Shown: one piece after another, positions 1-49,224 of the stretch
Position numbering within the stretch: the stretch's first letter is position 1
Layout of the letters: the number at the start of each line of letters is the position of its first letter
IMG/VR virus record: IMGVR_UViG_3300033146_004398
Coordinates: 1 to 49,224 of that record
DNA: 49,224 bases
Reading direction: 5' to 3' (one strand)
Origin: a virus
Translations under genes and position numbers: made by a program
The notes under the pieces: generated by a model
The model's input: the letters and a program-made list of their open reading frames with translations, nothing else
The model's database searches: none
What the model was told of the DNA's origin: nothing

Positions 1-645
1 GAAATAGAATGTTTTATTCCAGGATCACAGGCTGGCGCGAACGTTATACGCGATTTTTCAATATTATTAAACAAAACCATAAACGTAATGGTTGATAATT
101 ATGATAAAACAAATAATCTATTTATTGTTTCATATAAAAAATATATTAAGCATAGTCTTCCACATAAAATATCAGATATAAGATTTGGAAAAGAGTATAC
201 TGGAAAATTAACCACTAATCCATATCCCTTTGGAATGTTTATAGAACTGGATAGTTATTATACTGGACTTTTACATAGTTCTGAATTTAAAAATTATGAG
301 TCAGTTAAAAAAACAATGATTGCTGGCGACACCATCGAACTATACGTAAAGGGTGTCACAATGAAGAAAAAAGAATATAGAATAATATTGACTCTAGACA
401 GAGATAGTATAAATCAAGAATTATTACAGTGGGATAGTCTAAAGGATCAAATAGAAAATAAATTATTTGATTTCACATTAAATGAATCTAGAGATAATAC
501 TATTGATATTTATATAGATGGTAATGCAACTCCCCTAGTTTTAGAAAATCAATATAAAAACGTAAATGTAGAAGAGTTTAATAAGATACACATACATAAG
601 GTTAATGCGTTAGAGAAATCTATTAGTTACACATTAGTTTCTTAA
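1..645 (+). CDS. S1-domain RNA-binding protein, 5' end outside the window
   Basis: The reading frame is open from the first base of the window, so the gene starts upstream; an ATG at 88 lies inside the frame and is probably not the true start. The visible part resembles ribosomal protein S1 repeats. The end of one OB-fold shows the FIPGSQ motif and a stretch ending in a VSYKK strand; a second repeat begins near FGKEYTGKLT and continues through GMFIEL and the GLLHSSE motif. S1 domains bind single-stranded RNA. The C-terminal 80 residues have no obvious domain. A phage S1-like protein could affect translation or RNA decay in a host whose messages lack Shine-Dalgarno sites; that role is inference. 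The S1 fold is fairly sure, the function is not. Confidence 0.7.
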   Translation, partial: EIECFIPGSQAGANVIRDFSILLNKTINVMVDNYDKTNNLFIVSYKKYIKHSLPHKISDIRFGKEYTGKLTTNPYPFGMFIELDSYYTGLLHSSEFKNYESVKKTMIAGDTIELYVKGVTMKKKEYRIILTLDRDSINQELLQWDSLKDQIENKLFDFTLNESRDNTIDIYIDGNATPLVLENQYKNVNVEEFNKIHIHKVNALEKSISYTLVS

Positions 646-725
646 AAAGAATATCCACTTGTTCAATTCAATGCGTTTGTAAATATATAAACATATAATA
701 CAAACAAAAATTAACTTATATTAAT

Positions 726-1733
726 ATGTCAAAATTATTTCAAGAAAGATTAGAATATAAACCATTTGAATATCCAGAATATTATACCGAAGGGTGGTTA
801 AAACAGGCACAAGCATTTTGGTTACACACTGAAATATCAATGCAAGCTGATTTAAAGGATTGGAATGAAAATTTAACTGAAGCAGAACGTGATTTAGTTG
901 GTAATATATTATTGGGATTTGCTCAAACGGAATGTGCAGTGTCAGATTATTGGACAACAATGGTAACAAATTGGTTTCCAAAACATGAGATTAAGCAAAT
1001 GGCAATGATATTTGGTAGTCAAGAAACTATTCATGCAACTGCATATTCCTATTTAAATGAAACTCTTGGATTAGATGATTTTAAAGGATTTTTACATGAA
1101 CCCGTAATAGCAGATAAGTTTGAGTTACTGATGCAATCAGGTAGTAATCATACTCATAAAATTTTAGGGGGAATCGGCCATGAATCAGAAATGGCTAGAG
1201 AAGAAGTTGCTACATCATTGGCCATATTTTCTGCATTCGCAGAAGGAGTAAGTTTATATAGTTCATTTGCTGTGTTATATAGTTTTCAACTTAGAAACCT
1301 ATTAAAAGGTATAGGACAACAGATGAAATGGTCAGTTAGAGACGAATCTTTACATTCTAGGATGGGATGCCAGCTATTTAATCATATGTGTTTAGAATAT
1401 CCTAATTTAAGAGAAAATACTAGAAAAGATATAGAAAAAGCTGCTAAGCTTATTATTGATCTAGAGGAGAGGTTTATAGATAAAATGTTTGAGAAAGGAG
1501 ATTTAGAAAATCTTAAAAAAGATGATCTTAAAAATTTTATACGTTCTAGAGCAAACGAAAAATTACAAGAAATAGGATATTCTGATATCTTTGAATATGA
1601 TAAGACTTCATCTGAAAATTTAGAATGGTTTTATCATCTAACAGGTGGACATACTCACACTGATTTTTTCGCAATTAGACCAACGGATTATGCTAAAGCC
1701 GGTGAAGATGACGATTGGGAAAATATATATTAA
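726..1733 (+). CDS. nrdB: Class I ribonucleotide reductase, beta (radical) subunit
   Basis: Small subunit of ribonucleotide reductase, which houses the di-iron/tyrosyl-radical cofactor for making deoxynucleotides from ribonucleotides. The 335-residue protein shows the expected ligand set: E69 (in QTE), E100 and H103 (in QETIH), E173 (in FAEGV), E207 and H210 (in RDESLH). A tyrosine, Y107, sits four residues after H103, the spacing of the radical tyrosine in E. coli NrdB, and W32 matches the conserved W of the radical-transfer path. The first ligand is Glu where E. coli has Asp. There is no ATP-cone. It lies 22 bases before nrdA, in the same order of action as in many phage dNTP operons. The leader is AT-rich with no Shine-Dalgarno. 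Confidence 0.95.
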   Translation: MSKLFQERLEYKPFEYPEYYTEGWLKQAQAFWLHTEISMQADLKDWNENLTEAERDLVGNILLGFAQTECAVSDYWTTMVTNWFPKHEIKQMAMIFGSQETIHATAYSYLNETLGLDDFKGFLHEPVIADKFELLMQSGSNHTHKILGGIGHESEMAREEVATSLAIFSAFAEGVSLYSSFAVLYSFQLRNLLKGIGQQMKWSVRDESLHSRMGCQLFNHMCLEYPNLRENTRKDIEKAAKLIIDLEERFIDKMFEKGDLENLKKDDLKNFIRSRANEKLQEIGYSDIFEYDKTSSENLEWFYHLTGGHTHTDFFAIRPTDYAKAGEDDDWENIY

Positions 1734-1755
1734 ATATAATAATTAATATTACAAT

Positions 1756-3591
1756 ATGCAAAAACAAGAAGAATCTAGGGTAGAAAAACTAAAATATCAA
1801 GAACCCTCAACTAGAGAAGTTAATAAGTTATTAGACGAATTAGGTTGGGAAAAAGGTGTACACGTTCCTTTATGGGGCTGTACTGAAGTTTATTTAAAAA
1901 CCATTTCAAGAGGATATTTATTGGACGGAGAGTCACCCAAGGACGCATATTGGCGAGTTTCAACTAGTATAGCACGTCGTCTTAGAAAACCTGAACTTGC
2001 CTCTAAATTTTTCGATTATATCTGGAGAGGATGGCTATGTTTAGCCACGCCAGTTTTAGCAAATACTGGTACTGAACGTGGTTTTCCAATAAGTTGTTTT
2101 GGAATAGATGTTGCCGATTCCATATTAGACATAGGACAGAAGAATCTTGAAATGATGTTACTTGCAAAACATGGTGGTGGAGTTGGTATTGGACATAATC
2201 AAATACGACCGGCTGGATCTATAATTACTAATAATGGTACTTCAGATGGAGTAGTTCCATTTGTAAAAATAAATGATTCAACCATACATGCAACAAATCA
2301 AGGAACTACTAGAAGAGGAGCAGCTTCTTCAAATTTAAACATAGAACATGGAGATTTTTGGGAGTGGTTAGAAATTAGAGAACCTAAGGGTGATGTAAAT
2401 AGACAATGTTTAAATATGAACCAGTGTTCAATTATATCTGACAAATTCATGAGAAAGGTTGAAAATGGAGACTCCGAAGCTAGAAAAAGATATTCTGCCG
2501 TATTAAGAAAAAGAAGACAGACGGGACAACCATATATAATGTATAGAGGAAATGTAAATAAACAAAATCCCGAGGCATATCAAAATAATAGGCTTAAAGT
2601 TTTTATGACAAATATATGTAGTGAAATAACTTTATATACGGATGAATCACATTCATTTGTATGTTGCTTAAGTTCATTAAATTTAGCTAAATATGATGAA
2701 TGGGAACACTCTGATTTAATCTATACATCTACTATATTTCTAGATGGTGTTTTAGAAGAATTTATTCAAAAAGCAAAACATATGAATGGTTTTGAGAATT
2801 CAGTAAGATTTGCAGAAAAAGGAAGAGCCATTGGATTAGGAGTATTGGGATGGCACACGTATTTACAAGATAGGGGAATACCATTTGAGGGTCTTTTTGC
2901 ACAATATGAAACTAGAAAAATATTTTCTCAAATAAAATTAGAAACTGAACGAGCATCAAGAGATATGGCAGATGAATATGGTGAACCATTATGGTGTATA
3001 GGTACTGGAATGAGAAATACTCATTTAAGAGCTATTGCACCAACTGTGTCTAATTCAAAATTATCTGGAAACGTTTCAGCTGGAATAGAACCATGGCCAT
3101 CTAATGTTTGGACCGATCAATCTGCGAAAGGAACCTTTATAAGAAAAAATCCAATATTAGAAAAGTATCTTAAAAAAATAAAATTAAATACTAAAGACAT
3201 ATGGGATAAAATATTAACAGACGGCGGTTCAGTACAAGATATAAATCAATTAAATCAATGGGGATTCGTCAACGGTAGATTAATTGAAATAACACAATCA
3301 TCTTCCTCAGACGATATCGTTGCATTTAAGGACATATTTAAGACGTTTAAAGAGATTAATCAATTGGATTTAATAAGACAAGCAGGATTACGTCAACAGT
3401 ATATAGATCAATCGGTGTCATTAAATCTAGCTTTTCCATCTGAAGCCAAACCTAAATGGATATCTAAATGTCATATGGAAGCATGGAAGCTTGGAATAAA
3501 AACTCTATATTACATGAGAACAGAAAGCGTATTAAGAGGTGATATAGCCAAGGCTGCCATGGATCCAGAATGTTTAAGCTGCGATGGTTGA
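1756..3591 (+). CDS. nrdA: Class I ribonucleotide reductase, alpha (catalytic) subunit
   Basis: Large subunit of ribonucleotide reductase. Key residues are visible: active-site cysteine C114 (in PISCFG), the N286-I-C288-S-E290 motif holding the thiyl-radical cysteine and its Asn/Glu partners, C303 as the second redox cysteine, the YY pair (in KTLYYMR) that relays the radical, and a C-terminal CLSC pair that re-reduces the active site. At 611 residues it is shorter than E. coli NrdA and has no N-terminal ATP-cone, so overall-activity inhibition by dATP through that domain is not expected; this is an inference. It is directly downstream of nrdB and ends with TGA. The reading frame looks intact. 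Confidence 0.95.
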   Translation: MQKQEESRVEKLKYQEPSTREVNKLLDELGWEKGVHVPLWGCTEVYLKTISRGYLLDGESPKDAYWRVSTSIARRLRKPELASKFFDYIWRGWLCLATPVLANTGTERGFPISCFGIDVADSILDIGQKNLEMMLLAKHGGGVGIGHNQIRPAGSIITNNGTSDGVVPFVKINDSTIHATNQGTTRRGAASSNLNIEHGDFWEWLEIREPKGDVNRQCLNMNQCSIISDKFMRKVENGDSEARKRYSAVLRKRRQTGQPYIMYRGNVNKQNPEAYQNNRLKVFMTNICSEITLYTDESHSFVCCLSSLNLAKYDEWEHSDLIYTSTIFLDGVLEEFIQKAKHMNGFENSVRFAEKGRAIGLGVLGWHTYLQDRGIPFEGLFAQYETRKIFSQIKLETERASRDMADEYGEPLWCIGTGMRNTHLRAIAPTVSNSKLSGNVSAGIEPWPSNVWTDQSAKGTFIRKNPILEKYLKKIKLNTKDIWDKILTDGGSVQDINQLNQWGFVNGRLIEITQSSSSDDIVAFKDIFKTFKEINQLDLIRQAGLRQQYIDQSVSLNLAFPSEAKPKWISKCHMEAWKLGIKTLYYMRTESVLRGDIAKAAMDPECLSCDG

Positions 3592-3612
3592 TTTTTTATT
3601 GGGTATAAAACA

Positions 3613-3620
3613 TATAAATA
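3613..3620 (+). promoter_or_regulatory. T4-like late promoter box TATAAATA
   Basis: Exact TATAAATA ending 20 bases before the GTG start at 3640. The same box at nearly the same distance precedes several virion genes on the other strand. The downstream product carries a putative capsid-targeting leader, which fits late expression. Confidence 0.55.
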
Positions 3621-3639
3621 AACTAAATAATATTTTATT

Positions 3640-4164
3640 GTGAATAACTATATAAAAAATTATAAAAACTTCTTATACGAACAAGATATGGCAATGCCAG
3701 GAATGGATCCAATGGCAGATCCAAATGCACAACCGGCTTCTAAAAAAAATTCAATATATGAATTTATATTTCTAGAAGATGGTAAAAAGATATCAAGTGT
3801 AGGACCACTGCAAAAAGAATACGCACTATATAAAATAAAAGAAAGTTCATTGGACGATTGGATTGAAACCAATATAGCTAAGGATATGCCAGGTCTTCAT
3901 GAAGAAATGCCATCGAGTATAGACACTATTAAAACTGATATTAAAAATGCAGTTACTGGAGAAAAATCTTCATTATCTCATTTAGATAAAGAAATATTAA
4001 AGAAATTTAAAAATTCTGTAAAGGCGGGTGTTATTGAAGGGACAGATGCAATAGAAAAAGGAAATACTCTAGAAACAATAACTGTTGAATTTACAAAAAA
4101 GGGAATTCCAGTTACTGCAGATTTAGCTCCAACATTTTTAGATACTAGGAGTTCTAAAAAATAA
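3640..4164 (+). CDS. Putative head-packaged protein with capsid-targeting-like leader
   Basis: A 174-residue protein of unknown function starting at GTG. Its N-terminus, MNNYIKNYKNFLYEQD, contains the aromatic-rich leader shared by several proteins in this window and an LYE site after which a T4-type prohead protease would cut (after E14). A Met/Pro/Ala-rich low-complexity stretch follows (about residues 17-33), then a globular part of about 130 residues with no family that I recognise. It is preceded by a TATAAATA late box, unlike the metabolic genes around it, and followed 9 bases later by a metalloprotease-like protein that also has an [I/L]xE leader. I infer a virion internal protein; the enzymatic role, if any, is unknown. 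Confidence 0.6.
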   Translation: MNNYIKNYKNFLYEQDMAMPGMDPMADPNAQPASKKNSIYEFIFLEDGKKISSVGPLQKEYALYKIKESSLDDWIETNIAKDMPGLHEEMPSSIDTIKTDIKNAVTGEKSSLSHLDKEILKKFKNSVKAGVIEGTDAIEKGNTLETITVEFTKKGIPVTADLAPTFLDTRSSKK

Positions 4165-4173
4165 TATGCTATT

Positions 4174-4932
4174 TTGAAAAAACATTTACTCGAATATTAT
4201 GAATTTTCAAATTCGATATTACCAATACCTAAATTAGCATTAGAACTATCAAAGGTTTTTTTAAATAAACTTATTAAAAATAAAAAAGTACCATTCTCGT
4301 ACACTGAAATATATGGTGCAGAAATAGATAAAGAATTTATAAAATTTGATATTAAATTCATAGTTAAAAAAACTAACGAAAGTTCTCTCAAAAACGATAA
4401 TTATTTTAAAGGTAAAAACCAAGCGGATTTATTCTATAAGAAAAATGGTTATGCACTAACTGGAAATACATTTATAAAAAATGGTGAAATACCAACAATA
4501 GAAATAATAATGGTAATTAACATAGGACTGAATGAATATGCATATGAAAAAGTGTATTATAATATAAATGGCACGATATCCCATGAAATAAATCACTTAA
4601 AACAAACTGGTTGGAATAGAGATATAACAAATTTTAATCCATCATTAGATAAACATAAAAATAATCGTAAAAATTCAAAGAATAATTATAAATATTTTAC
4701 TTTACCCGAAGAGATAGAATCGATTGTATATGGAATGAATAATCAATCTAAACTACAAGGTGTACCAATAGATGAATTATTTGATGAATATTTAGATAGT
4801 TATTTAGCATCTAATTTTATAAAACCTTCTCAAAAAAGTAATATAATAAAGAATTGGATATCATATACGCTAAAATATCATCCTGGTGCGCATTTTAGTG
4901 ATAAATATAAGAGTATAATCAATAATATTTAA
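4174..4932 (+). CDS. HExxH zincin-like metalloprotease, putatively head-packaged
   Basis: A 252-residue protein, apparently starting at TTG (the nearest ATG, at 4166, runs into a stop after three codons). H137-E138-I-N-H141 is the classic zinc-binding and catalytic motif of zincin metallopeptidases; a glutamate-rich segment around residues 179-182 could supply the third ligand. The leader MKKHLLEYYEF contains an LLE site near the N-terminus, compatible with prohead-protease processing. It follows the previous putative packaged protein after 9 bases and probably shares its late promoter. Substrate unknown. Two other HExxH proteins lie at 39423-40214 and 40510-41289. The motif alone is short, so the peptidase call is moderate. 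Confidence 0.55.
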   Translation: MKKHLLEYYEFSNSILPIPKLALELSKVFLNKLIKNKKVPFSYTEIYGAEIDKEFIKFDIKFIVKKTNESSLKNDNYFKGKNQADLFYKKNGYALTGNTFIKNGEIPTIEIIMVINIGLNEYAYEKVYYNINGTISHEINHLKQTGWNRDITNFNPSLDKHKNNRKNSKNNYKYFTLPEEIESIVYGMNNQSKLQGVPIDELFDEYLDSYLASNFIKPSQKSNIIKNWISYTLKYHPGAHFSDKYKSIINNI

Positions 4933-4959
4933 AACCTTATTAAAACCATTAGTAAAAAA
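4931..4959 (+). promoter_or_regulatory. ECF-type promoter element AAAACC-N15-GTAAAAAA
   Basis: AAAACC at 4931-4936, then exactly 15 bases, then GTAAAAAA at 4952-4959; the Hc1-like start codon is 23 bases on. The same two-part element with the same 15-base gap recurs before replication genes elsewhere in the window. It overlaps the end of the preceding gene. Confidence 0.55.
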
Positions 4960-4982
4960 TAACAAAAATAACAACATATATT

Positions 4983-5246
4983 ATGAATAATGAATTTGAA
5001 AAACTTAAATTAGCAATTTGCGAATGTAAAATGTCTGTTTTCTCAGAAATGGAAAAATTAATTGAATCTTCTTTAGAGGATGTTGAAAAATTCTATGAAA
5101 AAGGAAATAGAAGTGCAGGAAGTCGTATTAGAAAAAATGCACAACTTGTTAGAAAATTAATTCATCACCCTACTATTAGAAAAGAGATGAATAAAATAGA
5201 AGACGCAGCAAAAGAACTTAGATCTAATATATTAGACTCTAAATAA
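4983..5246 (+). CDS. Hc1-type histone H1-like DNA-binding protein
   Basis: An 87-residue, lysine/arginine-rich, helical protein. The segment VEKFYEKGNRSAGSRIRK matches the signature of the Bacteroidota Hc1-like histone H1 family (KFYxKGNxxAGxRxRK), and the length is typical of that family. Such proteins bind DNA and shape the nucleoid. It has its own upstream ECF-like promoter element and is followed by the SSB gene behind a second one, so it is likely expressed early or middle along with replication genes. A role in organising phage or host DNA is inference. Most likely captured from a Bacteroidota host. Confidence 0.75.
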   Translation: MNNEFEKLKLAICECKMSVFSEMEKLIESSLEDVEKFYEKGNRSAGSRIRKNAQLVRKLIHHPTIRKEMNKIEDAAKELRSNILDSK

Positions 5247-5260
5247 ATTAAGTAATTAAT

Positions 5261-5289
5261 AAAACCATTATACTACATAAAGTATAATA
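5261..5289 (+). promoter_or_regulatory. ECF-type promoter element AAAACC-N15-GTATAATA
   Basis: AAAACC at 5261-5266 and GTATAATA at 5282-5289 with a 15-base spacer, 37 bases before the SSB start codon. This is one of the two best examples of the motif (the other is at 24801-24829, identical in both halves). Confidence 0.65.
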
Positions 5290-5326
5290 TTACAAATAAT
5301 AAAAATAACTAAAAAAATACTAAATT

Positions 5327-6352
5327 ATGAATGACTTTTTTGATTTACCAACAGACTCAGTATCTTCCTCAACAAAAGGCGGGTACGAAAAGAAAATAGA
5401 CGAAAACATATATGATCCAAATCCAGATACGTCTGGTAGTGGCGTATATAAATCAGTTTTTAGATTTATTCCAAACCTAAGAGAACAAGCAGTATCTAAA
5501 TTCACTAAATATAGTGCAAAAATATATAATCCACTGACTAAAAAATCAATGGTATTAGATTGCCCTTCAAATGAGGGTAAACCATCTGTTTTATGGACAC
5601 TTAGTACTATTTTAGGAAGATTATATAAAGAAGAACCGACAATAGTTAAAGAAATAAATAAGAACTTTTCAAGGTGGTATACACACTATTCTTATGTTTA
5701 TATCGCAAAAGATCCACAGTTTAAAGACTTAGAAGGAAAAATTAAAGTTTTTAAATATAGAGCACAAATAAATGATTTGATAGAGCATCAAATAAATCCA
5801 GAAGAAGATGGGTTAATAGAAGGTGTTAGTTCGATAAATCCTTTTCATTTATTAACAGGAAAAGATTTTTTATGTGTAGTAAGTAAAAAAACAAAGGATT
5901 GGAGAGATTGGACTAAATGTAAATTCATGGATGAAGTTACACCATTCAGATTTAAAATAGCTGATACCGAAGTAGTTATGAAAGATGAACAGGGTGCTAT
6001 TAAACTGGTAACTGAATTATTTGAAAAAACTGCACCTACATTAGATGAATATCAACACATTAGTTGGACAGATGAAACATATGTACAAGTAGCTGAAGCA
6101 CTAAAAGCGGCTATTGGATATAAAGAAGTAATCAATATGTTAATTAGTGAAACACGAGACGAAAAAATGAAAACTCTATTGAGTGATACTGTTACTACAT
6201 CTGATGATAATGTAAAAGATACCGTAGATGATACCAATGATGTTTCATTCGCTGGAACAACAGAAAATATGGTAACTGAAAATGTTGACACTAGTAATTC
6301 TAATGATAAAAATGAAGAGGATGAATATAAAGATATCTTCGCAGATTTATAA
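5327..6352 (+). CDS. 32: Single-stranded DNA-binding protein, gp32-like
   Basis: T4 gp32-type SSB, which coats single-stranded DNA at the fork and recruits polymerase, helicase and recombination proteins. Order of parts: a flexible N-terminal tail, an OB-fold core opening with FRFIPN and continuing through the YNPLTKKSMVLDCPS and GKIKVFKYRAQI segments typical of gp32, and a long acidic, Ser/Thr-rich tail from about residue 280 ending DEYKDIFADL, the protein-interaction tail. At 341 residues it is some 40 longer than T4 gp32, mostly in the tail. I do not see the zinc-binding Cys/His set of T4 gp32. An ECF-like promoter precedes it; a 111-residue protein follows. Confidence 0.85.
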   Translation: MNDFFDLPTDSVSSSTKGGYEKKIDENIYDPNPDTSGSGVYKSVFRFIPNLREQAVSKFTKYSAKIYNPLTKKSMVLDCPSNEGKPSVLWTLSTILGRLYKEEPTIVKEINKNFSRWYTHYSYVYIAKDPQFKDLEGKIKVFKYRAQINDLIEHQINPEEDGLIEGVSSINPFHLLTGKDFLCVVSKKTKDWRDWTKCKFMDEVTPFRFKIADTEVVMKDEQGAIKLVTELFEKTAPTLDEYQHISWTDETYVQVAEALKAAIGYKEVINMLISETRDEKMKTLLSDTVTTSDDNVKDTVDDTNDVSFAGTTENMVTENVDTSNSNDKNEEDEYKDIFADL

Positions 6353-6374
6353 AAAAAAATAGAAAAATAGAAAA

Positions 6375-6710
6375 ATGACAAAAGTTAAAGATACACCCGT
6401 TGAAAAGGAAAGCGTTACAAAACCATCTAATGAAAATGTAACGCCACCCGTTGAAGATCCAAATAAAATAGTAATGTTAGGTAATATTTCATACACTGAT
6501 GAAAAACAATATGAAGAATGGTTATCTAATATGGATATTAATCAAGCTATATTCGTATTAGTTGCATCTGCTAATTATACTCAATCAAAGGGTGTTTATA
6601 GTTTATCTGAATCTGAATTAATGTCAGCTGCTATTAGAACAATAAAGAAGAATTCTAGTACAACAAAACCGGACGTAGTTACTAATACAAATGATGAATC
6701 TTCAAAATAA
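6375..6710 (+). CDS. Small protein of unknown function, between SSB and RNase H
   Basis: 111 residues. The first 30 and last 20 are disordered, rich in Pro, Thr, Ser, Asn and Lys; the middle (about residues 33-92) looks helical and globular, with the stretch YTDEKQYEEWLSNMDINQAI. No family recognised. It sits 22 bases after gp32 and 6 bases before the RNase H/flap nuclease, so is probably co-transcribed with both and may help at the replication fork; that is guilt by association only. Confidence 0.6.
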   Translation: MTKVKDTPVEKESVTKPSNENVTPPVEDPNKIVMLGNISYTDEKQYEEWLSNMDINQAIFVLVASANYTQSKGVYSLSESELMSAAIRTIKKNSSTTKPDVVTNTNDESSK

Positions 6711-6716
6711 AAATAA

Positions 6717-7835
6717 ATGGTTTATTTAATAGATGGAAACGCATATATTAATGTAGCTATCAATGTTACAAAGAGAATATTATATCGAGATAAATCTATT
6801 GGAAAGGAATATTATTCACAAGATATTTTTAATGAAGGAAGCTTTATATTAAAGGAAACTACTAAAATAAAATTCAGAGATTTTTGTTTAAATTATTTAG
6901 TTTCAATGATTGCACCCGTTGGTAATATTTCCAATGAGGTGCACATTGTTTTTGATTCTAAAAGTTGGAGAAAAGAGTACATTAAAAATTTCTTTGACGA
7001 TAAGCCAGATTTAAATTTCAAGTTTAAATATAAGGGTACTAGAAAAAAGGATGATCATAAGCGTTTGTTTTTTGAATACTTCCAAAAAGAAATACAACCA
7101 CATTTAATAAAAAATGCGGGTATAAATTTTCATAGAATAGATGGATTAGAGGGAGATGATATAATAGCATGCTTATGTGAAACTTTAGATGATAATATAG
7201 TTATTTATACAGTTGATAAGGATATTATACAATTAGTTAAAAATAAAAAAAAGTACACGGTTGTTATAACTCCTAAAATGATGACTAAACATAAGAAAAT
7301 ATACTTTACACAAAGGGATATTAATATAAACGAAGATTTCTTTAATTTAGATAATTCTGGCATAGGTAATGATATTAATTCAATTATTTCTAATTTTGAG
7401 AAAAAAGGATTTGTAAAATACGAAATGTGCCCCGCCGAATTATTATTGTCTAAAATATTCGGAGGAGACAAGTCAGATAACTTACCAAGGTTGCATAAAA
7501 TGACACCATCTAAGGTTAAAAAAATGACTAATTATGTATTAGAAAAATATCCCGATTCTGTTTTTGAAAAAATAGATAGTGTTTTTGAAGTAGATGATAA
7601 CGAATTTATGAACACATGCTTAGATGAAATAATAAGTTTAAATAATATTAAAGATGAAAAACTTAAAGAAGAATTAGCATACCATTTTTTACTTAATATA
7701 AAAACAATTAGGTTATCTACCAGAATGATACCACAATCTATAAATAAAAATATTAAACTTTACGAAAATATAAAGTATAATAAATTTAACTATTCTAAAC
7801 TAATAGAAACAAAAAACAAATCAGTACTTATATGA
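6717..7835 (+). CDS. rnh: RNase H / 5'-flap nuclease, T4 rnh-like
   Basis: 5'-to-3' nuclease of the FEN/PIN-like family that removes RNA primers from lagging-strand fragments. Metal-binding acidic motifs are in family order: LIDGNA at the N-terminus, VFDSKSWRK, the basic YKGTRKK arch region, GLEGDDIIA, YTVDKDIIQLV and GGDKSDNLP near the helix-hairpin-helix. At 372 residues it is longer than T4 RNase H (305). The stop overlaps the start of the GroES-like gene by four bases, giving a tight cassette with SSB upstream. High confidence in the family, good confidence in the role because of the gp32 neighbour. Confidence 0.88.
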   Translation: MVYLIDGNAYINVAINVTKRILYRDKSIGKEYYSQDIFNEGSFILKETTKIKFRDFCLNYLVSMIAPVGNISNEVHIVFDSKSWRKEYIKNFFDDKPDLNFKFKYKGTRKKDDHKRLFFEYFQKEIQPHLIKNAGINFHRIDGLEGDDIIACLCETLDDNIVIYTVDKDIIQLVKNKKKYTVVITPKMMTKHKKIYFTQRDININEDFFNLDNSGIGNDINSIISNFEKKGFVKYEMCPAELLLSKIFGGDKSDNLPRLHKMTPSKVKKMTNYVLEKYPDSVFEKIDSVFEVDDNEFMNTCLDEIISLNNIKDEKLKEELAYHFLLNIKTIRLSTRMIPQSINKNIKLYENIKYNKFNYSKLIETKNKSVLI

Positions 7836-8131
7836 AACCGTTATACGAAAGAATTTTAATAAAGCCAGTTAAAAAAGAAACTTCTACTAAATCAGGAATA
7901 CTTTTACCTGGAAAAGCTGTAAAAAGACCAAACATAGGAACAGTGGTTGCTTGTGGAGAAGGTGCTCCACATAATCCAATGAAAGTTAAAGCCGGAGATA
8001 TAGTTCTATGCAATAGATTTGCTGGAATAGATATTTCTTATGAAAATGAACCACATTACGTGGTAATGTCAAATGATGTAATCGCCATTTTAGATACCAT
8101 TGGTGAAGTTCAACTAGACGAATATGAATAA
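7832..8131 (+). CDS. groES: GroES-like co-chaperonin (gp31 counterpart)
   Basis: A 99-residue Cpn10: LYERILIKPVKKE at the start, the mobile-loop region TSTKSGILLPGKA, and the GTVVACGEG and VKAGDIVL strands are all canonical GroES features. It would cap the host GroEL. In T4, gp31 replaces GroES so that GroEL can fold the major capsid protein gp23; a gp23 homologue is present at 43164-44855. Unlike T4 gp31, which is very divergent, this protein keeps clear GroES sequence, suggesting separate capture from a bacterial host. The gene overlaps rnh upstream (4 bases) and the next gene downstream (8 bases). Confidence 0.92.
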   Translation: MKPLYERILIKPVKKETSTKSGILLPGKAVKRPNIGTVVACGEGAPHNPMKVKAGDIVLCNRFAGIDISYENEPHYVVMSNDVIAILDTIGEVQLDEYE

Positions 8132-9167
8132 ATATACAAAGTTTGATTTCAATGACATTTTAATATGTCCAGCTATACAAACTAGAATACCTTCTAGGAA
8201 AGATATTGATATTCGTTATCCAGATGGAAATCTTCCATTAATTACCGCACCAATGGATACTGTTGTTTCTAGTGAAAATGAGCACCTTTTCATAAAAAAT
8301 AATATAATTTCGTGTTTACCAAGAGGAGAAAAAGGATCAGATAAAGCCATTGAATCATATTCATTAATAGATATGGCTAAATTATATCATTCTAGACAAC
8401 TTAAGAAACACCGAGGGTACTTAATAGATATTGCTAATGGTCACATCGATGATTTAGAAACTATCACTAGAGACATTAAGAATACACATGGTGATGATAT
8501 ATTTTTAATGGTTGGTAATATTGCTAATCCAAAAACATATACAATTTTATCAGAAGCAGGAGCAGATGCCATTAGGGTTGGTATAGGAAACGGCGGCGGT
8601 TGTCTTACCACCCAACAAACCGGTGTGGGATATCCAATGGCTTCTTTAATACAAGAATGTTATAAAGAATCTATGTCATTAGATTCACCAGCTAAAATAG
8701 TAGCAGATGGTGGAATGAAAGATTATTCAGATATAATAAAGGCATTAGCGCTTGGTGCAGATTACGTTATGTTAGGATCTATTTTTAATAAAGCGCTTGA
8801 ATCTTGTGGTGAAACATATGAAGCTAATAGAAAACATAATTCATGGACTGAACCCGGAGAAAAAGTTGATCAATATAATAATCATATATATGAACTATTT
8901 AAGAGTGGAGTATGTTTTTATAAAAAATTTAGGGGAATGTCTACTAAAGAGGTTCAAAAAAAATGGGGGAATCATTTAATTAAAACCTCAGAAGGAATTA
9001 CAAAAATGCATAAGGTTGAATATACACTAGATGGATGGGTTGAAAACTTAGAACATTATCTAAGATCAGCAATGAGCTATACCGATAGTAAAAATTTAAA
9101 AGAATTTGTTGGTGCATGTAATATAATTAATATATCAATGAATTCACATAATCGATTTAAAAAATAA
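8124..9167 (+). CDS. GMP reductase / IMP dehydrogenase family enzyme
   Basis: A 347-residue TIM-barrel oxidoreductase of the GuaB/GuaC family, acting on GMP or IMP with NAD(P)H. Visible signatures: ITAPMDTVV, the phosphate-binding GIGNGGG followed by catalytic C160 (GGGCLTTQQTGVGYP), VADGGM, GADYVMLGS, and a flap with FRGMSTKEV. TGVGYP after the catalytic cysteine and the lack of CBS domains favour GMP reductase over IMP dehydrogenase, but I would not exclude the latter. It would rebalance host guanine nucleotides during phage DNA synthesis. It overlaps the GroES gene by 8 bases and closes this operon; the non-coding RNA locus begins just downstream. Confidence 0.85.
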   Translation: MNKYTKFDFNDILICPAIQTRIPSRKDIDIRYPDGNLPLITAPMDTVVSSENEHLFIKNNIISCLPRGEKGSDKAIESYSLIDMAKLYHSRQLKKHRGYLIDIANGHIDDLETITRDIKNTHGDDIFLMVGNIANPKTYTILSEAGADAIRVGIGNGGGCLTTQQTGVGYPMASLIQECYKESMSLDSPAKIVADGGMKDYSDIIKALALGADYVMLGSIFNKALESCGETYEANRKHNSWTEPGEKVDQYNNHIYELFKSGVCFYKKFRGMSTKEVQKKWGNHLIKTSEGITKMHKVEYTLDGWVENLEHYLRSAMSYTDSKNLKEFVGACNIINISMNSHNRFKK

Positions 9168-9194
9168 AACTTTTTAAAAAAGTTTAGTATAATA
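9166..9194 (+). promoter_or_regulatory. ECF-type promoter element (AAAACT variant) before the RNA locus
   Basis: AAAACT at 9166-9171, 15 bases, then GTATAATA at 9187-9194: one mismatch to AAAACC in the upstream half, perfect downstream half and spacer. A hairpin-forming palindrome (9167-9185) overlaps it and could instead serve as a weak terminator for the gene upstream. Transcription would start near 9200, at the head of the structured RNA. Confidence 0.5.
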
Positions 9195-9200
9195 TATAAT

Positions 9201-9669
9201 TAAACAAACAAAGGCACCTGTATTACAGACCTTTATGTTCTTTGAAATAGTGGAAGGCGTTTGAACTCGACGGAGGAATAGCGTTGGTGTATGCCAGAAA
9301 CATAGATTCGTTGAGTCTATAATGGATAGAAATAAGTCGTCGGACTACAGAAACCCGAAGGGGACCTTAATCAAATGATTAAGCTGAATTAACTTAGCAG
9401 TTAAATTTCTAGTATTTGGTTTTAGATCTGAAAACAGATCAGCACATCACTTGTAGGTAAATAAATAAATCCTACTTTATGGCCGAACAAGCTTTTTTCG
9501 TGGGCTAAGGCGGTCTTATAGTCTATAGCAGACATGTCAATGAGTATAATGAGTACAAGTTATATTTAAGACAAATAATGGCGGTTATTATAAGATGCAG
9601 TGAATATCGACAGCGATGACTAAATTAAAGGTAATTCTTAAATCCTTTTACACCATCTTCCACTTTTTT
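9201..9669 (+). ncRNA. Large structured non-coding RNA of unassigned class
   Basis: About 470 bases without a protein frame, less AT-rich than its surroundings. Long-range pairing: 9249-9256 (AGUGGAAG) with 9657-9664 (CUUCCACU), and 9285-9291 (UGGUGUA) with 9649-9655 (UACACCA). Local hairpins: 9210-9214/9230-9234, enclosing 9218-9221/9225-9228; 9302-9309/9313-9320; 9354-9356/9360-9362; 9366-9372/9377-9383; 9389-9393/9400-9404; 9425-9430/9435-9440; 9453-9457/9471-9475; 9481-9485/9511-9515; 9521-9524/9530-9533; 9574-9578/9585-9589. A run of six T follows the closing helix at 9664-9669. Some 5' stretches (UCGACGG, GGUGUAUGCC) recall tmRNA, but there is no T-arm and no plausible tag frame ending in Ala. 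Pairings were found by eye and not energy-checked. Confidence 0.7.
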
Positions 9670-9682
9670 AAATACTACTAGC

Positions 9683-9802
9683 ATGAAAAAATCTAACTTC
9701 AGAAGACTTCTTAAATTTGCTAGACAATGGGATACTTTTAATTTCAAACAATATAGAAAATATTTAGATGCAAAATCTAAATGGAAAACTAAAATGAATT
9801 AA
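9683..9802 (+). CDS. 39-residue basic protein of unknown function
   Basis: ATG at 9683 to TAA at 9800-9802. The peptide begins MKKSNFRRLLKFARQWDTF and is rich in Lys, Arg and aromatic residues, with a net positive charge of roughly ten. It starts 14 bases after the T-run ending the structured RNA and its stop overlaps the stop of the convergent kinase-like gene by four bases, a compact arrangement that supports a real gene. It might be expressed from the same promoter as the RNA. It could bind nucleic acid, even that RNA; nothing in the sequence proves this. Confidence 0.45.
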   Translation: MKKSNFRRLLKFARQWDTFNFKQYRKYLDAKSKWKTKMN

Positions 9803-11049
9803 GCAGTTTTTTTAAATTCTATAGCTACTCCCATTTTAGATACACTTGCACTTTTACCCGCTTTTAATTCCTTTAGTATTTTTCTCATATCTTCTACTTC
9901 AATAGTTCTCGGTTCGGTTTTACCACCTTCTATCCAACGATTAAATGTTACTTTACCATTATCTTTATTTTGTGACAAACTCTTAAAATTTAATGCATCG
10001 GTTGATGTCCACCCCTTTACATATATAGAATATTTATACTTATTATTGCCAGTGATTACAAATATCGAATTTGATTTACTGTTATCTTTTTTAATAGTTA
10101 TGCTTTTACCACCAGAACTCCAAAACTTAGCTTCTTGTTTATTCTTAGAGGATTCATTTAGCACTGCTTCGTTTATAACAATATCTTTGAACTTATCCAA
10201 ATAAACTATTCTATCTGAATCTATATTTATTAATTGCATATTTGGTGTTATGTATTTATCTTTAACTTTAATATAGTGTACATCATTGTCCTTTATACCT
10301 AAATCACTTATGAAACTATCAATAAACTCATCATCGTCTATGCTCTTAGATAATAAATCCTTTAATCCATTCTTTGTTAATTTAGTTGATGGATCACCTT
10401 TATTCTCATCAGGTTTTTGTTTTGTTGCCTCATACTTCCATAAATATTGTTCAAATGCTTTAGTTGGATCTCTCCAATTAGGGTCTTTTTTACCTACTTT
10501 ATTTCTACCAACTATATTTTTAATTAACATATATATTGGTGCATGTAAAAGTATATTATGTTTAATATTTGGAACGTAATTCAAAATATCATTAGTGACA
10601 TCATCAAAAATTACCTTATTCCACTTACCGGTCTTAAACTCCTGTGCCATATACCAAGCAGCAGCGTTTGCAGTAGGACCAGCAACATATTCATTTTCCT
10701 TTGGGTTTGGTGGTACATCTTTACCGTCCTTTCTATATAAACCAGACACAATCCCAAAATCATGACCCTTTGCCCAATCTCTAATACTTGGTGGGTCAAA
10801 CGCCAATCTCCTTTCTTCATTTTCAGGAGAATAACCATTAAAATCATCTGATGCAATAATAACCCATTGATTGGGGTCTGTTGCTTTATGAAAAGGGATT
10901 GCGTTTAATTTCTTACTTACCCATGATTTACCAGCAGATGATGTTCCATCTATTAATATAGTAGATTTAGTATCCGATTTTTTATTTTTTACAAGAGAAT
11001 CTTCATTTAAGATCTTCCATTCTTTAAATGGTTTAATATAAGTAAGCAT
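9799..11049 (-). CDS. CPT-like P-loop kinase with capsid-targeting-like leader
   Basis: 416 residues. A P-loop, ILIDGTSSAGKSW (G35-S42), with the GTSSAGKS form typical of chloramphenicol-phosphotransferase-like kinases, is followed by IIASDDFNGY, matching the substrate-side acidic motif of that family, and VIFDDV as a likely Walker B. The N-terminus, MLTYIKPFKEWKILNED, has the shared aromatic leader and an LNE site (cut after E16). A second LNE lies near residue 298, before a separate C-terminal domain of about 115 residues that I do not recognise. The gene lies in a late-strand block directly after a small membrane peptide. I infer a kinase delivered with the virion; its substrate could be a small molecule, nucleotide or protein. 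Confidence 0.65.
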   Translation of the reverse strand: MLTYIKPFKEWKILNEDSLVKNKKSDTKSTILIDGTSSAGKSWVSKKLNAIPFHKATDPNQWVIIASDDFNGYSPENEERRLAFDPPSIRDWAKGHDFGIVSGLYRKDGKDVPPNPKENEYVAGPTANAAAWYMAQEFKTGKWNKVIFDDVTNDILNYVPNIKHNILLHAPIYMLIKNIVGRNKVGKKDPNWRDPTKAFEQYLWKYEATKQKPDENKGDPSTKLTKNGLKDLLSKSIDDDEFIDSFISDLGIKDNDVHYIKVKDKYITPNMQLINIDSDRIVYLDKFKDIVINEAVLNESSKNKQEAKFWSSGGKSITIKKDNSKSNSIFVITGNNKYKYSIYVKGWTSTDALNFKSLSQNKDNGKVTFNRWIEGGKTEPRTIEVEDMRKILKELKAGKSASVSKMGVAIEFKKTA

Positions 11050-11055
11050 TCTTCA

Positions 11056-11154
11056 TCACTTATTTTTTATGAATAAAATAGTAAACATATCATAGAATGC
11101 AGATATAATAGTTGCGAAATATCCAAGTGTAACTAATAATAATATTTTAATCAT
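11056..11154 (-). CDS. 32-residue single-pass membrane peptide
   Basis: ATG at 11154-11152, TGA at 11058-11056, six bases before the start codon of the kinase-like gene. The peptide begins MIKILLLVTLGYFATIISAF, one hydrophobic helix, with a KNK tail. A TATAAATA late box lies 15 bases upstream on the same strand, which supports expression and would serve both genes. The size and charge pattern would fit a small membrane or lysis-associated peptide; function unknown. Confidence 0.45.
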   Translation of the reverse strand: MIKILLLVTLGYFATIISAFYDMFTILFIKNK

Positions 11155-11168
11155 AGTGTATATAATAT

Positions 11169-11176
11169 TATTTATA
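11169..11176 (-). promoter_or_regulatory. T4-like late promoter box TATAAATA
   Basis: TATTTATA on the + strand, hence TATAAATA on the - strand, 15 bases before the membrane-peptide start at 11154. It abuts the hairpin at 11176-11207, so the sheath transcript ends and the next late transcript begins in the same short gap. Confidence 0.5.
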
Positions 11177-11207
11177 TTAAAAAAGGAACCGTAGTTCCCT
11201 TTTTAAT
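11176..11207. terminator. Hairpin terminator after the tail sheath gene
   Basis: Two 14-base arms (11176-11189 and 11194-11207) with one mismatch around a four-base loop CGTA. The stem core is GGAAC/GTTCC flanked by A and T runs, so a U-tract is made in either direction. It lies 22 bases beyond the sheath stop codon, the position of an intrinsic terminator for that - strand gene. Confidence 0.75.
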
Positions 11208-11229
11208 AATTAGATCTATAAAACAATCT

Positions 11230-14190
11230 TTAGAAGCTAGGTGTAAATCCTGTGGATTCAGAACTAAGTCCTCCACCGGCTCTAGTAATAGTAATTCTAT
11301 TAATGAATTTATGTATACCTCTTGGGAAGTCTACTTTAATATCAATTATAGCAGTATTTGCTTCTATTACTTCATTTGGATTATTTTCACTATCGAACTG
11401 AACACTATATGAAGCTAATCCTCTAGCATTTACAACTGCATCTAAATAATTTTCAACAATTGTTCTAACTCTCAATCTAGTAATTTCATCATTGAAGTCG
11501 AATAAGAAGTTTATTAATATCTGCTCTATATCACGTTCTATAGTAGATAAGTTATCTCTAACATGTGCATTGTTTAATGCTGAACTAACTCGTTGATAAG
11601 CAGTATTGTTACTAAATATAGTAATTCCAAATCCTCGTCTTTTAACTATTAAGTTATGTCCAACTGGTTCTAGGTAATCTCTATCTTGATTAGATAATTC
11701 ATATTCTAATCCAACTACTTCTGGATCTGTTATAATTGCTCTTTTACCACCAGTTATTAAAAATGGAGTTCCATTCTTAAACTTTTTAACATATGCATTT
11801 GATACATACGCCGCTGGTGGAACAGATTTAGTTTTACCACCTTCTCGTATTAACATATTTGGCATAACAAAATATTCATATGAAGATTGTGGTACTCCTT
11901 TTATGTCTTGATCTCCAAATTTAAATGTAAATTCTGGATTTAAACTTAAATCTCCACCTTCAGAAATATATTTAGTTGAAACTAATTTATTAACAACGTC
12001 TATGAAGCTTGGATCAACTGATTTTTCAAATTGCTCAAATGATGGATCATTTAATATTGCCATTACTTTTCCATTAAGAGCAGCTAAATAACCTAAATGG
12101 TATTTAGAAGATTGTGATAGGTCACCTTCATATGAATCAACAATGTATCTATAATCAATTGTTTCTCTATCGGATAATGCTGCTGGAATTGCAGTATAAT
12201 CAAATAGATATTGAAGTATTTCTTTTTGTCTTTTAGATGTTCCATTTGGAAGTAATTCACCTCTTAACTTAAATCCTTTTAGATATTGTCCTTTTAATGT
12301 TTCAACGAAATTATAAATTCCTTTATATACTGATAGTGTATTTCCAGTTACGTCTAATCCATCTACTTCTTCAATACTTGGTACCATTGTGGTAATTGTA
12401 TATTGTAATCTATATGGACTTAATTCTTCAGTTGAACTTACAGATATAATTTTAAGAAGCCTAGGTCTAGTATCTCCTGATAATCTAGCTTTGATATAAT
12501 GGTTTACTTTTATAAATTCATCTATTTCTGCTTTTTCAACAGTGTTTGTTGTGTTTATACCAAGGACTACTACATTTGGTTGTTGAACGTCAAAATCTGT
12601 AAAATAATCAGTATCTGTTAAATCAAATATCTTTTTAAAGTCTGATCCTGCTGCTAAATTATATTTAACAAAGAAGTTAGTTGGTACTGCTGTTTCATTA
12701 TATTTATTAACATCTTCTCTATTTAGTAAACTTATATCTTGATAAGTATAAAGCTTAATATATGAATAATCGGTACCTGTTCCTAGATTATCTTTAAATC
12801 CATCTTCTATTTTGGTATAATATGTATTTACTATACCATCTACTGTTGTATCTCCAGTTCTTAAAAATCCATTAGTGAATGCTTTATACAAATTACTTCC
12901 TTCGAATGCAATTAAATAGTTTCCTGCGCCAGCTGTCCATTCTACTATATCATCTACTCCAACTCCAGAAAAATCATTTTCGGCTAGTGTTAAATCTATT
13001 TTATATACTAATTCAGAATCAGCGGCTCTACTATAACTTAGTGTATCTATTAATGGTGTTGGATCAGCAACTGTTACACCATCGGGTTCAACACCCCCAG
13101 TATCTATTGTATATTGATCATCTCCATTTAATTCGTCATATCCATATCCAACTATATCTACTCTATGCGTTCCCATGCTTATATCATTGAAGGTGGTGTC
13201 TTCTAAATCTATTAGATCTAATTTATCTCTATCTAATGCACATAATAGACCGGTAGTAGCAAATAATCTATTTACTATTGTGTCAAGTGATGCGTTAGTT
13301 CCACTTTGATCTGTAAAGTCTGGTATTAAGCATCCAGTTACTCTAGCAATAGCTTTTACTTCTTGTAGTGCTACAAATGCTGATACTTCATCTGTCTTTA
13401 ATCCACTTTCATCAAAAAATTGACTGAATACAGGATCTTTAGATAATCTTAGATTATTAGACCAATCTCCTTCTACCATTATAACTTCTACGAAATAATC
13501 AGATATAAAATCATCAGGACTTACAAAATTTGGAAAATCAATTCCTTCTCCAAAGCTTGCGTACCATTCTCTAGCAGTTACGTCAAATCCAGTAACACCT
13601 GCTTTTCTAACCCATGTTGTCATATTTAATTTACCCGTATTGCAAAAACTTAATATTTTATTAGATGCTATCGTTGCGTTTCCAAATGAGCTAGGGTTTA
13701 ATATATAATCGTCTCCAAGTGCTAAATTTTTAGATCTATTTAAACTTTCATCATCGGCAAACCAAAGTTTCCTTCTATTGAAGAATTCTACCATTGGATA
13801 TTTATATGGTTCATTATCTTCGTTTGTTGAGGACGCCTCTGTGTTAAACGTTGTAAATACTGCTTGATCTTCATTTGCTACCACATCGGTATCTGTGTCT
13901 AATGGAAGCACATTCATAGCAAAAATTGGTCCTTCTCTTAATGCTACTTCTATTGTTCTATGGAAATAACTACCTTGTTTTTCTAATTGTGTATCCTTTT
14001 CTCCATAAACTGCAACCATTGTTCTAAGATCATTTATTAATACTATTGTATTAAAAGGACCTTTTCTGCTTGATCCTATTATCAATCTACCTGTTGTTAA
14101 GGGTAGGGATAAACCTTGACTTTGGTCTATTTCTACTGTATATACGCCAGATGATTTAAAATTATTTAGATTTAATACTTGTTCGGCCAT
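11230..14190 (-). CDS. 18: Contractile tail sheath protein, gp18-like
   Basis: 986-residue tail sheath protein whose subunits stack around the tail tube and contract during injection. The N-terminus (SGVYTVEIDQSQGL, then GRLIIGSSRKGPFNT and LINDLRTMVAVYGE) and C-terminus (RVRTIVENYLDAVV, then FPRGIHKFINRITIT) fit the conserved halves of T4-type sheaths, including the strand-exchange ends. T4 gp18 has 659 residues; the extra 300 or so fall in the middle (roughly residues 100-620), the surface-exposed insertion region. A GATAAATA late box precedes it and a strong hairpin follows. Function sure from both ends; the insertion is the unusual part. Confidence 0.85.
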   Translation of the reverse strand: MAEQVLNLNNFKSSGVYTVEIDQSQGLSLPLTTGRLIIGSSRKGPFNTIVLINDLRTMVAVYGEKDTQLEKQGSYFHRTIEVALREGPIFAMNVLPLDTDTDVVANEDQAVFTTFNTEASSTNEDNEPYKYPMVEFFNRRKLWFADDESLNRSKNLALGDDYILNPSSFGNATIASNKILSFCNTGKLNMTTWVRKAGVTGFDVTAREWYASFGEGIDFPNFVSPDDFISDYFVEVIMVEGDWSNNLRLSKDPVFSQFFDESGLKTDEVSAFVALQEVKAIARVTGCLIPDFTDQSGTNASLDTIVNRLFATTGLLCALDRDKLDLIDLEDTTFNDISMGTHRVDIVGYGYDELNGDDQYTIDTGGVEPDGVTVADPTPLIDTLSYSRAADSELVYKIDLTLAENDFSGVGVDDIVEWTAGAGNYLIAFEGSNLYKAFTNGFLRTGDTTVDGIVNTYYTKIEDGFKDNLGTGTDYSYIKLYTYQDISLLNREDVNKYNETAVPTNFFVKYNLAAGSDFKKIFDLTDTDYFTDFDVQQPNVVVLGINTTNTVEKAEIDEFIKVNHYIKARLSGDTRPRLLKIISVSSTEELSPYRLQYTITTMVPSIEEVDGLDVTGNTLSVYKGIYNFVETLKGQYLKGFKLRGELLPNGTSKRQKEILQYLFDYTAIPAALSDRETIDYRYIVDSYEGDLSQSSKYHLGYLAALNGKVMAILNDPSFEQFEKSVDPSFIDVVNKLVSTKYISEGGDLSLNPEFTFKFGDQDIKGVPQSSYEYFVMPNMLIREGGKTKSVPPAAYVSNAYVKKFKNGTPFLITGGKRAIITDPEVVGLEYELSNQDRDYLEPVGHNLIVKRRGFGITIFSNNTAYQRVSSALNNAHVRDNLSTIERDIEQILINFLFDFNDEITRLRVRTIVENYLDAVVNARGLASYSVQFDSENNPNEVIEANTAIIDIKVDFPRGIHKFINRITITRAGGGLSSESTGFTPSF

Positions 14191-14211
14191 TTCTGATACT
14201 ATATTTTTAAT

Positions 14212-14219
14212 TATTTATC
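14212..14219 (-). promoter_or_regulatory. T4-like late promoter box GATAAATA for the sheath gene
   Basis: TATTTATC on the + strand, GATAAATA on the - strand, about 21 bases before the sheath start codon. It is in the same position as the boxes before other virion genes. Confidence 0.55.
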
Positions 14220-14257
14220 CCCCAATGTTACTAATAAAACTAAAAACACAAAAAAAT

Positions 14258-14285
14258 AAACCTTTTGCAAATAATCAGTAGAATA
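14258..14285 (+). promoter_or_regulatory. ECF-type promoter element AAACC-N15-GTAGAATA
   Basis: AAACC at 14258-14262, 15 bases, then GTAGAATA at 14278-14285, 27 bases before the dUTPase start at 14313. Its position rules out the upstream in-frame ATG at 14265, which would lie inside the promoter. Confidence 0.6.
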
Positions 14286-14312
14286 ATATATAAAAATAAA
14301 CAAATAAATAGC

Positions 14313-14777
14313 ATGGCAAATAGTGATAATAAATGTGCAGACTTAGAGGTTAAAGATCATCATATTGATTCAAGCGATTCTCTAGGATTAATATATAATA
14401 AACAAATTGAATTACAAAAGAAACTAGGATTCGATTTTAAAGATTGGAATTTAAAACAAATATCTGATTTTTGGTTAGCAAACAAGCATGCAATGAGCGA
14501 CGAACTCAACGAAATGTTTGATGCACTTGGTGGAATAAATGAAGGAATAGGTTCTGCAGCATGGAAATATTGGAAAAAAGATAATATAAAAGCGAAATCC
14601 ATGAAAATATCCGATTTATCAGAATCTGATAGACTTGAATTATTTTATGAATGGATAGATGGGCTTCATTTTTATATGAATTTTGCTATATCAATAGGAA
14701 TGACTAGTAAAGACATAGTGAACTTATATATTGCTAAAAATGAAGAAAATCATAATAGGCAAAAAAGAGGTTATTAA
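14313..14777 (+). CDS. 56: All-alpha dCTPase/dUTPase, gp56-like
   Basis: A 154-residue enzyme of the dimeric dUTPase / MazG-like fold that hydrolyses dUTP and possibly dCTP to the monophosphate. The metal-binding helix shows SDELNEMFDAL (E64, E67, D70), followed by AWKYWKK, then EWIDGLHF (E113, D116) and finally the YIAKNEENHNRQKRGY signature at the C-terminus, all in family order. T4 gp56 belongs to this family and removes dCTP so that modified cytosine is used. The start at 14313 was chosen because the earlier ATG overlaps a promoter. dCMP produced here would feed the dCMP-using enzymes at 24834 and 25934. Confidence 0.8.
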   Translation: MANSDNKCADLEVKDHHIDSSDSLGLIYNKQIELQKKLGFDFKDWNLKQISDFWLANKHAMSDELNEMFDALGGINEGIGSAAWKYWKKDNIKAKSMKISDLSESDRLELFYEWIDGLHFYMNFAISIGMTSKDIVNLYIAKNEENHNRQKRGY

Positions 14778-14780
14778 AAT

Positions 14781-14888
14781 ATGGAAGATATTAAATATGT
14801 TTTTATTGTTATTGGTATCATAATTTTTGCCATAGGTGTTGTTGCTTGGAAGTGGAAAAGAAACCAAAATAAAATGTTAAAAAAATAA
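14781..14888 (+). CDS. 35-residue single-pass membrane protein
   Basis: ATG at 14781, TAA at 14886-14888. One hydrophobic helix (about residues 6-23, with the stretch FIVIGIIIFAIGVVAW) followed by a positively charged tail ending KMLKK; by the positive-inside rule the C-terminus would be in the cytoplasm. It starts three bases after the dUTPase stop and ends seven bases before the next gene, so the tight packing supports it. Function unknown. Confidence 0.5.
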   Translation: MEDIKYVFIVIGIIIFAIGVVAWKWKRNQNKMLKK

Positions 14889-14895
14889 AAAGAAT

Positions 14896-15147
14896 ATGAA
14901 TATAGTAGACGATAAAAATAATGGAAAGCCTGCTTCTCCACAAAGTGGAGTTACTGCAGAAATGTTAAAAGAAGCAGAAGATGTTAAATGTGAAAAATGT
15001 CAATGTGAGGTTTTTGAAGAAAAAATGATAATAAAAAAAGTATCAAAATTTCTAACTGGATCTACACAAGACAGTATAGCTCCAATGCCAATTATAGCAT
15101 GTGCAAATTGTAATAATATAAATGAAATATTTAAACCTAATATTTAA
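14896..15147 (+). CDS. Small zinc-ribbon protein
   Basis: 83 residues with two cysteine pairs, CEKC and CANC, about 35 residues apart, as in a zinc ribbon (a further Cys follows the first pair in CEKCQC). The first 25 residues look disordered. Its last base overlaps the first base of the DNA polymerase gene, so the two are translationally linked. A role in transcription or replication is plausible for a phage zinc ribbon in this place, but not shown. Confidence 0.6.
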   Translation: MNIVDDKNNGKPASPQSGVTAEMLKEAEDVKCEKCQCEVFEEKMIIKKVSKFLTGSTQDSIAPMPIIACANCNNINEIFKPNI

Positions 15148-16556
15148 TGATTGTTGGATGTGAATATAATGAAAAACACAATTCTCTTTTAATTTCGTAT
15201 TATAATAAGGAGGGTAAAATATCTTATTTAAAGAAAAAGATACATAAATCTGAATTATTTAATTGGACAATTTCTCAGAGAGCAACTGCCGATAAAAATT
15301 GGGATGGTAGATTCATACAAAGAACAAAGTGTTCTGGTAAGTGGCTATCTAAAGAAAGGGTATGTGAATTAATTGAAACTAAATTATCAAAAGAAGAATA
15401 TAATAAAATTTATAATTCTGATCATGTTCCAATTAAAACATTTTTAGATATTGAGATAGAATTATTAAGTGATGATTTTCCTGAACCAGACAAAGCTGCA
15501 ATGCCCGTCAACCTTATAACATTTTGTAATAGTAAAAATGATTGTTATGTATTAAGTACAATGAAAGATCCAGAAAACGGTACATTTTTATCTAAACATC
15601 AAGAGGAGGAAATTACTAAACAGATTCATGAATATTTTAAATCTGTAAAAAATGAAAAGGATGCGAGTATATTAACTCAAACGTTTAATATTAATTATCT
15701 TTATTTTAACACAGAAAAAGAGATGATGGAGTGTTTTTTTCATAAAGTTTTACCAAAGACACCATTAATAACTGGTTGGAATGTAATTAATTTTGATTGG
15801 GTATATTTAATGAATAGATGTAAAAATATAAAAGTTAATGCATTTAAAAATCTTCAATGTGAAAAAATTGTATCTAAACATAATAAAATTCCAATACACT
15901 CTGCAGTTTTAGATTATATGGATATGGTTATGCAAATGAAACCATATAAAGTAATTGAAAATTATACATTAGATTATTTCGCAAATCTATCATTGGGCGT
16001 TACTAAACTTAAAAATAAACATTCGTCTATGAGAGAAGCTCAAAAATTTGTAGCTGAGTTTACTAAATATAATATAATCGATGTATTAATCGTTAAAATG
16101 TTAGATGATAAACATGGATTACTAGATGTAGCTCTCAGTTTATCAAAGGTGGCTAATATAGAAGTTAATAAGGTGTTTAATCCTGTTCATATAACAGAAA
16201 CATTAATATGTAGAGAATTTTTATCAAATGGTTTAAAAATGGCAAAGGATGGTAAACCAGAAAACGCAAATAAATCTGGTACATATATAGGAGCATATGT
16301 AATGCCACCCGTTCCGGGTCATTATAAATATGTAGCATGCTATGATTTCGCTTCGATGTATCCTAATGTACAAATGCAATTTAATATTTCACCAGATTCA
16401 TATCTAGGAAAAGGCAATATTAAATTAGATGGAACTGAGATACCGACAAAAAATGAAACCTTTTTCTCAAGTAAAAGAGATTCAGTTACTCGTTCTATTT
16501 TAAATAGATTATATAATAAAAGAGTGGAAACAAAAAACAAAATGAAGGTATTATGA
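15147..16556 (+). CDS. 43: Family B DNA polymerase, N-terminal part only (split gp43)
   Basis: T4 gp43-like replicative polymerase, but only the first 469 residues. Present are the N-terminal domain, the complete 3'-5' exonuclease (Exo I FLDIEIELL, Exo II GWNVINFDWVYLMNR, Exo III YNIIDVLIVKMLDD) and palm motif A (YDFASMYPNVQ). The frame then stops at TGA after YNKRVETKNKMKVL, which is the start of the fingers helix. Fingers motif B, palm motif C (DTD) and the thumb are missing, and are not in the downstream 33 kb visible here. Split gp43 genes are known in some T4-like Aeromonas phages; a second half elsewhere in this genome is therefore likely. Alternatively the gene is disrupted. Confidence 0.85.
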   Translation: MIVGCEYNEKHNSLLISYYNKEGKISYLKKKIHKSELFNWTISQRATADKNWDGRFIQRTKCSGKWLSKERVCELIETKLSKEEYNKIYNSDHVPIKTFLDIEIELLSDDFPEPDKAAMPVNLITFCNSKNDCYVLSTMKDPENGTFLSKHQEEEITKQIHEYFKSVKNEKDASILTQTFNINYLYFNTEKEMMECFFHKVLPKTPLITGWNVINFDWVYLMNRCKNIKVNAFKNLQCEKIVSKHNKIPIHSAVLDYMDMVMQMKPYKVIENYTLDYFANLSLGVTKLKNKHSSMREAQKFVAEFTKYNIIDVLIVKMLDDKHGLLDVALSLSKVANIEVNKVFNPVHITETLICREFLSNGLKMAKDGKPENANKSGTYIGAYVMPPVPGHYKYVACYDFASMYPNVQMQFNISPDSYLGKGNIKLDGTEIPTKNETFFSSKRDSVTRSILNRLYNKRVETKNKMKVL

Positions 16557-16684
16557 AAACATATACTATAAAAATAGAAGGTGAAAATATACCCACTTTT
16601 AATCTAAGTAAGGAAAACACTAGTTGTACTTATTTTGATATAGATAAAATTATATATTGTATAGTAAATGAAAATACTAAATAA
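16553..16684 (+). CDS. 43-residue protein directly after the polymerase fragment
   Basis: ATG at 16553 overlaps the TGA of the polymerase fragment in an ATGA arrangement; TAA at 16682-16684 lies 17 bases inside the next gene. The peptide begins MKTYTIKIEGENIPTFNLSK and looks like a small beta-rich domain with two cysteines. It does not resemble polymerase fingers or palm, so it is not the missing half. Overlaps on both sides argue for a real, translationally coupled gene. Function unknown. Confidence 0.45.
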   Translation: MKTYTIKIEGENIPTFNLSKENTSCTYFDIDKIIYCIVNENTK

Positions 16685-17402
16685 CATAAAAAGATACTTT
16701 AAAAAAAATAAAAAGAAAATGGATACTGAACGATTAATAAGTTTAAAAGAAAATTTTACTGGCCAGACTTTTCAATGGATAAAAACACCAGACACTAGTC
16801 TTCTAGGTAAGATTGTTAAATGTAAAGATATTGAACCAAAAGGACGTGGATTTGTAGCGTATTTTAATGACGGTTCTAGCATAGATGCTGATAAATTAAA
16901 TAGAAATTTAATGATGATAAGCGAGGGAATGCAACCATTATCTAAAGCAGAGGTTCAAGGTATAGCTAGACCCACCATCCCTATATCTAATCCTACACAA
17001 GGACCCACTGGGGATGGACCAATTAAAATGCCAGATAATCTTAGGGAGTTTGAAACTCCAAATACTCCACCCCCTTCTCCTAATATAGGAATTTCATCTA
17101 GACAAGCCGAACCCAAGGAAAAAGTTGCTCCCGTATCTAATATGTTTAGTATGTTCAATGCAGATGAAACGAGTTTAAGCATATCTGTTAAATTAAAGTT
17201 ACCTAATAAAAAGCTATTGAAGTTAATGTATGAAAATGCAGATAATAAAGATAAATTTTTAAAAGATTTATCTGAATACGTATATTCCAAGATAAATAAG
17301 AATATAGTTGGAGAATCTTTAAAAACTAATTTAGTACCTATTAATAAAAAAACTTCATCTAAAGAAAAAAAGACGGTTGTAACCGTTACAGAGATAAAAT
17401 AA
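16668..17402 (+). CDS. Protein of unknown function with Pro-rich linker
   Basis: 244 residues. A basic N-terminal helix (RYFKKNKKKM) is followed by a small beta-rich domain (about residues 30-85, with FTGQTFQWIKT and GKIVKCKDIEPKGRGF), a disordered Pro/Gly/Thr-rich linker (about 95-150), and a C-terminal helical domain (about 160-225) with a Lys-rich tail. Met18 (16719) is an alternative start that would drop the basic helix. I recognise no family. It lies between the split polymerase and uvsX, two bases before the next gene, so probably belongs to the replication transcript. Confidence 0.55.
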   Translation: MKILNNIKRYFKKNKKKMDTERLISLKENFTGQTFQWIKTPDTSLLGKIVKCKDIEPKGRGFVAYFNDGSSIDADKLNRNLMMISEGMQPLSKAEVQGIARPTIPISNPTQGPTGDGPIKMPDNLREFETPNTPPPSPNIGISSRQAEPKEKVAPVSNMFSMFNADETSLSISVKLKLPNKKLLKLMYENADNKDKFLKDLSEYVYSKINKNIVGESLKTNLVPINKKTSSKEKKTVVTVTEIK

Positions 17403-17403
17403 A

Positions 17404-17964
17404 ATGGATAACGTAGAATATAATAAATCTAACTTATATAATGATGATAATTTTGAGTTACATTCAATAAGCGTAGGTGATTTAAATATACAAAGAAGTA
17501 AAGATAAATCTGATTCCATATGTGTTCTAATGTTTGATTTAAACGAAAGCGGTAAAATAATTAATTTATACCTATTAAAACAAATGGATTATATTAATGA
17601 TGGCACATGTTTATCGTGTCTAATTGAAGATGTAAACCATAATATCGATGATGATTCATTTGATACATTTAAAAGATGTATAAATAAGGATTTAGCTATA
17701 AAAAATGTAAACGTAGATTCATGTTATTATTTAGGTAAGATAAATCATAATGTTCCATTTTCTAAAACATACAGTTGCTACGGATTATGTTTAAATGACT
17801 ATATAAAATCCCCAGAGGGTTTTAAGTTAGATATGCCAGAATCTGAAATAAATGGAAAGACCTATAGCATTGAAAAAATGAAATTTTCAAGAGCAATAAA
17901 GGGAGAGTGTTCAGATTCACTAGTTTTATCAAGTTGCATGCTTCTTATATCTTATATTTCTTAA
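17404..17964 (+). CDS. Protein of unknown function upstream of uvsX
   Basis: 186 residues, acidic, with a relatively high cysteine count (nine). Strand patterns such as SICVLMFDLNESGKIINLYLLKQ recall the first strands of a Nudix fold, but the catalytic Nudix box (GX5EX7REX2EEXG) is absent, so I do not call it an enzyme. It begins two bases after the preceding gene and ends at the ECF-like promoter for uvsX. Confidence 0.5.
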   Translation: MDNVEYNKSNLYNDDNFELHSISVGDLNIQRSKDKSDSICVLMFDLNESGKIINLYLLKQMDYINDGTCLSCLIEDVNHNIDDDSFDTFKRCINKDLAIKNVNVDSCYYLGKINHNVPFSKTYSCYGLCLNDYIKSPEGFKLDMPESEINGKTYSIEKMKFSRAIKGECSDSLVLSSCMLLISYIS

Positions 17965-17991
17965 AACCGTTTGTTTCATTTTAGTACAAAA
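17963..17991 (+). promoter_or_regulatory. ECF-type promoter element AAAACC-N15-GTACAAAA
   Basis: AAAACC at 17963-17968 and GTACAAAA at 17984-17991 with a 15-base spacer, 16 bases before the uvsX start. It begins on the stop codon of the preceding gene. Confidence 0.6.
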
Positions 17992-18007
17992 TTAAAAAGA
18001 AAATAAC

Positions 18008-19216
18008 ATGGCTAAGACAACTTCTCAAATGCTATCTGCATTTAGTAAATTCAACGACAAATTAGAAAAAACAGTAAAAGGTAGAGTTAAGCTTAGAGGC
18101 TTTTCAGATGTAGATGAATATATTCATACGGGTAATTATTTATTAAATGCTCAGATGTCGGGTTTTCTAAGAGGAGGTTATCCAAATGCTAGAAGTTTAG
18201 GTGTATCTGGTGATTCTGGAACCGGTAAAACGTTTTTAGCAATGAATGCTATACACAATGCTCAAAAACAAGGATATGCTGCATTTTATATAGATACCGA
18301 AGGAGCTTTAGATTCAACAGACTTTAAAAGCTTTGGTATAAATATGGATATGTTAAATTATAAAAGAATGGGCGTAATATCAGAAGTAAAATTCTATATA
18401 AATGATATTATAAAATTAGCAGAAGAGTCTCCGGAAATGAAAATGATAGTTGTAGTAGATTCGTTAACTCATCTATTAACTGATAAAGAAGTATCAGATG
18501 TTGAAAAAGGACATAATGCCCAAGATATGGGACTTAGGGCTAAGGAACTTAGAGCAATGTTTAAGACATTTACTCTAGACTTATCTAATTTAAAAATACC
18601 TTTAATATTCACCGCTCATACATACGATGGTCAAGATAAGTATGCTGGTAAAACAATGAGTGGAGGCGGAGGTCCGTTATACGCAGCATCTGTTGTCATG
18701 ATGTTATCTAAGGGTCATCTTAAAGATGACGAAACCGATGATAAAAAGAAAACTGGAGTTGTAGTTAGGAGTAACACTGAGAAAAATCGTTTAGCTAAGC
18801 CTGAGAAAATAGAGTTTCATATTGGTTTTCATAAAGGTATGAATCCATACGTTGGACTTCAGGATTATATAAGCTGGGATGCATGTGGAGTGGGTAGAGG
18901 ATCTATAATTTCAGAAAAAGAATATAGCAAGTTATCTGATTCAGATAAAAAAGATTGTAGATCATTTGACAAAGATGGAAAGAAAGTATATTTTCAACCT
19001 AAGAAGGCAGCTCGTAACTATATTAATAAATGGACTGGTGAAGCTATACCCTGGAGAGAAATATTTACGGATAAAGTATTTACAGATAAAGTAATAGACG
19101 AATTAGATGAGAATGTAATAAAACCCAAGTTTAAATATAGTTCATTATCCGAAGTTTTAAAAGATGAATTCGAAGAATTAAATGCGTCAATTGAAAATCC
19201 AGATGATGATGCTTAA
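18008..19216 (+). CDS. uvsX: UvsX, RecA-family recombinase
   Basis: Strand-exchange ATPase for recombination-dependent replication and repair. The 402-residue protein (T4 UvsX has 391) has an N-terminal helical oligomerisation segment, Walker A GDSGTGKT (residues 68-75), YIDTEGA at about 94, Walker B IVVVDSL (D151), a DNA-binding loop region around KTMSGGGGP, and an acidic C-terminal tail PDDDA. It has its own ECF-like promoter and is followed, as in T4, by a small protein and the gp41 helicase: the T4 order uvsX-40-41 is kept. Confidence 0.93.
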   Translation: MAKTTSQMLSAFSKFNDKLEKTVKGRVKLRGFSDVDEYIHTGNYLLNAQMSGFLRGGYPNARSLGVSGDSGTGKTFLAMNAIHNAQKQGYAAFYIDTEGALDSTDFKSFGINMDMLNYKRMGVISEVKFYINDIIKLAEESPEMKMIVVVDSLTHLLTDKEVSDVEKGHNAQDMGLRAKELRAMFKTFTLDLSNLKIPLIFTAHTYDGQDKYAGKTMSGGGGPLYAASVVMMLSKGHLKDDETDDKKKTGVVVRSNTEKNRLAKPEKIEFHIGFHKGMNPYVGLQDYISWDACGVGRGSIISEKEYSKLSDSDKKDCRSFDKDGKKVYFQPKKAARNYINKWTGEAIPWREIFTDKVFTDKVIDELDENVIKPKFKYSSLSEVLKDEFEELNASIENPDDDA

Positions 19217-19550
19217 ATTAAAAGACGATTTAAAATTAAAATATTATTTAAATATGCATCTTAGTTGTGATTTAGATGAAAATACGGTGTTATTTGAAAT
19301 AATAAACTATATAATCTTTAATAATATAGATGGAAAAAATAAAGATATATCGTATAATAATTTAAAATTTTCAACTAAAACATTAAAATACATATTTAGT
19401 GATAACTTCAATGATGAGTCTTTTAAAAACAATATAATTTCAAATATTAAAAGTCTTATTACAAATGAATATATTAACGTTAAATCTAAATATTTTCACA
19501 TAACAAGAAAAGGAATGGAAAAATTTTACACACTAAATAATACTTACTAA
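19203..19550 (+). CDS. Small protein in the gp40 position between uvsX and helicase
   Basis: About 115 residues. Three consecutive-frame ATG codons (19203, 19206, 19209) overlap the end of uvsX; I take the first, but any of them may be used, and an earlier in-frame ATG at 19182 is less likely. The C-terminal part, KSKYFHITRKGMEKFY, looks like the wing and last helix of a winged-helix domain. T4 has gene 40 (about the same size) at this position; I see no sequence proof of homology. The stop overlaps the helicase start in a TAATG arrangement. Confidence 0.55.
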   Translation: MMMLKLKDDLKLKYYLNMHLSCDLDENTVLFEIINYIIFNNIDGKNKDISYNNLKFSTKTLKYIFSDNFNDESFKNNIISNIKSLITNEYINVKSKYFHITRKGMEKFYTLNNTY

Positions 19551-21070
19551 TGATAGATTTTATTGAAAACATCGAGCTTTTAGAGAAAATGGTATGGAAC
19601 TTTGTATTAAATCCAAATGCCGATGAGGAACTATTAAAGCCATCAAATAGTGATGAATATTTAGATAAAAAAGAATTACTAGTTAAAATAAAATCTAAGT
19701 ATTTCAATAATGAAGATTTAGAAAACACATGGAGATATGCATCTATTTTTTATAAAGATCATGGTAAAATACCAAATAAGAAAGAATTAAAGATATTCAT
19801 GGGAATAAAAAATCAAGAAATCGATGACTTAGTCTTTAATGAAATTTATAATTATAATTTATCTGAACATAATTATAGTTTTTTATATAAATATGTAAAA
19901 GCATTTGTTTTATTAAGAGGATTTAATATTTTATTAATAGATATGTTAACCACTCTAAAAACTACAAATATAAATCCAGAAAACATAGAACAGGTTATAG
20001 AGGGAGTTAGAAATAAAATGAATGATAAATTAGTAATCAATTTTGAACGTGGAAAAAACGGTTTAAATTTTTTAAATCCAACCCATCACATACAAGTTTC
20101 AAAAGAAGGACAGCCAACAGGCTTTAAATTTTTTGATATAACACAAGGCGGCGGATGGAATCCTAAAACTTTAATTGTCTTTCAGGGTAGACCCAAAGTT
20201 GGTAAATCAATAGTACTTGGAAATATAGCAACTAGATCATTTTTATCTGGTGTAAATACTGGAGTTGTAACTGTTGAATTATCCGAGGGTAAATACATGA
20301 AAAGATTGGGTTCTAATATATTGGGAATAGAAACAAAACTATATGATTCTTTTACTGAAGAAAAAGCGTTGGGAATGGTAAAAGAAAAATTAAATGAATT
20401 AGAAAAATCAGGTAGCAACTATGGAGAATTACTAGTAAAGGAATTCGCAACTGGTAGCGCAACTGCAATTGATGTTGAAAATTATTTTATACGACAAGAA
20501 AAAGAAATGGGTAAAAAATTCAAAGTCATTATTGTAGACTATATAAATTTAATGAGACCTATTAGAGAACAGGGTGGATTATATGAAAAGATTAAAGTCA
20601 TATCTGAGGAATTAAGAGGTGTTGCCGTAAGAAATGAATGGTGCGTTATAACAGCAACGCAAATAAAAAGAGACGCAATTGATGACTTTGATTTAGGTAT
20701 GGACTCAGTTGCTGAATCTTTCGGTATAATACACACAGTAGATGGATTTTATGGATTAATGAGAGGTCCACTAGAACAAAAAATGAAAATAAAATTAATT
20801 GCCAATAGAGATAATGGATACGAAGAAAGTTATAAATATTTCGATATGAAAAAGGACTATATGAGATTAGATGAATCAAATGGTGACAATAGTGAATATT
20901 ATAGCGAAGATGGCGATATAAACAGAATGGAAAACGATCTAAGAGATTCGTATAAAACAATATCTAATTCTAACGATATTGCTGAGAGTAATGGTGAAAT
21001 AGAATCAAAGAACAATTCGATTAATGTTATGACAACGGATGACTATAGTGATTTATTGGGCCAAATATAA
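19550..21070 (+). CDS. 41: Replicative DNA helicase, gp41/DnaB-like
   Basis: Hexameric 5'-3' helicase of the primosome. The 506-residue protein has an N-terminal helical domain (1-160), then a RecA-like motor with GFKFFDITQGGGWNPKTL before Walker A GRPKVGKS (213-220), the glutamate strand VVTVELSEG, Walker B VIIVDYINLM (D330), and QIKRDA plus a GFYGLMR sensor/arginine-finger region. An acidic Asn/Ser-rich tail of about 80 residues extends beyond the motor. T4 gp41 has 475 residues. No primase (gp61) is seen adjacent; it must lie outside this window or be replaced. Confidence 0.92.
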   Translation: MIDFIENIELLEKMVWNFVLNPNADEELLKPSNSDEYLDKKELLVKIKSKYFNNEDLENTWRYASIFYKDHGKIPNKKELKIFMGIKNQEIDDLVFNEIYNYNLSEHNYSFLYKYVKAFVLLRGFNILLIDMLTTLKTTNINPENIEQVIEGVRNKMNDKLVINFERGKNGLNFLNPTHHIQVSKEGQPTGFKFFDITQGGGWNPKTLIVFQGRPKVGKSIVLGNIATRSFLSGVNTGVVTVELSEGKYMKRLGSNILGIETKLYDSFTEEKALGMVKEKLNELEKSGSNYGELLVKEFATGSATAIDVENYFIRQEKEMGKKFKVIIVDYINLMRPIREQGGLYEKIKVISEELRGVAVRNEWCVITATQIKRDAIDDFDLGMDSVAESFGIIHTVDGFYGLMRGPLEQKMKIKLIANRDNGYEESYKYFDMKKDYMRLDESNGDNSEYYSEDGDINRMENDLRDSYKTISNSNDIAESNGEIESKNNSINVMTTDDYSDLLGQI

Positions 21071-21088
21071 AAAATATCATTATATGAA

Positions 21089-21634
21089 ATGAAAAGGAAA
21101 AATGAAAAACTTACAAAAAAAGAGAAAATAAAAAAATTAGAGAAAAGGGAAGATAAAATATTTAATAATAGATATAATCAAGGTGAGGGTTTAAAAGATC
21201 CCGATAGTTATCAATATTCCACATCGATACGCGTCGACCCATCATATTCCAAAAGTTATCTAGGTGATTTATATAATTATGAAGAAAACGTAGAATATAA
21301 AATATTTTTAGAACACATATTTGAAGCAATTAAAAAAAGCGATGAGTTAAACGAATTAATTAAAGAAAAGGATGGAACTAGAAATAAATTTAATAAAGAA
21401 GAAATAAATTTTCTTTTTGAAAAAGTTAGAATTATTCTAGATTCAGAAAGAGAATTTGAAAAGTTTTCAAGTTCAATATACATATTAGAAGCAATATCTA
21501 GTATAACAGCTATGGAATACAAAAAAATATTTGATTTCTTAGACTACTCACATAAGGAACTTCTTTTATCTGAGTTAAATAAAAAATATAAATTCTTAGA
21601 TTGGAGAATGAATAAAAATAATAAACTATTTTAA
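21089..21634 (+). CDS. Helical protein of unknown function
   Basis: 181 residues. A very basic N-terminal helix (about residues 1-25, repeating KxxK/KxxE) is followed by a disordered Tyr/Ser-rich stretch and a helical domain (about 65-175) rich in Glu and Lys. No family recognised. It lies between helicase gp41 and recombination nuclease gp47/46, so a role in the replication machinery is possible. The basic N-terminus would suit nucleic-acid contact. Confidence 0.5.
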   Translation: MKRKNEKLTKKEKIKKLEKREDKIFNNRYNQGEGLKDPDSYQYSTSIRVDPSYSKSYLGDLYNYEENVEYKIFLEHIFEAIKKSDELNELIKEKDGTRNKFNKEEINFLFEKVRIILDSEREFEKFSSSIYILEAISSITAMEYKKIFDFLDYSHKELLLSELNKKYKFLDWRMNKNNKLF

Positions 21635-21685
21635 AATGTATTTAGAAGATAAAATAGAAAATGAAATAAAAATAATAACGTAAAA

Positions 21686-21955
21686 ATGCAAGAGATAAAA
21701 GATGCACAATATAATATAAATTTAAAATGGTTTGAATTTGATACAGGCGATGCGGGCAAAATATGTATAAATTTTGAAAGGGTAAGATCCATAAAATACA
21801 CGGACCCAAGTAGCTTGACAATATTAATAGAATTTTTAGTAGGTTCAGAAACCATTGCATATGTTGATGCTGAAGAAGCACTCGTTGCATATAATAAAAT
21901 GAAACATATTTTAAAAGTAATTAATGTAGACAAGCTTTCTCCCCAAAATTCCTAG
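21686..21955 (+). CDS. Small acidic protein of unknown function
   Basis: 89 residues with alternating strands and one helix (AEEALVAYNKMKHIL). No motif recognised. It ends one base before the gp47 start codon, so it is probably translated with the nuclease subunits. The 51 bases upstream hold only a 15-codon frame that I do not count as a gene. Confidence 0.5.
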   Translation: MQEIKDAQYNINLKWFEFDTGDAGKICINFERVRSIKYTDPSSLTILIEFLVGSETIAYVDAEEALVAYNKMKHILKVINVDKLSPQNS

Positions 21956-21956
21956 T

Positions 21957-23093
21957 ATGAAATTAGATAACATCAATAAAATATTTTTATTGGGTGATCT
22001 TCACTTAGGAATAAGAAATAATTCCATAGAGTGGGCAAATTCACAGACACAATTTTTAATAGATTATTTTTGTAATAAAGTAGATGAATTGGGCTTTAAT
22101 CCAAAGACAGATATTTTAATACAGGAGGGCGACTGGTTTCATAATAGAGAACAAACTAATAATAGAATATGGAGTGATTCATTAAAAATATTTGAAGCTC
22201 TTTCTAAAAAATTCGAAAGGGGAATTTATATAATATTAGGAAATCATGATGTATACTATAAAGATAACAATAATATACACTCATTAAAAGGAATAGAAAA
22301 AATATTTCCAAATGTACATGTCTTTGAAAAACCAGAAGTACTAACTATAAATGAAATTAATACTTTCTTAATGTTACCTTGGATAGAAAATGAAGAAAAA
22401 ATAACAAAAACGGTTTCTTCGTATATAGGCAAAGCAGACTATATAATATGTCATGCTGATATAAAAAACTTTAAATTAAATAAATGGGTAAAACTTAATA
22501 GTGGATTAGATATAAATCTATTAAAAAACTTTAAACGAGTATACTCTGGTCACATCCATATACATCAAGAGAGTGGAAATGTATTATACACTGGAACACC
22601 TTATGAATTAGATAGAGGCGATAGGGGAAACGTTAAGGGTTTTTATACTTTAATTACTTCTAATAATACAAAAGATTCCAGTATAAAAGAAATTTTTACA
22701 GAAAATAATTTTTCCCCAAAACATATAAAAATAAATGCATTTGAATTATTAGATAAAAGGATAAGTGAAATAAAGGAAATCTTTAATAATAATTATATAG
22801 ATATAATGATGCCCATCGATAAAGCTGCGGCTTTTCCGATAACTAGATTTATGGAAATGATAAATTCATATAATCATAAGCGTATTGAATTTTTTACATA
22901 TAATACTTCTAATATAGAAACCTCTAAGAACAATGATAACATGTCTGAGGAAATAAAAGATTATGATATATATGAAATATTTATAGAGTGTTTAAAAGAA
23001 CGAAAATATTCAAAGAATATAAATGATGCAATGGAATTATATTTTAAAAAGTTACATGACAAAGTAAAAAACAAAGAAAAAGATTATGAATAA
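21957..23093 (+). CDS. 47: Recombination nuclease subunit gp47 (SbcD/Mre11-like)
   Basis: Metallophosphoesterase nuclease that works with the gp46 ATPase to resect DNA ends. All five metal-binding motifs are in order: GDLHLG (13-18), EGDWFH (D59), GNHD (95-98), a late CHAD, and SGHIHIH, followed by TGTPYELDRGD, typical of Mre11/SbcD. Length 378 residues, T4 gp47 has 339. The partner gp46 begins 29 bases downstream, the same 47-46 order as in T4. Confidence 0.92.
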   Translation: MKLDNINKIFLLGDLHLGIRNNSIEWANSQTQFLIDYFCNKVDELGFNPKTDILIQEGDWFHNREQTNNRIWSDSLKIFEALSKKFERGIYIILGNHDVYYKDNNNIHSLKGIEKIFPNVHVFEKPEVLTINEINTFLMLPWIENEEKITKTVSSYIGKADYIICHADIKNFKLNKWVKLNSGLDINLLKNFKRVYSGHIHIHQESGNVLYTGTPYELDRGDRGNVKGFYTLITSNNTKDSSIKEIFTENNFSPKHIKINAFELLDKRISEIKEIFNNNYIDIMMPIDKAAAFPITRFMEMINSYNHKRIEFFTYNTSNIETSKNNDNMSEEIKDYDIYEIFIECLKERKYSKNINDAMELYFKKLHDKVKNKEKDYE

Positions 23094-23122
23094 TAATCTA
23101 ATTACATATTTATAAAGGCACT

Positions 23123-24802
23123 ATGAAATTATTAAAGTTTGGTTGGAGAAATATATGTTCGTATGGAAATAAGTTACAGGAGTTGGTACTTTCTGATGAA
23201 CCAGAGCTAATATTAATAGAAGGTAAAAATGGAAGTGGGAAATCTTCAATAAAGGAAGCCCTTACGATATCAATGTATGGAAAATCAGCAGTAAGGAAAA
23301 CAAAGGACATACCTAATAGAAGAAATAAAAACGCATATACCATCAATGAATTTATTTCACCATCGGGAGACGTTATTAAAATAGAAAGGGGCATTGATCC
23401 AAATTTTACTAATCTAACAATAAATGGAGAATCTCATAATTTACCAGATAAACGAAAAATAGACTCTTTTTTAGAAGAAGAATTAATTCAATTTCCATTT
23501 TCAGTTTTTTCAAATACAATAAGTTTATCATTTGAAGATTTTAAATCCTTTATAAAATTAACTCCAACTGATAAAAGGAAGATAATTGATAAGATATTTG
23601 GAACAGATATATTAACTGATATATCAAATGTAGTAAAGGAAGATTCTAAAGAAAACAATATTAGCATTGGTGTATTAAAATCAGATATTGATACCAATAC
23701 AGATACTCTTGAAAAATCAAAATCTCATTTATCTATTTTAAAAACCGATATTAATATTAAGAAAGATAAAGAAATTATTGATAAGAAAAAATTAATATCT
23801 ACTAAAAATAAACTTATAGTAGATGTAAAAAATAAAGAAAGTAAAACATACTTAGAGCTAAATAAAATAAAAAAGAAACATTCTGATAAAATATTAGAAT
23901 ATAGTAAAAATTCAAGCGCTCTAATTGAAATACAGAAAAAATTAGATATTTATGCATTAAATAAATGTCCCCATTGTTTAAGTAATTTAATAGACGATGA
24001 TCATATAAGAATAAAAGATGCTATATTTTCAAAAAAGACGCTATTTGAAAATAAGAAACCTCTTTTTGAAAAGGAGATACTTAATTTATCAGATAATGAA
24101 AAAAAATATAGGCGGTTATTAGATTCTATTACAAAGGAGGAGTCTGAATTATATTTAGAAACTATTTCTTTAAAAAATTCAATAGAAACATTGGAAAATA
24201 ACAATTCTAATACTCAAACTAGTACTTTAGAAGATATTATATCAGATATAAAGTTAAAAATTAAAGATTCTAATGAAAAACTTCTTAATATAACAAAAAA
24301 ACAACAGATTTTAGTAGATATGTTAGAAATAGTATCTGATAGCGGTATTAAGCAATCGCTAATGGATAAAATAATACCCGTATTGAATACAAAGATCTTA
24401 GTAATAAGTAAAAAACTAGAGTTCAAATTTAGTTTTGAATTCGATAGTCTATTTAATCCGATTATTTCACATATGGGCGAAGAAATATCACCAGATAGTC
24501 TTTCCACTGGTGAACAAAAGAAAATGAATCTAATAGTCCTATTGGCAATGTTAGAATTAATAAAAATGAAGAATCATCAAGTAAATGTACTATTTTTAGA
24601 TGAAATATTTAGTTCTTTAGATAGAGAAAGCATATATCAGACTATAGAAATACTTAAGGATTTTTCAAAACAACATAAGTTAACTGTTTTTGTAATATCA
24701 CATGATCCACTACCTGAGGAATTATTTAATAAAAAAATAAGTATAGAAAAAAACAATTTCTTTTCGGAAATAACTATAAAAACAGCTTCTGAACACAAAT
24801 AA
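23123..24802 (+). CDS. 46: Recombination nuclease subunit gp46 (SbcC/Rad50-like)
   Basis: SMC-like ATPase partner of gp47. Order of parts: an N-terminal ABC half with Walker A GKNGSGKS (34-41), a long coiled coil (about residues 170-430) interrupted by a zinc hook C282-P-H-C285 that dimerises two molecules, and a C-terminal half with the ABC signature LSTGEQKKM and Walker B VLFLDEIFSSLD. Length 559 residues, in line with T4 gp46 (560). The reading frame is intact. Its end overlaps the start of the promoter element for the TS-family gene. Confidence 0.93.
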   Translation: MKLLKFGWRNICSYGNKLQELVLSDEPELILIEGKNGSGKSSIKEALTISMYGKSAVRKTKDIPNRRNKNAYTINEFISPSGDVIKIERGIDPNFTNLTINGESHNLPDKRKIDSFLEEELIQFPFSVFSNTISLSFEDFKSFIKLTPTDKRKIIDKIFGTDILTDISNVVKEDSKENNISIGVLKSDIDTNTDTLEKSKSHLSILKTDINIKKDKEIIDKKKLISTKNKLIVDVKNKESKTYLELNKIKKKHSDKILEYSKNSSALIEIQKKLDIYALNKCPHCLSNLIDDDHIRIKDAIFSKKTLFENKKPLFEKEILNLSDNEKKYRRLLDSITKEESELYLETISLKNSIETLENNNSNTQTSTLEDIISDIKLKIKDSNEKLLNITKKQQILVDMLEIVSDSGIKQSLMDKIIPVLNTKILVISKKLEFKFSFEFDSLFNPIISHMGEEISPDSLSTGEQKKMNLIVLLAMLELIKMKNHQVNVLFLDEIFSSLDRESIYQTIEILKDFSKQHKLTVFVISHDPLPEELFNKKISIEKNNFFSEITIKTASEHK

Positions 24803-24829
24803 AACCAATTACTAATTAATTGTATAATA
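24801..24829 (+). promoter_or_regulatory. ECF-type promoter element AAAACC-N15-GTATAATA
   Basis: AAAACC at 24801-24806 and GTATAATA at 24822-24829, 15-base spacer, identical in both halves to the element before the SSB gene. The start codon at 24834 is only four bases beyond, so transcription would begin at or just inside the ATG; a leaderless message is possible. Confidence 0.6.
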
Positions 24830-24833
24830 TAAT

Positions 24834-25751
24834 ATGAAAATATATTCAAAAAATACGTTTGCTGAAGCATATAGAGAACTTTTAGCAGAATTAATGGGTC
24901 CAGAGGGTAGAAAAAGTTCTCCTAGGTCTAATTCTACTAAAGAAATGATAGATGTGTGTATAGAAATAGAAAATCCATTGAATTGCCTATATTTTAATGA
25001 AATTAGGTCATCTCAGAAGAAATATATCGCTGCAGAGTTCATTTGGTACTTTTTAGGAAGAAATGATGCAGAATTCATAAGCAAATATGCTAAATTTTGG
25101 AAAACTATACAAAATAGCGATGGAACAGTCAATTCAGCGTATGGAAATCTTATTTTTAGAGAAGAAAATGAACATTGCTATAACGAATACACATGGGCAC
25201 TAAAATCATTACAAAACGATAGAAATTCTAGACAAGCAGTCATGCATTTTAATAAACCGTCTCATCAGTGGAATGGCAATAAAGATTTTGTATGTACAAT
25301 GTATGCTAGTTTCTTAATAAGAAATAATAAGCTTAGAATGTCAGTTAAGATGAGAAGTAATGATGTAATACTAGGAATGCCAACCGATATCGCATTTTTT
25401 ACAGTATTACAACAACAAATGCTAAGTCATCTAAGACAAACCACATATCCAAATCTTGAATTAGGTATGTATTCACATGTAGTTGATTCTATGCATATTT
25501 ACGAAAAAGATTTTGAAAAAGCTCTAGACATGTTACATTATTCTTTTGAAAATAGGGCAATGCCAATTTTATCAGAGGACTTAATAGATTATACTGGATC
25601 CCCATTGAATATATTAAAAAAACTTGAATTAATGTCTGATTTTAAACGAGGCGACTGTTTTGATCTCCTTCAGACGCATCCTGATGATTTAATATTATGG
25701 ATATATGAAAATATTACTTCTAATAAAAAAAAATTAGCATATGAAAAATAA
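24834..25751 (+). CDS. Thymidylate synthase-family enzyme with dCMP-type active site
   Basis: 305-residue folate-dependent pyrimidine methyltransferase/hydroxymethylase. Family features: AAEFIWYFLGRND with E68, catalytic C154 in FVCTMYASF, phosphate-binding R174-S-N-D, and GMPTDIAFF. In thymidylate synthases the last motif reads GxPFN, the Asn selecting dUMP; here D185 takes its place. In T4 dCMP hydroxymethylase (gp42) an Asp at this position (D179) selects dCMP. I therefore favour a dCMP-specific enzyme, making 5-hydroxymethyl- or 5-methyl-dCMP, over a true thymidylate synthase, though dCMP deaminase next door could equally feed a TS. The N-terminus fits the family from the chosen ATG. Confidence 0.8.
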   Translation: MKIYSKNTFAEAYRELLAELMGPEGRKSSPRSNSTKEMIDVCIEIENPLNCLYFNEIRSSQKKYIAAEFIWYFLGRNDAEFISKYAKFWKTIQNSDGTVNSAYGNLIFREENEHCYNEYTWALKSLQNDRNSRQAVMHFNKPSHQWNGNKDFVCTMYASFLIRNNKLRMSVKMRSNDVILGMPTDIAFFTVLQQQMLSHLRQTTYPNLELGMYSHVVDSMHIYEKDFEKALDMLHYSFENRAMPILSEDLIDYTGSPLNILKKLELMSDFKRGDCFDLLQTHPDDLILWIYENITSNKKKLAYEK

Positions 25752-25944
25752 AATTAAATATGTGCTTAAAAATATACTTGGAATGGTATTGTTTTGGACG
25801 GTCGCATGTGGTATAGGTTATGCAACGTATTATCTTATGCTAAGGGATATATTAGAATTAAAATTTATAGAACTATTAGGTATGTATTTTATAGTATTAC
25901 AAATGGTAATAGTAGTAATGATTACAATGAAAAATGACAAATAA
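25741..25944 (+). CDS. Small two-helix membrane protein
   Basis: 67 residues with two hydrophobic segments (about 10-33, ILGMVLFWTVACGIGYATYY, and about 43-62) separated by a short charged loop and flanked by Lys, which would place both ends in the cytoplasm. It overlaps the gene upstream by 11 bases and dCMP deaminase downstream by 11, so translation is likely coupled. Function unknown. Confidence 0.55.
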   Translation: MKNKIKYVLKNILGMVLFWTVACGIGYATYYLMLRDILELKFIELLGMYFIVLQMVIVVMITMKNDK

Positions 25945-26356
25945 AGACTTAGAATATCATAAAACCTATTTACGAATGGCTAAAGTATGGTCATCTCTTT
26001 CAAAAAGTAAAAGAAAAAAGGTAGGAGCATTAGTTGTAAAGGGTAACACTATAATATCTGATGGATACAATGGTACACCCACGGGTTTTCCAAATGATTG
26101 TGAAGATGTAAATGGTGATACGCATTGGTACGTATTACATGCAGAAGCAAATGCTATACTTAAAACGGCTAGATCTACTCAAGATATTAGCGGATCAACT
26201 TTATATTTAACACTGTCTCCGTGTAAAGACTGTTGTAAATTAATAATACAATCTGGAATAAAAAAAATAATATATATTGAAGAATATAGAGATCTGGACG
26301 GTATAAAAATATTAAAATCATCTAATATAGAAATAATAAAAATAAATGAAATATGA
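25934..26356 (+). CDS. cd: dCMP deaminase, T4 cd-like
   Basis: Zinc enzyme converting dCMP to dUMP. H69-A-E71 (VLHAEANAI) supplies one zinc ligand and the catalytic Glu, and C97 and C100 (SPCKDC) the other two. DGYNGTPTGFPNDC is the dCMP-deaminase form of the substrate loop. 140 residues is shorter than T4 cd (193), close to bacterial ComEB-type enzymes. It sits one gene after the TS-family enzyme, with which it shares the dCMP/dUMP pool. Confidence 0.9.
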   Translation: MTNKDLEYHKTYLRMAKVWSSLSKSKRKKVGALVVKGNTIISDGYNGTPTGFPNDCEDVNGDTHWYVLHAEANAILKTARSTQDISGSTLYLTLSPCKDCCKLIIQSGIKKIIYIEEYRDLDGIKILKSSNIEIIKINEI

Positions 26357-26616
26357 ATCAAAGAGAATTGAAAAAGCTAGGATTTAAAAAGCAAAATATT
26401 TCAGCTGAGGATAGTGGAGACGCCAGTTTTTATTATTACACAATGGACGTAGTTGAGGGTATACATTTAATAACACCGGCAGATGACGAAATAGTAAATG
26501 GCAAATGGTATGTAGAGTTTTTTGATACCACTCCTCAGATTAGATTTTATGAATATGATAGTTTATTTAATTTTATAAAAATTCTAGAAAAAAATAAAGT
26601 GGTATTAGATACATGA
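26353..26616 (+). CDS. Small protein of unknown function
   Basis: 87 residues, beta-rich, with aromatic strands such as KWYVEFFDTTPQIRFYEYD. No family recognised. The start overlaps the dCMP deaminase stop (ATGA type), and the end overlaps the next gene by four bases, so it belongs to this tightly coupled operon. Confidence 0.5.
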   Translation: MNQRELKKLGFKKQNISAEDSGDASFYYYTMDVVEGIHLITPADDEIVNGKWYVEFFDTTPQIRFYEYDSLFNFIKILEKNKVVLDT

Positions 26617-27008
26617 AAAAAGAAAGATATTTAGATATAGTTTTTATAAAGGAGTTTAAGTTTTTTATAAAAAAATTTAATAAGAAACAAAAAGAAGATT
26701 ACATGTTAAATGTAAATAAAATAATAAAGGATAAATTTGGAATAAAATTCTTAGTTCCTAATCCAGTGCAAGCATTCTTATTGAATTACGAAATAAAAAA
26801 ATTAATGGATAAAGCTATTAATATAAAAAATGAAAAGTATAATAGAATAATATTCTTAAATTCTAATATAACTACTTCTGGTATTCACAATACTCTTGAA
26901 TTTTTAAAGGTGGAATATCCTATTATTGGATTTAATTATTACATAATAGATCCAAAGGAAGATTTTGAAAAATCTTTATTTAAAACTAAGAAAATAACTT
27001 TTATTTAG
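26613..27008 (+). CDS. Protein of unknown function ending the operon
   Basis: 131 residues, basic, with a helical, lysine-rich N-terminal half and a C-terminal half of alternating strands (NRIIFLNSNITTSG, IIGFNYYIIDP) suggesting an alpha/beta fold. No catalytic motif recognised. It overlaps the preceding gene by four bases and its stop overlaps the stop of the convergent late gene at 27005 by four, so the two transcripts meet here with no room for a terminator hairpin. Confidence 0.5.
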   Translation: MKKERYLDIVFIKEFKFFIKKFNKKQKEDYMLNVNKIIKDKFGIKFLVPNPVQAFLLNYEIKKLMDKAINIKNEKYNRIIFLNSNITTSGIHNTLEFLKVEYPIIGFNYYIIDPKEDFEKSLFKTKKITFI

Positions 27009-28051
27009 CAACTTGGACCTTCGCCGTAGCACGATTCTCCATCGGGTCCTTCTCCAAAGCTAAGTAAATCTCCTAAACTAGATAAATCATTTGACTTTCT
27101 TGAAAATTTACTTTTCCTATTCTTAGGATTTGGATTATTTCTCCTTCTTGGAGGATTTTCTGGACCTTCTATAGTATCTATTTCTATATCTGGTTTCATT
27201 ATTTCTGTTTCTGTTTCTGTTGGTTCTACATCAAAATCATTGTCTAAACTATTAATAGCGTCAACTGCTAATATCTTAGAAGCATCTTCTTTAGATATAT
27301 TCATATACTTCATTAAATCTTCAACTGCATTTTCTATTGATAAATCTCTATATTCATCTGTATATCCTTTCCTATTCTTAGGATTAGGATTGTTTCTCCT
27401 TCTTGGAGGATTTTCTGGACCTTCATCTGTATCTATTTCTGTGTCTACTTCCGGTTCAGCTACTTCCGGTTCAGGATCTAACACTTCTGTTTCATATTCA
27501 TCATACCAATGTTCTGATACGCTATTAAATTGATTAAAGCTTGTACACCTACCTTCTGTTAGCAAACTATTTCTTTCTTTCTTTAGTTTAGCTAATTTAT
27601 TAGCATCGTTATCAAGTGACTTTTTAACATTATTATTTAATTCAACGACCGTTTTAATAGATCCAGTTAGTTTAATGTCCTCGTTTATAAAACTTTCAAA
27701 ACTAGTTTTTACACTTTCGTCAACTTCATATTCTCCAACTTCAACTATTGGTATACCAGTTAGATATGGATCAGCATAAGTAGTTGGTTTTTTCCCCTCT
27801 TGTTTATATACAAGATCGTTTGTCATTGCTTTATATGTAGAATCATAGTGTTGACTTTTAAATAGAGGGTCTCTTTCAACCACTCTTCTATAATCTTTTA
27901 ATTTGTTTTCAGACTGTGCAATTTTATTCTTTTTACCTTTAGCATCTCTATCATATACTAATGATGCATCTCCTCCGAAACCTGGGTTTTTTAAATCCAT
28001 ATAACTATCGAAATTTAAAACATCTCTTCTATGTACATCAAATAAATCCAT
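27005..28051 (-). CDS. Virion-block protein with a duplicated RRRNNPNPKNRK segment
   Basis: 348 residues. The N-terminal 150 or so look folded; an Asp/Glu/Thr/Pro-rich region follows (about 195-220), and two copies of a 19-residue basic, Pro/Asn-rich segment (starting EGPENPPRRR) flank a helical stretch of about 66 residues that includes DLMKYMNISKEDASKIL. The tail ends in a Gly/Ser segment with two Cys (ESCYGEGPSC). I do not recognise the family. It lies 18 bases downstream of the tail tube gene on the late strand, with TATAAAAT-like sequence in that gap, so a virion or assembly role is likely. The internal SFESFINED resembles the leader motif of packaged proteins but is not N-terminal. Confidence 0.5.
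   Translation of the reverse strand: MDLFDVHRRDVLNFDSYMDLKNPGFGGDASLVYDRDAKGKKNKIAQSENKLKDYRRVVERDPLFKSQHYDSTYKAMTNDLVYKQEGKKPTTYADPYLTGIPIVEVGEYEVDESVKTSFESFINEDIKLTGSIKTVVELNNNVKKSLDNDANKLAKLKKERNSLLTEGRCTSFNQFNSVSEHWYDEYETEVLDPEPEVAEPEVDTEIDTDEGPENPPRRRNNPNPKNRKGYTDEYRDLSIENAVEDLMKYMNISKEDASKILAVDAINSLDNDFDVEPTETETEIMKPDIEIDTIEGPENPPRRRNNPNPKNRKSKFSRKSNDLSSLGDLLSFGEGPDGESCYGEGPSC
27113..27424 (-). repeat. Pair of 57-bp near-identical direct repeats inside a late gene
   Basis: Copies at 27113-27169 and 27368-27424 are identical at 55 of 57 bases and in frame, both coding for the same 19 residues (EGPENPPRRRN then NPNPKNRK). The spacing is 255 bases start to start (85 codons), so the helical module between them may have been duplicated or could be lost by recombination. 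Confidence 0.85.
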
Positions 28052-28069
28052 TTGTTTATATTAATTATT

Positions 28070-28639
28070 TTATACTGTTATTGCTCCTATTCGCGTTTCT
28101 TTAAATGCATCACATTGGAATTTAGCTTTCAATATATAAATTCCATCGGATGAATAGTCCATATCCATAGGACTTATTGTTTCTGTTAAATAGGCTGGTG
28201 TAAATCTAAATTCTCTATAGATATCTTGTGCTTTATTAAAGATCGCAACATATATCTGACCTACATAATCCTTTTTTAAACCCTGTCTTCCATTTAGTGG
28301 ATCAAATGTTAAATCTCCCCATGCTCTCATTATATTGTATATATACATGTCATTCTCTTCATTTAAGTTAACTTCAAAATCTATATCTAATAATGCCGTT
28401 GTTTCTTTTGGTTTTCCAGTAGCATATGTACGTTTTGCAAACTTATAAAATTGATCTACTCGTGTAACTCCAGTTAATTCAGGGAGACCTGAGAGTTTCT
28501 TTACGTGTTCTACTAATAAATCTACATTATTAGTTATAGTAGATGGCGGTGTAATTATAACCTCAAACTGATTTAAGAATAATGGTTCGTAATATTCAGT
28601 AGCCGCTCTAGAATTGTCAAAATGTGGTAAACCTGCCAT
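28070..28639 (-). CDS. 19: Tail tube protein, gp19-like
   Basis: 189 residues. The pattern fits the T4 gp19 / Hcp-like tube fold: an N-terminal FLNQFEVIITPP strand, a central RTYATGKPKETTALLDIDFEV, a MYIYNIMRAWGDL helix, KKDYVGQIYVAIFNK, and a C-terminal EFRFTPAYLTETISPMDMDY followed by ILKAKFQCDAF. T4 gp19 has 163 residues. It lies on the late strand with an AATAAATA box 22 bases upstream. In T4 the tube gene follows the sheath; here the sheath is 14 kb away, so virion genes have been shuffled. Call rests on the fold pattern, not on a diagnostic motif. Confidence 0.6.
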   Translation of the reverse strand: MAGLPHFDNSRAATEYYEPLFLNQFEVIITPPSTITNNVDLLVEHVKKLSGLPELTGVTRVDQFYKFAKRTYATGKPKETTALLDIDFEVNLNEENDMYIYNIMRAWGDLTFDPLNGRQGLKKDYVGQIYVAIFNKAQDIYREFRFTPAYLTETISPMDMDYSSDGIYILKAKFQCDAFKETRIGAITV

Positions 28640-28660
28640 TGTATTGTAATTATTTTATTT

Positions 28661-28668
28661 TATTTATT
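28661..28668 (-). promoter_or_regulatory. Late promoter-like box AATAAATA for the tail tube gene
   Basis: TATTTATT on the + strand gives AATAAATA on the - strand, 22 bases before the tube start codon. It differs from TATAAATA at the first base only. Confidence 0.4.
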
Positions 28669-28673
28669 CTTTT

Positions 28674-29486
28674 TTAATCAAGCTTTTTTTTCATTTCAAT
28701 AGTATCTTGATTTATTCCCTTGGTTTTTGTAATTTTATCTATATGTTTACTTAATAAGTTATTTAGCGATTCTTCATCACCCGACCATATTTTAGATGTT
28801 TCTACTGAGTCTCCTTTTAAACTTATGATTATTGATGGAAGAAGCAATTCAATTAGTGAATTTTCCATTCTACCATCTACTCTATCATATTCTTTTATAT
28901 TAGATATTCCATTGGAATCGTTTATTTGTAAATTTGCTCCATTTCCAGAGACACTTAAATTAACATTTTTCCAATTGTCTATAGTTTGATTTTCTAAAGT
29001 ATCTACCATGTGGGTTGATGCCTTTAACACTACTTTAGCTATTCCGCTATCTAAAGAAGAAGCAACTCCTCTAAAAACTAGTCTTTTTGTTCCTATATTA
29101 ACTTTAAAATTTGTACCTTCGAAATATTTACTAGTGGATGAATTAATTATTGTATCAGTTAAATTATTAATATTATTATTAGTTGAACTTAGTAAATCTT
29201 GTTCATAATCTCTAACCAATTGTTTTTTTAAGTATTCAGTCAATAAGTCTAGTTTCTGTTTTAGAATAACAGCTTCACTTAATATATAATAGGTTGATGT
29301 AGCACTCGCTTTGGTAAAATTTAAATCAGGAAATACATCTAATTCGTGTAATGTTGTATCGACTTTATATTGTTCAAATTTTATGTTACCATTAACGATA
29401 TTAAAATTTAAATTATGACTTAATATTGTTTGAAAAAGTATACCACCATCTTTTGCACTTACCTCTTCATATTCGTATATTTTCAT
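28674..29486 (-). CDS. Putative structural protein of unknown function
   Basis: 270 residues with an N-terminal mixed region, a coiled helix (about 66-100, ILSEAVILKQKLDLLTEYL), a beta-rich middle containing VNIGTKRLVFRGVASS, and a helical C-terminus ending in Lys. No family recognised. It is in the tail-tube block on the late strand, 12 bases from the next gene upstream, so a tail or neck component is likely. An AAATAAAT-like box lies about 10 bases upstream but is weak. Confidence 0.5.
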   Translation of the reverse strand: MKIYEYEEVSAKDGGILFQTILSHNLNFNIVNGNIKFEQYKVDTTLHELDVFPDLNFTKASATSTYYILSEAVILKQKLDLLTEYLKKQLVRDYEQDLLSSTNNNINNLTDTIINSSTSKYFEGTNFKVNIGTKRLVFRGVASSLDSGIAKVVLKASTHMVDTLENQTIDNWKNVNLSVSGNGANLQINDSNGISNIKEYDRVDGRMENSLIELLLPSIIISLKGDSVETSKIWSGDEESLNNLLSKHIDKITKTKGINQDTIEMKKKLD

Positions 29487-29497
29487 ACGTAGAACAT

Positions 29498-29755
29498 TTA
29501 TTTTGCTAAACTATCTCTAGTTTTAGTATAGTTTTTCCATAGTTCATTATATATGTCACATGATGCACCCAGGAAATTAATAATACCTACGTATTTTCTC
29601 TTATCCGTTCCATCCATTTTTGCTATTTTCTTACCAAGCTTCTTAGCATCATTAGTTGTAAGATCCTCATCTGGATCTTTTCCTACTAATTTTTTAAGAG
29701 CACCCTTTTTTTCAAGAATAGCAAATTCACTAAATGATAGAGCCCTATTTCTCAT
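29498..29755 (-). CDS. Small protein with capsid-targeting-like leader
   Basis: 85 residues. The N-terminus, MRNRALSFSEFAILEKK, is close in form to the T4 capsid-targeting peptide (a Tyr/Phe-x-Glu-Phe core ending in Glu) and contains an ILE site after which a gp21-type protease could cut (E15). The remainder is lysine-rich and helical, including LTTNDAKKLGKKIAKMDG, and could bind DNA. It is in a late block next to the tail tube. I infer a small packaged protein; an alternative is an assembly factor for the tail. Confidence 0.5.
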   Translation of the reverse strand: MRNRALSFSEFAILEKKGALKKLVGKDPDEDLTTNDAKKLGKKIAKMDGTDKRKYVGIINFLGASCDIYNELWKNYTKTRDSLAK

Positions 29756-29765
29756 AAAGAAATTA

Positions 29766-29984
29766 TTATTTTTTAACTACGTTTTTATTCTTAACTTTAG
29801 TTAAATACTCCTTAGTATATCTTTGAATAGTAGGAGTTCCTTTTCCATCTATTTTAGATAAGTCTTGTTTCACTTTAGTTCCACCCTTATCATTTTGAGA
29901 TGTATTGGCCTTCCCTCTATATTTCTTATCAGCTGTTGCGCAAGCTGACATAAATTGAGCATGATTCATTACAACGTTTCCCAT
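29766..29984 (-). CDS. Small basic late protein
   Basis: 72 residues, strongly basic (about 17 Lys/Arg), largely disordered in the middle (KANTSQNDKGGTKVKQD) with a short helix at each end. It is the first gene after a GATAAATA late box and precedes the small leader-bearing protein by 10 bases. Its N-terminal MNHAQFMSA has a faint similarity to the leader motif without an [I/L]xE site. Function unknown; DNA condensation inside the head is one possibility. Confidence 0.5.
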   Translation of the reverse strand: MGNVVMNHAQFMSACATADKKYRGKANTSQNDKGGTKVKQDLSKIDGKGTPTIQRYTKEYLTKVKNKNVVKK

Positions 29985-30003
29985 TTGTACTTATGTTTTT
30001 TTT

Positions 30004-30011
30004 TATTTATC
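30004..30011 (-). promoter_or_regulatory. T4-like late promoter box GATAAATA
   Basis: TATTTATC on the + strand, GATAAATA on the - strand, 20 bases before the start at 29984. It is the divergent partner of the ECF-like element at 30089-30117, so this 137-base gap separates late from middle transcription. Confidence 0.55.
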
Positions 30012-30088
30012 TAAAATATTCTTAATATTTTTATAGATATTAAAATTATATTTTTATTATTTATTTGGTATATTAATAAAAAATTATA

Positions 30089-30117
30089 AAAACCAGTACA
30101 AAATATTTAGTAAAAAA
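30089..30117 (+). promoter_or_regulatory. ECF-type promoter element AAAACC-N15-GTAAAAAA
   Basis: AAAACC at 30089-30094, 15 bases, GTAAAAAA at 30110-30117, four bases before the topoisomerase start. The spacer itself contains GTACAAAA, a second possible downstream half. The closeness to the ATG is like that at 24801-24829. Confidence 0.5.
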
Positions 30118-30121
30118 AAAT

Positions 30122-31990
30122 ATGACTAATAATAACATAGAACATAAATATAGGAAATTAACGGATATTGAACACGTTTTACATCGACCCTCTATGTATA
30201 TTGGTTCTATTAAGCCACATACTGGGATGCAACATTTATATAATGGAGAAAGTATATCATATGAAAAAGTAACATATAATCCTGGTTTTTTAAAATTATT
30301 TGATGAGATAATATCTAATTCAATAGACGAGCATAGAAGAAATAAAAAGTTAAATGAAATACGAGTAACTATAGACATAGACAATAGTGAAATTATAATA
30401 TGGGATAACGGTGGAATTCCAGTTAAAAAACATCCTATACATAAGGAATGGATTCCAGAAATGATATTTTCAAATTTAAAGGCTGGATCTAATTTTAATG
30501 ATGACGAAGAAAGAATAGTAGCTGGAACAAATGGTGTTGGTTCCACTCTAACCAACATATTCAGCAAAAGATTTATAGTATCTACATGCGATAATAAAAC
30601 TAAATTTACACAAATGTTTAGTAAAAATATGCATAAAAGAAATAAACCACATATTTCTAATGCTAAAAGAGGATTTACTGAAATATCATATATTCCAGAT
30701 TTAGAAAGATTTGGAATGACAAAAATAGATGATATTAGTTTGAAAATAATTTATAAACGATGCATAGATGCCGTTGCATGTAATACTAAACTAACATTAA
30801 TATTTAATATTATACAAAATGGTAAATTAACTAAGGATAGAATAAAATATTCTTCATTTAAAGATTATGTTTCTTTATATACTGGTGATTTCTTTTATGA
30901 AGAATCCAAAGATTGGAAAATAGCATTTTCATATTCTAATGAAGGATATAAAAATGTAAGTTTTGTAAATACAGTAAATACTAAAGATGGTGGAACACAT
31001 GTAGAATATATTACAAATCAATTAATAAATCATCTTAGACAAATGATTAAGAAAAAACACAAAGTCGACGCAAGACCCAGTGAAATAAAAAATCATTTAT
31101 GTGTGTATATAGATTCTACTATAATTAATTCATTATTCAATTCTCAAACTAAAGAAAAATTAATAACTGAATCTAGAGATTTCTTAACATCTCATGAAGT
31201 GTCTACTAAAATAGCTAAACATGTGTTTTCATCTGAAATAATAGAATCATTATTAGATTGGATAGATAAAAAACAATTAGCAAATGAAAGAGCTGAGCTT
31301 AGAAAACTAAATAAAAACCTAAGTAGTTCTAAGGTTTTAAAATTAATAGACGCTAAGAAAAAAGGAAATAGATCAGAGTGTATACTTGGTATATACGAGG
31401 GATTATCTGCTTTATCAGCAGTTAGAAAATTTAGAGATTCTCAAATGATAGGAGCCTTTCCATTAAAAGGAAAATTCTTAAATGTAAGTGAGCTTGCTAA
31501 TTCAAAGGTTATTCAAAACGAAGAGGTAAAGAATCTAATGGCATCTATAGGTTTAAAACTAGGAGAAGAACCTAGGGGATTAAGATATGGAAAAATATAC
31601 ATATATACCGATGCCGATCCCGATGGAGACTCAATAGCTTCATTATTAATTAATTTCTTTAGTAAATATTGGCCAGAACTATTTGAAAATGGAATAATCT
31701 ATAAAGTACTTACACCAATTGTTGTTGCTAAAAAAGGAAATAAGGTAATTAAATTTTATACTCAGTTAGAGTTTGATGTATGGGTAAATAAAAATACTTC
31801 TATCATTAAAACATGGAATGTTGAGTATAAAAAGGGACTTGCATCACTAGAGGATTTAGAATATAAAGAAATAATAGAAAATCCAATGGTCATTAAACTA
31901 ACAACCGATATTAATGCAAAAGAAAGTTTACACGCTTGGTTTGGAAAAGACTCAACCCCGAGAAAACATAAATTATTAAATAATGATTAA
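30122..31990 (+). CDS. 39: DNA topoisomerase II large subunit, gp39/gp60-like
   Basis: ATPase/TOPRIM subunit of the phage type II topoisomerase. The GHKL ATPase shows DEIISNSIDEH (E62, N66, D69), WDNGGIPV and AGTNGVGST; the TOPRIM metal site shows E in GIYEGLSA and D497-A-D-P-D-G-D503. The 622-residue protein covers in one frame what T4 carries as genes 39 and 60, so there is no split and no translational bypass here. The medium subunit gp52 follows three genes later, with the ECF sigma factor between them. Confidence 0.93.
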   Translation: MTNNNIEHKYRKLTDIEHVLHRPSMYIGSIKPHTGMQHLYNGESISYEKVTYNPGFLKLFDEIISNSIDEHRRNKKLNEIRVTIDIDNSEIIIWDNGGIPVKKHPIHKEWIPEMIFSNLKAGSNFNDDEERIVAGTNGVGSTLTNIFSKRFIVSTCDNKTKFTQMFSKNMHKRNKPHISNAKRGFTEISYIPDLERFGMTKIDDISLKIIYKRCIDAVACNTKLTLIFNIIQNGKLTKDRIKYSSFKDYVSLYTGDFFYEESKDWKIAFSYSNEGYKNVSFVNTVNTKDGGTHVEYITNQLINHLRQMIKKKHKVDARPSEIKNHLCVYIDSTIINSLFNSQTKEKLITESRDFLTSHEVSTKIAKHVFSSEIIESLLDWIDKKQLANERAELRKLNKNLSSSKVLKLIDAKKKGNRSECILGIYEGLSALSAVRKFRDSQMIGAFPLKGKFLNVSELANSKVIQNEEVKNLMASIGLKLGEEPRGLRYGKIYIYTDADPDGDSIASLLINFFSKYWPELFENGIIYKVLTPIVVAKKGNKVIKFYTQLEFDVWVNKNTSIIKTWNVEYKKGLASLEDLEYKEIIENPMVIKLTTDINAKESLHAWFGKDSTPRKHKLLNND

Positions 31991-32558
31991 AATGATAGAT
32001 ATTTCAAAGAAAACAATTCGTAAATGTTGTAAGAATAATAGAAATTCGCAAAAGGAAATATATGAAAAATTATATCCTAGGATAATGCCAATAAGCATGA
32101 GATATTCTAATTGCAAAGATGATGCATTAGATTTAATGCAAGATTCCTTTATTAAAGTATTTAAAAATATTCATAAATTTAAACATAACGGATCATTTGA
32201 AGGCTGGGTTAAACGAATAGTTGTAAACACTGCTATTGATAATTTTAGATTAAATAAAAAAAGAATGCGAGACGTTCCTTATTCAAATGAAATACTTTAC
32301 GATAAACCCAATGAAGAAATAGATGAATCTATACTTATGAAATATGAAGATATATCACCAACTATTATAATGAATGAACTACAATCAATGTCAGCTGGAT
32401 ATAGAAATGTATTTAATTTATACATAATGGAAGAATATACACATAGAGAAATATCTGAAAAATTAGGAATAAGTGAAGGAACTTCTAAATCAAATTTACA
32501 TAAAGCAAGAAAAATAATGTGTAATAAATTAAAAAAATATATCAAATATGAAAACTAA
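31983..32558 (+). CDS. ECF-type RNA polymerase sigma factor
   Basis: 191-residue sigma factor with only regions 2 and 4. Region 2 reads DALDLMQDSFIKVFKNIHKF with SFEGWVKRIVVNTAIDNFR, binding core polymerase and the -10 element; region 4 reads HREISEKLGISEGTSKSNLH, the -35 recognition helix. These are the standard forms of Bacteroidota ECF sigmas. T4 uses a very divergent sigma, gp55, for late genes; this is a different lineage. The start overlaps the topoisomerase stop (ATGATTAA). Because ECF sigmas read AAC-type -35 and GTA/CGT-type -10 boxes, it is the natural candidate to read the AAACC-N15-GTANAAWA elements here; that link is inferred. Confidence 0.88.
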   Translation: MIKMIDISKKTIRKCCKNNRNSQKEIYEKLYPRIMPISMRYSNCKDDALDLMQDSFIKVFKNIHKFKHNGSFEGWVKRIVVNTAIDNFRLNKKRMRDVPYSNEILYDKPNEEIDESILMKYEDISPTIIMNELQSMSAGYRNVFNLYIMEEYTHREISEKLGISEGTSKSNLHKARKIMCNKLKKYIKYEN

Positions 32559-32727
32559 AGAAAAAGAATATAGTGAAATAATACAATTACTAATATGGGC
32601 ATACAAACAAGGTTATATGCACGCAACTGAGGTTTTAAAAGAAACTGTACCAGATGATAAACAATTATCTAAAATGTTTAAAAATGCAATGGAACAACAA
32701 AAAGGAAAACCTAAAGAAAAAATATAA
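32548..32727 (+). CDS. 59-residue helical protein after the sigma factor
   Basis: ATG at 32548 overlaps the end of the sigma gene by 11 bases; TAA at 32725-32727. The peptide is helical and Lys/Glu-rich, with QLLIWAYKQGYMHATEVLKE in the middle and a basic tail. The overlap suggests coupled translation with the sigma factor, and the size and amphipathic helices would suit an anti-sigma or co-regulator; that is speculation. Confidence 0.5.
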   Translation: MKTKEKEYSEIIQLLIWAYKQGYMHATEVLKETVPDDKQLSKMFKNAMEQQKGKPKEKI

Positions 32728-32738
32728 TATAATATAAT

Positions 32739-32972
32739 ATGCAAAGATTAACTATACATTTAACTAACGCACCTTTTGTAACTAGAGAGCGTAAACAATT
32801 AATGGGAAAAGATAATATACCATATTGGAAACCAAAAAAACAAAAGTGTATAGTAAACACTTTATCATATACTGTTAAAACTAAAAATGAGGCATTGGCA
32901 ATTGTATCATCAATAGGATCTACATATGGTGCTCCTAAAGTTAGTAAGTGGTATCTTAGTAATATAAAATAA
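32739..32972 (+). CDS. Small basic protein of unknown function
   Basis: 77 residues, basic and beta-rich, beginning MQRLTIHLTNAPFVTRERKQ, ending in a region KVSKWYLSN. No family recognised. The start follows a run of ATATA repeats; the stop shares a base with the topoisomerase medium-subunit start (TAATG). Confidence 0.5.
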   Translation: MQRLTIHLTNAPFVTRERKQLMGKDNIPYWKPKKQKCIVNTLSYTVKTKNEALAIVSSIGSTYGAPKVSKWYLSNIK

Positions 32973-34321
32973 TGGAAAAATCAATAACACAGTATTTAGA
33001 TGAAGAGTATAGTAATTACGCTAAATACGTAATTGAAAATAGAGCAATACCATCTATTATAGATGGATTTAAGCCAACTCAACGTAAAATAATTCATATT
33101 GCATCTAAAGTATGGAAATCTAAATCTGATAAACCTTTAAAAATATTTCAATTAGGTGGTAAGGTTGCTTCTGATGCAAACTATCACCACGGTGATGCAA
33201 GTTTATCTTCTGCTATCATAGGTATGGCACAATCCTTTAAAAATTCAATGCCACTTTTAGATGAAATAGGTCAATTTGGATCTTTAAGAGCACCGGATTC
33301 TGGTGCACCAAGATACATATCTACTAAGTTAAATGAAAATTTTAAATTATTATATAAAGATTTTGAATTATTAGAAAAACGATATGAAGAAGGAATAGAA
33401 ATAGAACCCTTTTATTTTTTACCCATAATACCCACTGTTTTATTAAATGGTGGTTCGGGGATAGCAGTTGGTTTTGCAACAAATATACTAAATAGAAATC
33501 CAATAGATTTAATAAATGCATGTATAAAAGAATTGGAAAATAAAAGATTTAATGAACCAAAACCATGGTACAAAGAGTTCACAGGAAGCTGCGAGAGGGA
33601 CTTGGAAAGTACTTCAACTTGGATATTAAAAGGATGCTTAGAGGTTAAGAATACATCAACTGTGGGTATCACAGAACTCCCTCCATCTATAACATATGAA
33701 AAATACGATAAATATTTAATAGAAAGAGAAGAAAATAAAAGAATTGCTGGATATGATGATAATTCTAAGTCAAATATAGATTATACTATAAAATTTAAAA
33801 GAGCTGATTTGGAAAAATTAATAGAATCAGATAGATTAACTAAATTTTTAAAATTAGAAGAGAGGCAAACTGAAAATTTAACAGTTTTAGATGAAAATGG
33901 AAAACTAAAAATATTCAATAATATTAATGATATAATAAAATACTTTGTTAGTTTTAGATTAAAGTATTATGATAAACGAAAAGAATATTTAATAAAAACT
34001 TTAGAAAATCAATTAGTTATCCTTTCAAATAGGGCTGCATTCATTAAAGCCATTGTTGATGGAAAACTAAAAATAAATAATGTTCCTAAAAAACAAGTTA
34101 TATTATGGTTAGAAACAAGTAACTTTGATGAAATGGATGAATCATATTCATATCTACTATCCATGGCAATTCATACTCTTACTAAAGAAAAGTATGAAGA
34201 ACTATTATCACAGAGGCATGATAAAGAAGTTGAACTAGAAAAAATTAAAGCTAGTCTTCCAATAGACACATATAAGGAAGATCTACAAGAATTAAAAAAA
34301 GTATTACGTAAATCATATTAA
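32972..34321 (+). CDS. 52: DNA topoisomerase II medium subunit, gp52-like
   Basis: DNA-cleaving subunit of the phage type II topoisomerase. Catalytic Y115 follows R114 in SGAPRYIST, almost the same position as in T4 gp52 (Y116). The winged-helix region holds DGFKPTQRKI and YHHGDASLSSAI, and GIAVGFATNI marks the tower. 449 residues, against 441 in T4. A long coiled segment precedes the C-terminus. It pairs with the large subunit at 30122. Confidence 0.94.
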   Translation: MEKSITQYLDEEYSNYAKYVIENRAIPSIIDGFKPTQRKIIHIASKVWKSKSDKPLKIFQLGGKVASDANYHHGDASLSSAIIGMAQSFKNSMPLLDEIGQFGSLRAPDSGAPRYISTKLNENFKLLYKDFELLEKRYEEGIEIEPFYFLPIIPTVLLNGGSGIAVGFATNILNRNPIDLINACIKELENKRFNEPKPWYKEFTGSCERDLESTSTWILKGCLEVKNTSTVGITELPPSITYEKYDKYLIEREENKRIAGYDDNSKSNIDYTIKFKRADLEKLIESDRLTKFLKLEERQTENLTVLDENGKLKIFNNINDIIKYFVSFRLKYYDKRKEYLIKTLENQLVILSNRAAFIKAIVDGKLKINNVPKKQVILWLETSNFDEMDESYSYLLSMAIHTLTKEKYEELLSQRHDKEVELEKIKASLPIDTYKEDLQELKKVLRKSY

Positions 34322-34333
34322 AAATTAAATAAA

Positions 34334-34606
34334 ATGAAAAAAATAATTACAATATTGCTTATTTTCATAGGATATATTTCTTATGGACAAAATATAACAC
34401 ATAATTCTATTTCAGTTGTATCATATGAAAAAGATACTCTCTATTTAGTAAATGAAGAGATTGGATATACAATAGAAGAGGTTTGGAATGAATTTTACCA
34501 ATATTCAAAACCCATAATTATAATGAAACCTGAAAATTGGATAGTCATAGAAAATATAAGAAGAAAAAGCAGTCCAGTTGTTTCTAGAAACCAAAACAAA
34601 GATTAA
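34334..34606 (+). CDS. Small secreted protein with flavobacterial-type signal peptide
   Basis: 90 residues. The N-terminus (two Lys, hydrophobic TILLIFIGYI, then SYGQN) is a signal peptide with the S-x-x-Q end very common in Flavobacteriia, predicted to be cut before or near Gln19. The mature part of about 70 residues is beta-rich at first (SVVSYEKDTLYLVN), with no cysteines and a disordered basic tail. It would act in the periplasm or outside the cell, for instance in lysis or superinfection exclusion; nothing in the sequence decides this. It ends the topoisomerase-sigma operon. Confidence 0.55.
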   Translation: MKKIITILLIFIGYISYGQNITHNSISVVSYEKDTLYLVNEEIGYTIEEVWNEFYQYSKPIIIMKPENWIVIENIRRKSSPVVSRNQNKD

Positions 34607-34622
34607 TAATTATATTAATTTA

Positions 34623-35738
34623 CTATTTCTTACCTAATACATATAACATTTTTGCGTGTTCATACAGGGCTAAACAAAATGAATCATATGAATAGTATGG
34701 TAAATTATATTCATGTGCAGTCTTCTTTACAATATTAGATATTTTATTATAATGTACATGACATATGTTTGGAAATAAGTGGTGCTCAACTTGATAATTT
34801 AATCCACCAACATACCAAGAAAATAATTTTGAGTTTGGAGCAAAATTAGTTGTATTCATTAATTGATTTTCTGACCAGCTTAGTTTAATATCGCCGTGTT
34901 CATTTGTTGTTTCAAATGAAGAAGTTGGCATCACATGTGCCAATTGAAAAATTAAAGATAAAGTTATTCCTGAAATAAAATGCATTAATAAAAAACATAA
35001 TATTGTTTGCCACCACAATAAGCATGAAAAAAATAATGGCAAACCTAACGTGAATATAAAGTATAATGTTTTAGTTATAATTAGTGTACGCAAAAGATTA
35101 TCACTAGTAGTTTCTTGAGTTCTTATTAAATTTTTTTTCTTATATCTTTTCCATTGAGAATAATCCTTTGTTGTAGCCCACACCATTGTCATCATTCCAT
35201 ATAAAAACCAAACGTATATAAATTGAAATCTATGCCACTTTAATAACTTTTGTTTTGGTGACATTCTTATTAATGACTCTTTATTAATATCTTCATCCAT
35301 ATCCGCTATGTTTGTATAAGTATGATGCAATAAATTATGTTGAATTTTCCAGTTAACATCATTGCCCCCTATTAGCCAGATTAATTTACCTAATAATGAA
35401 TTTACTATCTTATTTTTTGAATATGATCCATGATTTGCATCATGCATAATGGATAGTCCAATTCCTGACATTCCAAATCCCATTAATATCCACATCAATA
35501 TTGTTAATCCGGACGATTCTATATTGGAAATAATTATTGTGAATGGTATTAAATAGAGCAAAAGCATGAATATAGTTTTAAATACCATATTTGAATTTGC
35601 ATACTTTGATATTTTCTTTTCTTTAAAATAGGCATTAACTCGTTTTATAAGATCTTTATAAAACATATTTTTCCTATCTTTTTTAAATTTTACTATACGA
35701 TAGGAATCTGACATAGTTATAAATAATTTATTATTCAA
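34623..35738 (-). CDS. Membrane fatty acid desaturase
   Basis: 371-residue integral membrane di-iron desaturase, introducing a double bond into lipid acyl chains. The three histidine boxes are intact: H99-x3-H103 (HDANH), H134-x3-H138-H139 (HNLLHH) and Q316-x2-H319-H320 (QVEHH). Four or so hydrophobic segments lie around residues 53-97, 118-126, 217-242 and 246-270. The QxxHH third box is that of front-end / linoleoyl-CoA-type enzymes; no cytochrome b5 domain is fused. On the late strand, as the last gene after the MoxR/VWA module. Probably a host-derived metabolic gene changing membrane fluidity during infection. Confidence 0.88.
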   Translation of the reverse strand: MNNKLFITMSDSYRIVKFKKDRKNMFYKDLIKRVNAYFKEKKISKYANSNMVFKTIFMLLLYLIPFTIIISNIESSGLTILMWILMGFGMSGIGLSIMHDANHGSYSKNKIVNSLLGKLIWLIGGNDVNWKIQHNLLHHTYTNIADMDEDINKESLIRMSPKQKLLKWHRFQFIYVWFLYGMMTMVWATTKDYSQWKRYKKKNLIRTQETTSDNLLRTLIITKTLYFIFTLGLPLFFSCLLWWQTILCFLLMHFISGITLSLIFQLAHVMPTSSFETTNEHGDIKLSWSENQLMNTTNFAPNSKLFSWYVGGLNYQVEHHLFPNICHVHYNKISNIVKKTAHEYNLPYYSYDSFCLALYEHAKMLYVLGKK

Positions 35739-35749
35739 CTAAAACTTAA

Positions 35750-36154
35750 TTAGTCGTCGTCTACGCCCCAATCGTCGTCATCTCCAAATAATATATCATC
35801 CTCTATTTCACCACCGTCGTCTTCTATTCCAAGTTTTTGTCTTTCTTCTGAATCTAACTCCTCTGCATATTCTTGACCAGACTCTTGTCTTTCTAAAGTT
35901 TCTACACATTCATCATACCATGGTTCTAAAGCTTCAACAATAGCTTTAATAGAGTCACCATCGGTTATAACCTCTTTTATTTTTGAAATATTATCACTTT
36001 GATGTATCCAATCCTTTAATTCATTAGTTGCTGCTACGGGGTTCTTCATGGAGCCCAGTGTTTCTGCAACTTTATCCTTTAAAGCATTAATTATTTCTGC
36101 ATTACCTGCATGTTCTAGAATTAATTTAAATTTATTATAATCTTTTATCCACAT
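35750..36154 (-). CDS. Acidic protein with capsid-targeting-like leader
   Basis: 134 residues. The leader MWIKDYNKFKLILEHAG has the shared aromatic pattern and an ILE site (cut after E14). The middle is helical; the tail, from about residue 95, is extremely acidic (runs of D and E ending DDDDWGVDDD). It lies 10 bases downstream of the AAA+ ATPase gene and is probably the last packaged member of the module. Highly acidic tails occur on DNA mimics and on scaffold-interacting proteins; I cannot choose between these. Confidence 0.5.
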   Translation of the reverse strand: MWIKDYNKFKLILEHAGNAEIINALKDKVAETLGSMKNPVAATNELKDWIHQSDNISKIKEVITDGDSIKAIVEALEPWYDECVETLERQESGQEYAEELDSEERQKLGIEDDGGEIEDDILFGDDDDWGVDDD

Positions 36155-36164
36155 TATTATTATA

Positions 36165-38309
36165 TTATTTTTTTCTTTGTTTTATTGAATCAAAAAAGTT
36201 TTTAAACGAGGCTGGCCATTTATCTTCAAGCTTTTTAATCATTTTATGATACGCATTTATAAATAGTTCTTTCTTCTCTTTATATTCTTCTTTATCGTTT
36301 GAATTATTTATCTTATTATCAAGTGCTTTTTCTATTCTATTGTACATTGGGAACCCAGTTTTTATAAAATTAGTTATTGCTTGTGTTTCATCATTCATAT
36401 TTTTTAAAAAATTAAGATAATTAAAAAACTCTGGAATACCATATTGACCTCTCTTAGATGATGCATATCCTGAAATAGCTGATAGAAATGCAAATCCCTC
36501 TTCGCTTATTCTACTTCCTTTTCTAGTTGAATCTGATAATCCTTTTTCTCCAAGCTGCTTAATTATTTTATCTCTGTCTGCTTTTTCTAATTTTTTCCAA
36601 TCAAATACCTTTTTAACTAAACTTAAATCCACCTTACTTTTTAAGTTTAGAAATTTCATAAATGCGTTACCTGCAACGTCTCCTAAATCACCATTAACCG
36701 TTTTACTTACCCAATCAGGTAAAGCTTTATATAAATCTACCAATGATTTATATTTAGTATTAGTTCTATGATCTCCTTTATACATTGCAGTAGATAGTGC
36801 TATTCCTAAATCTGACCATACTCGCGGTGCCGGCTGTACTCCTTGTCCAGCGGTGTCTACTTCTCCTTCTTTTTTTCTATAAAAATATTGATATTCTCCT
36901 CTTAAATCTTCTTTACCAGATGCACTATCAATTATATTTTTTAAACCCTCATTATCATATTCGTTCATTTCTAAGAAATCTATTATTTCTTGTGGTATTT
37001 TCCATTTCTTAGTATTTGTATCATCTTCATCTTCATTATCCCATACTCTACCTTCTGCTCTAGCGTAATCCGATATCCAAGTTGGTAATGAAGGAACCAA
37101 ATTAAATACTCTAAATCTACCGGTTGATGCAACAGCTGCATCCATTTCAGTTATTGCATTAGATGTAGTAACATCTTTATCTCTATTACATGCCGCCACT
37201 ATATGCCAATTTTGAGGTAATCTATATGTTCCAATTGTTCTTAAACTTATAAAGCTTAAACATGATCCTAATACAGATTGATTTGCTCTATTTATTTCAT
37301 CTAAAAATATAATTCCACCTATTTCATTGGGTTGTTCTTCTCCTACAACTCCTTTTTTACTAAATTGATCTGTATATTCAGTTTTACCGGTTTTTATATT
37401 TTCCCTTGGAAAAATTGCTGGTGGTGCAAATGTAGTTTTATCATCTTTGATATGCGGAAGTCCTAAAAAGTCAACATTTTCCATATTAGCAAGAGGAATT
37501 GATATAACTGGAATATTCAATCTTCTACCCGCTTGTAATACAACTTCTGTTTTTCCTATACCGGGTGCACCCCATATTAATGGTGCTTTATATATTCCAC
37601 CTTTGGATTGTCCATCTATTATACTAACTATTTGATCTACTAATCCTTCTATACCAATATTTTCACATGAAACATCTACGTCTGATCTTAAATAACCTCC
37701 AGTAGAACCCCTAGTATCATTACTTTCAAATGTTTTTATATACTTTAAACTTTCTTCTATATCAATATCTGTTGTTAAATCAATTTCATCAGAAACTGGA
37801 TCTTCAGTACCACGTTTAGTATAAAAATCATATGGAGATTTTCCTTCTATATCTGAGTGTTTAAAATCATCTAATTCTATATCTAAACCCTTTGGCATTT
37901 CTACTTTTCTAGGAATTGTTATTTTCCACGCCTTTCCATTTCCCATTAAATTTTTACCAGCGGATTGACCCTTTATCGTATTCCAATACCATGCATTTGT
38001 TCCTGAATAGTATCCACCTTCTTCTAGTTTAAGTTCACCCGAATTTGGATCAGATACTATTTCTTTACCTAAGTTATCGCTTACACCTTTTCCTTTTCCA
38101 AGTAAGCTATTAAATATACTTTTTAATTTATTTCCAGATTCTTTAACGGTTTTTACTAAAGAAGCATACCACCCAAGTGCATCCTTAGATTTTTCTGGTA
38201 TTTTTTTATCTTTTGCTTGTATAGACTTTCCAAATTCATCTCCTAAGTCTCTTGATGCTGAATCCTGTTTCCAATCTTCAAATATTTCTACGTATTTGCT
38301 CATAATCAT
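36165..38309 (-). CDS. MoxR-type AAA+ ATPase, putatively head-packaged
   Basis: 714 residues. AAA+ core with Walker A GAPGIGKT (247-254), Walker B IIFLDE (333-338), sensor-1 region AACNRD (373-377) and an arginine-finger area near STGRFRV; this order is that of MoxR-type ATPases, which work with VWA-domain partners to remodel proteins or insert metal. About 210 residues precede the core, and a long helical C-terminal region follows it. The leader, MSKYVEIFEDW from the second Met (38303), holds an IFE site. The second Met gives an 18-base gap to a late box, so I prefer it as the true start. The VWA and metallopeptidase partners are directly upstream. Confidence 0.75.
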   Translation of the reverse strand: MIMSKYVEIFEDWKQDSASRDLGDEFGKSIQAKDKKIPEKSKDALGWYASLVKTVKESGNKLKSIFNSLLGKGKGVSDNLGKEIVSDPNSGELKLEEGGYYSGTNAWYWNTIKGQSAGKNLMGNGKAWKITIPRKVEMPKGLDIELDDFKHSDIEGKSPYDFYTKRGTEDPVSDEIDLTTDIDIEESLKYIKTFESNDTRGSTGGYLRSDVDVSCENIGIEGLVDQIVSIIDGQSKGGIYKAPLIWGAPGIGKTEVVLQAGRRLNIPVISIPLANMENVDFLGLPHIKDDKTTFAPPAIFPRENIKTGKTEYTDQFSKKGVVGEEQPNEIGGIIFLDEINRANQSVLGSCLSFISLRTIGTYRLPQNWHIVAACNRDKDVTTSNAITEMDAAVASTGRFRVFNLVPSLPTWISDYARAEGRVWDNEDEDDTNTKKWKIPQEIIDFLEMNEYDNEGLKNIIDSASGKEDLRGEYQYFYRKKEGEVDTAGQGVQPAPRVWSDLGIALSTAMYKGDHRTNTKYKSLVDLYKALPDWVSKTVNGDLGDVAGNAFMKFLNLKSKVDLSLVKKVFDWKKLEKADRDKIIKQLGEKGLSDSTRKGSRISEEGFAFLSAISGYASSKRGQYGIPEFFNYLNFLKNMNDETQAITNFIKTGFPMYNRIEKALDNKINNSNDKEEYKEKKELFINAYHKMIKKLEDKWPASFKNFFDSIKQRKK

Positions 38310-38320
38310 ATTATATACAT

Positions 38321-38328
38321 TATTTATT
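38321..38328 (-). promoter_or_regulatory. Late promoter-like box AATAAATA before the MoxR-type gene
   Basis: TATTTATT on the + strand, AATAAATA on the - strand, 18 bases before the second Met of the ATPase. It overlaps the last codons of the VWA gene, so could be coincidental. Confidence 0.35.
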
Positions 38329-39418
38329 TCTTAATATCTTTCATAAACTTATTAAAGTTTAATGGAATAACTTTTCCAAATGGTATATTATTTGGTCCAC
38401 CGTTACCATCTACGGTTCCAAAAACAGTTGGACTATCGTAGTGTTTTTCAGGATAATCACCATATAACCATGCCCATAGGAAATTTTTACCCCTATTTGC
38501 GTATTTTGTTGAAGTTGGCATTCCATTCCATAATCCATCGCTAAAGAATATTACTAAAGATGGATTGAGATTATATTTTTCTAAACCTTCGAAGAACGTA
38601 TCTATATTATTCCAACCTGAACGTATATCCCCTATCTTAAAGTCGCTTTTTCCACCTTTTACTTCTATTAATCTATATGCTTCATGATCCCATAGCATTA
38701 TATTATAATCTTTTATATTATTTTCATTCATAATATTTGATATTTCACTAGCAATTAGCATTATCTCGTCTGGACTCATAGATCCACTTGTATCATATAC
38801 TATTAGCATATCTGATATTGCATCTTTCTGTTTTCTTCGTCCAGGTATCCCTCTAAAATCTCCTCCTCTTCCTGCGAATCTTCTATTTGGATAAACTTGA
38901 TTTGTTTTCTTAGATACTGAATTAATATACCTACGTAGTATTCTTTTCCAATTTACTAATGATTTTGATCTTTCTATCATTACTTCTCCAGATCCACTTC
39001 CACCCTTGAACATATCTTTCATTGTTCCTTGTTTTTCTTCTTCTCTTCGTCTTCTTTTTTCAATATTTTCACTTTGTTTTTGTGAAATATCACTTTTAGA
39101 TGGTTGTGTGGCTTCTCCGTCTTTGTAATCTCCTTCATTTCCTTCAGTACTACCTTCTTTTTCTAAATTACTGCTAGTTTCTCCTTTATTCCAATCTTTT
39201 TCATTTTCTATTAGTTTTCCTATTGCCTCTGCTAAAGCTGCATCTGCTTCCGATAATTCTTGGGGTTCTCCAGCGTCCATTTCACCCGGAGGAGCTATAT
39301 TTATAGCTGGATTACCATTCGCATCCCTTGTAATTGGTCCACCGTCTCCACCGCTTCCTCCACCTCCTTGTGATGGTTCATATACTATTTTTACTGCATT
39401 TTCTTTAGATATCTTCAT
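38324..39418 (-). CDS. VWA-domain protein (C-terminal half of a DUF2201-like system)
   Basis: 364 residues. The C-terminal half is a von Willebrand A domain with a full MIDAS: D209-T-S-G-S213 (YDTSGSM), a later Asp in LWDHEAY, and FFSDGLW. The N-terminal 150 residues are low-complexity, Gly- then Glu/Lys-rich (e.g. EKRRRREEEK). In bacteria, DUF2201-type proteins join a metallopeptidase-like domain and a VWA domain in one chain beside a MoxR ATPase; here the two halves are separate adjacent genes (this one and 39423-40214), four bases apart. The N-terminus MKISKENAVKIVYEPS has VYE but not the [I/L]xE pattern, so packaging is less clear for this member. Confidence 0.75.
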   Translation of the reverse strand: MKISKENAVKIVYEPSQGGGGSGGDGGPITRDANGNPAINIAPPGEMDAGEPQELSEADAALAEAIGKLIENEKDWNKGETSSNLEKEGSTEGNEGDYKDGEATQPSKSDISQKQSENIEKRRRREEEKQGTMKDMFKGGSGSGEVMIERSKSLVNWKRILRRYINSVSKKTNQVYPNRRFAGRGGDFRGIPGRRKQKDAISDMLIVYDTSGSMSPDEIMLIASEISNIMNENNIKDYNIMLWDHEAYRLIEVKGGKSDFKIGDIRSGWNNIDTFFEGLEKYNLNPSLVIFFSDGLWNGMPTSTKYANRGKNFLWAWLYGDYPEKHYDSPTVFGTVDGNGGPNNIPFGKVIPLNFNKFMKDIKK

Positions 39419-39422
39419 ATTA

Positions 39423-40214
39423 TTAAGATTTTAATATTTCTTTTGCTCTTTCTAATGAAATTTCTTCCACTTCAAAATCTTCATTTTCATCAATTCCATT
39501 AACTATTCCCCATGTTTTATTTTCTTTATCAAATATAACATCTCCAATTTCTATTTCATGATTACCTTCTCCATCTCCTCCATCGTCATCTTCGGGTTCC
39601 TGTGGATTATTTTTAATTATATCAACTAGTTTCATAAAGATTGCTTCTGCTGTGTACCCGTCCCATTCTTCTTTCTTAAAAATATATCCATCAGCCGCTG
39701 CTATAGGTTTATCGAAAAATAAACCATCTTTTAATGGTACTACATCTTTCATATTTGCTATATGTGGATTTATTTCTAAATCCGTAGCAATATTCCATAA
39801 AGTTTGATGTAATCTTGGGTTTATTCCTTCTATAGTTCCTGGGTGCCTAATAAAATGCTCCCATTGATTGTGCATTATTTCATGTAGTATAACAAATGTA
39901 AATTCATCCTGTGATATTCTTTCTCCAAAAAATGGATTTATAAACAAGTGTACACCGTCTGTTGCCATTGTATTTATTGGATTTCCGCCAATATTGGTAA
40001 CCATTCTAACTTCTAAATCAGATAGGAGTGCATCTGGATGATAAAAATGTCTACTTGGGTTTCTTAACCAGAATCTAGTATAATTAAATTTTTCTATAGT
40101 ATTATCGGTAGCTCTTTTAAGAGCATTATCTAACTCTTCAAATAGTTTAATATGATGAGAACTTTTTGAAATATTTCTATTCCAATTTACATAATTTTTA
40201 ATATAAATGGCCAT
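39423..40214 (-). CDS. Putative metallopeptidase (N-terminal half of a DUF2201-like system)
   Basis: 263 residues. H111-E112-I-M-H115 (ILHEIMHNQWEH) and NIATDLEIN (D145) form the zinc site seen in the putative metallopeptidase domain of DUF2201 proteins. MATDGVHLFINP upstream is also typical. The N-terminus MAIYIKNYVNWNRN shares the aromatic leader of packaged proteins, with an LFE site further in (IKLFEEL, E26). The C-terminal 60 residues contain a very acidic Gly/Asp stretch and a small beta domain (GDVIFDKENKTWGIVNG). It is the first gene of the three-gene module with VWA and MoxR-type partners. Confidence 0.72.
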   Translation of the reverse strand: MAIYIKNYVNWNRNISKSSHHIKLFEELDNALKRATDNTIEKFNYTRFWLRNPSRHFYHPDALLSDLEVRMVTNIGGNPINTMATDGVHLFINPFFGERISQDEFTFVILHEIMHNQWEHFIRHPGTIEGINPRLHQTLWNIATDLEINPHIANMKDVVPLKDGLFFDKPIAAADGYIFKKEEWDGYTAEAIFMKLVDIIKNNPQEPEDDDGGDGEGNHEIEIGDVIFDKENKTWGIVNGIDENEDFEVEEISLERAKEILKS

Positions 40215-40254
40215 ATAGTTTTATATATTCACTATTTAATAGTATAATATTGCT

Positions 40255-40533
40255 ATGGAAAAAATAATAGAAACTCTATCCTTAAAAAATAAAAGAACCC
40301 TTTGTTTAGATCTCGGTGATACATATATTACTATAGAAAATAGAGGAACTTTTAATGGAAAAAGACAATTTTCATGGTCAGCACTAGCGCCCACTGAGGG
40401 AATGGAATGTTTTTACGATAGTACATTAATAGGAGAAACTGGATTAAAAACAAGAATAGAACTATTAAGTGGTGGAAAAATATCAGATATGCAAAAACAT
40501 GCAATAGACTTATTTCTTGCTAGCCGCTCTTAG
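40255..40533 (+). CDS. Small protein of unknown function, opposite the late block
   Basis: 92 residues with strands such as TLCLDLGDTYITIENRGTF and a C-terminal helix. No family recognised. It lies alone on the + strand between two - strand genes; its 3' end overlaps the 3' end of the zincin gene at 40510 by 24 bases. GTATAATA at 40242-40249 sits five bases before the ATG, as the downstream half of the ECF-like element does at 24822, but no AAACC is found 15 bases further up. Confidence 0.5.
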   Translation: MEKIIETLSLKNKRTLCLDLGDTYITIENRGTFNGKRQFSWSALAPTEGMECFYDSTLIGETGLKTRIELLSGGKISDMQKHAIDLFLASRS

Positions 40534-41289
40534 TATATTTTTTTCTTTTTCAGTTAAATCAGACCAACTTCCAGCAGAAAGTTTATCTAAAATTTTATCT
40601 ATTATAGATTGATTATTAAAGGTAGGTGCTTTATTAATAGTTGTAGTTCCCCTGGCAGTTGGTGTGTTATATTGCCTATATGTAATAGGTTTTGGCTTAA
40701 TTTTAAGCTTATTATACATATATTCATTTACTTCTTTAACAGACGTCATTCCTTTTTTCTTAACCTCTTCTCTAAGACCTTCTAAATGACTTTTAAAGTA
40801 TGATTTATCAAATTTACTATAAAATGGTAATATTTCAGTTTTATTTTTTATATCATGACTTTTTAGTAGATTATTTGCTTTTAAAACTGCCAATCTATCT
40901 GCAACTAATTCTATATTCATTAATAAATTAACAGCTTCATCTATATCTATATTAGAATTATATGCATCCCACACAACGTCTTTTCCATACTTAGAATATT
41001 GATATTGATGAACTATTTCATGTAATATAGTATATAATGTTTTACCCAGATCACCACTCAGTATTGATTTATTTATTATACATTCATCTGTTTTAGATAT
41101 ACCCATTGCACCATATATTGTATCAAACTTAATCGCAGGACACCCTGAAGCAACTATATAATCTGATAATTCTTGAAACATATCGTCATTTCCTGGATAT
41201 GCCTCTTGAAGTGCCATTATAAAGTATGATAATCCATTTGTATTATTAGATGCTTCAAATAGTCTTGAATTTAATATAAAGTTTTTCAT
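40510..41289 (-). CDS. HExxH zincin-like metalloprotease with capsid-targeting-like leader
   Basis: 259 residues. H90-E91-I-V-H94 (ILHEIVHQYQY) followed by E127 in NIELVADRLA fits a gluzincin/minigluzincin zinc site (HExxH ... ExxAD). The leader MKNFILNSRLFEAS has an LFE site with Ala after it, the best match here to a T4 gp21 cut (after E12). The C-terminal third is Lys-rich with a Thr/Gly linker and a last helical segment. It is a separate gene from the DUF2201-like peptidase and not obviously related to it in sequence. I infer a protease delivered with the head contents; the substrate is unknown. Confidence 0.62.
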   Translation of the reverse strand: MKNFILNSRLFEASNNTNGLSYFIMALQEAYPGNDDMFQELSDYIVASGCPAIKFDTIYGAMGISKTDECIINKSILSGDLGKTLYTILHEIVHQYQYSKYGKDVVWDAYNSNIDIDEAVNLLMNIELVADRLAVLKANNLLKSHDIKNKTEILPFYSKFDKSYFKSHLEGLREEVKKKGMTSVKEVNEYMYNKLKIKPKPITYRQYNTPTARGTTTINKAPTFNNQSIIDKILDKLSAGSWSDLTEKEKNILRAASKK

Positions 41290-41347
41290 ATATTATTATA
41301 TATTTAATATTTTTTTAGTATATTAATAAATATAAACCAAGACAAAG

Positions 41348-42118
41348 ATGAGTAAAACAATTTACATAGGAGATATTCACGGTAGAGATATATGGGAAGA
41401 AATTGTTACAAAACATGATGATGCTGATAATATCGTTTTTATTGGTGATTATTTTGATTCCTTTGATATATCTGCATTACTTCAATTACATAATGCACAA
41501 AGAATTATTGAATACAAAAAAGAACGAGAAATCGACTCAACTAAGAAGGTTTACCTCTTAATCGGGAACCACGATATCCACTACTGGCCCGGTGTTAAAG
41601 AAAGGGGCTCAACATCGGGCTTTCAAGCAACTATGATGCATCAATACGAACAATTTTTCAGAGAGAATGAAAAATGCTTTCAGATGTCTGTTCTAATCGA
41701 TAATAGATTATGTACTCATGCTGGTGTTAGTATAGAATTCTTGAAAAACAATGGATTCTATAAACTAGATAATGTAGATAAATCAATGATACCAGATTAT
41801 CTAAATGATTTATTCCACTACAAACCAAATGGGTTTACTTTCAATGCAGGTCTGCGATATAATACAGGATTTTCGGCTGATAATTATGGCGATGATGAGT
41901 GGCAATCTCCAATATGGATTAGGCCTAAATCATTACAGCTTAGTAATAAGAATACCGACCTAAAGAAAAAATACATTCAAATTGTTGGACATACACAAAA
42001 AGATCACATCGATATTAAAGGTAAAACAACAGGCGGTAAGTATTATTACATTGATACTCTATCAACCGGTGAATATTTAATAGATAATGGTAAGGAATTT
42101 GAAGTGGGAATATTATAA
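41348..42118 (+). CDS. Calcineurin-like metallophosphoesterase
   Basis: 256 residues with the metal-binding motifs of PPP/calcineurin-like phosphatases: GDIHGRD, FIGDYFDSFD, LLIGNHDIHYWPG and a late VGHTQ. Such enzymes can be protein phosphatases, nucleotide phosphatases or Ap4A hydrolases; the GDIHG...GDYFD...GNHD set is closest to the Ser/Thr phosphatase (lambda-type) group. Codon usage looks less AT-rich than neighbours, most visibly around 41550-41630, suggesting recent acquisition. An AATAAATA-like box lies at 41325-41332 but in very AT-rich surroundings. Confidence 0.8.
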   Translation: MSKTIYIGDIHGRDIWEEIVTKHDDADNIVFIGDYFDSFDISALLQLHNAQRIIEYKKEREIDSTKKVYLLIGNHDIHYWPGVKERGSTSGFQATMMHQYEQFFRENEKCFQMSVLIDNRLCTHAGVSIEFLKNNGFYKLDNVDKSMIPDYLNDLFHYKPNGFTFNAGLRYNTGFSADNYGDDEWQSPIWIRPKSLQLSNKNTDLKKKYIQIVGHTQKDHIDIKGKTTGGKYYYIDTLSTGEYLIDNGKEFEVGIL

Positions 42119-42147
42119 AATACATATAATTAAAAACAAAGAAAAAT

Positions 42148-42639
42148 ATGGATAAAATAGAAAGAGAAAACGGATTTTTTAAAGAAATTGATAGAGATCA
42201 TCCGTTAAACCAAGACTTAGTTATTCCATTTATGGAAGCAAAGGGTGCATATCACATTATAGCAGATATATGCAATTTAGAATATATTGGAGAAGGAGTA
42301 TTTATAAATCTAATTGGAATGAAATACGTTTTAACTAAATATGGATTTATACATAGGATTAGCTATAATTATCAAATAAAATATGCCGCTGCTGTTGGAG
42401 AACTTAGACAATTAAAAAGTGATCATCGTGTATTAGAATCTAATTGTGATAAAAAGATAAAGGGAACCTTAAAAAGTCTCGAAGATCAAATTATAGCAAA
42501 GAATAAAAAAATTAAAAACCAAGCAGAAGCTGTAAATAATCATAGAGAAAAAATAGATAGGCAAGCTGAACAAATAAAAAATCAAAGAGATAAATTAAAA
42601 TATTTATATGCACAATTAAACCAAAACGAAGATGAGTGA
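42148..42639 (+). CDS. Coiled-coil protein of unknown function
   Basis: 163 residues. The first 95 form a mixed fold with AKGAYHIIADICNLEYIG and YVLTKYGFIHRIS; the rest (about 100-160) is a long coiled coil with repeated KNxxxKIKNQAE-like heptads. It starts 29 bases after the phosphoesterase and may share its transcript. No family recognised. Confidence 0.5.
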   Translation: MDKIERENGFFKEIDRDHPLNQDLVIPFMEAKGAYHIIADICNLEYIGEGVFINLIGMKYVLTKYGFIHRISYNYQIKYAAAVGELRQLKSDHRVLESNCDKKIKGTLKSLEDQIIAKNKKIKNQAEAVNNHREKIDRQAEQIKNQRDKLKYLYAQLNQNEDE

Positions 42640-42715
42640 TTATATTCATTAAGATATAAAACATATGAATTTATTCAAATTATATCCTTTTGAATATAAC
42701 TAAACAAAAACGAAG

Positions 42716-42841
42716 ATGAAAAAGAAAAATAAACCATATTATAGTAGACATAATTTACCACAACGTAAAAGATCTAAAATAAAGAAAAAATCATTAATTA
42801 GAAGGTGTTTTGACTTATTTAAAAAACTTATAGAAAGATGA
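42716..42841 (+). CDS. 41-residue highly basic protein
   Basis: ATG at 42716, TGA at 42839-42841, overlapping the next start by four bases (ATGA). More than 40% of the residues are Lys or Arg, beginning MKKKNKPYYSRHNLPQRKR and ending in a helix FDLFKKLIER. The four-base overlap and consistent codon usage support a gene. It could bind nucleic acid. The 76 bases before it hold nothing I can interpret. Confidence 0.45.
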   Translation: MKKKNKPYYSRHNLPQRKRSKIKKKSLIRRCFDLFKKLIER

Positions 42842-43101
42842 TAAATATAGAACCATTTGATTCAGAAAGACCATTTGAACCTAAAAAAAGTATATCTAGT
42901 AGATATTCAATAGAAAATCTAGCTAAAGAAGCTGGACAAACAGTTGAAGAATTTAAAAAATCTGTTCAAGAGCATACAGATATGAAAAATGAAATGATTC
43001 ATAAATATTTAGATAAGGGATATACTCTAGAACAAGCTACTAGAACAGTAATGCGAATATTATATTTACCAGGATTCTCCGGGCCAACTTTCTGGGAATA
43101 A
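42838..43101 (+). CDS. Small protein of unknown function
   Basis: 87 residues, mostly helical, with SRYSIENLAKEAGQTVEEFK and a conserved-looking end LPGFSGPTFWE. No family recognised. It overlaps the basic 41-residue gene by four bases and is followed by a strong hairpin that ends transcription before the convergent capsid gene. Confidence 0.5.
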   Translation: MINIEPFDSERPFEPKKSISSRYSIENLAKEAGQTVEEFKKSVQEHTDMKNEMIHKYLDKGYTLEQATRTVMRILYLPGFSGPTFWE

Positions 43102-43110
43102 TGCATAAAA

Positions 43111-43139
43111 AAAGAGGGAACCATTATGATTCCCTCTTT
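43111..43139. terminator. Bidirectional hairpin terminator between convergent genes
   Basis: Perfect 10-bp stem AAAGAGGGAA (43111-43120) with TTCCCTCTTT (43130-43139) around a nine-base loop. GC-rich core with A-run before and T-run after in both directions. It separates the + strand gene ending at 43101 from the capsid gene ending at 43164 on the - strand and can serve both. Confidence 0.85.
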
Positions 43140-43163
43140 ATCATGACTAATCTCAGTTAAAAA

Positions 43164-44855
43164 TTAGACTGAAGCGTTGCTAGGAGCAGCTCCACCTGTA
43201 AGAACAGCTAGATCTCCAAGAACGTCCATGTTAACATACTGAGTTTCTGGATGCCATCCAGCTTCAGTTATTGCATAACGTGACTTCATTCCAATTTTTG
43301 GTGAGAAAGTACCTTCAGAAATAGTTTGAAGTGATTCTGCCATAATATATGGTAAGAATTTAACTCCAGGCTCTTCGTCAGATCCTTTACGTCCGATAGT
43401 GATTCTACCATCACCAAATCGTAGATTAGGATCAACATAAACCTGTACTCCATAAACCTTTCCTGCTGGGTAAAGATTACCAGCAACTCCACTCATGTCC
43501 GAAGGAACTTGAGCAATTGAGTAACCAGCTACATCTGCAAGAGCAGAAGCAACTCTACCATTAGTGATCATGAATGTACCTGGACCAAATCTACCCCTGT
43601 GGTAAATTAAGTTTGCCAATTCAAGAACCTTGGTAACAAGACGTCTTTGAATTGTTGATACGTTTTCAAAACCACCAACACCAGCGTTTAAGTCTAGTGT
43701 AGTAATTCCAGCACCCTCAACTTGAGTAACTTCCACATTGTGGTCGCCAGCTAAAGTAAAGATTCTGTCAGTTAATCGCTTATTGATTGACTGAGCCAGT
43801 TCGTTAACTGCAACGTTCTCTAACATAGAGATAACGTCGAAGTTCCAAACTCGGTTAAGATCTTGAATCTGCTCAACAGATGCTGAGATAGAAACTTGAT
43901 CTGACTTAGCTTCAACAAATTTAGTGAACATTCTAAGACCCATTTGACGGAATCTTGATAATTCACCTTGTTCCCTAGTCATTGAATCAGGAATCTGACC
44001 ATTAGTATCCGTAAAATAAGGACCTGTAAAGTCAGTAGTAGCGTAATCTTCATCAGGAACTGATGTAAAACCAGAAATATGGTTTTCCAAAGCAGAAACT
44101 AAAGAAATAACTATACCAGCCATTGCAATTGGTGCAACAGCAGCAGCAGCATTATCGCCAGCAGCTGTCATATTACCAGAACCTTGAAGGTCTGCAGTAA
44201 CAGTTGTACCAGCATCATCTTCAACAACTTTAATGATCATTTGACCATCAACTCTTGAGAATCCAACAAATCTATAAATAGCTGTTGAACCAGCAGAGAA
44301 TATGATGTTCGTTGCTCCTGAAGTAGGAGTAGTTCCAATAGCAGGAACAGTTGTAAAATCATCAGCTGTGATTCCTTCCAATTTAACCATATATGGCTCA
44401 AAATCGGTATCTGTTCGACCACCGGCATACAAATAATCTAAGTAAGGTAAAAACCCTACTGGAGAATCCATAGGCACAACGGGAACAAGATCAAATCCAA
44501 TCGTCTTTGCAGCTACTTGAATAGCAACTGGAAGTAACGATGGAAATTTATCTCCAGAACCAGAATCAGAATACGAACCTTTAACACCTGCGTCCGAAAA
44601 CGGAGCCTGTCCAGGAGTAGGAGCGACTGGGTCACCCATACCAAGTACAGAACCAGGTTGTTGGAAGAATAATCCTGGTGCAGTCTGTTCGAAAAGTGGA
44701 GCGCTATTATCAAAAATAGCATGGTTATGAGCATATTCTGCTAACCATTCTTGTTTTCCACTCTCTTTAGTTACACCATATTGCTCTAGCAACGGTTGCC
44801 ATGTATTGAGAACTCTAGAATCTGAAGTACGTTTAAAAACTTTTGTACGTGACAT
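43164..44855 (-). CDS. 23: Major capsid protein, gp23-like
   Basis: 563-residue HK97-fold capsid precursor. The N-terminal LNTWQPLLEQYG matches the T4 gp23 start region (NKWKPLLEGEG), and VPVVPMDSPVGFLPYLDYLYAG matches its PMNSPTGQVFALRAVYG segment; in between, SAPLFEQTAPG carries an LFE site (after E56) corresponding to the T4 maturation cut after E65. GDEEPGVKFLPYIMAESLQT near the C-terminus also fits gp23. Base composition is less AT-rich than neighbouring genes, as expected for a very highly expressed protein. It lies 17 bases after the protease-scaffold gene, so the 21-(22)-23 order of T4 is kept. Confidence 0.92.
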   Translation of the reverse strand: MSRTKVFKRTSDSRVLNTWQPLLEQYGVTKESGKQEWLAEYAHNHAIFDNSAPLFEQTAPGLFFQQPGSVLGMGDPVAPTPGQAPFSDAGVKGSYSDSGSGDKFPSLLPVAIQVAAKTIGFDLVPVVPMDSPVGFLPYLDYLYAGGRTDTDFEPYMVKLEGITADDFTTVPAIGTTPTSGATNIIFSAGSTAIYRFVGFSRVDGQMIIKVVEDDAGTTVTADLQGSGNMTAAGDNAAAAVAPIAMAGIVISLVSALENHISGFTSVPDEDYATTDFTGPYFTDTNGQIPDSMTREQGELSRFRQMGLRMFTKFVEAKSDQVSISASVEQIQDLNRVWNFDVISMLENVAVNELAQSINKRLTDRIFTLAGDHNVEVTQVEGAGITTLDLNAGVGGFENVSTIQRRLVTKVLELANLIYHRGRFGPGTFMITNGRVASALADVAGYSIAQVPSDMSGVAGNLYPAGKVYGVQVYVDPNLRFGDGRITIGRKGSDEEPGVKFLPYIMAESLQTISEGTFSPKIGMKSRYAITEAGWHPETQYVNMDVLGDLAVLTGGAAPSNASV

Positions 44856-44872
44856 TTTCTAATTGATTTTTT

Positions 44873-46861
44873 TTATTTGCGGTTTTCCGCACCTCTCATA
44901 AGAGAAGTTATGTAAGACTCAGAGTAACCTCTGGTCATATCAACTACCCGATTTGCCGGGACTGTACCTTCTTTACTTTGGCTTTCGTTGATTTTCTGTA
45001 ATTTTCTATTTTCTTTTTCTCTTTCTACTCTTTCGTTAATTCCTCTTACATCAAGATCATCCCAAAAGGCTTTTACTTGATAAGGAGTATTAAGAGTATA
45101 TAATTGAGCTTTAGTATGAACCATGTTTTGCTCATTTACAAGCATTTTACTCCATGTAGCTTTATATTCATTTGGCATAAACCTTAAATGAATAGGAATG
45201 TTCATACTCTTTTGTTCAACTACTGAATTAATAATATTAGTAACATCTGATTCATTAAACCATACTGAAGCGTTTGTAGCTTCAATAACAGCTTGTTTAG
45301 TAGTTGTATCTAAATTATAAAATGATGTTTTAGCATCTTCTCCTAAAACCTTTAAGAAAGGATATTTGTTTTCTAGTACTGCTGTTGCAGAATTATCTTT
45401 AACGGTTTTAAGTACGTTATCTAATCCTTCAGATATCATATCTATTTGAGCACCTTCATCTAATTTATGTACACCGTCTAGAATACCTGCATTCTTTTTA
45501 AATTTACCACTATTTAATGATTCAGCGATATATTCAGCATAACTAATTCCTTTAGATGACTTATCTGCTACATATTCCATGTATTCTCTATTGAGATTTG
45601 CATTTTCAGAAAGATATTCAGCAAATTCAATTGATTTATTAGCTCCTTCAGCTACATATTCAGTATATTGAAGTCCTTTGTCTAATTCTTCAGCAATATA
45701 AGATTGATAATTAATACTTTTGTTTAAGTTCTCTTTTAAATAATCTTGATAGTTAATACTCTTATTAAGATTTTCACCAAGATAATTTTGATAATTAACA
45801 CTCTGATTAACCTTTTCAGCTAAGTAGTTTTGATATTCAATTGAGTTATTAGTATTTTCAGCAACATGCTCAGTATATTTAACAGATTGATTTAATTTGT
45901 TGGCAAGATAATCTGTATATTTTGCCATTGTTTCAACTTGCTCTGCTAAGTAGTTTACATATTTCCCCATTTTAGAATTAGGTGAAATTGAAACATTTGT
46001 TGGTTTAGAAGTAGAATCCTCTTCATTAATCTTTTTAGCTTCGTCTAATTCTGCTTTAAAGGACTCAAATTGTTTCTTTACCACTTCAGAATATTGATTC
46101 ATATCATTTCTAGTAACATAATCGTTCATCTTATTATTATTATTTTGAATATCTAAGGTTTTACTTAGTTTATTATTATTTTTGTTATTTATCTTGTAAA
46201 CTTTATAGTTATTTGAAAAATTTAAGTTTTCAGATATTTCTTCTAATTTATTTTTATTTATAAAAGAATTTTCCTTTAATATATTAAAATTTTCAGTTAT
46301 TAATTTAAAATTATCTTGTAAAGATTCATTAACTGTTTTCTTTAAAACAGCCTCAGTAAAACCTGGTTCTGCAACTAAGTCATATGTGAAAATTTTATGA
46401 AGTTTTACTTTACCTTCATTTACACCGGTTAATACTTGTCCAGCTGCTCTTGAAGATATTGATATGTTTACTCCACCGTCTACTAATGCCTTAGCTATTT
46501 TTCCATTTGGAGTATTTTCTAAAATTCTTAATTTTATATTTACCTTATCCCCACCGTCATGTTCCAGTCCTTCTATAATATGTGAAGCACTTTTTAAAGT
46601 TACTTCAAATGAAGGCGGATGATCTAAATCCCCAACAAGTTGTCGTGCTTCTATTTTTTCTTTAAGGTAATCTAAGTGTGGAAGATATTCATCCTTTTCG
46701 TATATTCTTTGATTGTTGTTCTTTTGACCAAATACTGCACAAACACCTTCAAGTATTGTGTTATTATCACCTTTACTTTTAACAGTAAGTTTTTCGCCAA
46801 TGTTTTCAACGATTAATACGTAATTATCATTATTAGTTGAATTTATATTTGTGCTATTCAC
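44873..46861 (-). CDS. 21: Prohead protease (gp21-like) fused to a repeat-containing scaffold
   Basis: 662 residues. Residues 1-180 are a T4 gp21-type maturation protease: VFGQKNNNQRIYEKDEY, VGDLDHPP with H81, SASHIIEGLEHD, and ISISSRAAG with nucleophile S136 or S137. T4 gp21 stops at 212 residues; here the chain continues through an Asn-rich linker (about 215-244) and a helical region into eleven tandem 14-residue repeats (300-453), then a helical C-terminal domain. The extension is in the place of T4 gp22, the core scaffold, and I take it as such. Met245 (codon 46127-46129), just after the linker, could be an internal start giving a separate 418-residue scaffold, as in lambda C/Nu3. A TATAAATA late box precedes the gene. 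Confidence 0.85.
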   Translation of the reverse strand: MNSTNINSTNNDNYVLIVENIGEKLTVKSKGDNNTILEGVCAVFGQKNNNQRIYEKDEYLPHLDYLKEKIEARQLVGDLDHPPSFEVTLKSASHIIEGLEHDGGDKVNIKLRILENTPNGKIAKALVDGGVNISISSRAAGQVLTGVNEGKVKLHKIFTYDLVAEPGFTEAVLKKTVNESLQDNFKLITENFNILKENSFINKNKLEEISENLNFSNNYKVYKINNKNNNKLSKTLDIQNNNNKMNDYVTRNDMNQYSEVVKKQFESFKAELDEAKKINEEDSTSKPTNVSISPNSKMGKYVNYLAEQVETMAKYTDYLANKLNQSVKYTEHVAENTNNSIEYQNYLAEKVNQSVNYQNYLGENLNKSINYQDYLKENLNKSINYQSYIAEELDKGLQYTEYVAEGANKSIEFAEYLSENANLNREYMEYVADKSSKGISYAEYIAESLNSGKFKKNAGILDGVHKLDEGAQIDMISEGLDNVLKTVKDNSATAVLENKYPFLKVLGEDAKTSFYNLDTTTKQAVIEATNASVWFNESDVTNIINSVVEQKSMNIPIHLRFMPNEYKATWSKMLVNEQNMVHTKAQLYTLNTPYQVKAFWDDLDVRGINERVEREKENRKLQKINESQSKEGTVPANRVVDMTRGYSESYITSLMRGAENRK
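45503..45964 (-). repeat. Eleven tandem 42-bp units coding 14-residue scaffold repeats
   Basis: Residues 300-453 of the protease-scaffold protein divide exactly into eleven 14-residue units without gaps. Examples are NYQNYLGENLNKSI, NYQDYLKENLNKSI and EYQNYLAEKVNQSV; the consensus is xYxxYLAExxNxSI with Tyr at positions 2 and 5. Fourteen residues equal two heptads, so a long regular helix or coiled coil is expected. Central units are the most alike, edges diverged. Confidence 0.9.
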
Positions 46862-46880
46862 TTAGTATATAATTTTTTAT

Positions 46881-46888
46881 TATTTATA
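46881..46888 (-). promoter_or_regulatory. T4-like late promoter box TATAAATA for protease-scaffold and capsid genes
   Basis: TATTTATA on the + strand, TATAAATA on the - strand, 20 bases before the start at 46861, identical in sequence and distance to the box before 3640. Likely drives the protease-scaffold and capsid genes. Confidence 0.65.
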
Positions 46889-46918
46889 CACAAGAATAGT
46901 ATAAAAAATAAAAAAAGG

Positions 46919-47905
46919 TTAATATAAATCCTTATTGGATAATATATCTTCTATAATAAGCCTATCTTTTTTATTAAGTTTGTCTAAATCCGGAGACTTC
47001 ACAACTATTTTAGCTATATAATCTCCTATACGATTGTTTGAATTTAATATTCCATTTCCTTTTACAGTAAACTTCAATGAGCTTAAATCCTTTGGGTTCT
47101 TTATATCGATTTTATATTTTTTATTTAATAAAGAATCAAATGTAAACTCTTCATTATTAAACATGGCATTGTTTAAATTTATATTAACTTCTTGTATAAC
47201 ATTTCCATTTTCTAGTTTAAATATGTATTTTGAAGTTATTTCTATATGAACATTTAGTTTACCTATTAGATAAAACTCTTCTGCGCCTCCCCATACGTTT
47301 ATTCTTTCCCCTTTGTTTTCGTTTCCAAGTCCATCTATAGCTATTATAATATAATCTTTTCCATTTATATTTTGTATGTTATATTTTCTTTTTCTTAAAT
47401 CAATTTTAAATTGTATCTTTTTATAATCTTTAGATTTATCAAACTTAGTTCTTTCAAATTCTATTAAAATATCTTTTTCATTTAATAGATCATCTAAGTC
47501 TACCCGCGCGTTTACTTTTATATCTAGATGACCGGTGTTTATATTTCTAGCAAATCCACTGGATCTTTGTCTATTTCCAGTAGGATTTCCCGGATTTCCC
47601 CATACGTTATTAACGAAGTCATCAAAGGAAAAACCACCGAACCCATCGGTAGAACCTCTACTTGGTCTTCTTCCACCGAAACCTCCATTGGAATTAGCAA
47701 AGTCATATTCTGCTTTCTTATCTTTATCTCCTAATACTGAATATGCCTCAGCTATATCCTTAAATTTTTCTTCTGCTTCGGGGTTATCTTTATTTTTATC
47801 AGGATGATATTTTTTAGCTAACTTTCTATACGCCTTTTTTATCTCAGGATCAGTGCTATTTTGCTTAACACCAAGCAAATCATAATATTTTTTTTGATTT
47901 TTCAT
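46919..47905 (-). CDS. dnaJ: DnaJ/CbpA-like co-chaperone
   Basis: 328 residues. A J-domain (about 5-70) with H34-P35-D36 that stimulates Hsp70 ATPase, then a Gly/Phe-rich linker (about 72-115, [11 protein letters not shown]), then two beta-sandwich client-binding domains. The cysteine-rich zinc finger of classical DnaJ is absent, as in CbpA. It would recruit host DnaK. Placement directly before the protease-scaffold and capsid genes on the late strand suggests help in folding head proteins, alongside the GroES-like protein at 7832; that is inference. Probably host-derived. Confidence 0.9.
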
Positions 47906-47913
47906 AATTGTCT

Positions 47914-47942
47914 AAACCAGTATATTATTATATTGTATAATA
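47914..47942 (+). promoter_or_regulatory. Possible ECF-type promoter with 16-base spacer
   Basis: AAACC at 47914-47918 and GTATAATA at 47935-47942, but separated by 16 bases rather than 15; the start codon is 26 bases on. Both halves are good matches, so it may be a weaker member of the set. Confidence 0.4.
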
Positions 47943-47968
47943 ATACAGAGTTTTGATTATATAATCAT

Positions 47969-48577
47969 ATGGTAAAGAGATTATCTTTATTTAAAGATAT
48001 ACATAAAGGGAAAAAAATAATAGTTTGTGGATGCGGTACTTCGTTAAATTTAATGAAAGAACACCACAATGATTTTATAACAATAGGAGTAAATGATGTA
48101 CCTAAACTATTTACTCCAACGTATTTAGTTGTAACTGATCATCCACAAAGGTTTGCCATACCTAGACGTAAGTTAATAATGGAAAGCGAAAGTAAAGCAA
48201 TTTTTACATGTGTAAAAGGATGGAGAAATAAAAACTTAGTAATGTTTGATTTAGGTTCTAGAAAATTGGTTCACCTAGATCATTTAGATAAAGTAGATCA
48301 TTTTATGAATTCTCCATACGTAGCAACTGGGATTGCCTATAAAATGGGTTTTAAAGATATAGGAATTATAGGTGTTGATTTTACGGCGAATCATTTTTAT
48401 GCTAAAGATGGACACCATCCTCTAACTGCTATGAAAAAAATAAGACATGTAAATGATGCATATGGAGTAATGAAAACAGAGCTTAAAAATAAGGGAGTTA
48501 ATTTATATAATTTAAGCAATCGTAGTGCAATAACAAATGTTCCAAAAATAACAATAGAGGAATTTAAGAAATTATGA
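47969..48577 (+). CDS. DUF115/MptE-like glycan-related protein
   Basis: 202 residues. KKIIVCGCGTSLNLM near the N-terminus is the Rossmann-like GxGxSL motif of DUF115 / Maf-type and sialyltransferase-like proteins; YLVVTDHPQRF and IGIIGVDFTANHFY are further family-like segments, the last recalling the GVDF-type motif of these proteins. Maf/DUF115 proteins take part in nonulosonic-acid glycosylation in flagellated bacteria. The next gene is a CMP-sugar synthetase and overlaps by four bases, so both likely act in one sugar pathway. It could modify virion proteins or host surface. Moderate confidence in family, low in target. Confidence 0.6.
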   Translation: MVKRLSLFKDIHKGKKIIVCGCGTSLNLMKEHHNDFITIGVNDVPKLFTPTYLVVTDHPQRFAIPRRKLIMESESKAIFTCVKGWRNKNLVMFDLGSRKLVHLDHLDKVDHFMNSPYVATGIAYKMGFKDIGIIGVDFTANHFYAKDGHHPLTAMKKIRHVNDAYGVMKTELKNKGVNLYNLSNRSAITNVPKITIEEFKKL

Positions 48578-49200
48578 AAATTATAATACCAGCAAGAAAG
48601 GGATCAAAGGGACTCCCGTTTAAAAATAGGAAGTTATTTCATTATACTATTGATATTATACCAATGAGTTTATATAAAGATGTTTATGTTTTAACTGACG
48701 ACCCTAAAATAATAAAAGAAGCATTGTTTTACGATTTAAATGTTATAAATCGTCCACGTAAAGTTTCAAATGACAAAGCTTCAACCAAGTCGGTAATAGA
48801 ATATTTTTTAGATGAGGTAAAATGTGAAAATGAAACCATAGCAGTTTTATATTTAACATATCCAGAGAGAACATGGGAACATGTGATAGATGCTATAAAG
48901 TTCTTTCATAAAAATAGTGCCACTTCAATGTTATGTAAAAAACAAATAGATTGGACACCATTTTTAGTTCTTAAAGAAGAGGTTGATCACAAAGGTTCCC
49001 AGTTATTTTATCATGATTTATATAGAAGACAAGATTATCCTAAGTGTTTTGAAATTAGCCATTATATAAGCTTGTTTAATTCAAATGAAATAAATAACTT
49101 AAACAATAATCTATATAATAGTGATACTGTATATTATGACATAGAAGATGTTATAGATGTAGATAAAAAAGAAGACTTAGATCGTTTTGAAGGAAGATAA
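48574..49200 (+). CDS. CMP-sialic-acid-synthetase-like cytidylyltransferase
   Basis: 208 residues. IIPARKGSKGLPFKNRKLF is the CTP-binding signature of CMP-NeuAc/CMP-Kdo synthetases (IIPARxGSKGxPxKN), followed by VLTDDPKIIKEA and INRPRKVSNDKAST, which match the TD and RPxxLxxDxAxT motifs, and VLYLTYPERT, matching the LxPTSPxR-like segment but with Tyr. It would activate a nonulosonic-acid-type sugar with CTP. It overlaps the DUF115-like gene by four bases. No sialic-acid synthase (NeuB) or epimerase is visible here, so the sugar must come from the host or from genes outside the window. Confidence 0.78.
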   Translation: MKIIIPARKGSKGLPFKNRKLFHYTIDIIPMSLYKDVYVLTDDPKIIKEALFYDLNVINRPRKVSNDKASTKSVIEYFLDEVKCENETIAVLYLTYPERTWEHVIDAIKFFHKNSATSMLCKKQIDWTPFLVLKEEVDHKGSQLFYHDLYRRQDYPKCFEISHYISLFNSNEINNLNNNLYNSDTVYYDIEDVIDVDKKEDLDRFEGR

Positions 49201-49224
49201 AGAAATAAAGTATTGTATATGTAC

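Follow-up and report, generated by a model that had tools for sequence, protein, structure and literature searches.

An N-terminal leader on unrelated proteins of a phage and its giant relatives, and a prohead protease fused to leader-like repeats

Peptides that send proteins into phage heads

Since 1996 the capsid-targeting sequence (CTS) of phage T4 has been on record as a feature peculiar to a few internal proteins of T-even phages. T4 IPI acts as a restriction inhibitor. MKTFxEF-like leaders occur in cyanophage proteins, and we found a few in P-SSM2. How widespread is the T4 form? The pattern MKT[YF]xEFIxE was present in at least 120 IMG/VR stretches, on 60 body families, versus 4 for a scrambled control, and cellular genomes yielded 12 matches, mostly within longer frames. 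Mutagenesis of the CTS assigned residues 4 and 7 (Y and F) to targeting, and residues 8 and 10 (I and E) to processing (PMC9026906). We found no account in the literature of what exactly the T4 CTS binds and no virion proteomics for the phages treated here, and a search with the exact leader-peptide phrase gave nothing useful.

Two other systems bear comparison. The N-terminal 30 residues of P1 DarB suffice to send a large enzyme into the head, as is proposed for the leaders below, but the P1 Dar proteins have no consensus and P1 apparently is without a separate scaffold (PMC9024508); the Dar system is set apart here by its description. The ejection propeptides of SPN3US and phiKZ are N-termini removed by a protease and thought to target the prohead, again as proposed below, but most are longer than 100 residues, with another cleavage motif (PMC5694885).

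The window examined here is a stretch of 49,224 nucleotides from a marine phage, positions 1 to 49,224 of the IMG/VR virus record IMGVR_UViG_3300033146_004398. A first-pass annotation proposed that eight of its proteins carry a T4-like leader ending in [I/L]xE. All eight open reading frames lie at the coordinates it gave and begin with the N-termini it listed. As with T4 IPII and IPIII (MKTYQEFIAE), there is a short N-terminal peptide with aromatics at 4 and 7 and an [IL]xE end, and unrelated bodies, a gp21-type protease and a gp23 capsid complete the likeness. Unlike in T4, the carriers are far more numerous and include enzymes, and the leader is in many cases longer, [ILV]xE being preceded by 0-2 additional residues. 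CTS positions 4, 7, 8 and 10 are the same four positions as those of the leader motif, which we count in favor of a common function. The leaders are probably T4-type capsid-targeting sequences, which would dock cargo on the prohead core and then be cleaved off, the cargo being injected.

The motif and its enrichment at N-termini

What marks the leader? The [I/L]xE on which the first-pass annotation relied is not above chance near the N-terminus, occurring in 26/57 proteins of the window at residues 1-30 and in 20/56 at residues 31-60. It stands close behind the leader in seven of the eight proteins and is displaced in that at 39423. The leader is real, yet its mark is aromatic-x-x-aromatic-(0-2)-[ILV]xE. 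We searched for the strict pattern [YFW]xx[YFW]x{0,2}[ILV]xE around residues 10-16, where the leader Glu falls in most cases, and compared N-termini with internal protein windows. Within the window alone there are matches at 5/57 N-termini versus 4/180 internal windows (p=0.04), one of the five being false, and the enrichment from the window by itself is marginal. The false match, to the topoisomerase at 32972, was rejected as a ninth carrier; it is part of a GyrA-type N-terminus that is conserved with the body.

The relatives are another matter. A search over their N-termini found the stricter pattern enriched in the clade of the window, eight relatives included (44/604 versus 17/1840, p=3.8e-15), in the 735-kb huge phage LR756501 (82/942 versus 40/2769, p=5e-23) and in 400 kb of LR745206 (40/521 versus 35/1636, p=3e-8); the ungapped pattern was enriched in LR756500 (25/635 versus 13/1805, p=2.5e-7). 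N-terminal enrichment is thus seen in four independent lineages, and in the relatives it is decisive. Three huge-phage genomes have roughly 25 to 100 carrier proteins each.

Might the leader be a chance product of AT-rich genomes, whose N-termini would be rich in K, N, Y, F, I and E, with [IL]xE a common tripeptide? The lack of enrichment of [IL]xE alone and the marginal count in the window would fit this idea, as would the control patterns in LR756501, which are also somewhat raised at N-termini (scrambled 30 and reversed 22, versus 18 and 12), so that part of the excess there is N-terminal composition. The p values for the strict motif in relatives, 4e-15 to 5e-23, speak against it. In the clade, 21.4 of 225 protein clusters have the motif, whereas scrambled and reversed controls score 0.3 and 2.3, and replacing the Glu by D, Q or K gives 2.9, 0 and 6.0; the clade motif is Glu-specific and order-specific. 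Clean negatives come from crAss001, 400 kb of Lak-C1 and half of the phiKZ genome, where the leader motif is not enriched. Chance is a very improbable explanation and is refuted for the clade; it could yet account for an individual loose match, such as the protein at 39423. Contig G008, reached through the pattern MKNYIKN, showed no enrichment.

The conserved stretch sits at gene starts, and one might ask whether it works at the RNA level, in translation initiation, rather than as a peptide. We find this scarcely credible: codon choice at the conserved positions matches that of the genome as a whole, and Y and F, like I, L and V, interchange freely.

Leaders of the window and the proteins behind them

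The strict pattern fits four of the eight window proteins, orthologues bring in two more (4174 and 40510), and two are loose (36165 and 39423). The proposal of a T4-like capsid-targeting leader therefore stands in part. It gains from enrichment by position, from diverged orthologues, from unrelated bodies across independent lineages and from the tandem motif in the protease-scaffold protein; it loses in that [I/L]xE is not diagnostic and only four of the eight window leaders match strictly. Gene starts were assigned with a simple gene caller of our own, and two of the eight are not ATG.

The first of these non-ATG genes, 3640-4164, encodes a protein with a body of unknown function and begins at GTG with the leader MNNYIKNYKNFLYE (3640..3681, plus strand; strict, YKNFLYE). 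Its leader is kept in orthologues, as VVKRYIKDFNNFILIE, also behind GTG, in G002 and G005 and as FSYSDFIKVNE in G003 and G004, and the GTG start is supported because the orthologue VVKRYIKDFNNFILIEQD... has the same leader behind GTG. The second, 4174-4932, begins at TTG and encodes an HEXXH (HEINH) protein with the leader MKKHLLE (4174..4194, plus strand). The window copy is loose, whereas the orthologue leaders MKNLISYSNYVLE and MNILGYNEFLKE are strict, with the motifs YSNYVLE and YNEFLKE.

The remaining six are on the minus strand. The P-loop protein 9799-11049 has the strict leader MLTYIKPFKEWKILNE (11002..11049; FKEWKILNE); it has no orthologue among the relatives' contigs compared, and Pfam, PHROG and PDB sequence searches gave no match. 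The small protein 29498-29755 has MRNRALSFSEFAILE (29711..29755; FSEFAILE), and the strict motif recurs in 7/7 orthologues. Also strict is MWIKDYNKFKLILE of protein 35750-36154 (36113..36154; YNKFKLILE), with MNKHIFSYYDFIKE and MGKHIVSYKSFLVLE as orthologue leaders. The protein 36165-38303 is a MoxR-type AAA+ ATPase (AAA_5, E=6.9e-9; phrog_1297, E=2e-35), whose leader MSKYVEIFE (38277..38303) begins at the second ATG, 38303, and is of a loose second form, KYVEIFE, which appears as KYIKVFE in G002, G006 and G007.

The putative DUF2201 metallopeptidase 39423-40214 (PF13203, E=1.1e-11) has the loose leader MAIYIKNYVNWNRN...IKLFE (40137..40214), in which YIKNYVNW lacks an E in register and is followed by IKLFE, ending at residue 26. 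Its homologue in LR756500 has a clean leader, MKYIKSYENFIFE. Its partner, the VWA/DUF2201 C-terminal half (38324..39418, minus strand; phrog_1314, E=1e-23), has no clear leader, and the two halves form one fused protein in LR756500; in LR756501 the MoxR/DUF2201 pair is without the leader. Last, the HEXXH (HEIVH) protein 40510-41289 has MKNFILNSRLFE (41254..41289), a strict or near match through its orthologues (FIKPFSLFE, FIETFKIFE), with MK and FE invariant across four orthologues. In its predicted structure pLDDT is below 50 over the first 17 residues, and a fold search with the model found no match at E<=0.001. On these assignments a P-loop protein, an AAA+ ATPase and three HEXXH proteins would be among the cargo of the window.

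Could the tagged proteins be paralogues of a single internal-protein family, the bodies having diverged and the leader being kept by descent rather than spread by mosaic fusion? Some bodies are indeed related, and the leader genes of LR756501 are clustered, with 24 adjacent pairs versus 6.2 when shuffled. Such an origin is nevertheless most unlikely, given bodies as different as MoxR AAA+, DUF2201, a cell wall hydrolase, Phage_lysozyme2, a PNK3P phosphatase, a methyltransferase and DHH, and given the number of body families behind the T4 form.

The prohead protease, its putative scaffold region and a possible docking site

The gp21-type prohead protease noted at first pass is indeed present, at 44873..46861 on the minus strand (Peptidase_S77, PF03420, E=1.3e-10; phrog_207, E=7e-35, residues 6-449). 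Its His and Ser motifs, H81 (DHP) and S136-S137 (SSR), are invariant among seven homologues, and T4 gp21 carries NHPP and SSRG at the corresponding positions. What is new is that the protease is fused to a putative scaffold of leader-like tandem repeats. Residues 301-447 (45521..45961, minus strand) are eleven tandem 14-residue repeats, nine ending in E, one in D and one in N; the ten with an acidic end close with Yxx[YFH][ILV]x[ED], which is the grammar of the leader. The array is conserved in G001-G006 and in LR745206 and LR756501, the last two having 12-15 repeats, and is degenerate in LR756500. The structure model of the fusion is of low confidence (mean pLDDT 39), and no sequence link to gp22 was found. 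The first-pass annotation mentioned neither these repeats nor two conserved internal copies of the motif in protein 27005-28051.

We infer the following from the sequences. The leader would be an N-terminal peptide of 10-16 residues, (hydrophobic)-x-x-[YF]-x-x-[YF]-(0-2)-[ILV]-x-E, whose aromatic pair would dock the protein onto the prohead core during core assembly. The core would be made of the protease-scaffold fusion, with its 14-residue repeats ending in [YF]xx[YF][ILV]xE serving as the putative docking partner. The protease would cut behind the Glu of both leaders and scaffold repeats, so that the scaffold would be destroyed and the cargo freed within the head, to be injected along with the DNA.

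Is the leader an address, or is it merely a substrate site of the protease or an element of head assembly, with the aromatic pair as protease recognition? That role for the pair would explain why the motif is common to repeats, leaders and the 27005 protein, and the copies in the scaffold array and within the 27005 protein are not leaders. The latter are FESFINE (residues 118-124; 27680..27700, minus strand) and FNQFNSVSE (residues 172-180; 27512..27538, minus strand); F118, F121 and E124, with varying neighbors, and F172, F175 and E180 are invariant in four orthologues. We judge a mere substrate site unlikely, since the T4 aromatic positions are assigned to targeting and not to processing (PMC9026906), and since in unrelated enzymes the motif lies at residues 10-16, a place where cutting alone would be purposeless unless the prohead already contained them.

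If the leaders are capsid-targeting sequences, a bolder idea is that each is one scaffold repeat fronting its cargo, which would replace a fusion repeat in the core and be released by the same cleavage that takes the scaffold apart. We offer this tentatively, at slightly less than even chances. For the capsid-targeting reading as a whole, the profiles are alike (leader: -9 I, -6 Y/F, -3 F/Y, -2 I/L/V, 0 E; repeat: -8 I, -6 Y, -3 Y, -2 L/I/V, 0 E), but most leaders have Phe as the second aromatic and the repeats have Tyr, which counts against that reading. A profile made from scaffold repeats only, at a score >=6, finds 10/225 N-termini, versus 1-4 matches when other windows are scored and 2 when the N-termini are shuffled. 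There are also stand-alone proteins in which the leader continues directly into scaffold-type repeats (W01 460435, W02 716346). Leaders and a repeat-bearing protease are both present in the three huge phages, while Prevotella phage Lak-C1 encodes a related protease that lacks the repeats, and is without leaders (2/411 in the 400 kb examined). T4 differs in that its gp21 and gp22 are separate proteins and repeats of this kind are absent; because T4 uses the same CTS though its gp22 is without them, the repeats are unneeded for CTS function in general.

Mimicry of the scaffold repeat, if true, would identify the binding partner of the T4 CTS, and one generic address would allow huge phages to load a single head with as many as about 100 different proteins. 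On the capsid-targeting reading, the leader would serve as a cargo address throughout the phages that have gp21-type proteases, copying the scaffold's own repeat, and the docking mechanism would be testable with short peptides. The sequences suggest that the DNA of related giant phages is injected together with a large set of proteins. Scanning for leaders would then predict which unknown huge-phage proteins enter at the start of infection, when anti-defence and takeover functions are expected.

The major capsid protein gp23 (43164..44855, minus strand; PF07068, E=5e-38) has, as the first-pass annotation observed, an LFE, which lies at residues 54-56 of the translation (44688..44696, minus strand) and is a possible propeptide cut; the propeptide of T4 gp23 ends in FGSFLTE at residue 65.

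Leader pattern in the window and its relatives

The 49,224-base IMG/VR virus fragment derives from a T4-like phage. The first-pass annotation had assigned it a gp21-type protease and gp23, and both assignments hold (PF03420, E=1.3e-10; PF07068, E=5e-38); it also encodes the tail sheath, ribonucleotide reductase, a family B polymerase and RecA, along with a DnaB-type helicase, two topoisomerase subunits and thymidylate synthase. Gene starts were called with a simple in-house caller, and the eight ORFs proposed to share an N-terminal leader were all located at the coordinates given, with the N-termini claimed. The proposed criterion, [IL]xE near the N-terminus, is not diagnostic: it occurs at residues 1-30 in 26/57 window proteins versus 20/56 at residues 31-60, and so marks nothing by itself. 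A stricter pattern, with two aromatics three apart ahead of the site ([YFW]xx[YFW]x{0,2}[ILV]xE, the strict motif), matches 5/57 N-termini in the window versus 4/180 internal windows (p=0.04). One of these five, a topoisomerase, is a false positive. Judged on the window only, the evidence would be weak.

Proteins closely related to the protease protein (44873-46861, minus strand) occur on six contigs, and three more contigs were found via the pattern MKNYIKN[FY], two of which (G007 and G009) have the leader proteins too. Among 225 protein clusters from the first seven contigs, the strict motif falls at residues 1-30 in 21.4, versus 0.5-2.4 per other 30-residue window. Control patterns in the same clusters gave 0.3 (scrambled), 2.3 (reversed), 2.9 (D for E), 0 (Q for E) and 6.0 (K for E). 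With nine contigs pooled and duplicates removed, the count is 44/604 versus 17/1840 (p=3.8e-15). As a matter of sequence statistics, the relatives turn the weak window case into a strong one.

Leaders are also plainer in the relatives than in the window: four successive genes of contig G004 begin with MKNYIKNFTVFSINE, MKTYIKNFNSFVLNE, MKTYIKNFNSFILNE and MNRILLFNEFLNE, and others carry MKNYIKNFKGFIAE, MKFIKNFKTYVSE or MVKGYTDYLKE. At L014:1212-2848, four small genes in a row combine nearly identical leaders with different bodies, an arrangement resembling a T4 internal-protein locus. In orthologues of 3640 the leader is VVKRYIKDFNNFILIE (GTG start) or FSYSDFIKVNE, with Q[DE]M[AG]M immediately after it in each case. 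The 4174 leader becomes YSNYVLE or YNEFLKE, and that of 35750 YYDFIKE or YKSFLVLE; 29498 keeps the strict motif in 7/7, and in 40510 FE is invariant. Codon choice at the conserved positions follows genome usage, which places the constraint on the peptide. Protein 27005-28051, from the head region and with a C-terminus rich in acidic residues and proline, has two internal motif copies, each with its two Phe and its Glu invariant amid variable residues, and is possibly a cleaved core protein.

Probable capsid targeting and the scaffold repeats

What might such leaders do? In the T4 capsid-targeting sequence (CTS), Tyr 4 and Phe 7 serve targeting, and Ile 8 and Glu 10 serve processing; T4 internal proteins co-purify with the core scaffold, and they and Alt are injected (PMC9026906). 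Because these four functional positions are the ones conserved here, the leaders are taken, by analogy, as probable CTSs.

Residues 301-447 of the protease protein hold eleven 14-residue repeats in tandem (for example NKSINYQDYLKE, NKSINYQSYIAE and KGISYAEYIAE), of which nine end in Glu, one in Asp and one in Asn. The array is kept in relatives; among huge phages, the homologue of LR745206 contains about 12 repeats and that of LR756501 about 15 (such as YSEYIAENLDKNI...), and the array of LR756500 is degenerate. Leaders and repeats alike have a hydrophobic residue at -9/-8, aromatics at -6 and -3, [ILV] at -2 and Glu at 0. A profile built from repeats only, at score 6, finds 10/225 N-termini, versus 1-4 for other windows and 2 for N-termini that had been shuffled. 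In two small proteins, W01 460435 (MNYEDYIAESLEKNISYSEYISENLN...) and W02 716346 (W02 is LR756501), the leader runs straight into scaffold-type repeats. A CTS might then dock by mimicking a scaffold repeat, a further step that is less certain than the CTS reading; T4 gp22 is without such repeats, which counts against a strict link between the two. Structure prediction of the scaffold gave an unusable model. Stand-alone small proteins consisting partly of scaffold-type repeats lie at W01 460435-460635, W02 619760-620383 and W02 716346-716576, two of them leader-started. A DnaJ-type chaperone gene (46919-47905) lies beside the protease gene; the window also has a GroES-like ORF, seen by eye (7832-8131), and a cytidylyltransferase (47969-49200).

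Predicted cargo

The predicted cargo of the window comprises a MoxR-type AAA+ ATPase (36165), a DUF2201 putative metallopeptidase (39423), two more HEXXH proteins (4174 and 40510, the model of the latter finding no solved relative), a P-loop protein (9799) and three small proteins of no assigned function. The VWA partner of 39423 (38324) has no clear leader, and none was found on the window's reductase, polymerase, RecA, helicase, topoisomerases or thymidylate synthase. LR756500 has the metallopeptidase and VWA parts fused into one 491-aa protein with leader MKYIKSYENFIFE, beside a MoxR gene, whereas the MoxR/DUF2201 pair of LR756501 has no leader; the leader would thus be an optional extra. 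The predicted cargo of relatives also includes a cell wall hydrolase (PF07486) and Phage_lysozyme2, and that of huge phages a PNK3P phosphatase, a methyltransferase, DHH, an aldolase and LRR proteins. A fatty acid desaturase gene (34623-35738; PF00487, E=1e-37) adjoins the tagged 35750-40214 block.

Distribution among phages

T4 itself has few leaders, including MKTYQEFIAE at two genes. The form MKT[YF]xEFIxE occurs in at least 120 IMG/VR stretches; among the matches listed there are 132 such leaders, which head proteins of 60 body families and for the most part lie at a gene start or close to one. Scrambling the pattern while keeping its composition left 4 matches. In bacterial and archaeal genomes (257 Gb) the unscrambled pattern had 12, most of them within longer frames.

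In LR756501 (735 kb) the strict motif marks 82/942 N-termini versus 40/2769 internal windows (p=5e-23), and its ungapped form 60/942 versus 12/2769. Admitting a second form, aromatic-x(1-2)-[ILV][FY]E, brings the tally to about 108 proteins, of which some 10 to 30 are estimated to be background. Part of the N-terminal excess in this phage is composition. LR756500 has about 24 genes with leaders like MKYIKEYEEF[IL]xE, and 400 kb of LR745206 gave 40/521 versus 35/1636 (p=3e-8). When 85 leader proteins of two huge phages are aligned, the leader Glu is the only invariant column. Matching N-termini numbered 2/411 in 400 kb of the Prevotella phage Lak-C1, whose protease is without repeats, 1/145 in half of the phiKZ genome and 0/39 in half of crAss001.

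A different motif, DPYGEE[DEN..]W, looks like a second shared tag in LR756501 (W02; L177-L213): it is present in 91/942 proteins (e.g. L183:12934-12957) in a total of 105 copies, of which 42 lie at the very C-terminus, and it is significantly associated with proteins that bear a leader (32/108, p=1.8e-10). One set of IMG/VR contigs carries its DNA pattern at high density (94 stretches).

Follow-up and report, generated by a model that had tools for sequence, protein, structure and literature searches.

A MoxR-type ATPase, VWA protein and predicted zincin with putative capsid-targeting leaders in a T4-like jumbo phage

Introduction

Where and when does a phage-encoded MoxR-type ATPase act if its gene adjoins those of a VWA protein and a metallopeptidase-like protein, and if its N-terminus resembles a capsid-targeting leader? 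This question is raised by a locus in a 49,224-nt window (the whole stretch of DNA that was analysed; IMGVR_UViG_3300033146_004398, positions 1 to 49,224) from a large T4-like (jumbo) phage. The pairing of MoxR with a DUF2201-type protein belongs to the core genes of N4-like phages and is frequent in jumbo phages. Should one lineage package this pair, its place and time of action could be tested by virion proteomics. We propose, with a probability of roughly 55 %, that the triad is one protein-remodelling machine, an accessory head cargo that is ejected and acts early on host proteins.

A three-gene module

ORFs were found exactly where an earlier sequence-only reading had placed three adjacent minus-strand genes, with near-zero gaps between them:

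36165..38309, minus strand: MoxR-type AAA+ ATPase, 714 aa (AAA_5, 36.3 bits; phrog_1297, 2e-35; motifs; tree grouping)
37548..37571, minus strand: Walker A of the ATPase, GAPGIGKT, residues 247-254 (motif reading)
38324..39418, minus strand: 364-aa VWA protein, corresponding to the C-terminal half of a DUF2201-type protein (phrog_1314 positions 134-388, 1.1e-23; VWA fold)
39423..40214, minus strand: 263-aa metallopeptidase-like protein of zincin type, corresponding to the N-terminal half of a DUF2201-type protein (DUF2201_N, 45.3 bits)
39870..39884, minus strand: HEIMH zinc-binding motif of the peptidase, residues 111-115 (near-invariant in 39 homologues)

The three genes are co-conserved across the relatives' loci, where the partners were found together when this was checked as the reading had proposed. 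The MoxR-type ATPase, VWA protein and DUF2201-type zincin are a genuine three-gene module.

The ATPase has an AAA core at approximately residues 216-411, preceded by an N-terminal extension of about 215 residues. GAPGIGKT begins at residue 247, in agreement with the Walker A originally assigned, and is followed by Walker B (IFLDE at 334), sensor 1 (AACNR at 372) and TGRF at 396. Walker A and B, sensor 1, an arginine-finger region and an AAA_5-type domain (cut-off 22 bits), together with the phrog_1297 match, place the protein among MoxR-type ATPases. The VWA partner gene adjoins the ATPase gene, as it does at most relatives' loci. Comparison of the ATPase with solved structures by sequence gave no match.

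The VWA protein consists of a Gly-rich N-terminal tail and a VWA domain at approximately residues 204-320, whose predicted fold resembles VWA/I domains (Foldseek E 3e-5). Its score against the Pfam C-terminal VWA-like domain (PF09967) was 17.5 bits, under the 26.4 cut-off. Of the MIDAS, D209-x-S211-x-S213 and D294 are in place and do not vary among 40 homologues; however, where Thr (GGT) is usual, the window protein has Asn in the alignment (SGWNN, from residue 267), so that the motif first described as complete is not fully canonical.

The peptidase exceeds the Pfam cut-off for DUF2201_N (PF13203, 23.2 bits) and carries HEIMH at residues 111-115, WNIATDLEIN at residues 140-149 and a small beta-rich C-terminal domain (approximately residues 213-260). 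HExxH and WNxAxD are conserved among homologues, and the protein is thus a predicted zincin, with HExxH and conserved downstream residues. A fold search with its AlphaFold2 model (mean pLDDT 79) turned up no more than weak similarity to zincins, selecase and BlaR1 among them (lowest E 0.03, highest Z 6.2). The HE of HExxH has been lost (QGxxH) in relatives L184 and L191, which indicates that proteolysis is not always needed. The suggestion that the peptidase and VWA protein are two halves of a split DUF2201 protein was borne out: phrog_1314 matches the peptidase over its positions 34-162 (1.5e-21) and the VWA protein over positions 134-388 (1.1e-23), and many relatives carry both as one polypeptide. 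The two domains are on separate ORFs in the window, L164, L169, L239, L189 and the G019/G026 group, and are fused elsewhere.

Leader-like N-termini of the ATPase and peptidase

Single-sequence searches of IMG/VR returned no close relatives of the window ATPase or peptidase, and alignment queries were therefore needed. The ATPase tree has a 98/99 branch that separates short leaderless ATPases (N4-like phages and others) from long ones. The window ATPase is in the long group, together with those of L164 and L169 (89/86), whose loci share its split and its order of genes, and whose ATPase and peptidase both start in a leader-like way. The leaders and the head genes of the window are as follows (a slash marks the leader or propeptide end):

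38277..38309, minus strand: putative capsid-targeting leader of the ATPase, MIMSKYVEIFE/DW (L/I-x-E site)
40137..40214, minus strand: putative leader of the peptidase, MAIYIKNYVNWNRNISKSSHHIKLFE/EL (fits the leader pattern)
43164..44855, minus strand: gp23 major capsid protein (PF07068, 131.9 bits)
44873..46861, minus strand: gp21-type S77 prohead protease with a long C-terminal extension (PF03420, 41.5 bits; phrog_207, 7e-35)

Both putative leaders close in L/I-x-E (IFE in the ATPase, LFE in the peptidase). The N-terminus of the VWA protein has none, as was implied when the leader was first ascribed to the other two proteins. In the ATPase the leader is short, and neither the ATPase nor the peptidase of the window shows the strict Y..F[LI].E spacing of T4 IPIII (targeting at residues 4 and 7, processing at residues 8 and 10), which several relatives do have. 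The information content of [LI]xE is low, and the start codons come from a mechanical assignment. A first loose regular expression matched 13 of 52 ORFs of the window, some of them clear false positives, so that the window alone, in which the leaders are suggestive only, proves nothing, and the case rests on the relatives.

Leader-like N-termini were detected in 15 of 21 ATPase and 16 of 25 peptidase N-terminal types of the long group, compared with 0 of 22 and 0 of 18, respectively, of the short group; the pattern occurs at internal positions at about 6-11 %. Long-group ATPase leaders end in [LIVM]xE, resembling T4 capsid-targeting sequences, with ...SLNE/ and ...PMFE/ in L164 and L169 at the position of the window leader end. 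A strict T4-type pattern, [YFW]..[FYW][LIVM].E, was enriched 8-fold in the first 20 residues of the proteins encoded at long-ATPase loci and 1.4-fold at short-ATPase loci. At family level the putative leader is beyond chance. Most long-ATPase lineages have the proposed leader on ATPase and peptidase alike, and the short-ATPase lineages lack it.

The leader ends are also similar to the predicted site at which gp23 of the same phage loses its propeptide. The predicted propeptide end of the window gp23 is LFE/Q at residue 56 (DNA 44688), compared with IFE/D, LFE/E and LFE/A at leader ends, and the position of this site is conserved in relatives as LFE, VFE, LNE or INE. Similarly, the gp23 site is LNE/ and the ATPase leader ends in LNE/ or VNE/ in G064, G070, G074, G065 and G083. 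The gp21 cleavage motif is L/I-x-E (PMC9026906), and the gp21-type protease is expected to be the enzyme that removes the putative leaders.

A different explanation is that newly made protein works in the cytoplasm of the infected cell, with the leaders incidental or serving another localization. The N4-like, cyanophage and PA5oct-type versions are leaderless, and N4 24/25 are middle genes, as this would predict. However, it accounts poorly for leaders that are shared by ATPase and peptidase across most long-group lineages, whose N-termini otherwise differ, and that resemble the gp23 site, and we consider it distinctly unlikely.

Comparison with known systems

The MoxR and peptidase-VWA pair is already known in phages, and what looks new here is the leader. 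The jumbo-phage pair of Iyer et al. 2021 (PMC7824862), e.g. ASV44729.1/ASV44728.2 of Atu_ph07, has the three domains and their genomic pairing in common with the window triad. However, its peptidase and vWA domains are fused, whereas the window proteins are split, with a long ATPase N-terminal extension and putative leaders on two proteins; the Atu_ph07 ATPase (ASV44729.1) is short and leaderless. N4 core genes 24 and 25 (Schitoviridae; PMC4193335) likewise encode a homologous ATPase and DUF2201-type partner side by side, but are leaderless and middle-expressed with the partner fused. No report of a packaged MoxR protein in tailed phages was found in the literature searched.

Acidianus two-tailed virus (ATV) has a viral MoxR-VWA pair, in which p618 (MoxR) is a major virion component and binds the VWA protein p892 (PMC4124505). 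In contrast to the window, there is no peptidase, and this archaeal virus lacks a T4-like head and uses the pair in a proposed tail role. The T4 internal proteins and Alt (PMC9026906, PMC3012670) share with the window phage a leader ending in L/I-x-E, gp21 and the character of variable accessory cargo, and a T4 capsid-targeting sequence of about 10 residues suffices for packaging foreign proteins into heads and for their delivery (PMC9026906). The T4 internal proteins are small, one being a restriction-enzyme inhibitor, whereas the cargo here would be an AAA+ ATPase and a zincin.

The window triad resembles RavA-ViaA in combining an ATPase with a VWA cofactor and differs in its zincin partner and putative head leaders. 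RavA-ViaA and other bacterial MoxR-VWA pairs are chaperone pairs. The triad could also be a host-derived or defence-type system, carried by chance and lacking a phage-specific role, since bacterial conflict systems include MoxR-VWA pairs (PMC7159879) and phrog_1314 also matches some cellular genomes. This is very improbable: the triad belongs to phage families phrog_1297 and phrog_1314, and the module is widespread in phages with co-conserved partners. No link to known defence systems emerged: PADLOC gave marginal matches only (E 0.004-0.008) and NCBIfam no convincing match, leaving membership of a defence system unsupported.

Distribution and linkage to head genes

The triad had been assigned, somewhat loosely, to the late block. 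It does lie near gp23 in the window, but plus-strand genes intervene, and the triad was within 10 kb of gp23 at 0 of 67 gp23 relatives' loci. Linkage to gp23 was therefore rejected, the proximity being confined to the window. The module was present in two of 43 relatives' records and absent from a practically complete 271-kb relative. In G013, G017, G021 and G029 the homologous locus lacks it as well, and the flanking genes there are conserved, some of them with leaders. This indicates that the module is accessory and not essential head machinery.

The same evidence bears on the possibility that the triad is a prohead-internal assembly factor, whose leaders would carry the ATPase and peptidase to the inside of the scaffold. 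There, in the course of maturation, the two would act on proteins of the head or tail by remodelling or cleavage, with no action needed in the next host. A role in virion assembly with peptidolytic processing has been proposed for the MoxR and peptidase-VWA pair of jumbo phages, the leader not being part of that proposal (PMC7824862), ATV p618/p892 have a proposed role in tail development (PMC4124505), and N4 genes 24/25 adjoin a middle-expressed second structural module in roseophages. However, the module behaves as a gain/loss cassette at a conserved locus, and relatives that have the same gp21-gp23 pair lack it, the 271-kb genome among them, whereas a head-required step should not be so dispensable. 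The assembly chaperone, put forward earlier as an alternative, is thus weakened for this lineage and appears unlikely.

PA5oct and G110 have both gp23 and the gp21-type protease, yet their ATPases are leaderless. A T4-type head therefore does not require packaging of the module, and the leader is not a mere consequence of gp23/gp21. The PA5oct record labels its homologous ATPase 'ESI-MS/MS'. G057, G061 and G073 have long ATPases but yielded neither a gp23 nor an S77/phrog_207 match. Equating short and long ATPases with non-T4-like and T4-like phages was untenable, as most contigs are fragments with no head gene match.

Proposed mechanism

In the proposed head-cargo pathway, packaging of the module is likely, and its action after ejection is what we infer. 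The leaders of the ATPase and peptidase, recognized by comparison, would bind the scaffold core, with the VWA protein riding along. The gp21-type protease, whose site they match, would then cut after [LI]xE and free the enzymes inside the head. Ejection with the DNA would follow, as the T4 internal proteins and Alt suggest. Once ATP is available in the cell, the ATPase ring, as suggested by MoxR-VWA pairs, would pull on or dismantle a host protein selected via the VWA domain, and the zincin would cut this target. Whether a T4-like jumbo lineage pre-loads its capsids with a complete MoxR ring, VWA adaptor and zincin via cleavable leaders, for delivery at DNA entry, we regard as an even bet. If true, a head-delivered AAA+/peptidase machine would widen the known roles of internal head proteins. 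The leader pattern, combined with likeness to the gp23 site, may also predict head cargo across uncultivated jumbo phages.

Other leadered neighbours

Two further genes beside the triad encode proteins with leader-like N-termini:

35750..36154, minus strand: acidic protein, 134 aa, downstream of the ATPase, leader IKDYNKFKLILE/HA (compared with an L166 ORF)
40510..41289, minus strand: second leadered HExxH protein (HEIVH), 259 aa, outside the triad, leader MKNFILNSRLFE/AS (relatives near gp23)

The L166 ORF, immediately upstream of the ATPase, begins MITDFSKFKLILE/HP, and the 134-aa protein may possibly be further cargo. Relatives of the 259-aa HEIVH protein that lie near gp23 in L007-L012 retain [IL]FE/[AS].

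A co-conserved ATPase, VWA and peptidase module

The window, an IMG/VR virus record of 49,224 bases, is a fragment of a T4-like phage, with a tail sheath gene as well as genes for gp23 and a gp21-type protease. The deposited gp23s nearest to its own are those of uncultured jumbo phages, Lak megaphages and Tenacibaculum phage PTm1. The three adjacent ORFs of the sequence-only reading were located where it had placed them, in the following setting:

7832-8131: HSP10-like (by eye)
8124-9167: IMPDH/GMP reductase-like
34623-35738 (-): fatty acid desaturase (PF00487, 1.2e-37), a short way downstream of the module
36165-38309 (-): MoxR-type AAA+ ATPase
38324-39418 (-): VWA protein
39423-40214 (-): HExxH zincin (peptidase)
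40510-41289 (-): p259, a second HExxH protein (259 aa, HEIVH, leadered), also found near gp23 in the related loci L007-L012
43164-44855 (-): gp23, major capsid protein
44873-46861 (-): gp21-type protease, 662 aa, S77 domain near the N-terminus (36-160), long C-terminal extension kept in relatives; possibly a protease-scaffold fusion
46919-47905: DnaJ-like

The ATPase had an AAA_5 match over the cut-off and all expected motifs, the peptidase-like protein contained HEIMH and scored over the cut-off for DUF2201_N, and the VWA protein matched the other half of phrog_1314. In structure searches, the predicted VWA fold resembled I domains and the predicted peptidase fold gave weak zincin matches. 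A complete MIDAS had been claimed; DxSxS and the later Asp are kept, but the Thr position is Asn. The peptidase half of related phages L184 and L191 has lost the HE of HExxH (QGxxH), which suggests a non-catalytic version.

Scans of IMG/VR by alignment queries yielded 62 peptidase and 79 ATPase loci, from which HMMs were made for partner detection. Since ATPase, peptidase and VWA were jointly present in most loci, the triad is co-conserved in related phages. Usually the ATPase was accompanied by one protein in which peptidase and VWA are fused; the two were split in the window, L164, L169/L180, L239, L189-L193 and the G019/G026 group, and several fused-split changes were required on the ATPase tree. 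The N4 group has the same kind of gene pair in its core gene set, as N4 genes 24 and 25 (PMC4193335). Most large gp23 relatives (L083-L101) encode a further ~660-aa protein with two AAA_5 matches.

Accessory distribution

The ATPase/peptidase-VWA pairing is known in jumbo phages, and a virion assembly role has been proposed (Iyer et al. 2021, PMC7824862). The gp23 relatives were represented by 43 records; the module was present in just two of these, G019 and G026, where it lay far from gp23. The two pieces of a joined-end probe from G013 (270,136 bases) lay 1,032 bases apart in G014, G015 and G028, so that G013 is practically complete and truly without the module. At the G019/G026 triad locus, G013, G017, G021 and G029 keep the flanking genes, several of them leadered, and lack the triad. 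This pattern argues against an essential head function and is reminiscent of the internal proteins of T4-like phages, whose set also varies.

Leader sequences and predicted packaging

T4 gp21 cleaves substrates after L/I-x-E, and ~10 N-terminal residues are enough for head targeting (PMC9026906). Short ATPases (327-401 aa) have the AAA domain almost at the N-terminus, while long ones (~470-740 aa) carry an N-terminal extension of ~110-220 residues with the putative leader, ending [LIVM]xE, at its start. The tree, built from 42 ATPase cores, had a 98/99 branch that parted 19 of the short ATPases from the long ones, and the window ATPase grouped with L164, L169 and L165 (89/86). Two 'short' rows, L165 and L209, were placed among the long ATPases; their ORFs lack the extension, and L165 is truncated where its contig stops.

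Leader-pattern matches were found in 15/21 ATPase and 16/25 peptidase N-terminal clusters of the long group and in none of the short group (0/22 and 0/18), with ~6-11 % at internal control positions; the rows are related, hence not independent events, and the patterns were devised after inspection of the sequences. Loci with a long ATPase showed 8-fold enrichment of a stricter T4-like pattern at the N-termini of all their proteins; for loci with a short ATPase the figure was 1.4-fold.

In these phages gp23 has a conserved site of leader type, which reads LFE|Q or VFE|Q among close relatives of the window and LNE| or INE| in the others (| marks predicted cleavage). Leaders in the window end IFE|D (ATPase), LFE|E (peptidase) and LFE|A (p259, whose relatives retain [IL]FE|[AS]), and ATPase leaders end LNE| or VNE| in G064, G070, G074, G065 and G083. 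Matched by eye phage by phage, leader ends appear to follow the gp23 site type of their own phage.

The best-supported reading is that the ATPase and peptidase would be packaged into the head through their leaders, gp21 would cleave these, the packaged proteins would then be ejected, and an ATPase-VWA-zincin machine would act on a host protein. Packaging through leaders is probable (about 0.7) on these sequence patterns; that the ejected proteins then act in the host is about as likely as not, or slightly likelier. The MoxR ATPase p618 of ATV is a precedent in a virion (PMC4124505). Counting against this reading are leaderless module versions in phages possessing gp21 and gp23, the leaderless Atu_ph07 pair, the weak leader of the window ATPase, its leaderless VWA protein and relatives without HExxH. 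Against the PADLOC defence-system models, the module gave marginal hits and no match.

Other proteins with leaders or leader-like starts were observed. Near the module of L185 (3965-4420) lies a small leadered one with a VYRG stretch and no Pfam match. In the window they include:

9799-11049 (-): 416 aa, leader-like N-terminus, then P-loop GTSSAGKS
29498-29755 (-): 85 aa, leader LSFSEFAILE|KK

Homologues of the 85-aa protein occur on 62/67 gp23-relative loci, where SYGEFLLE|KK-type starts recur.
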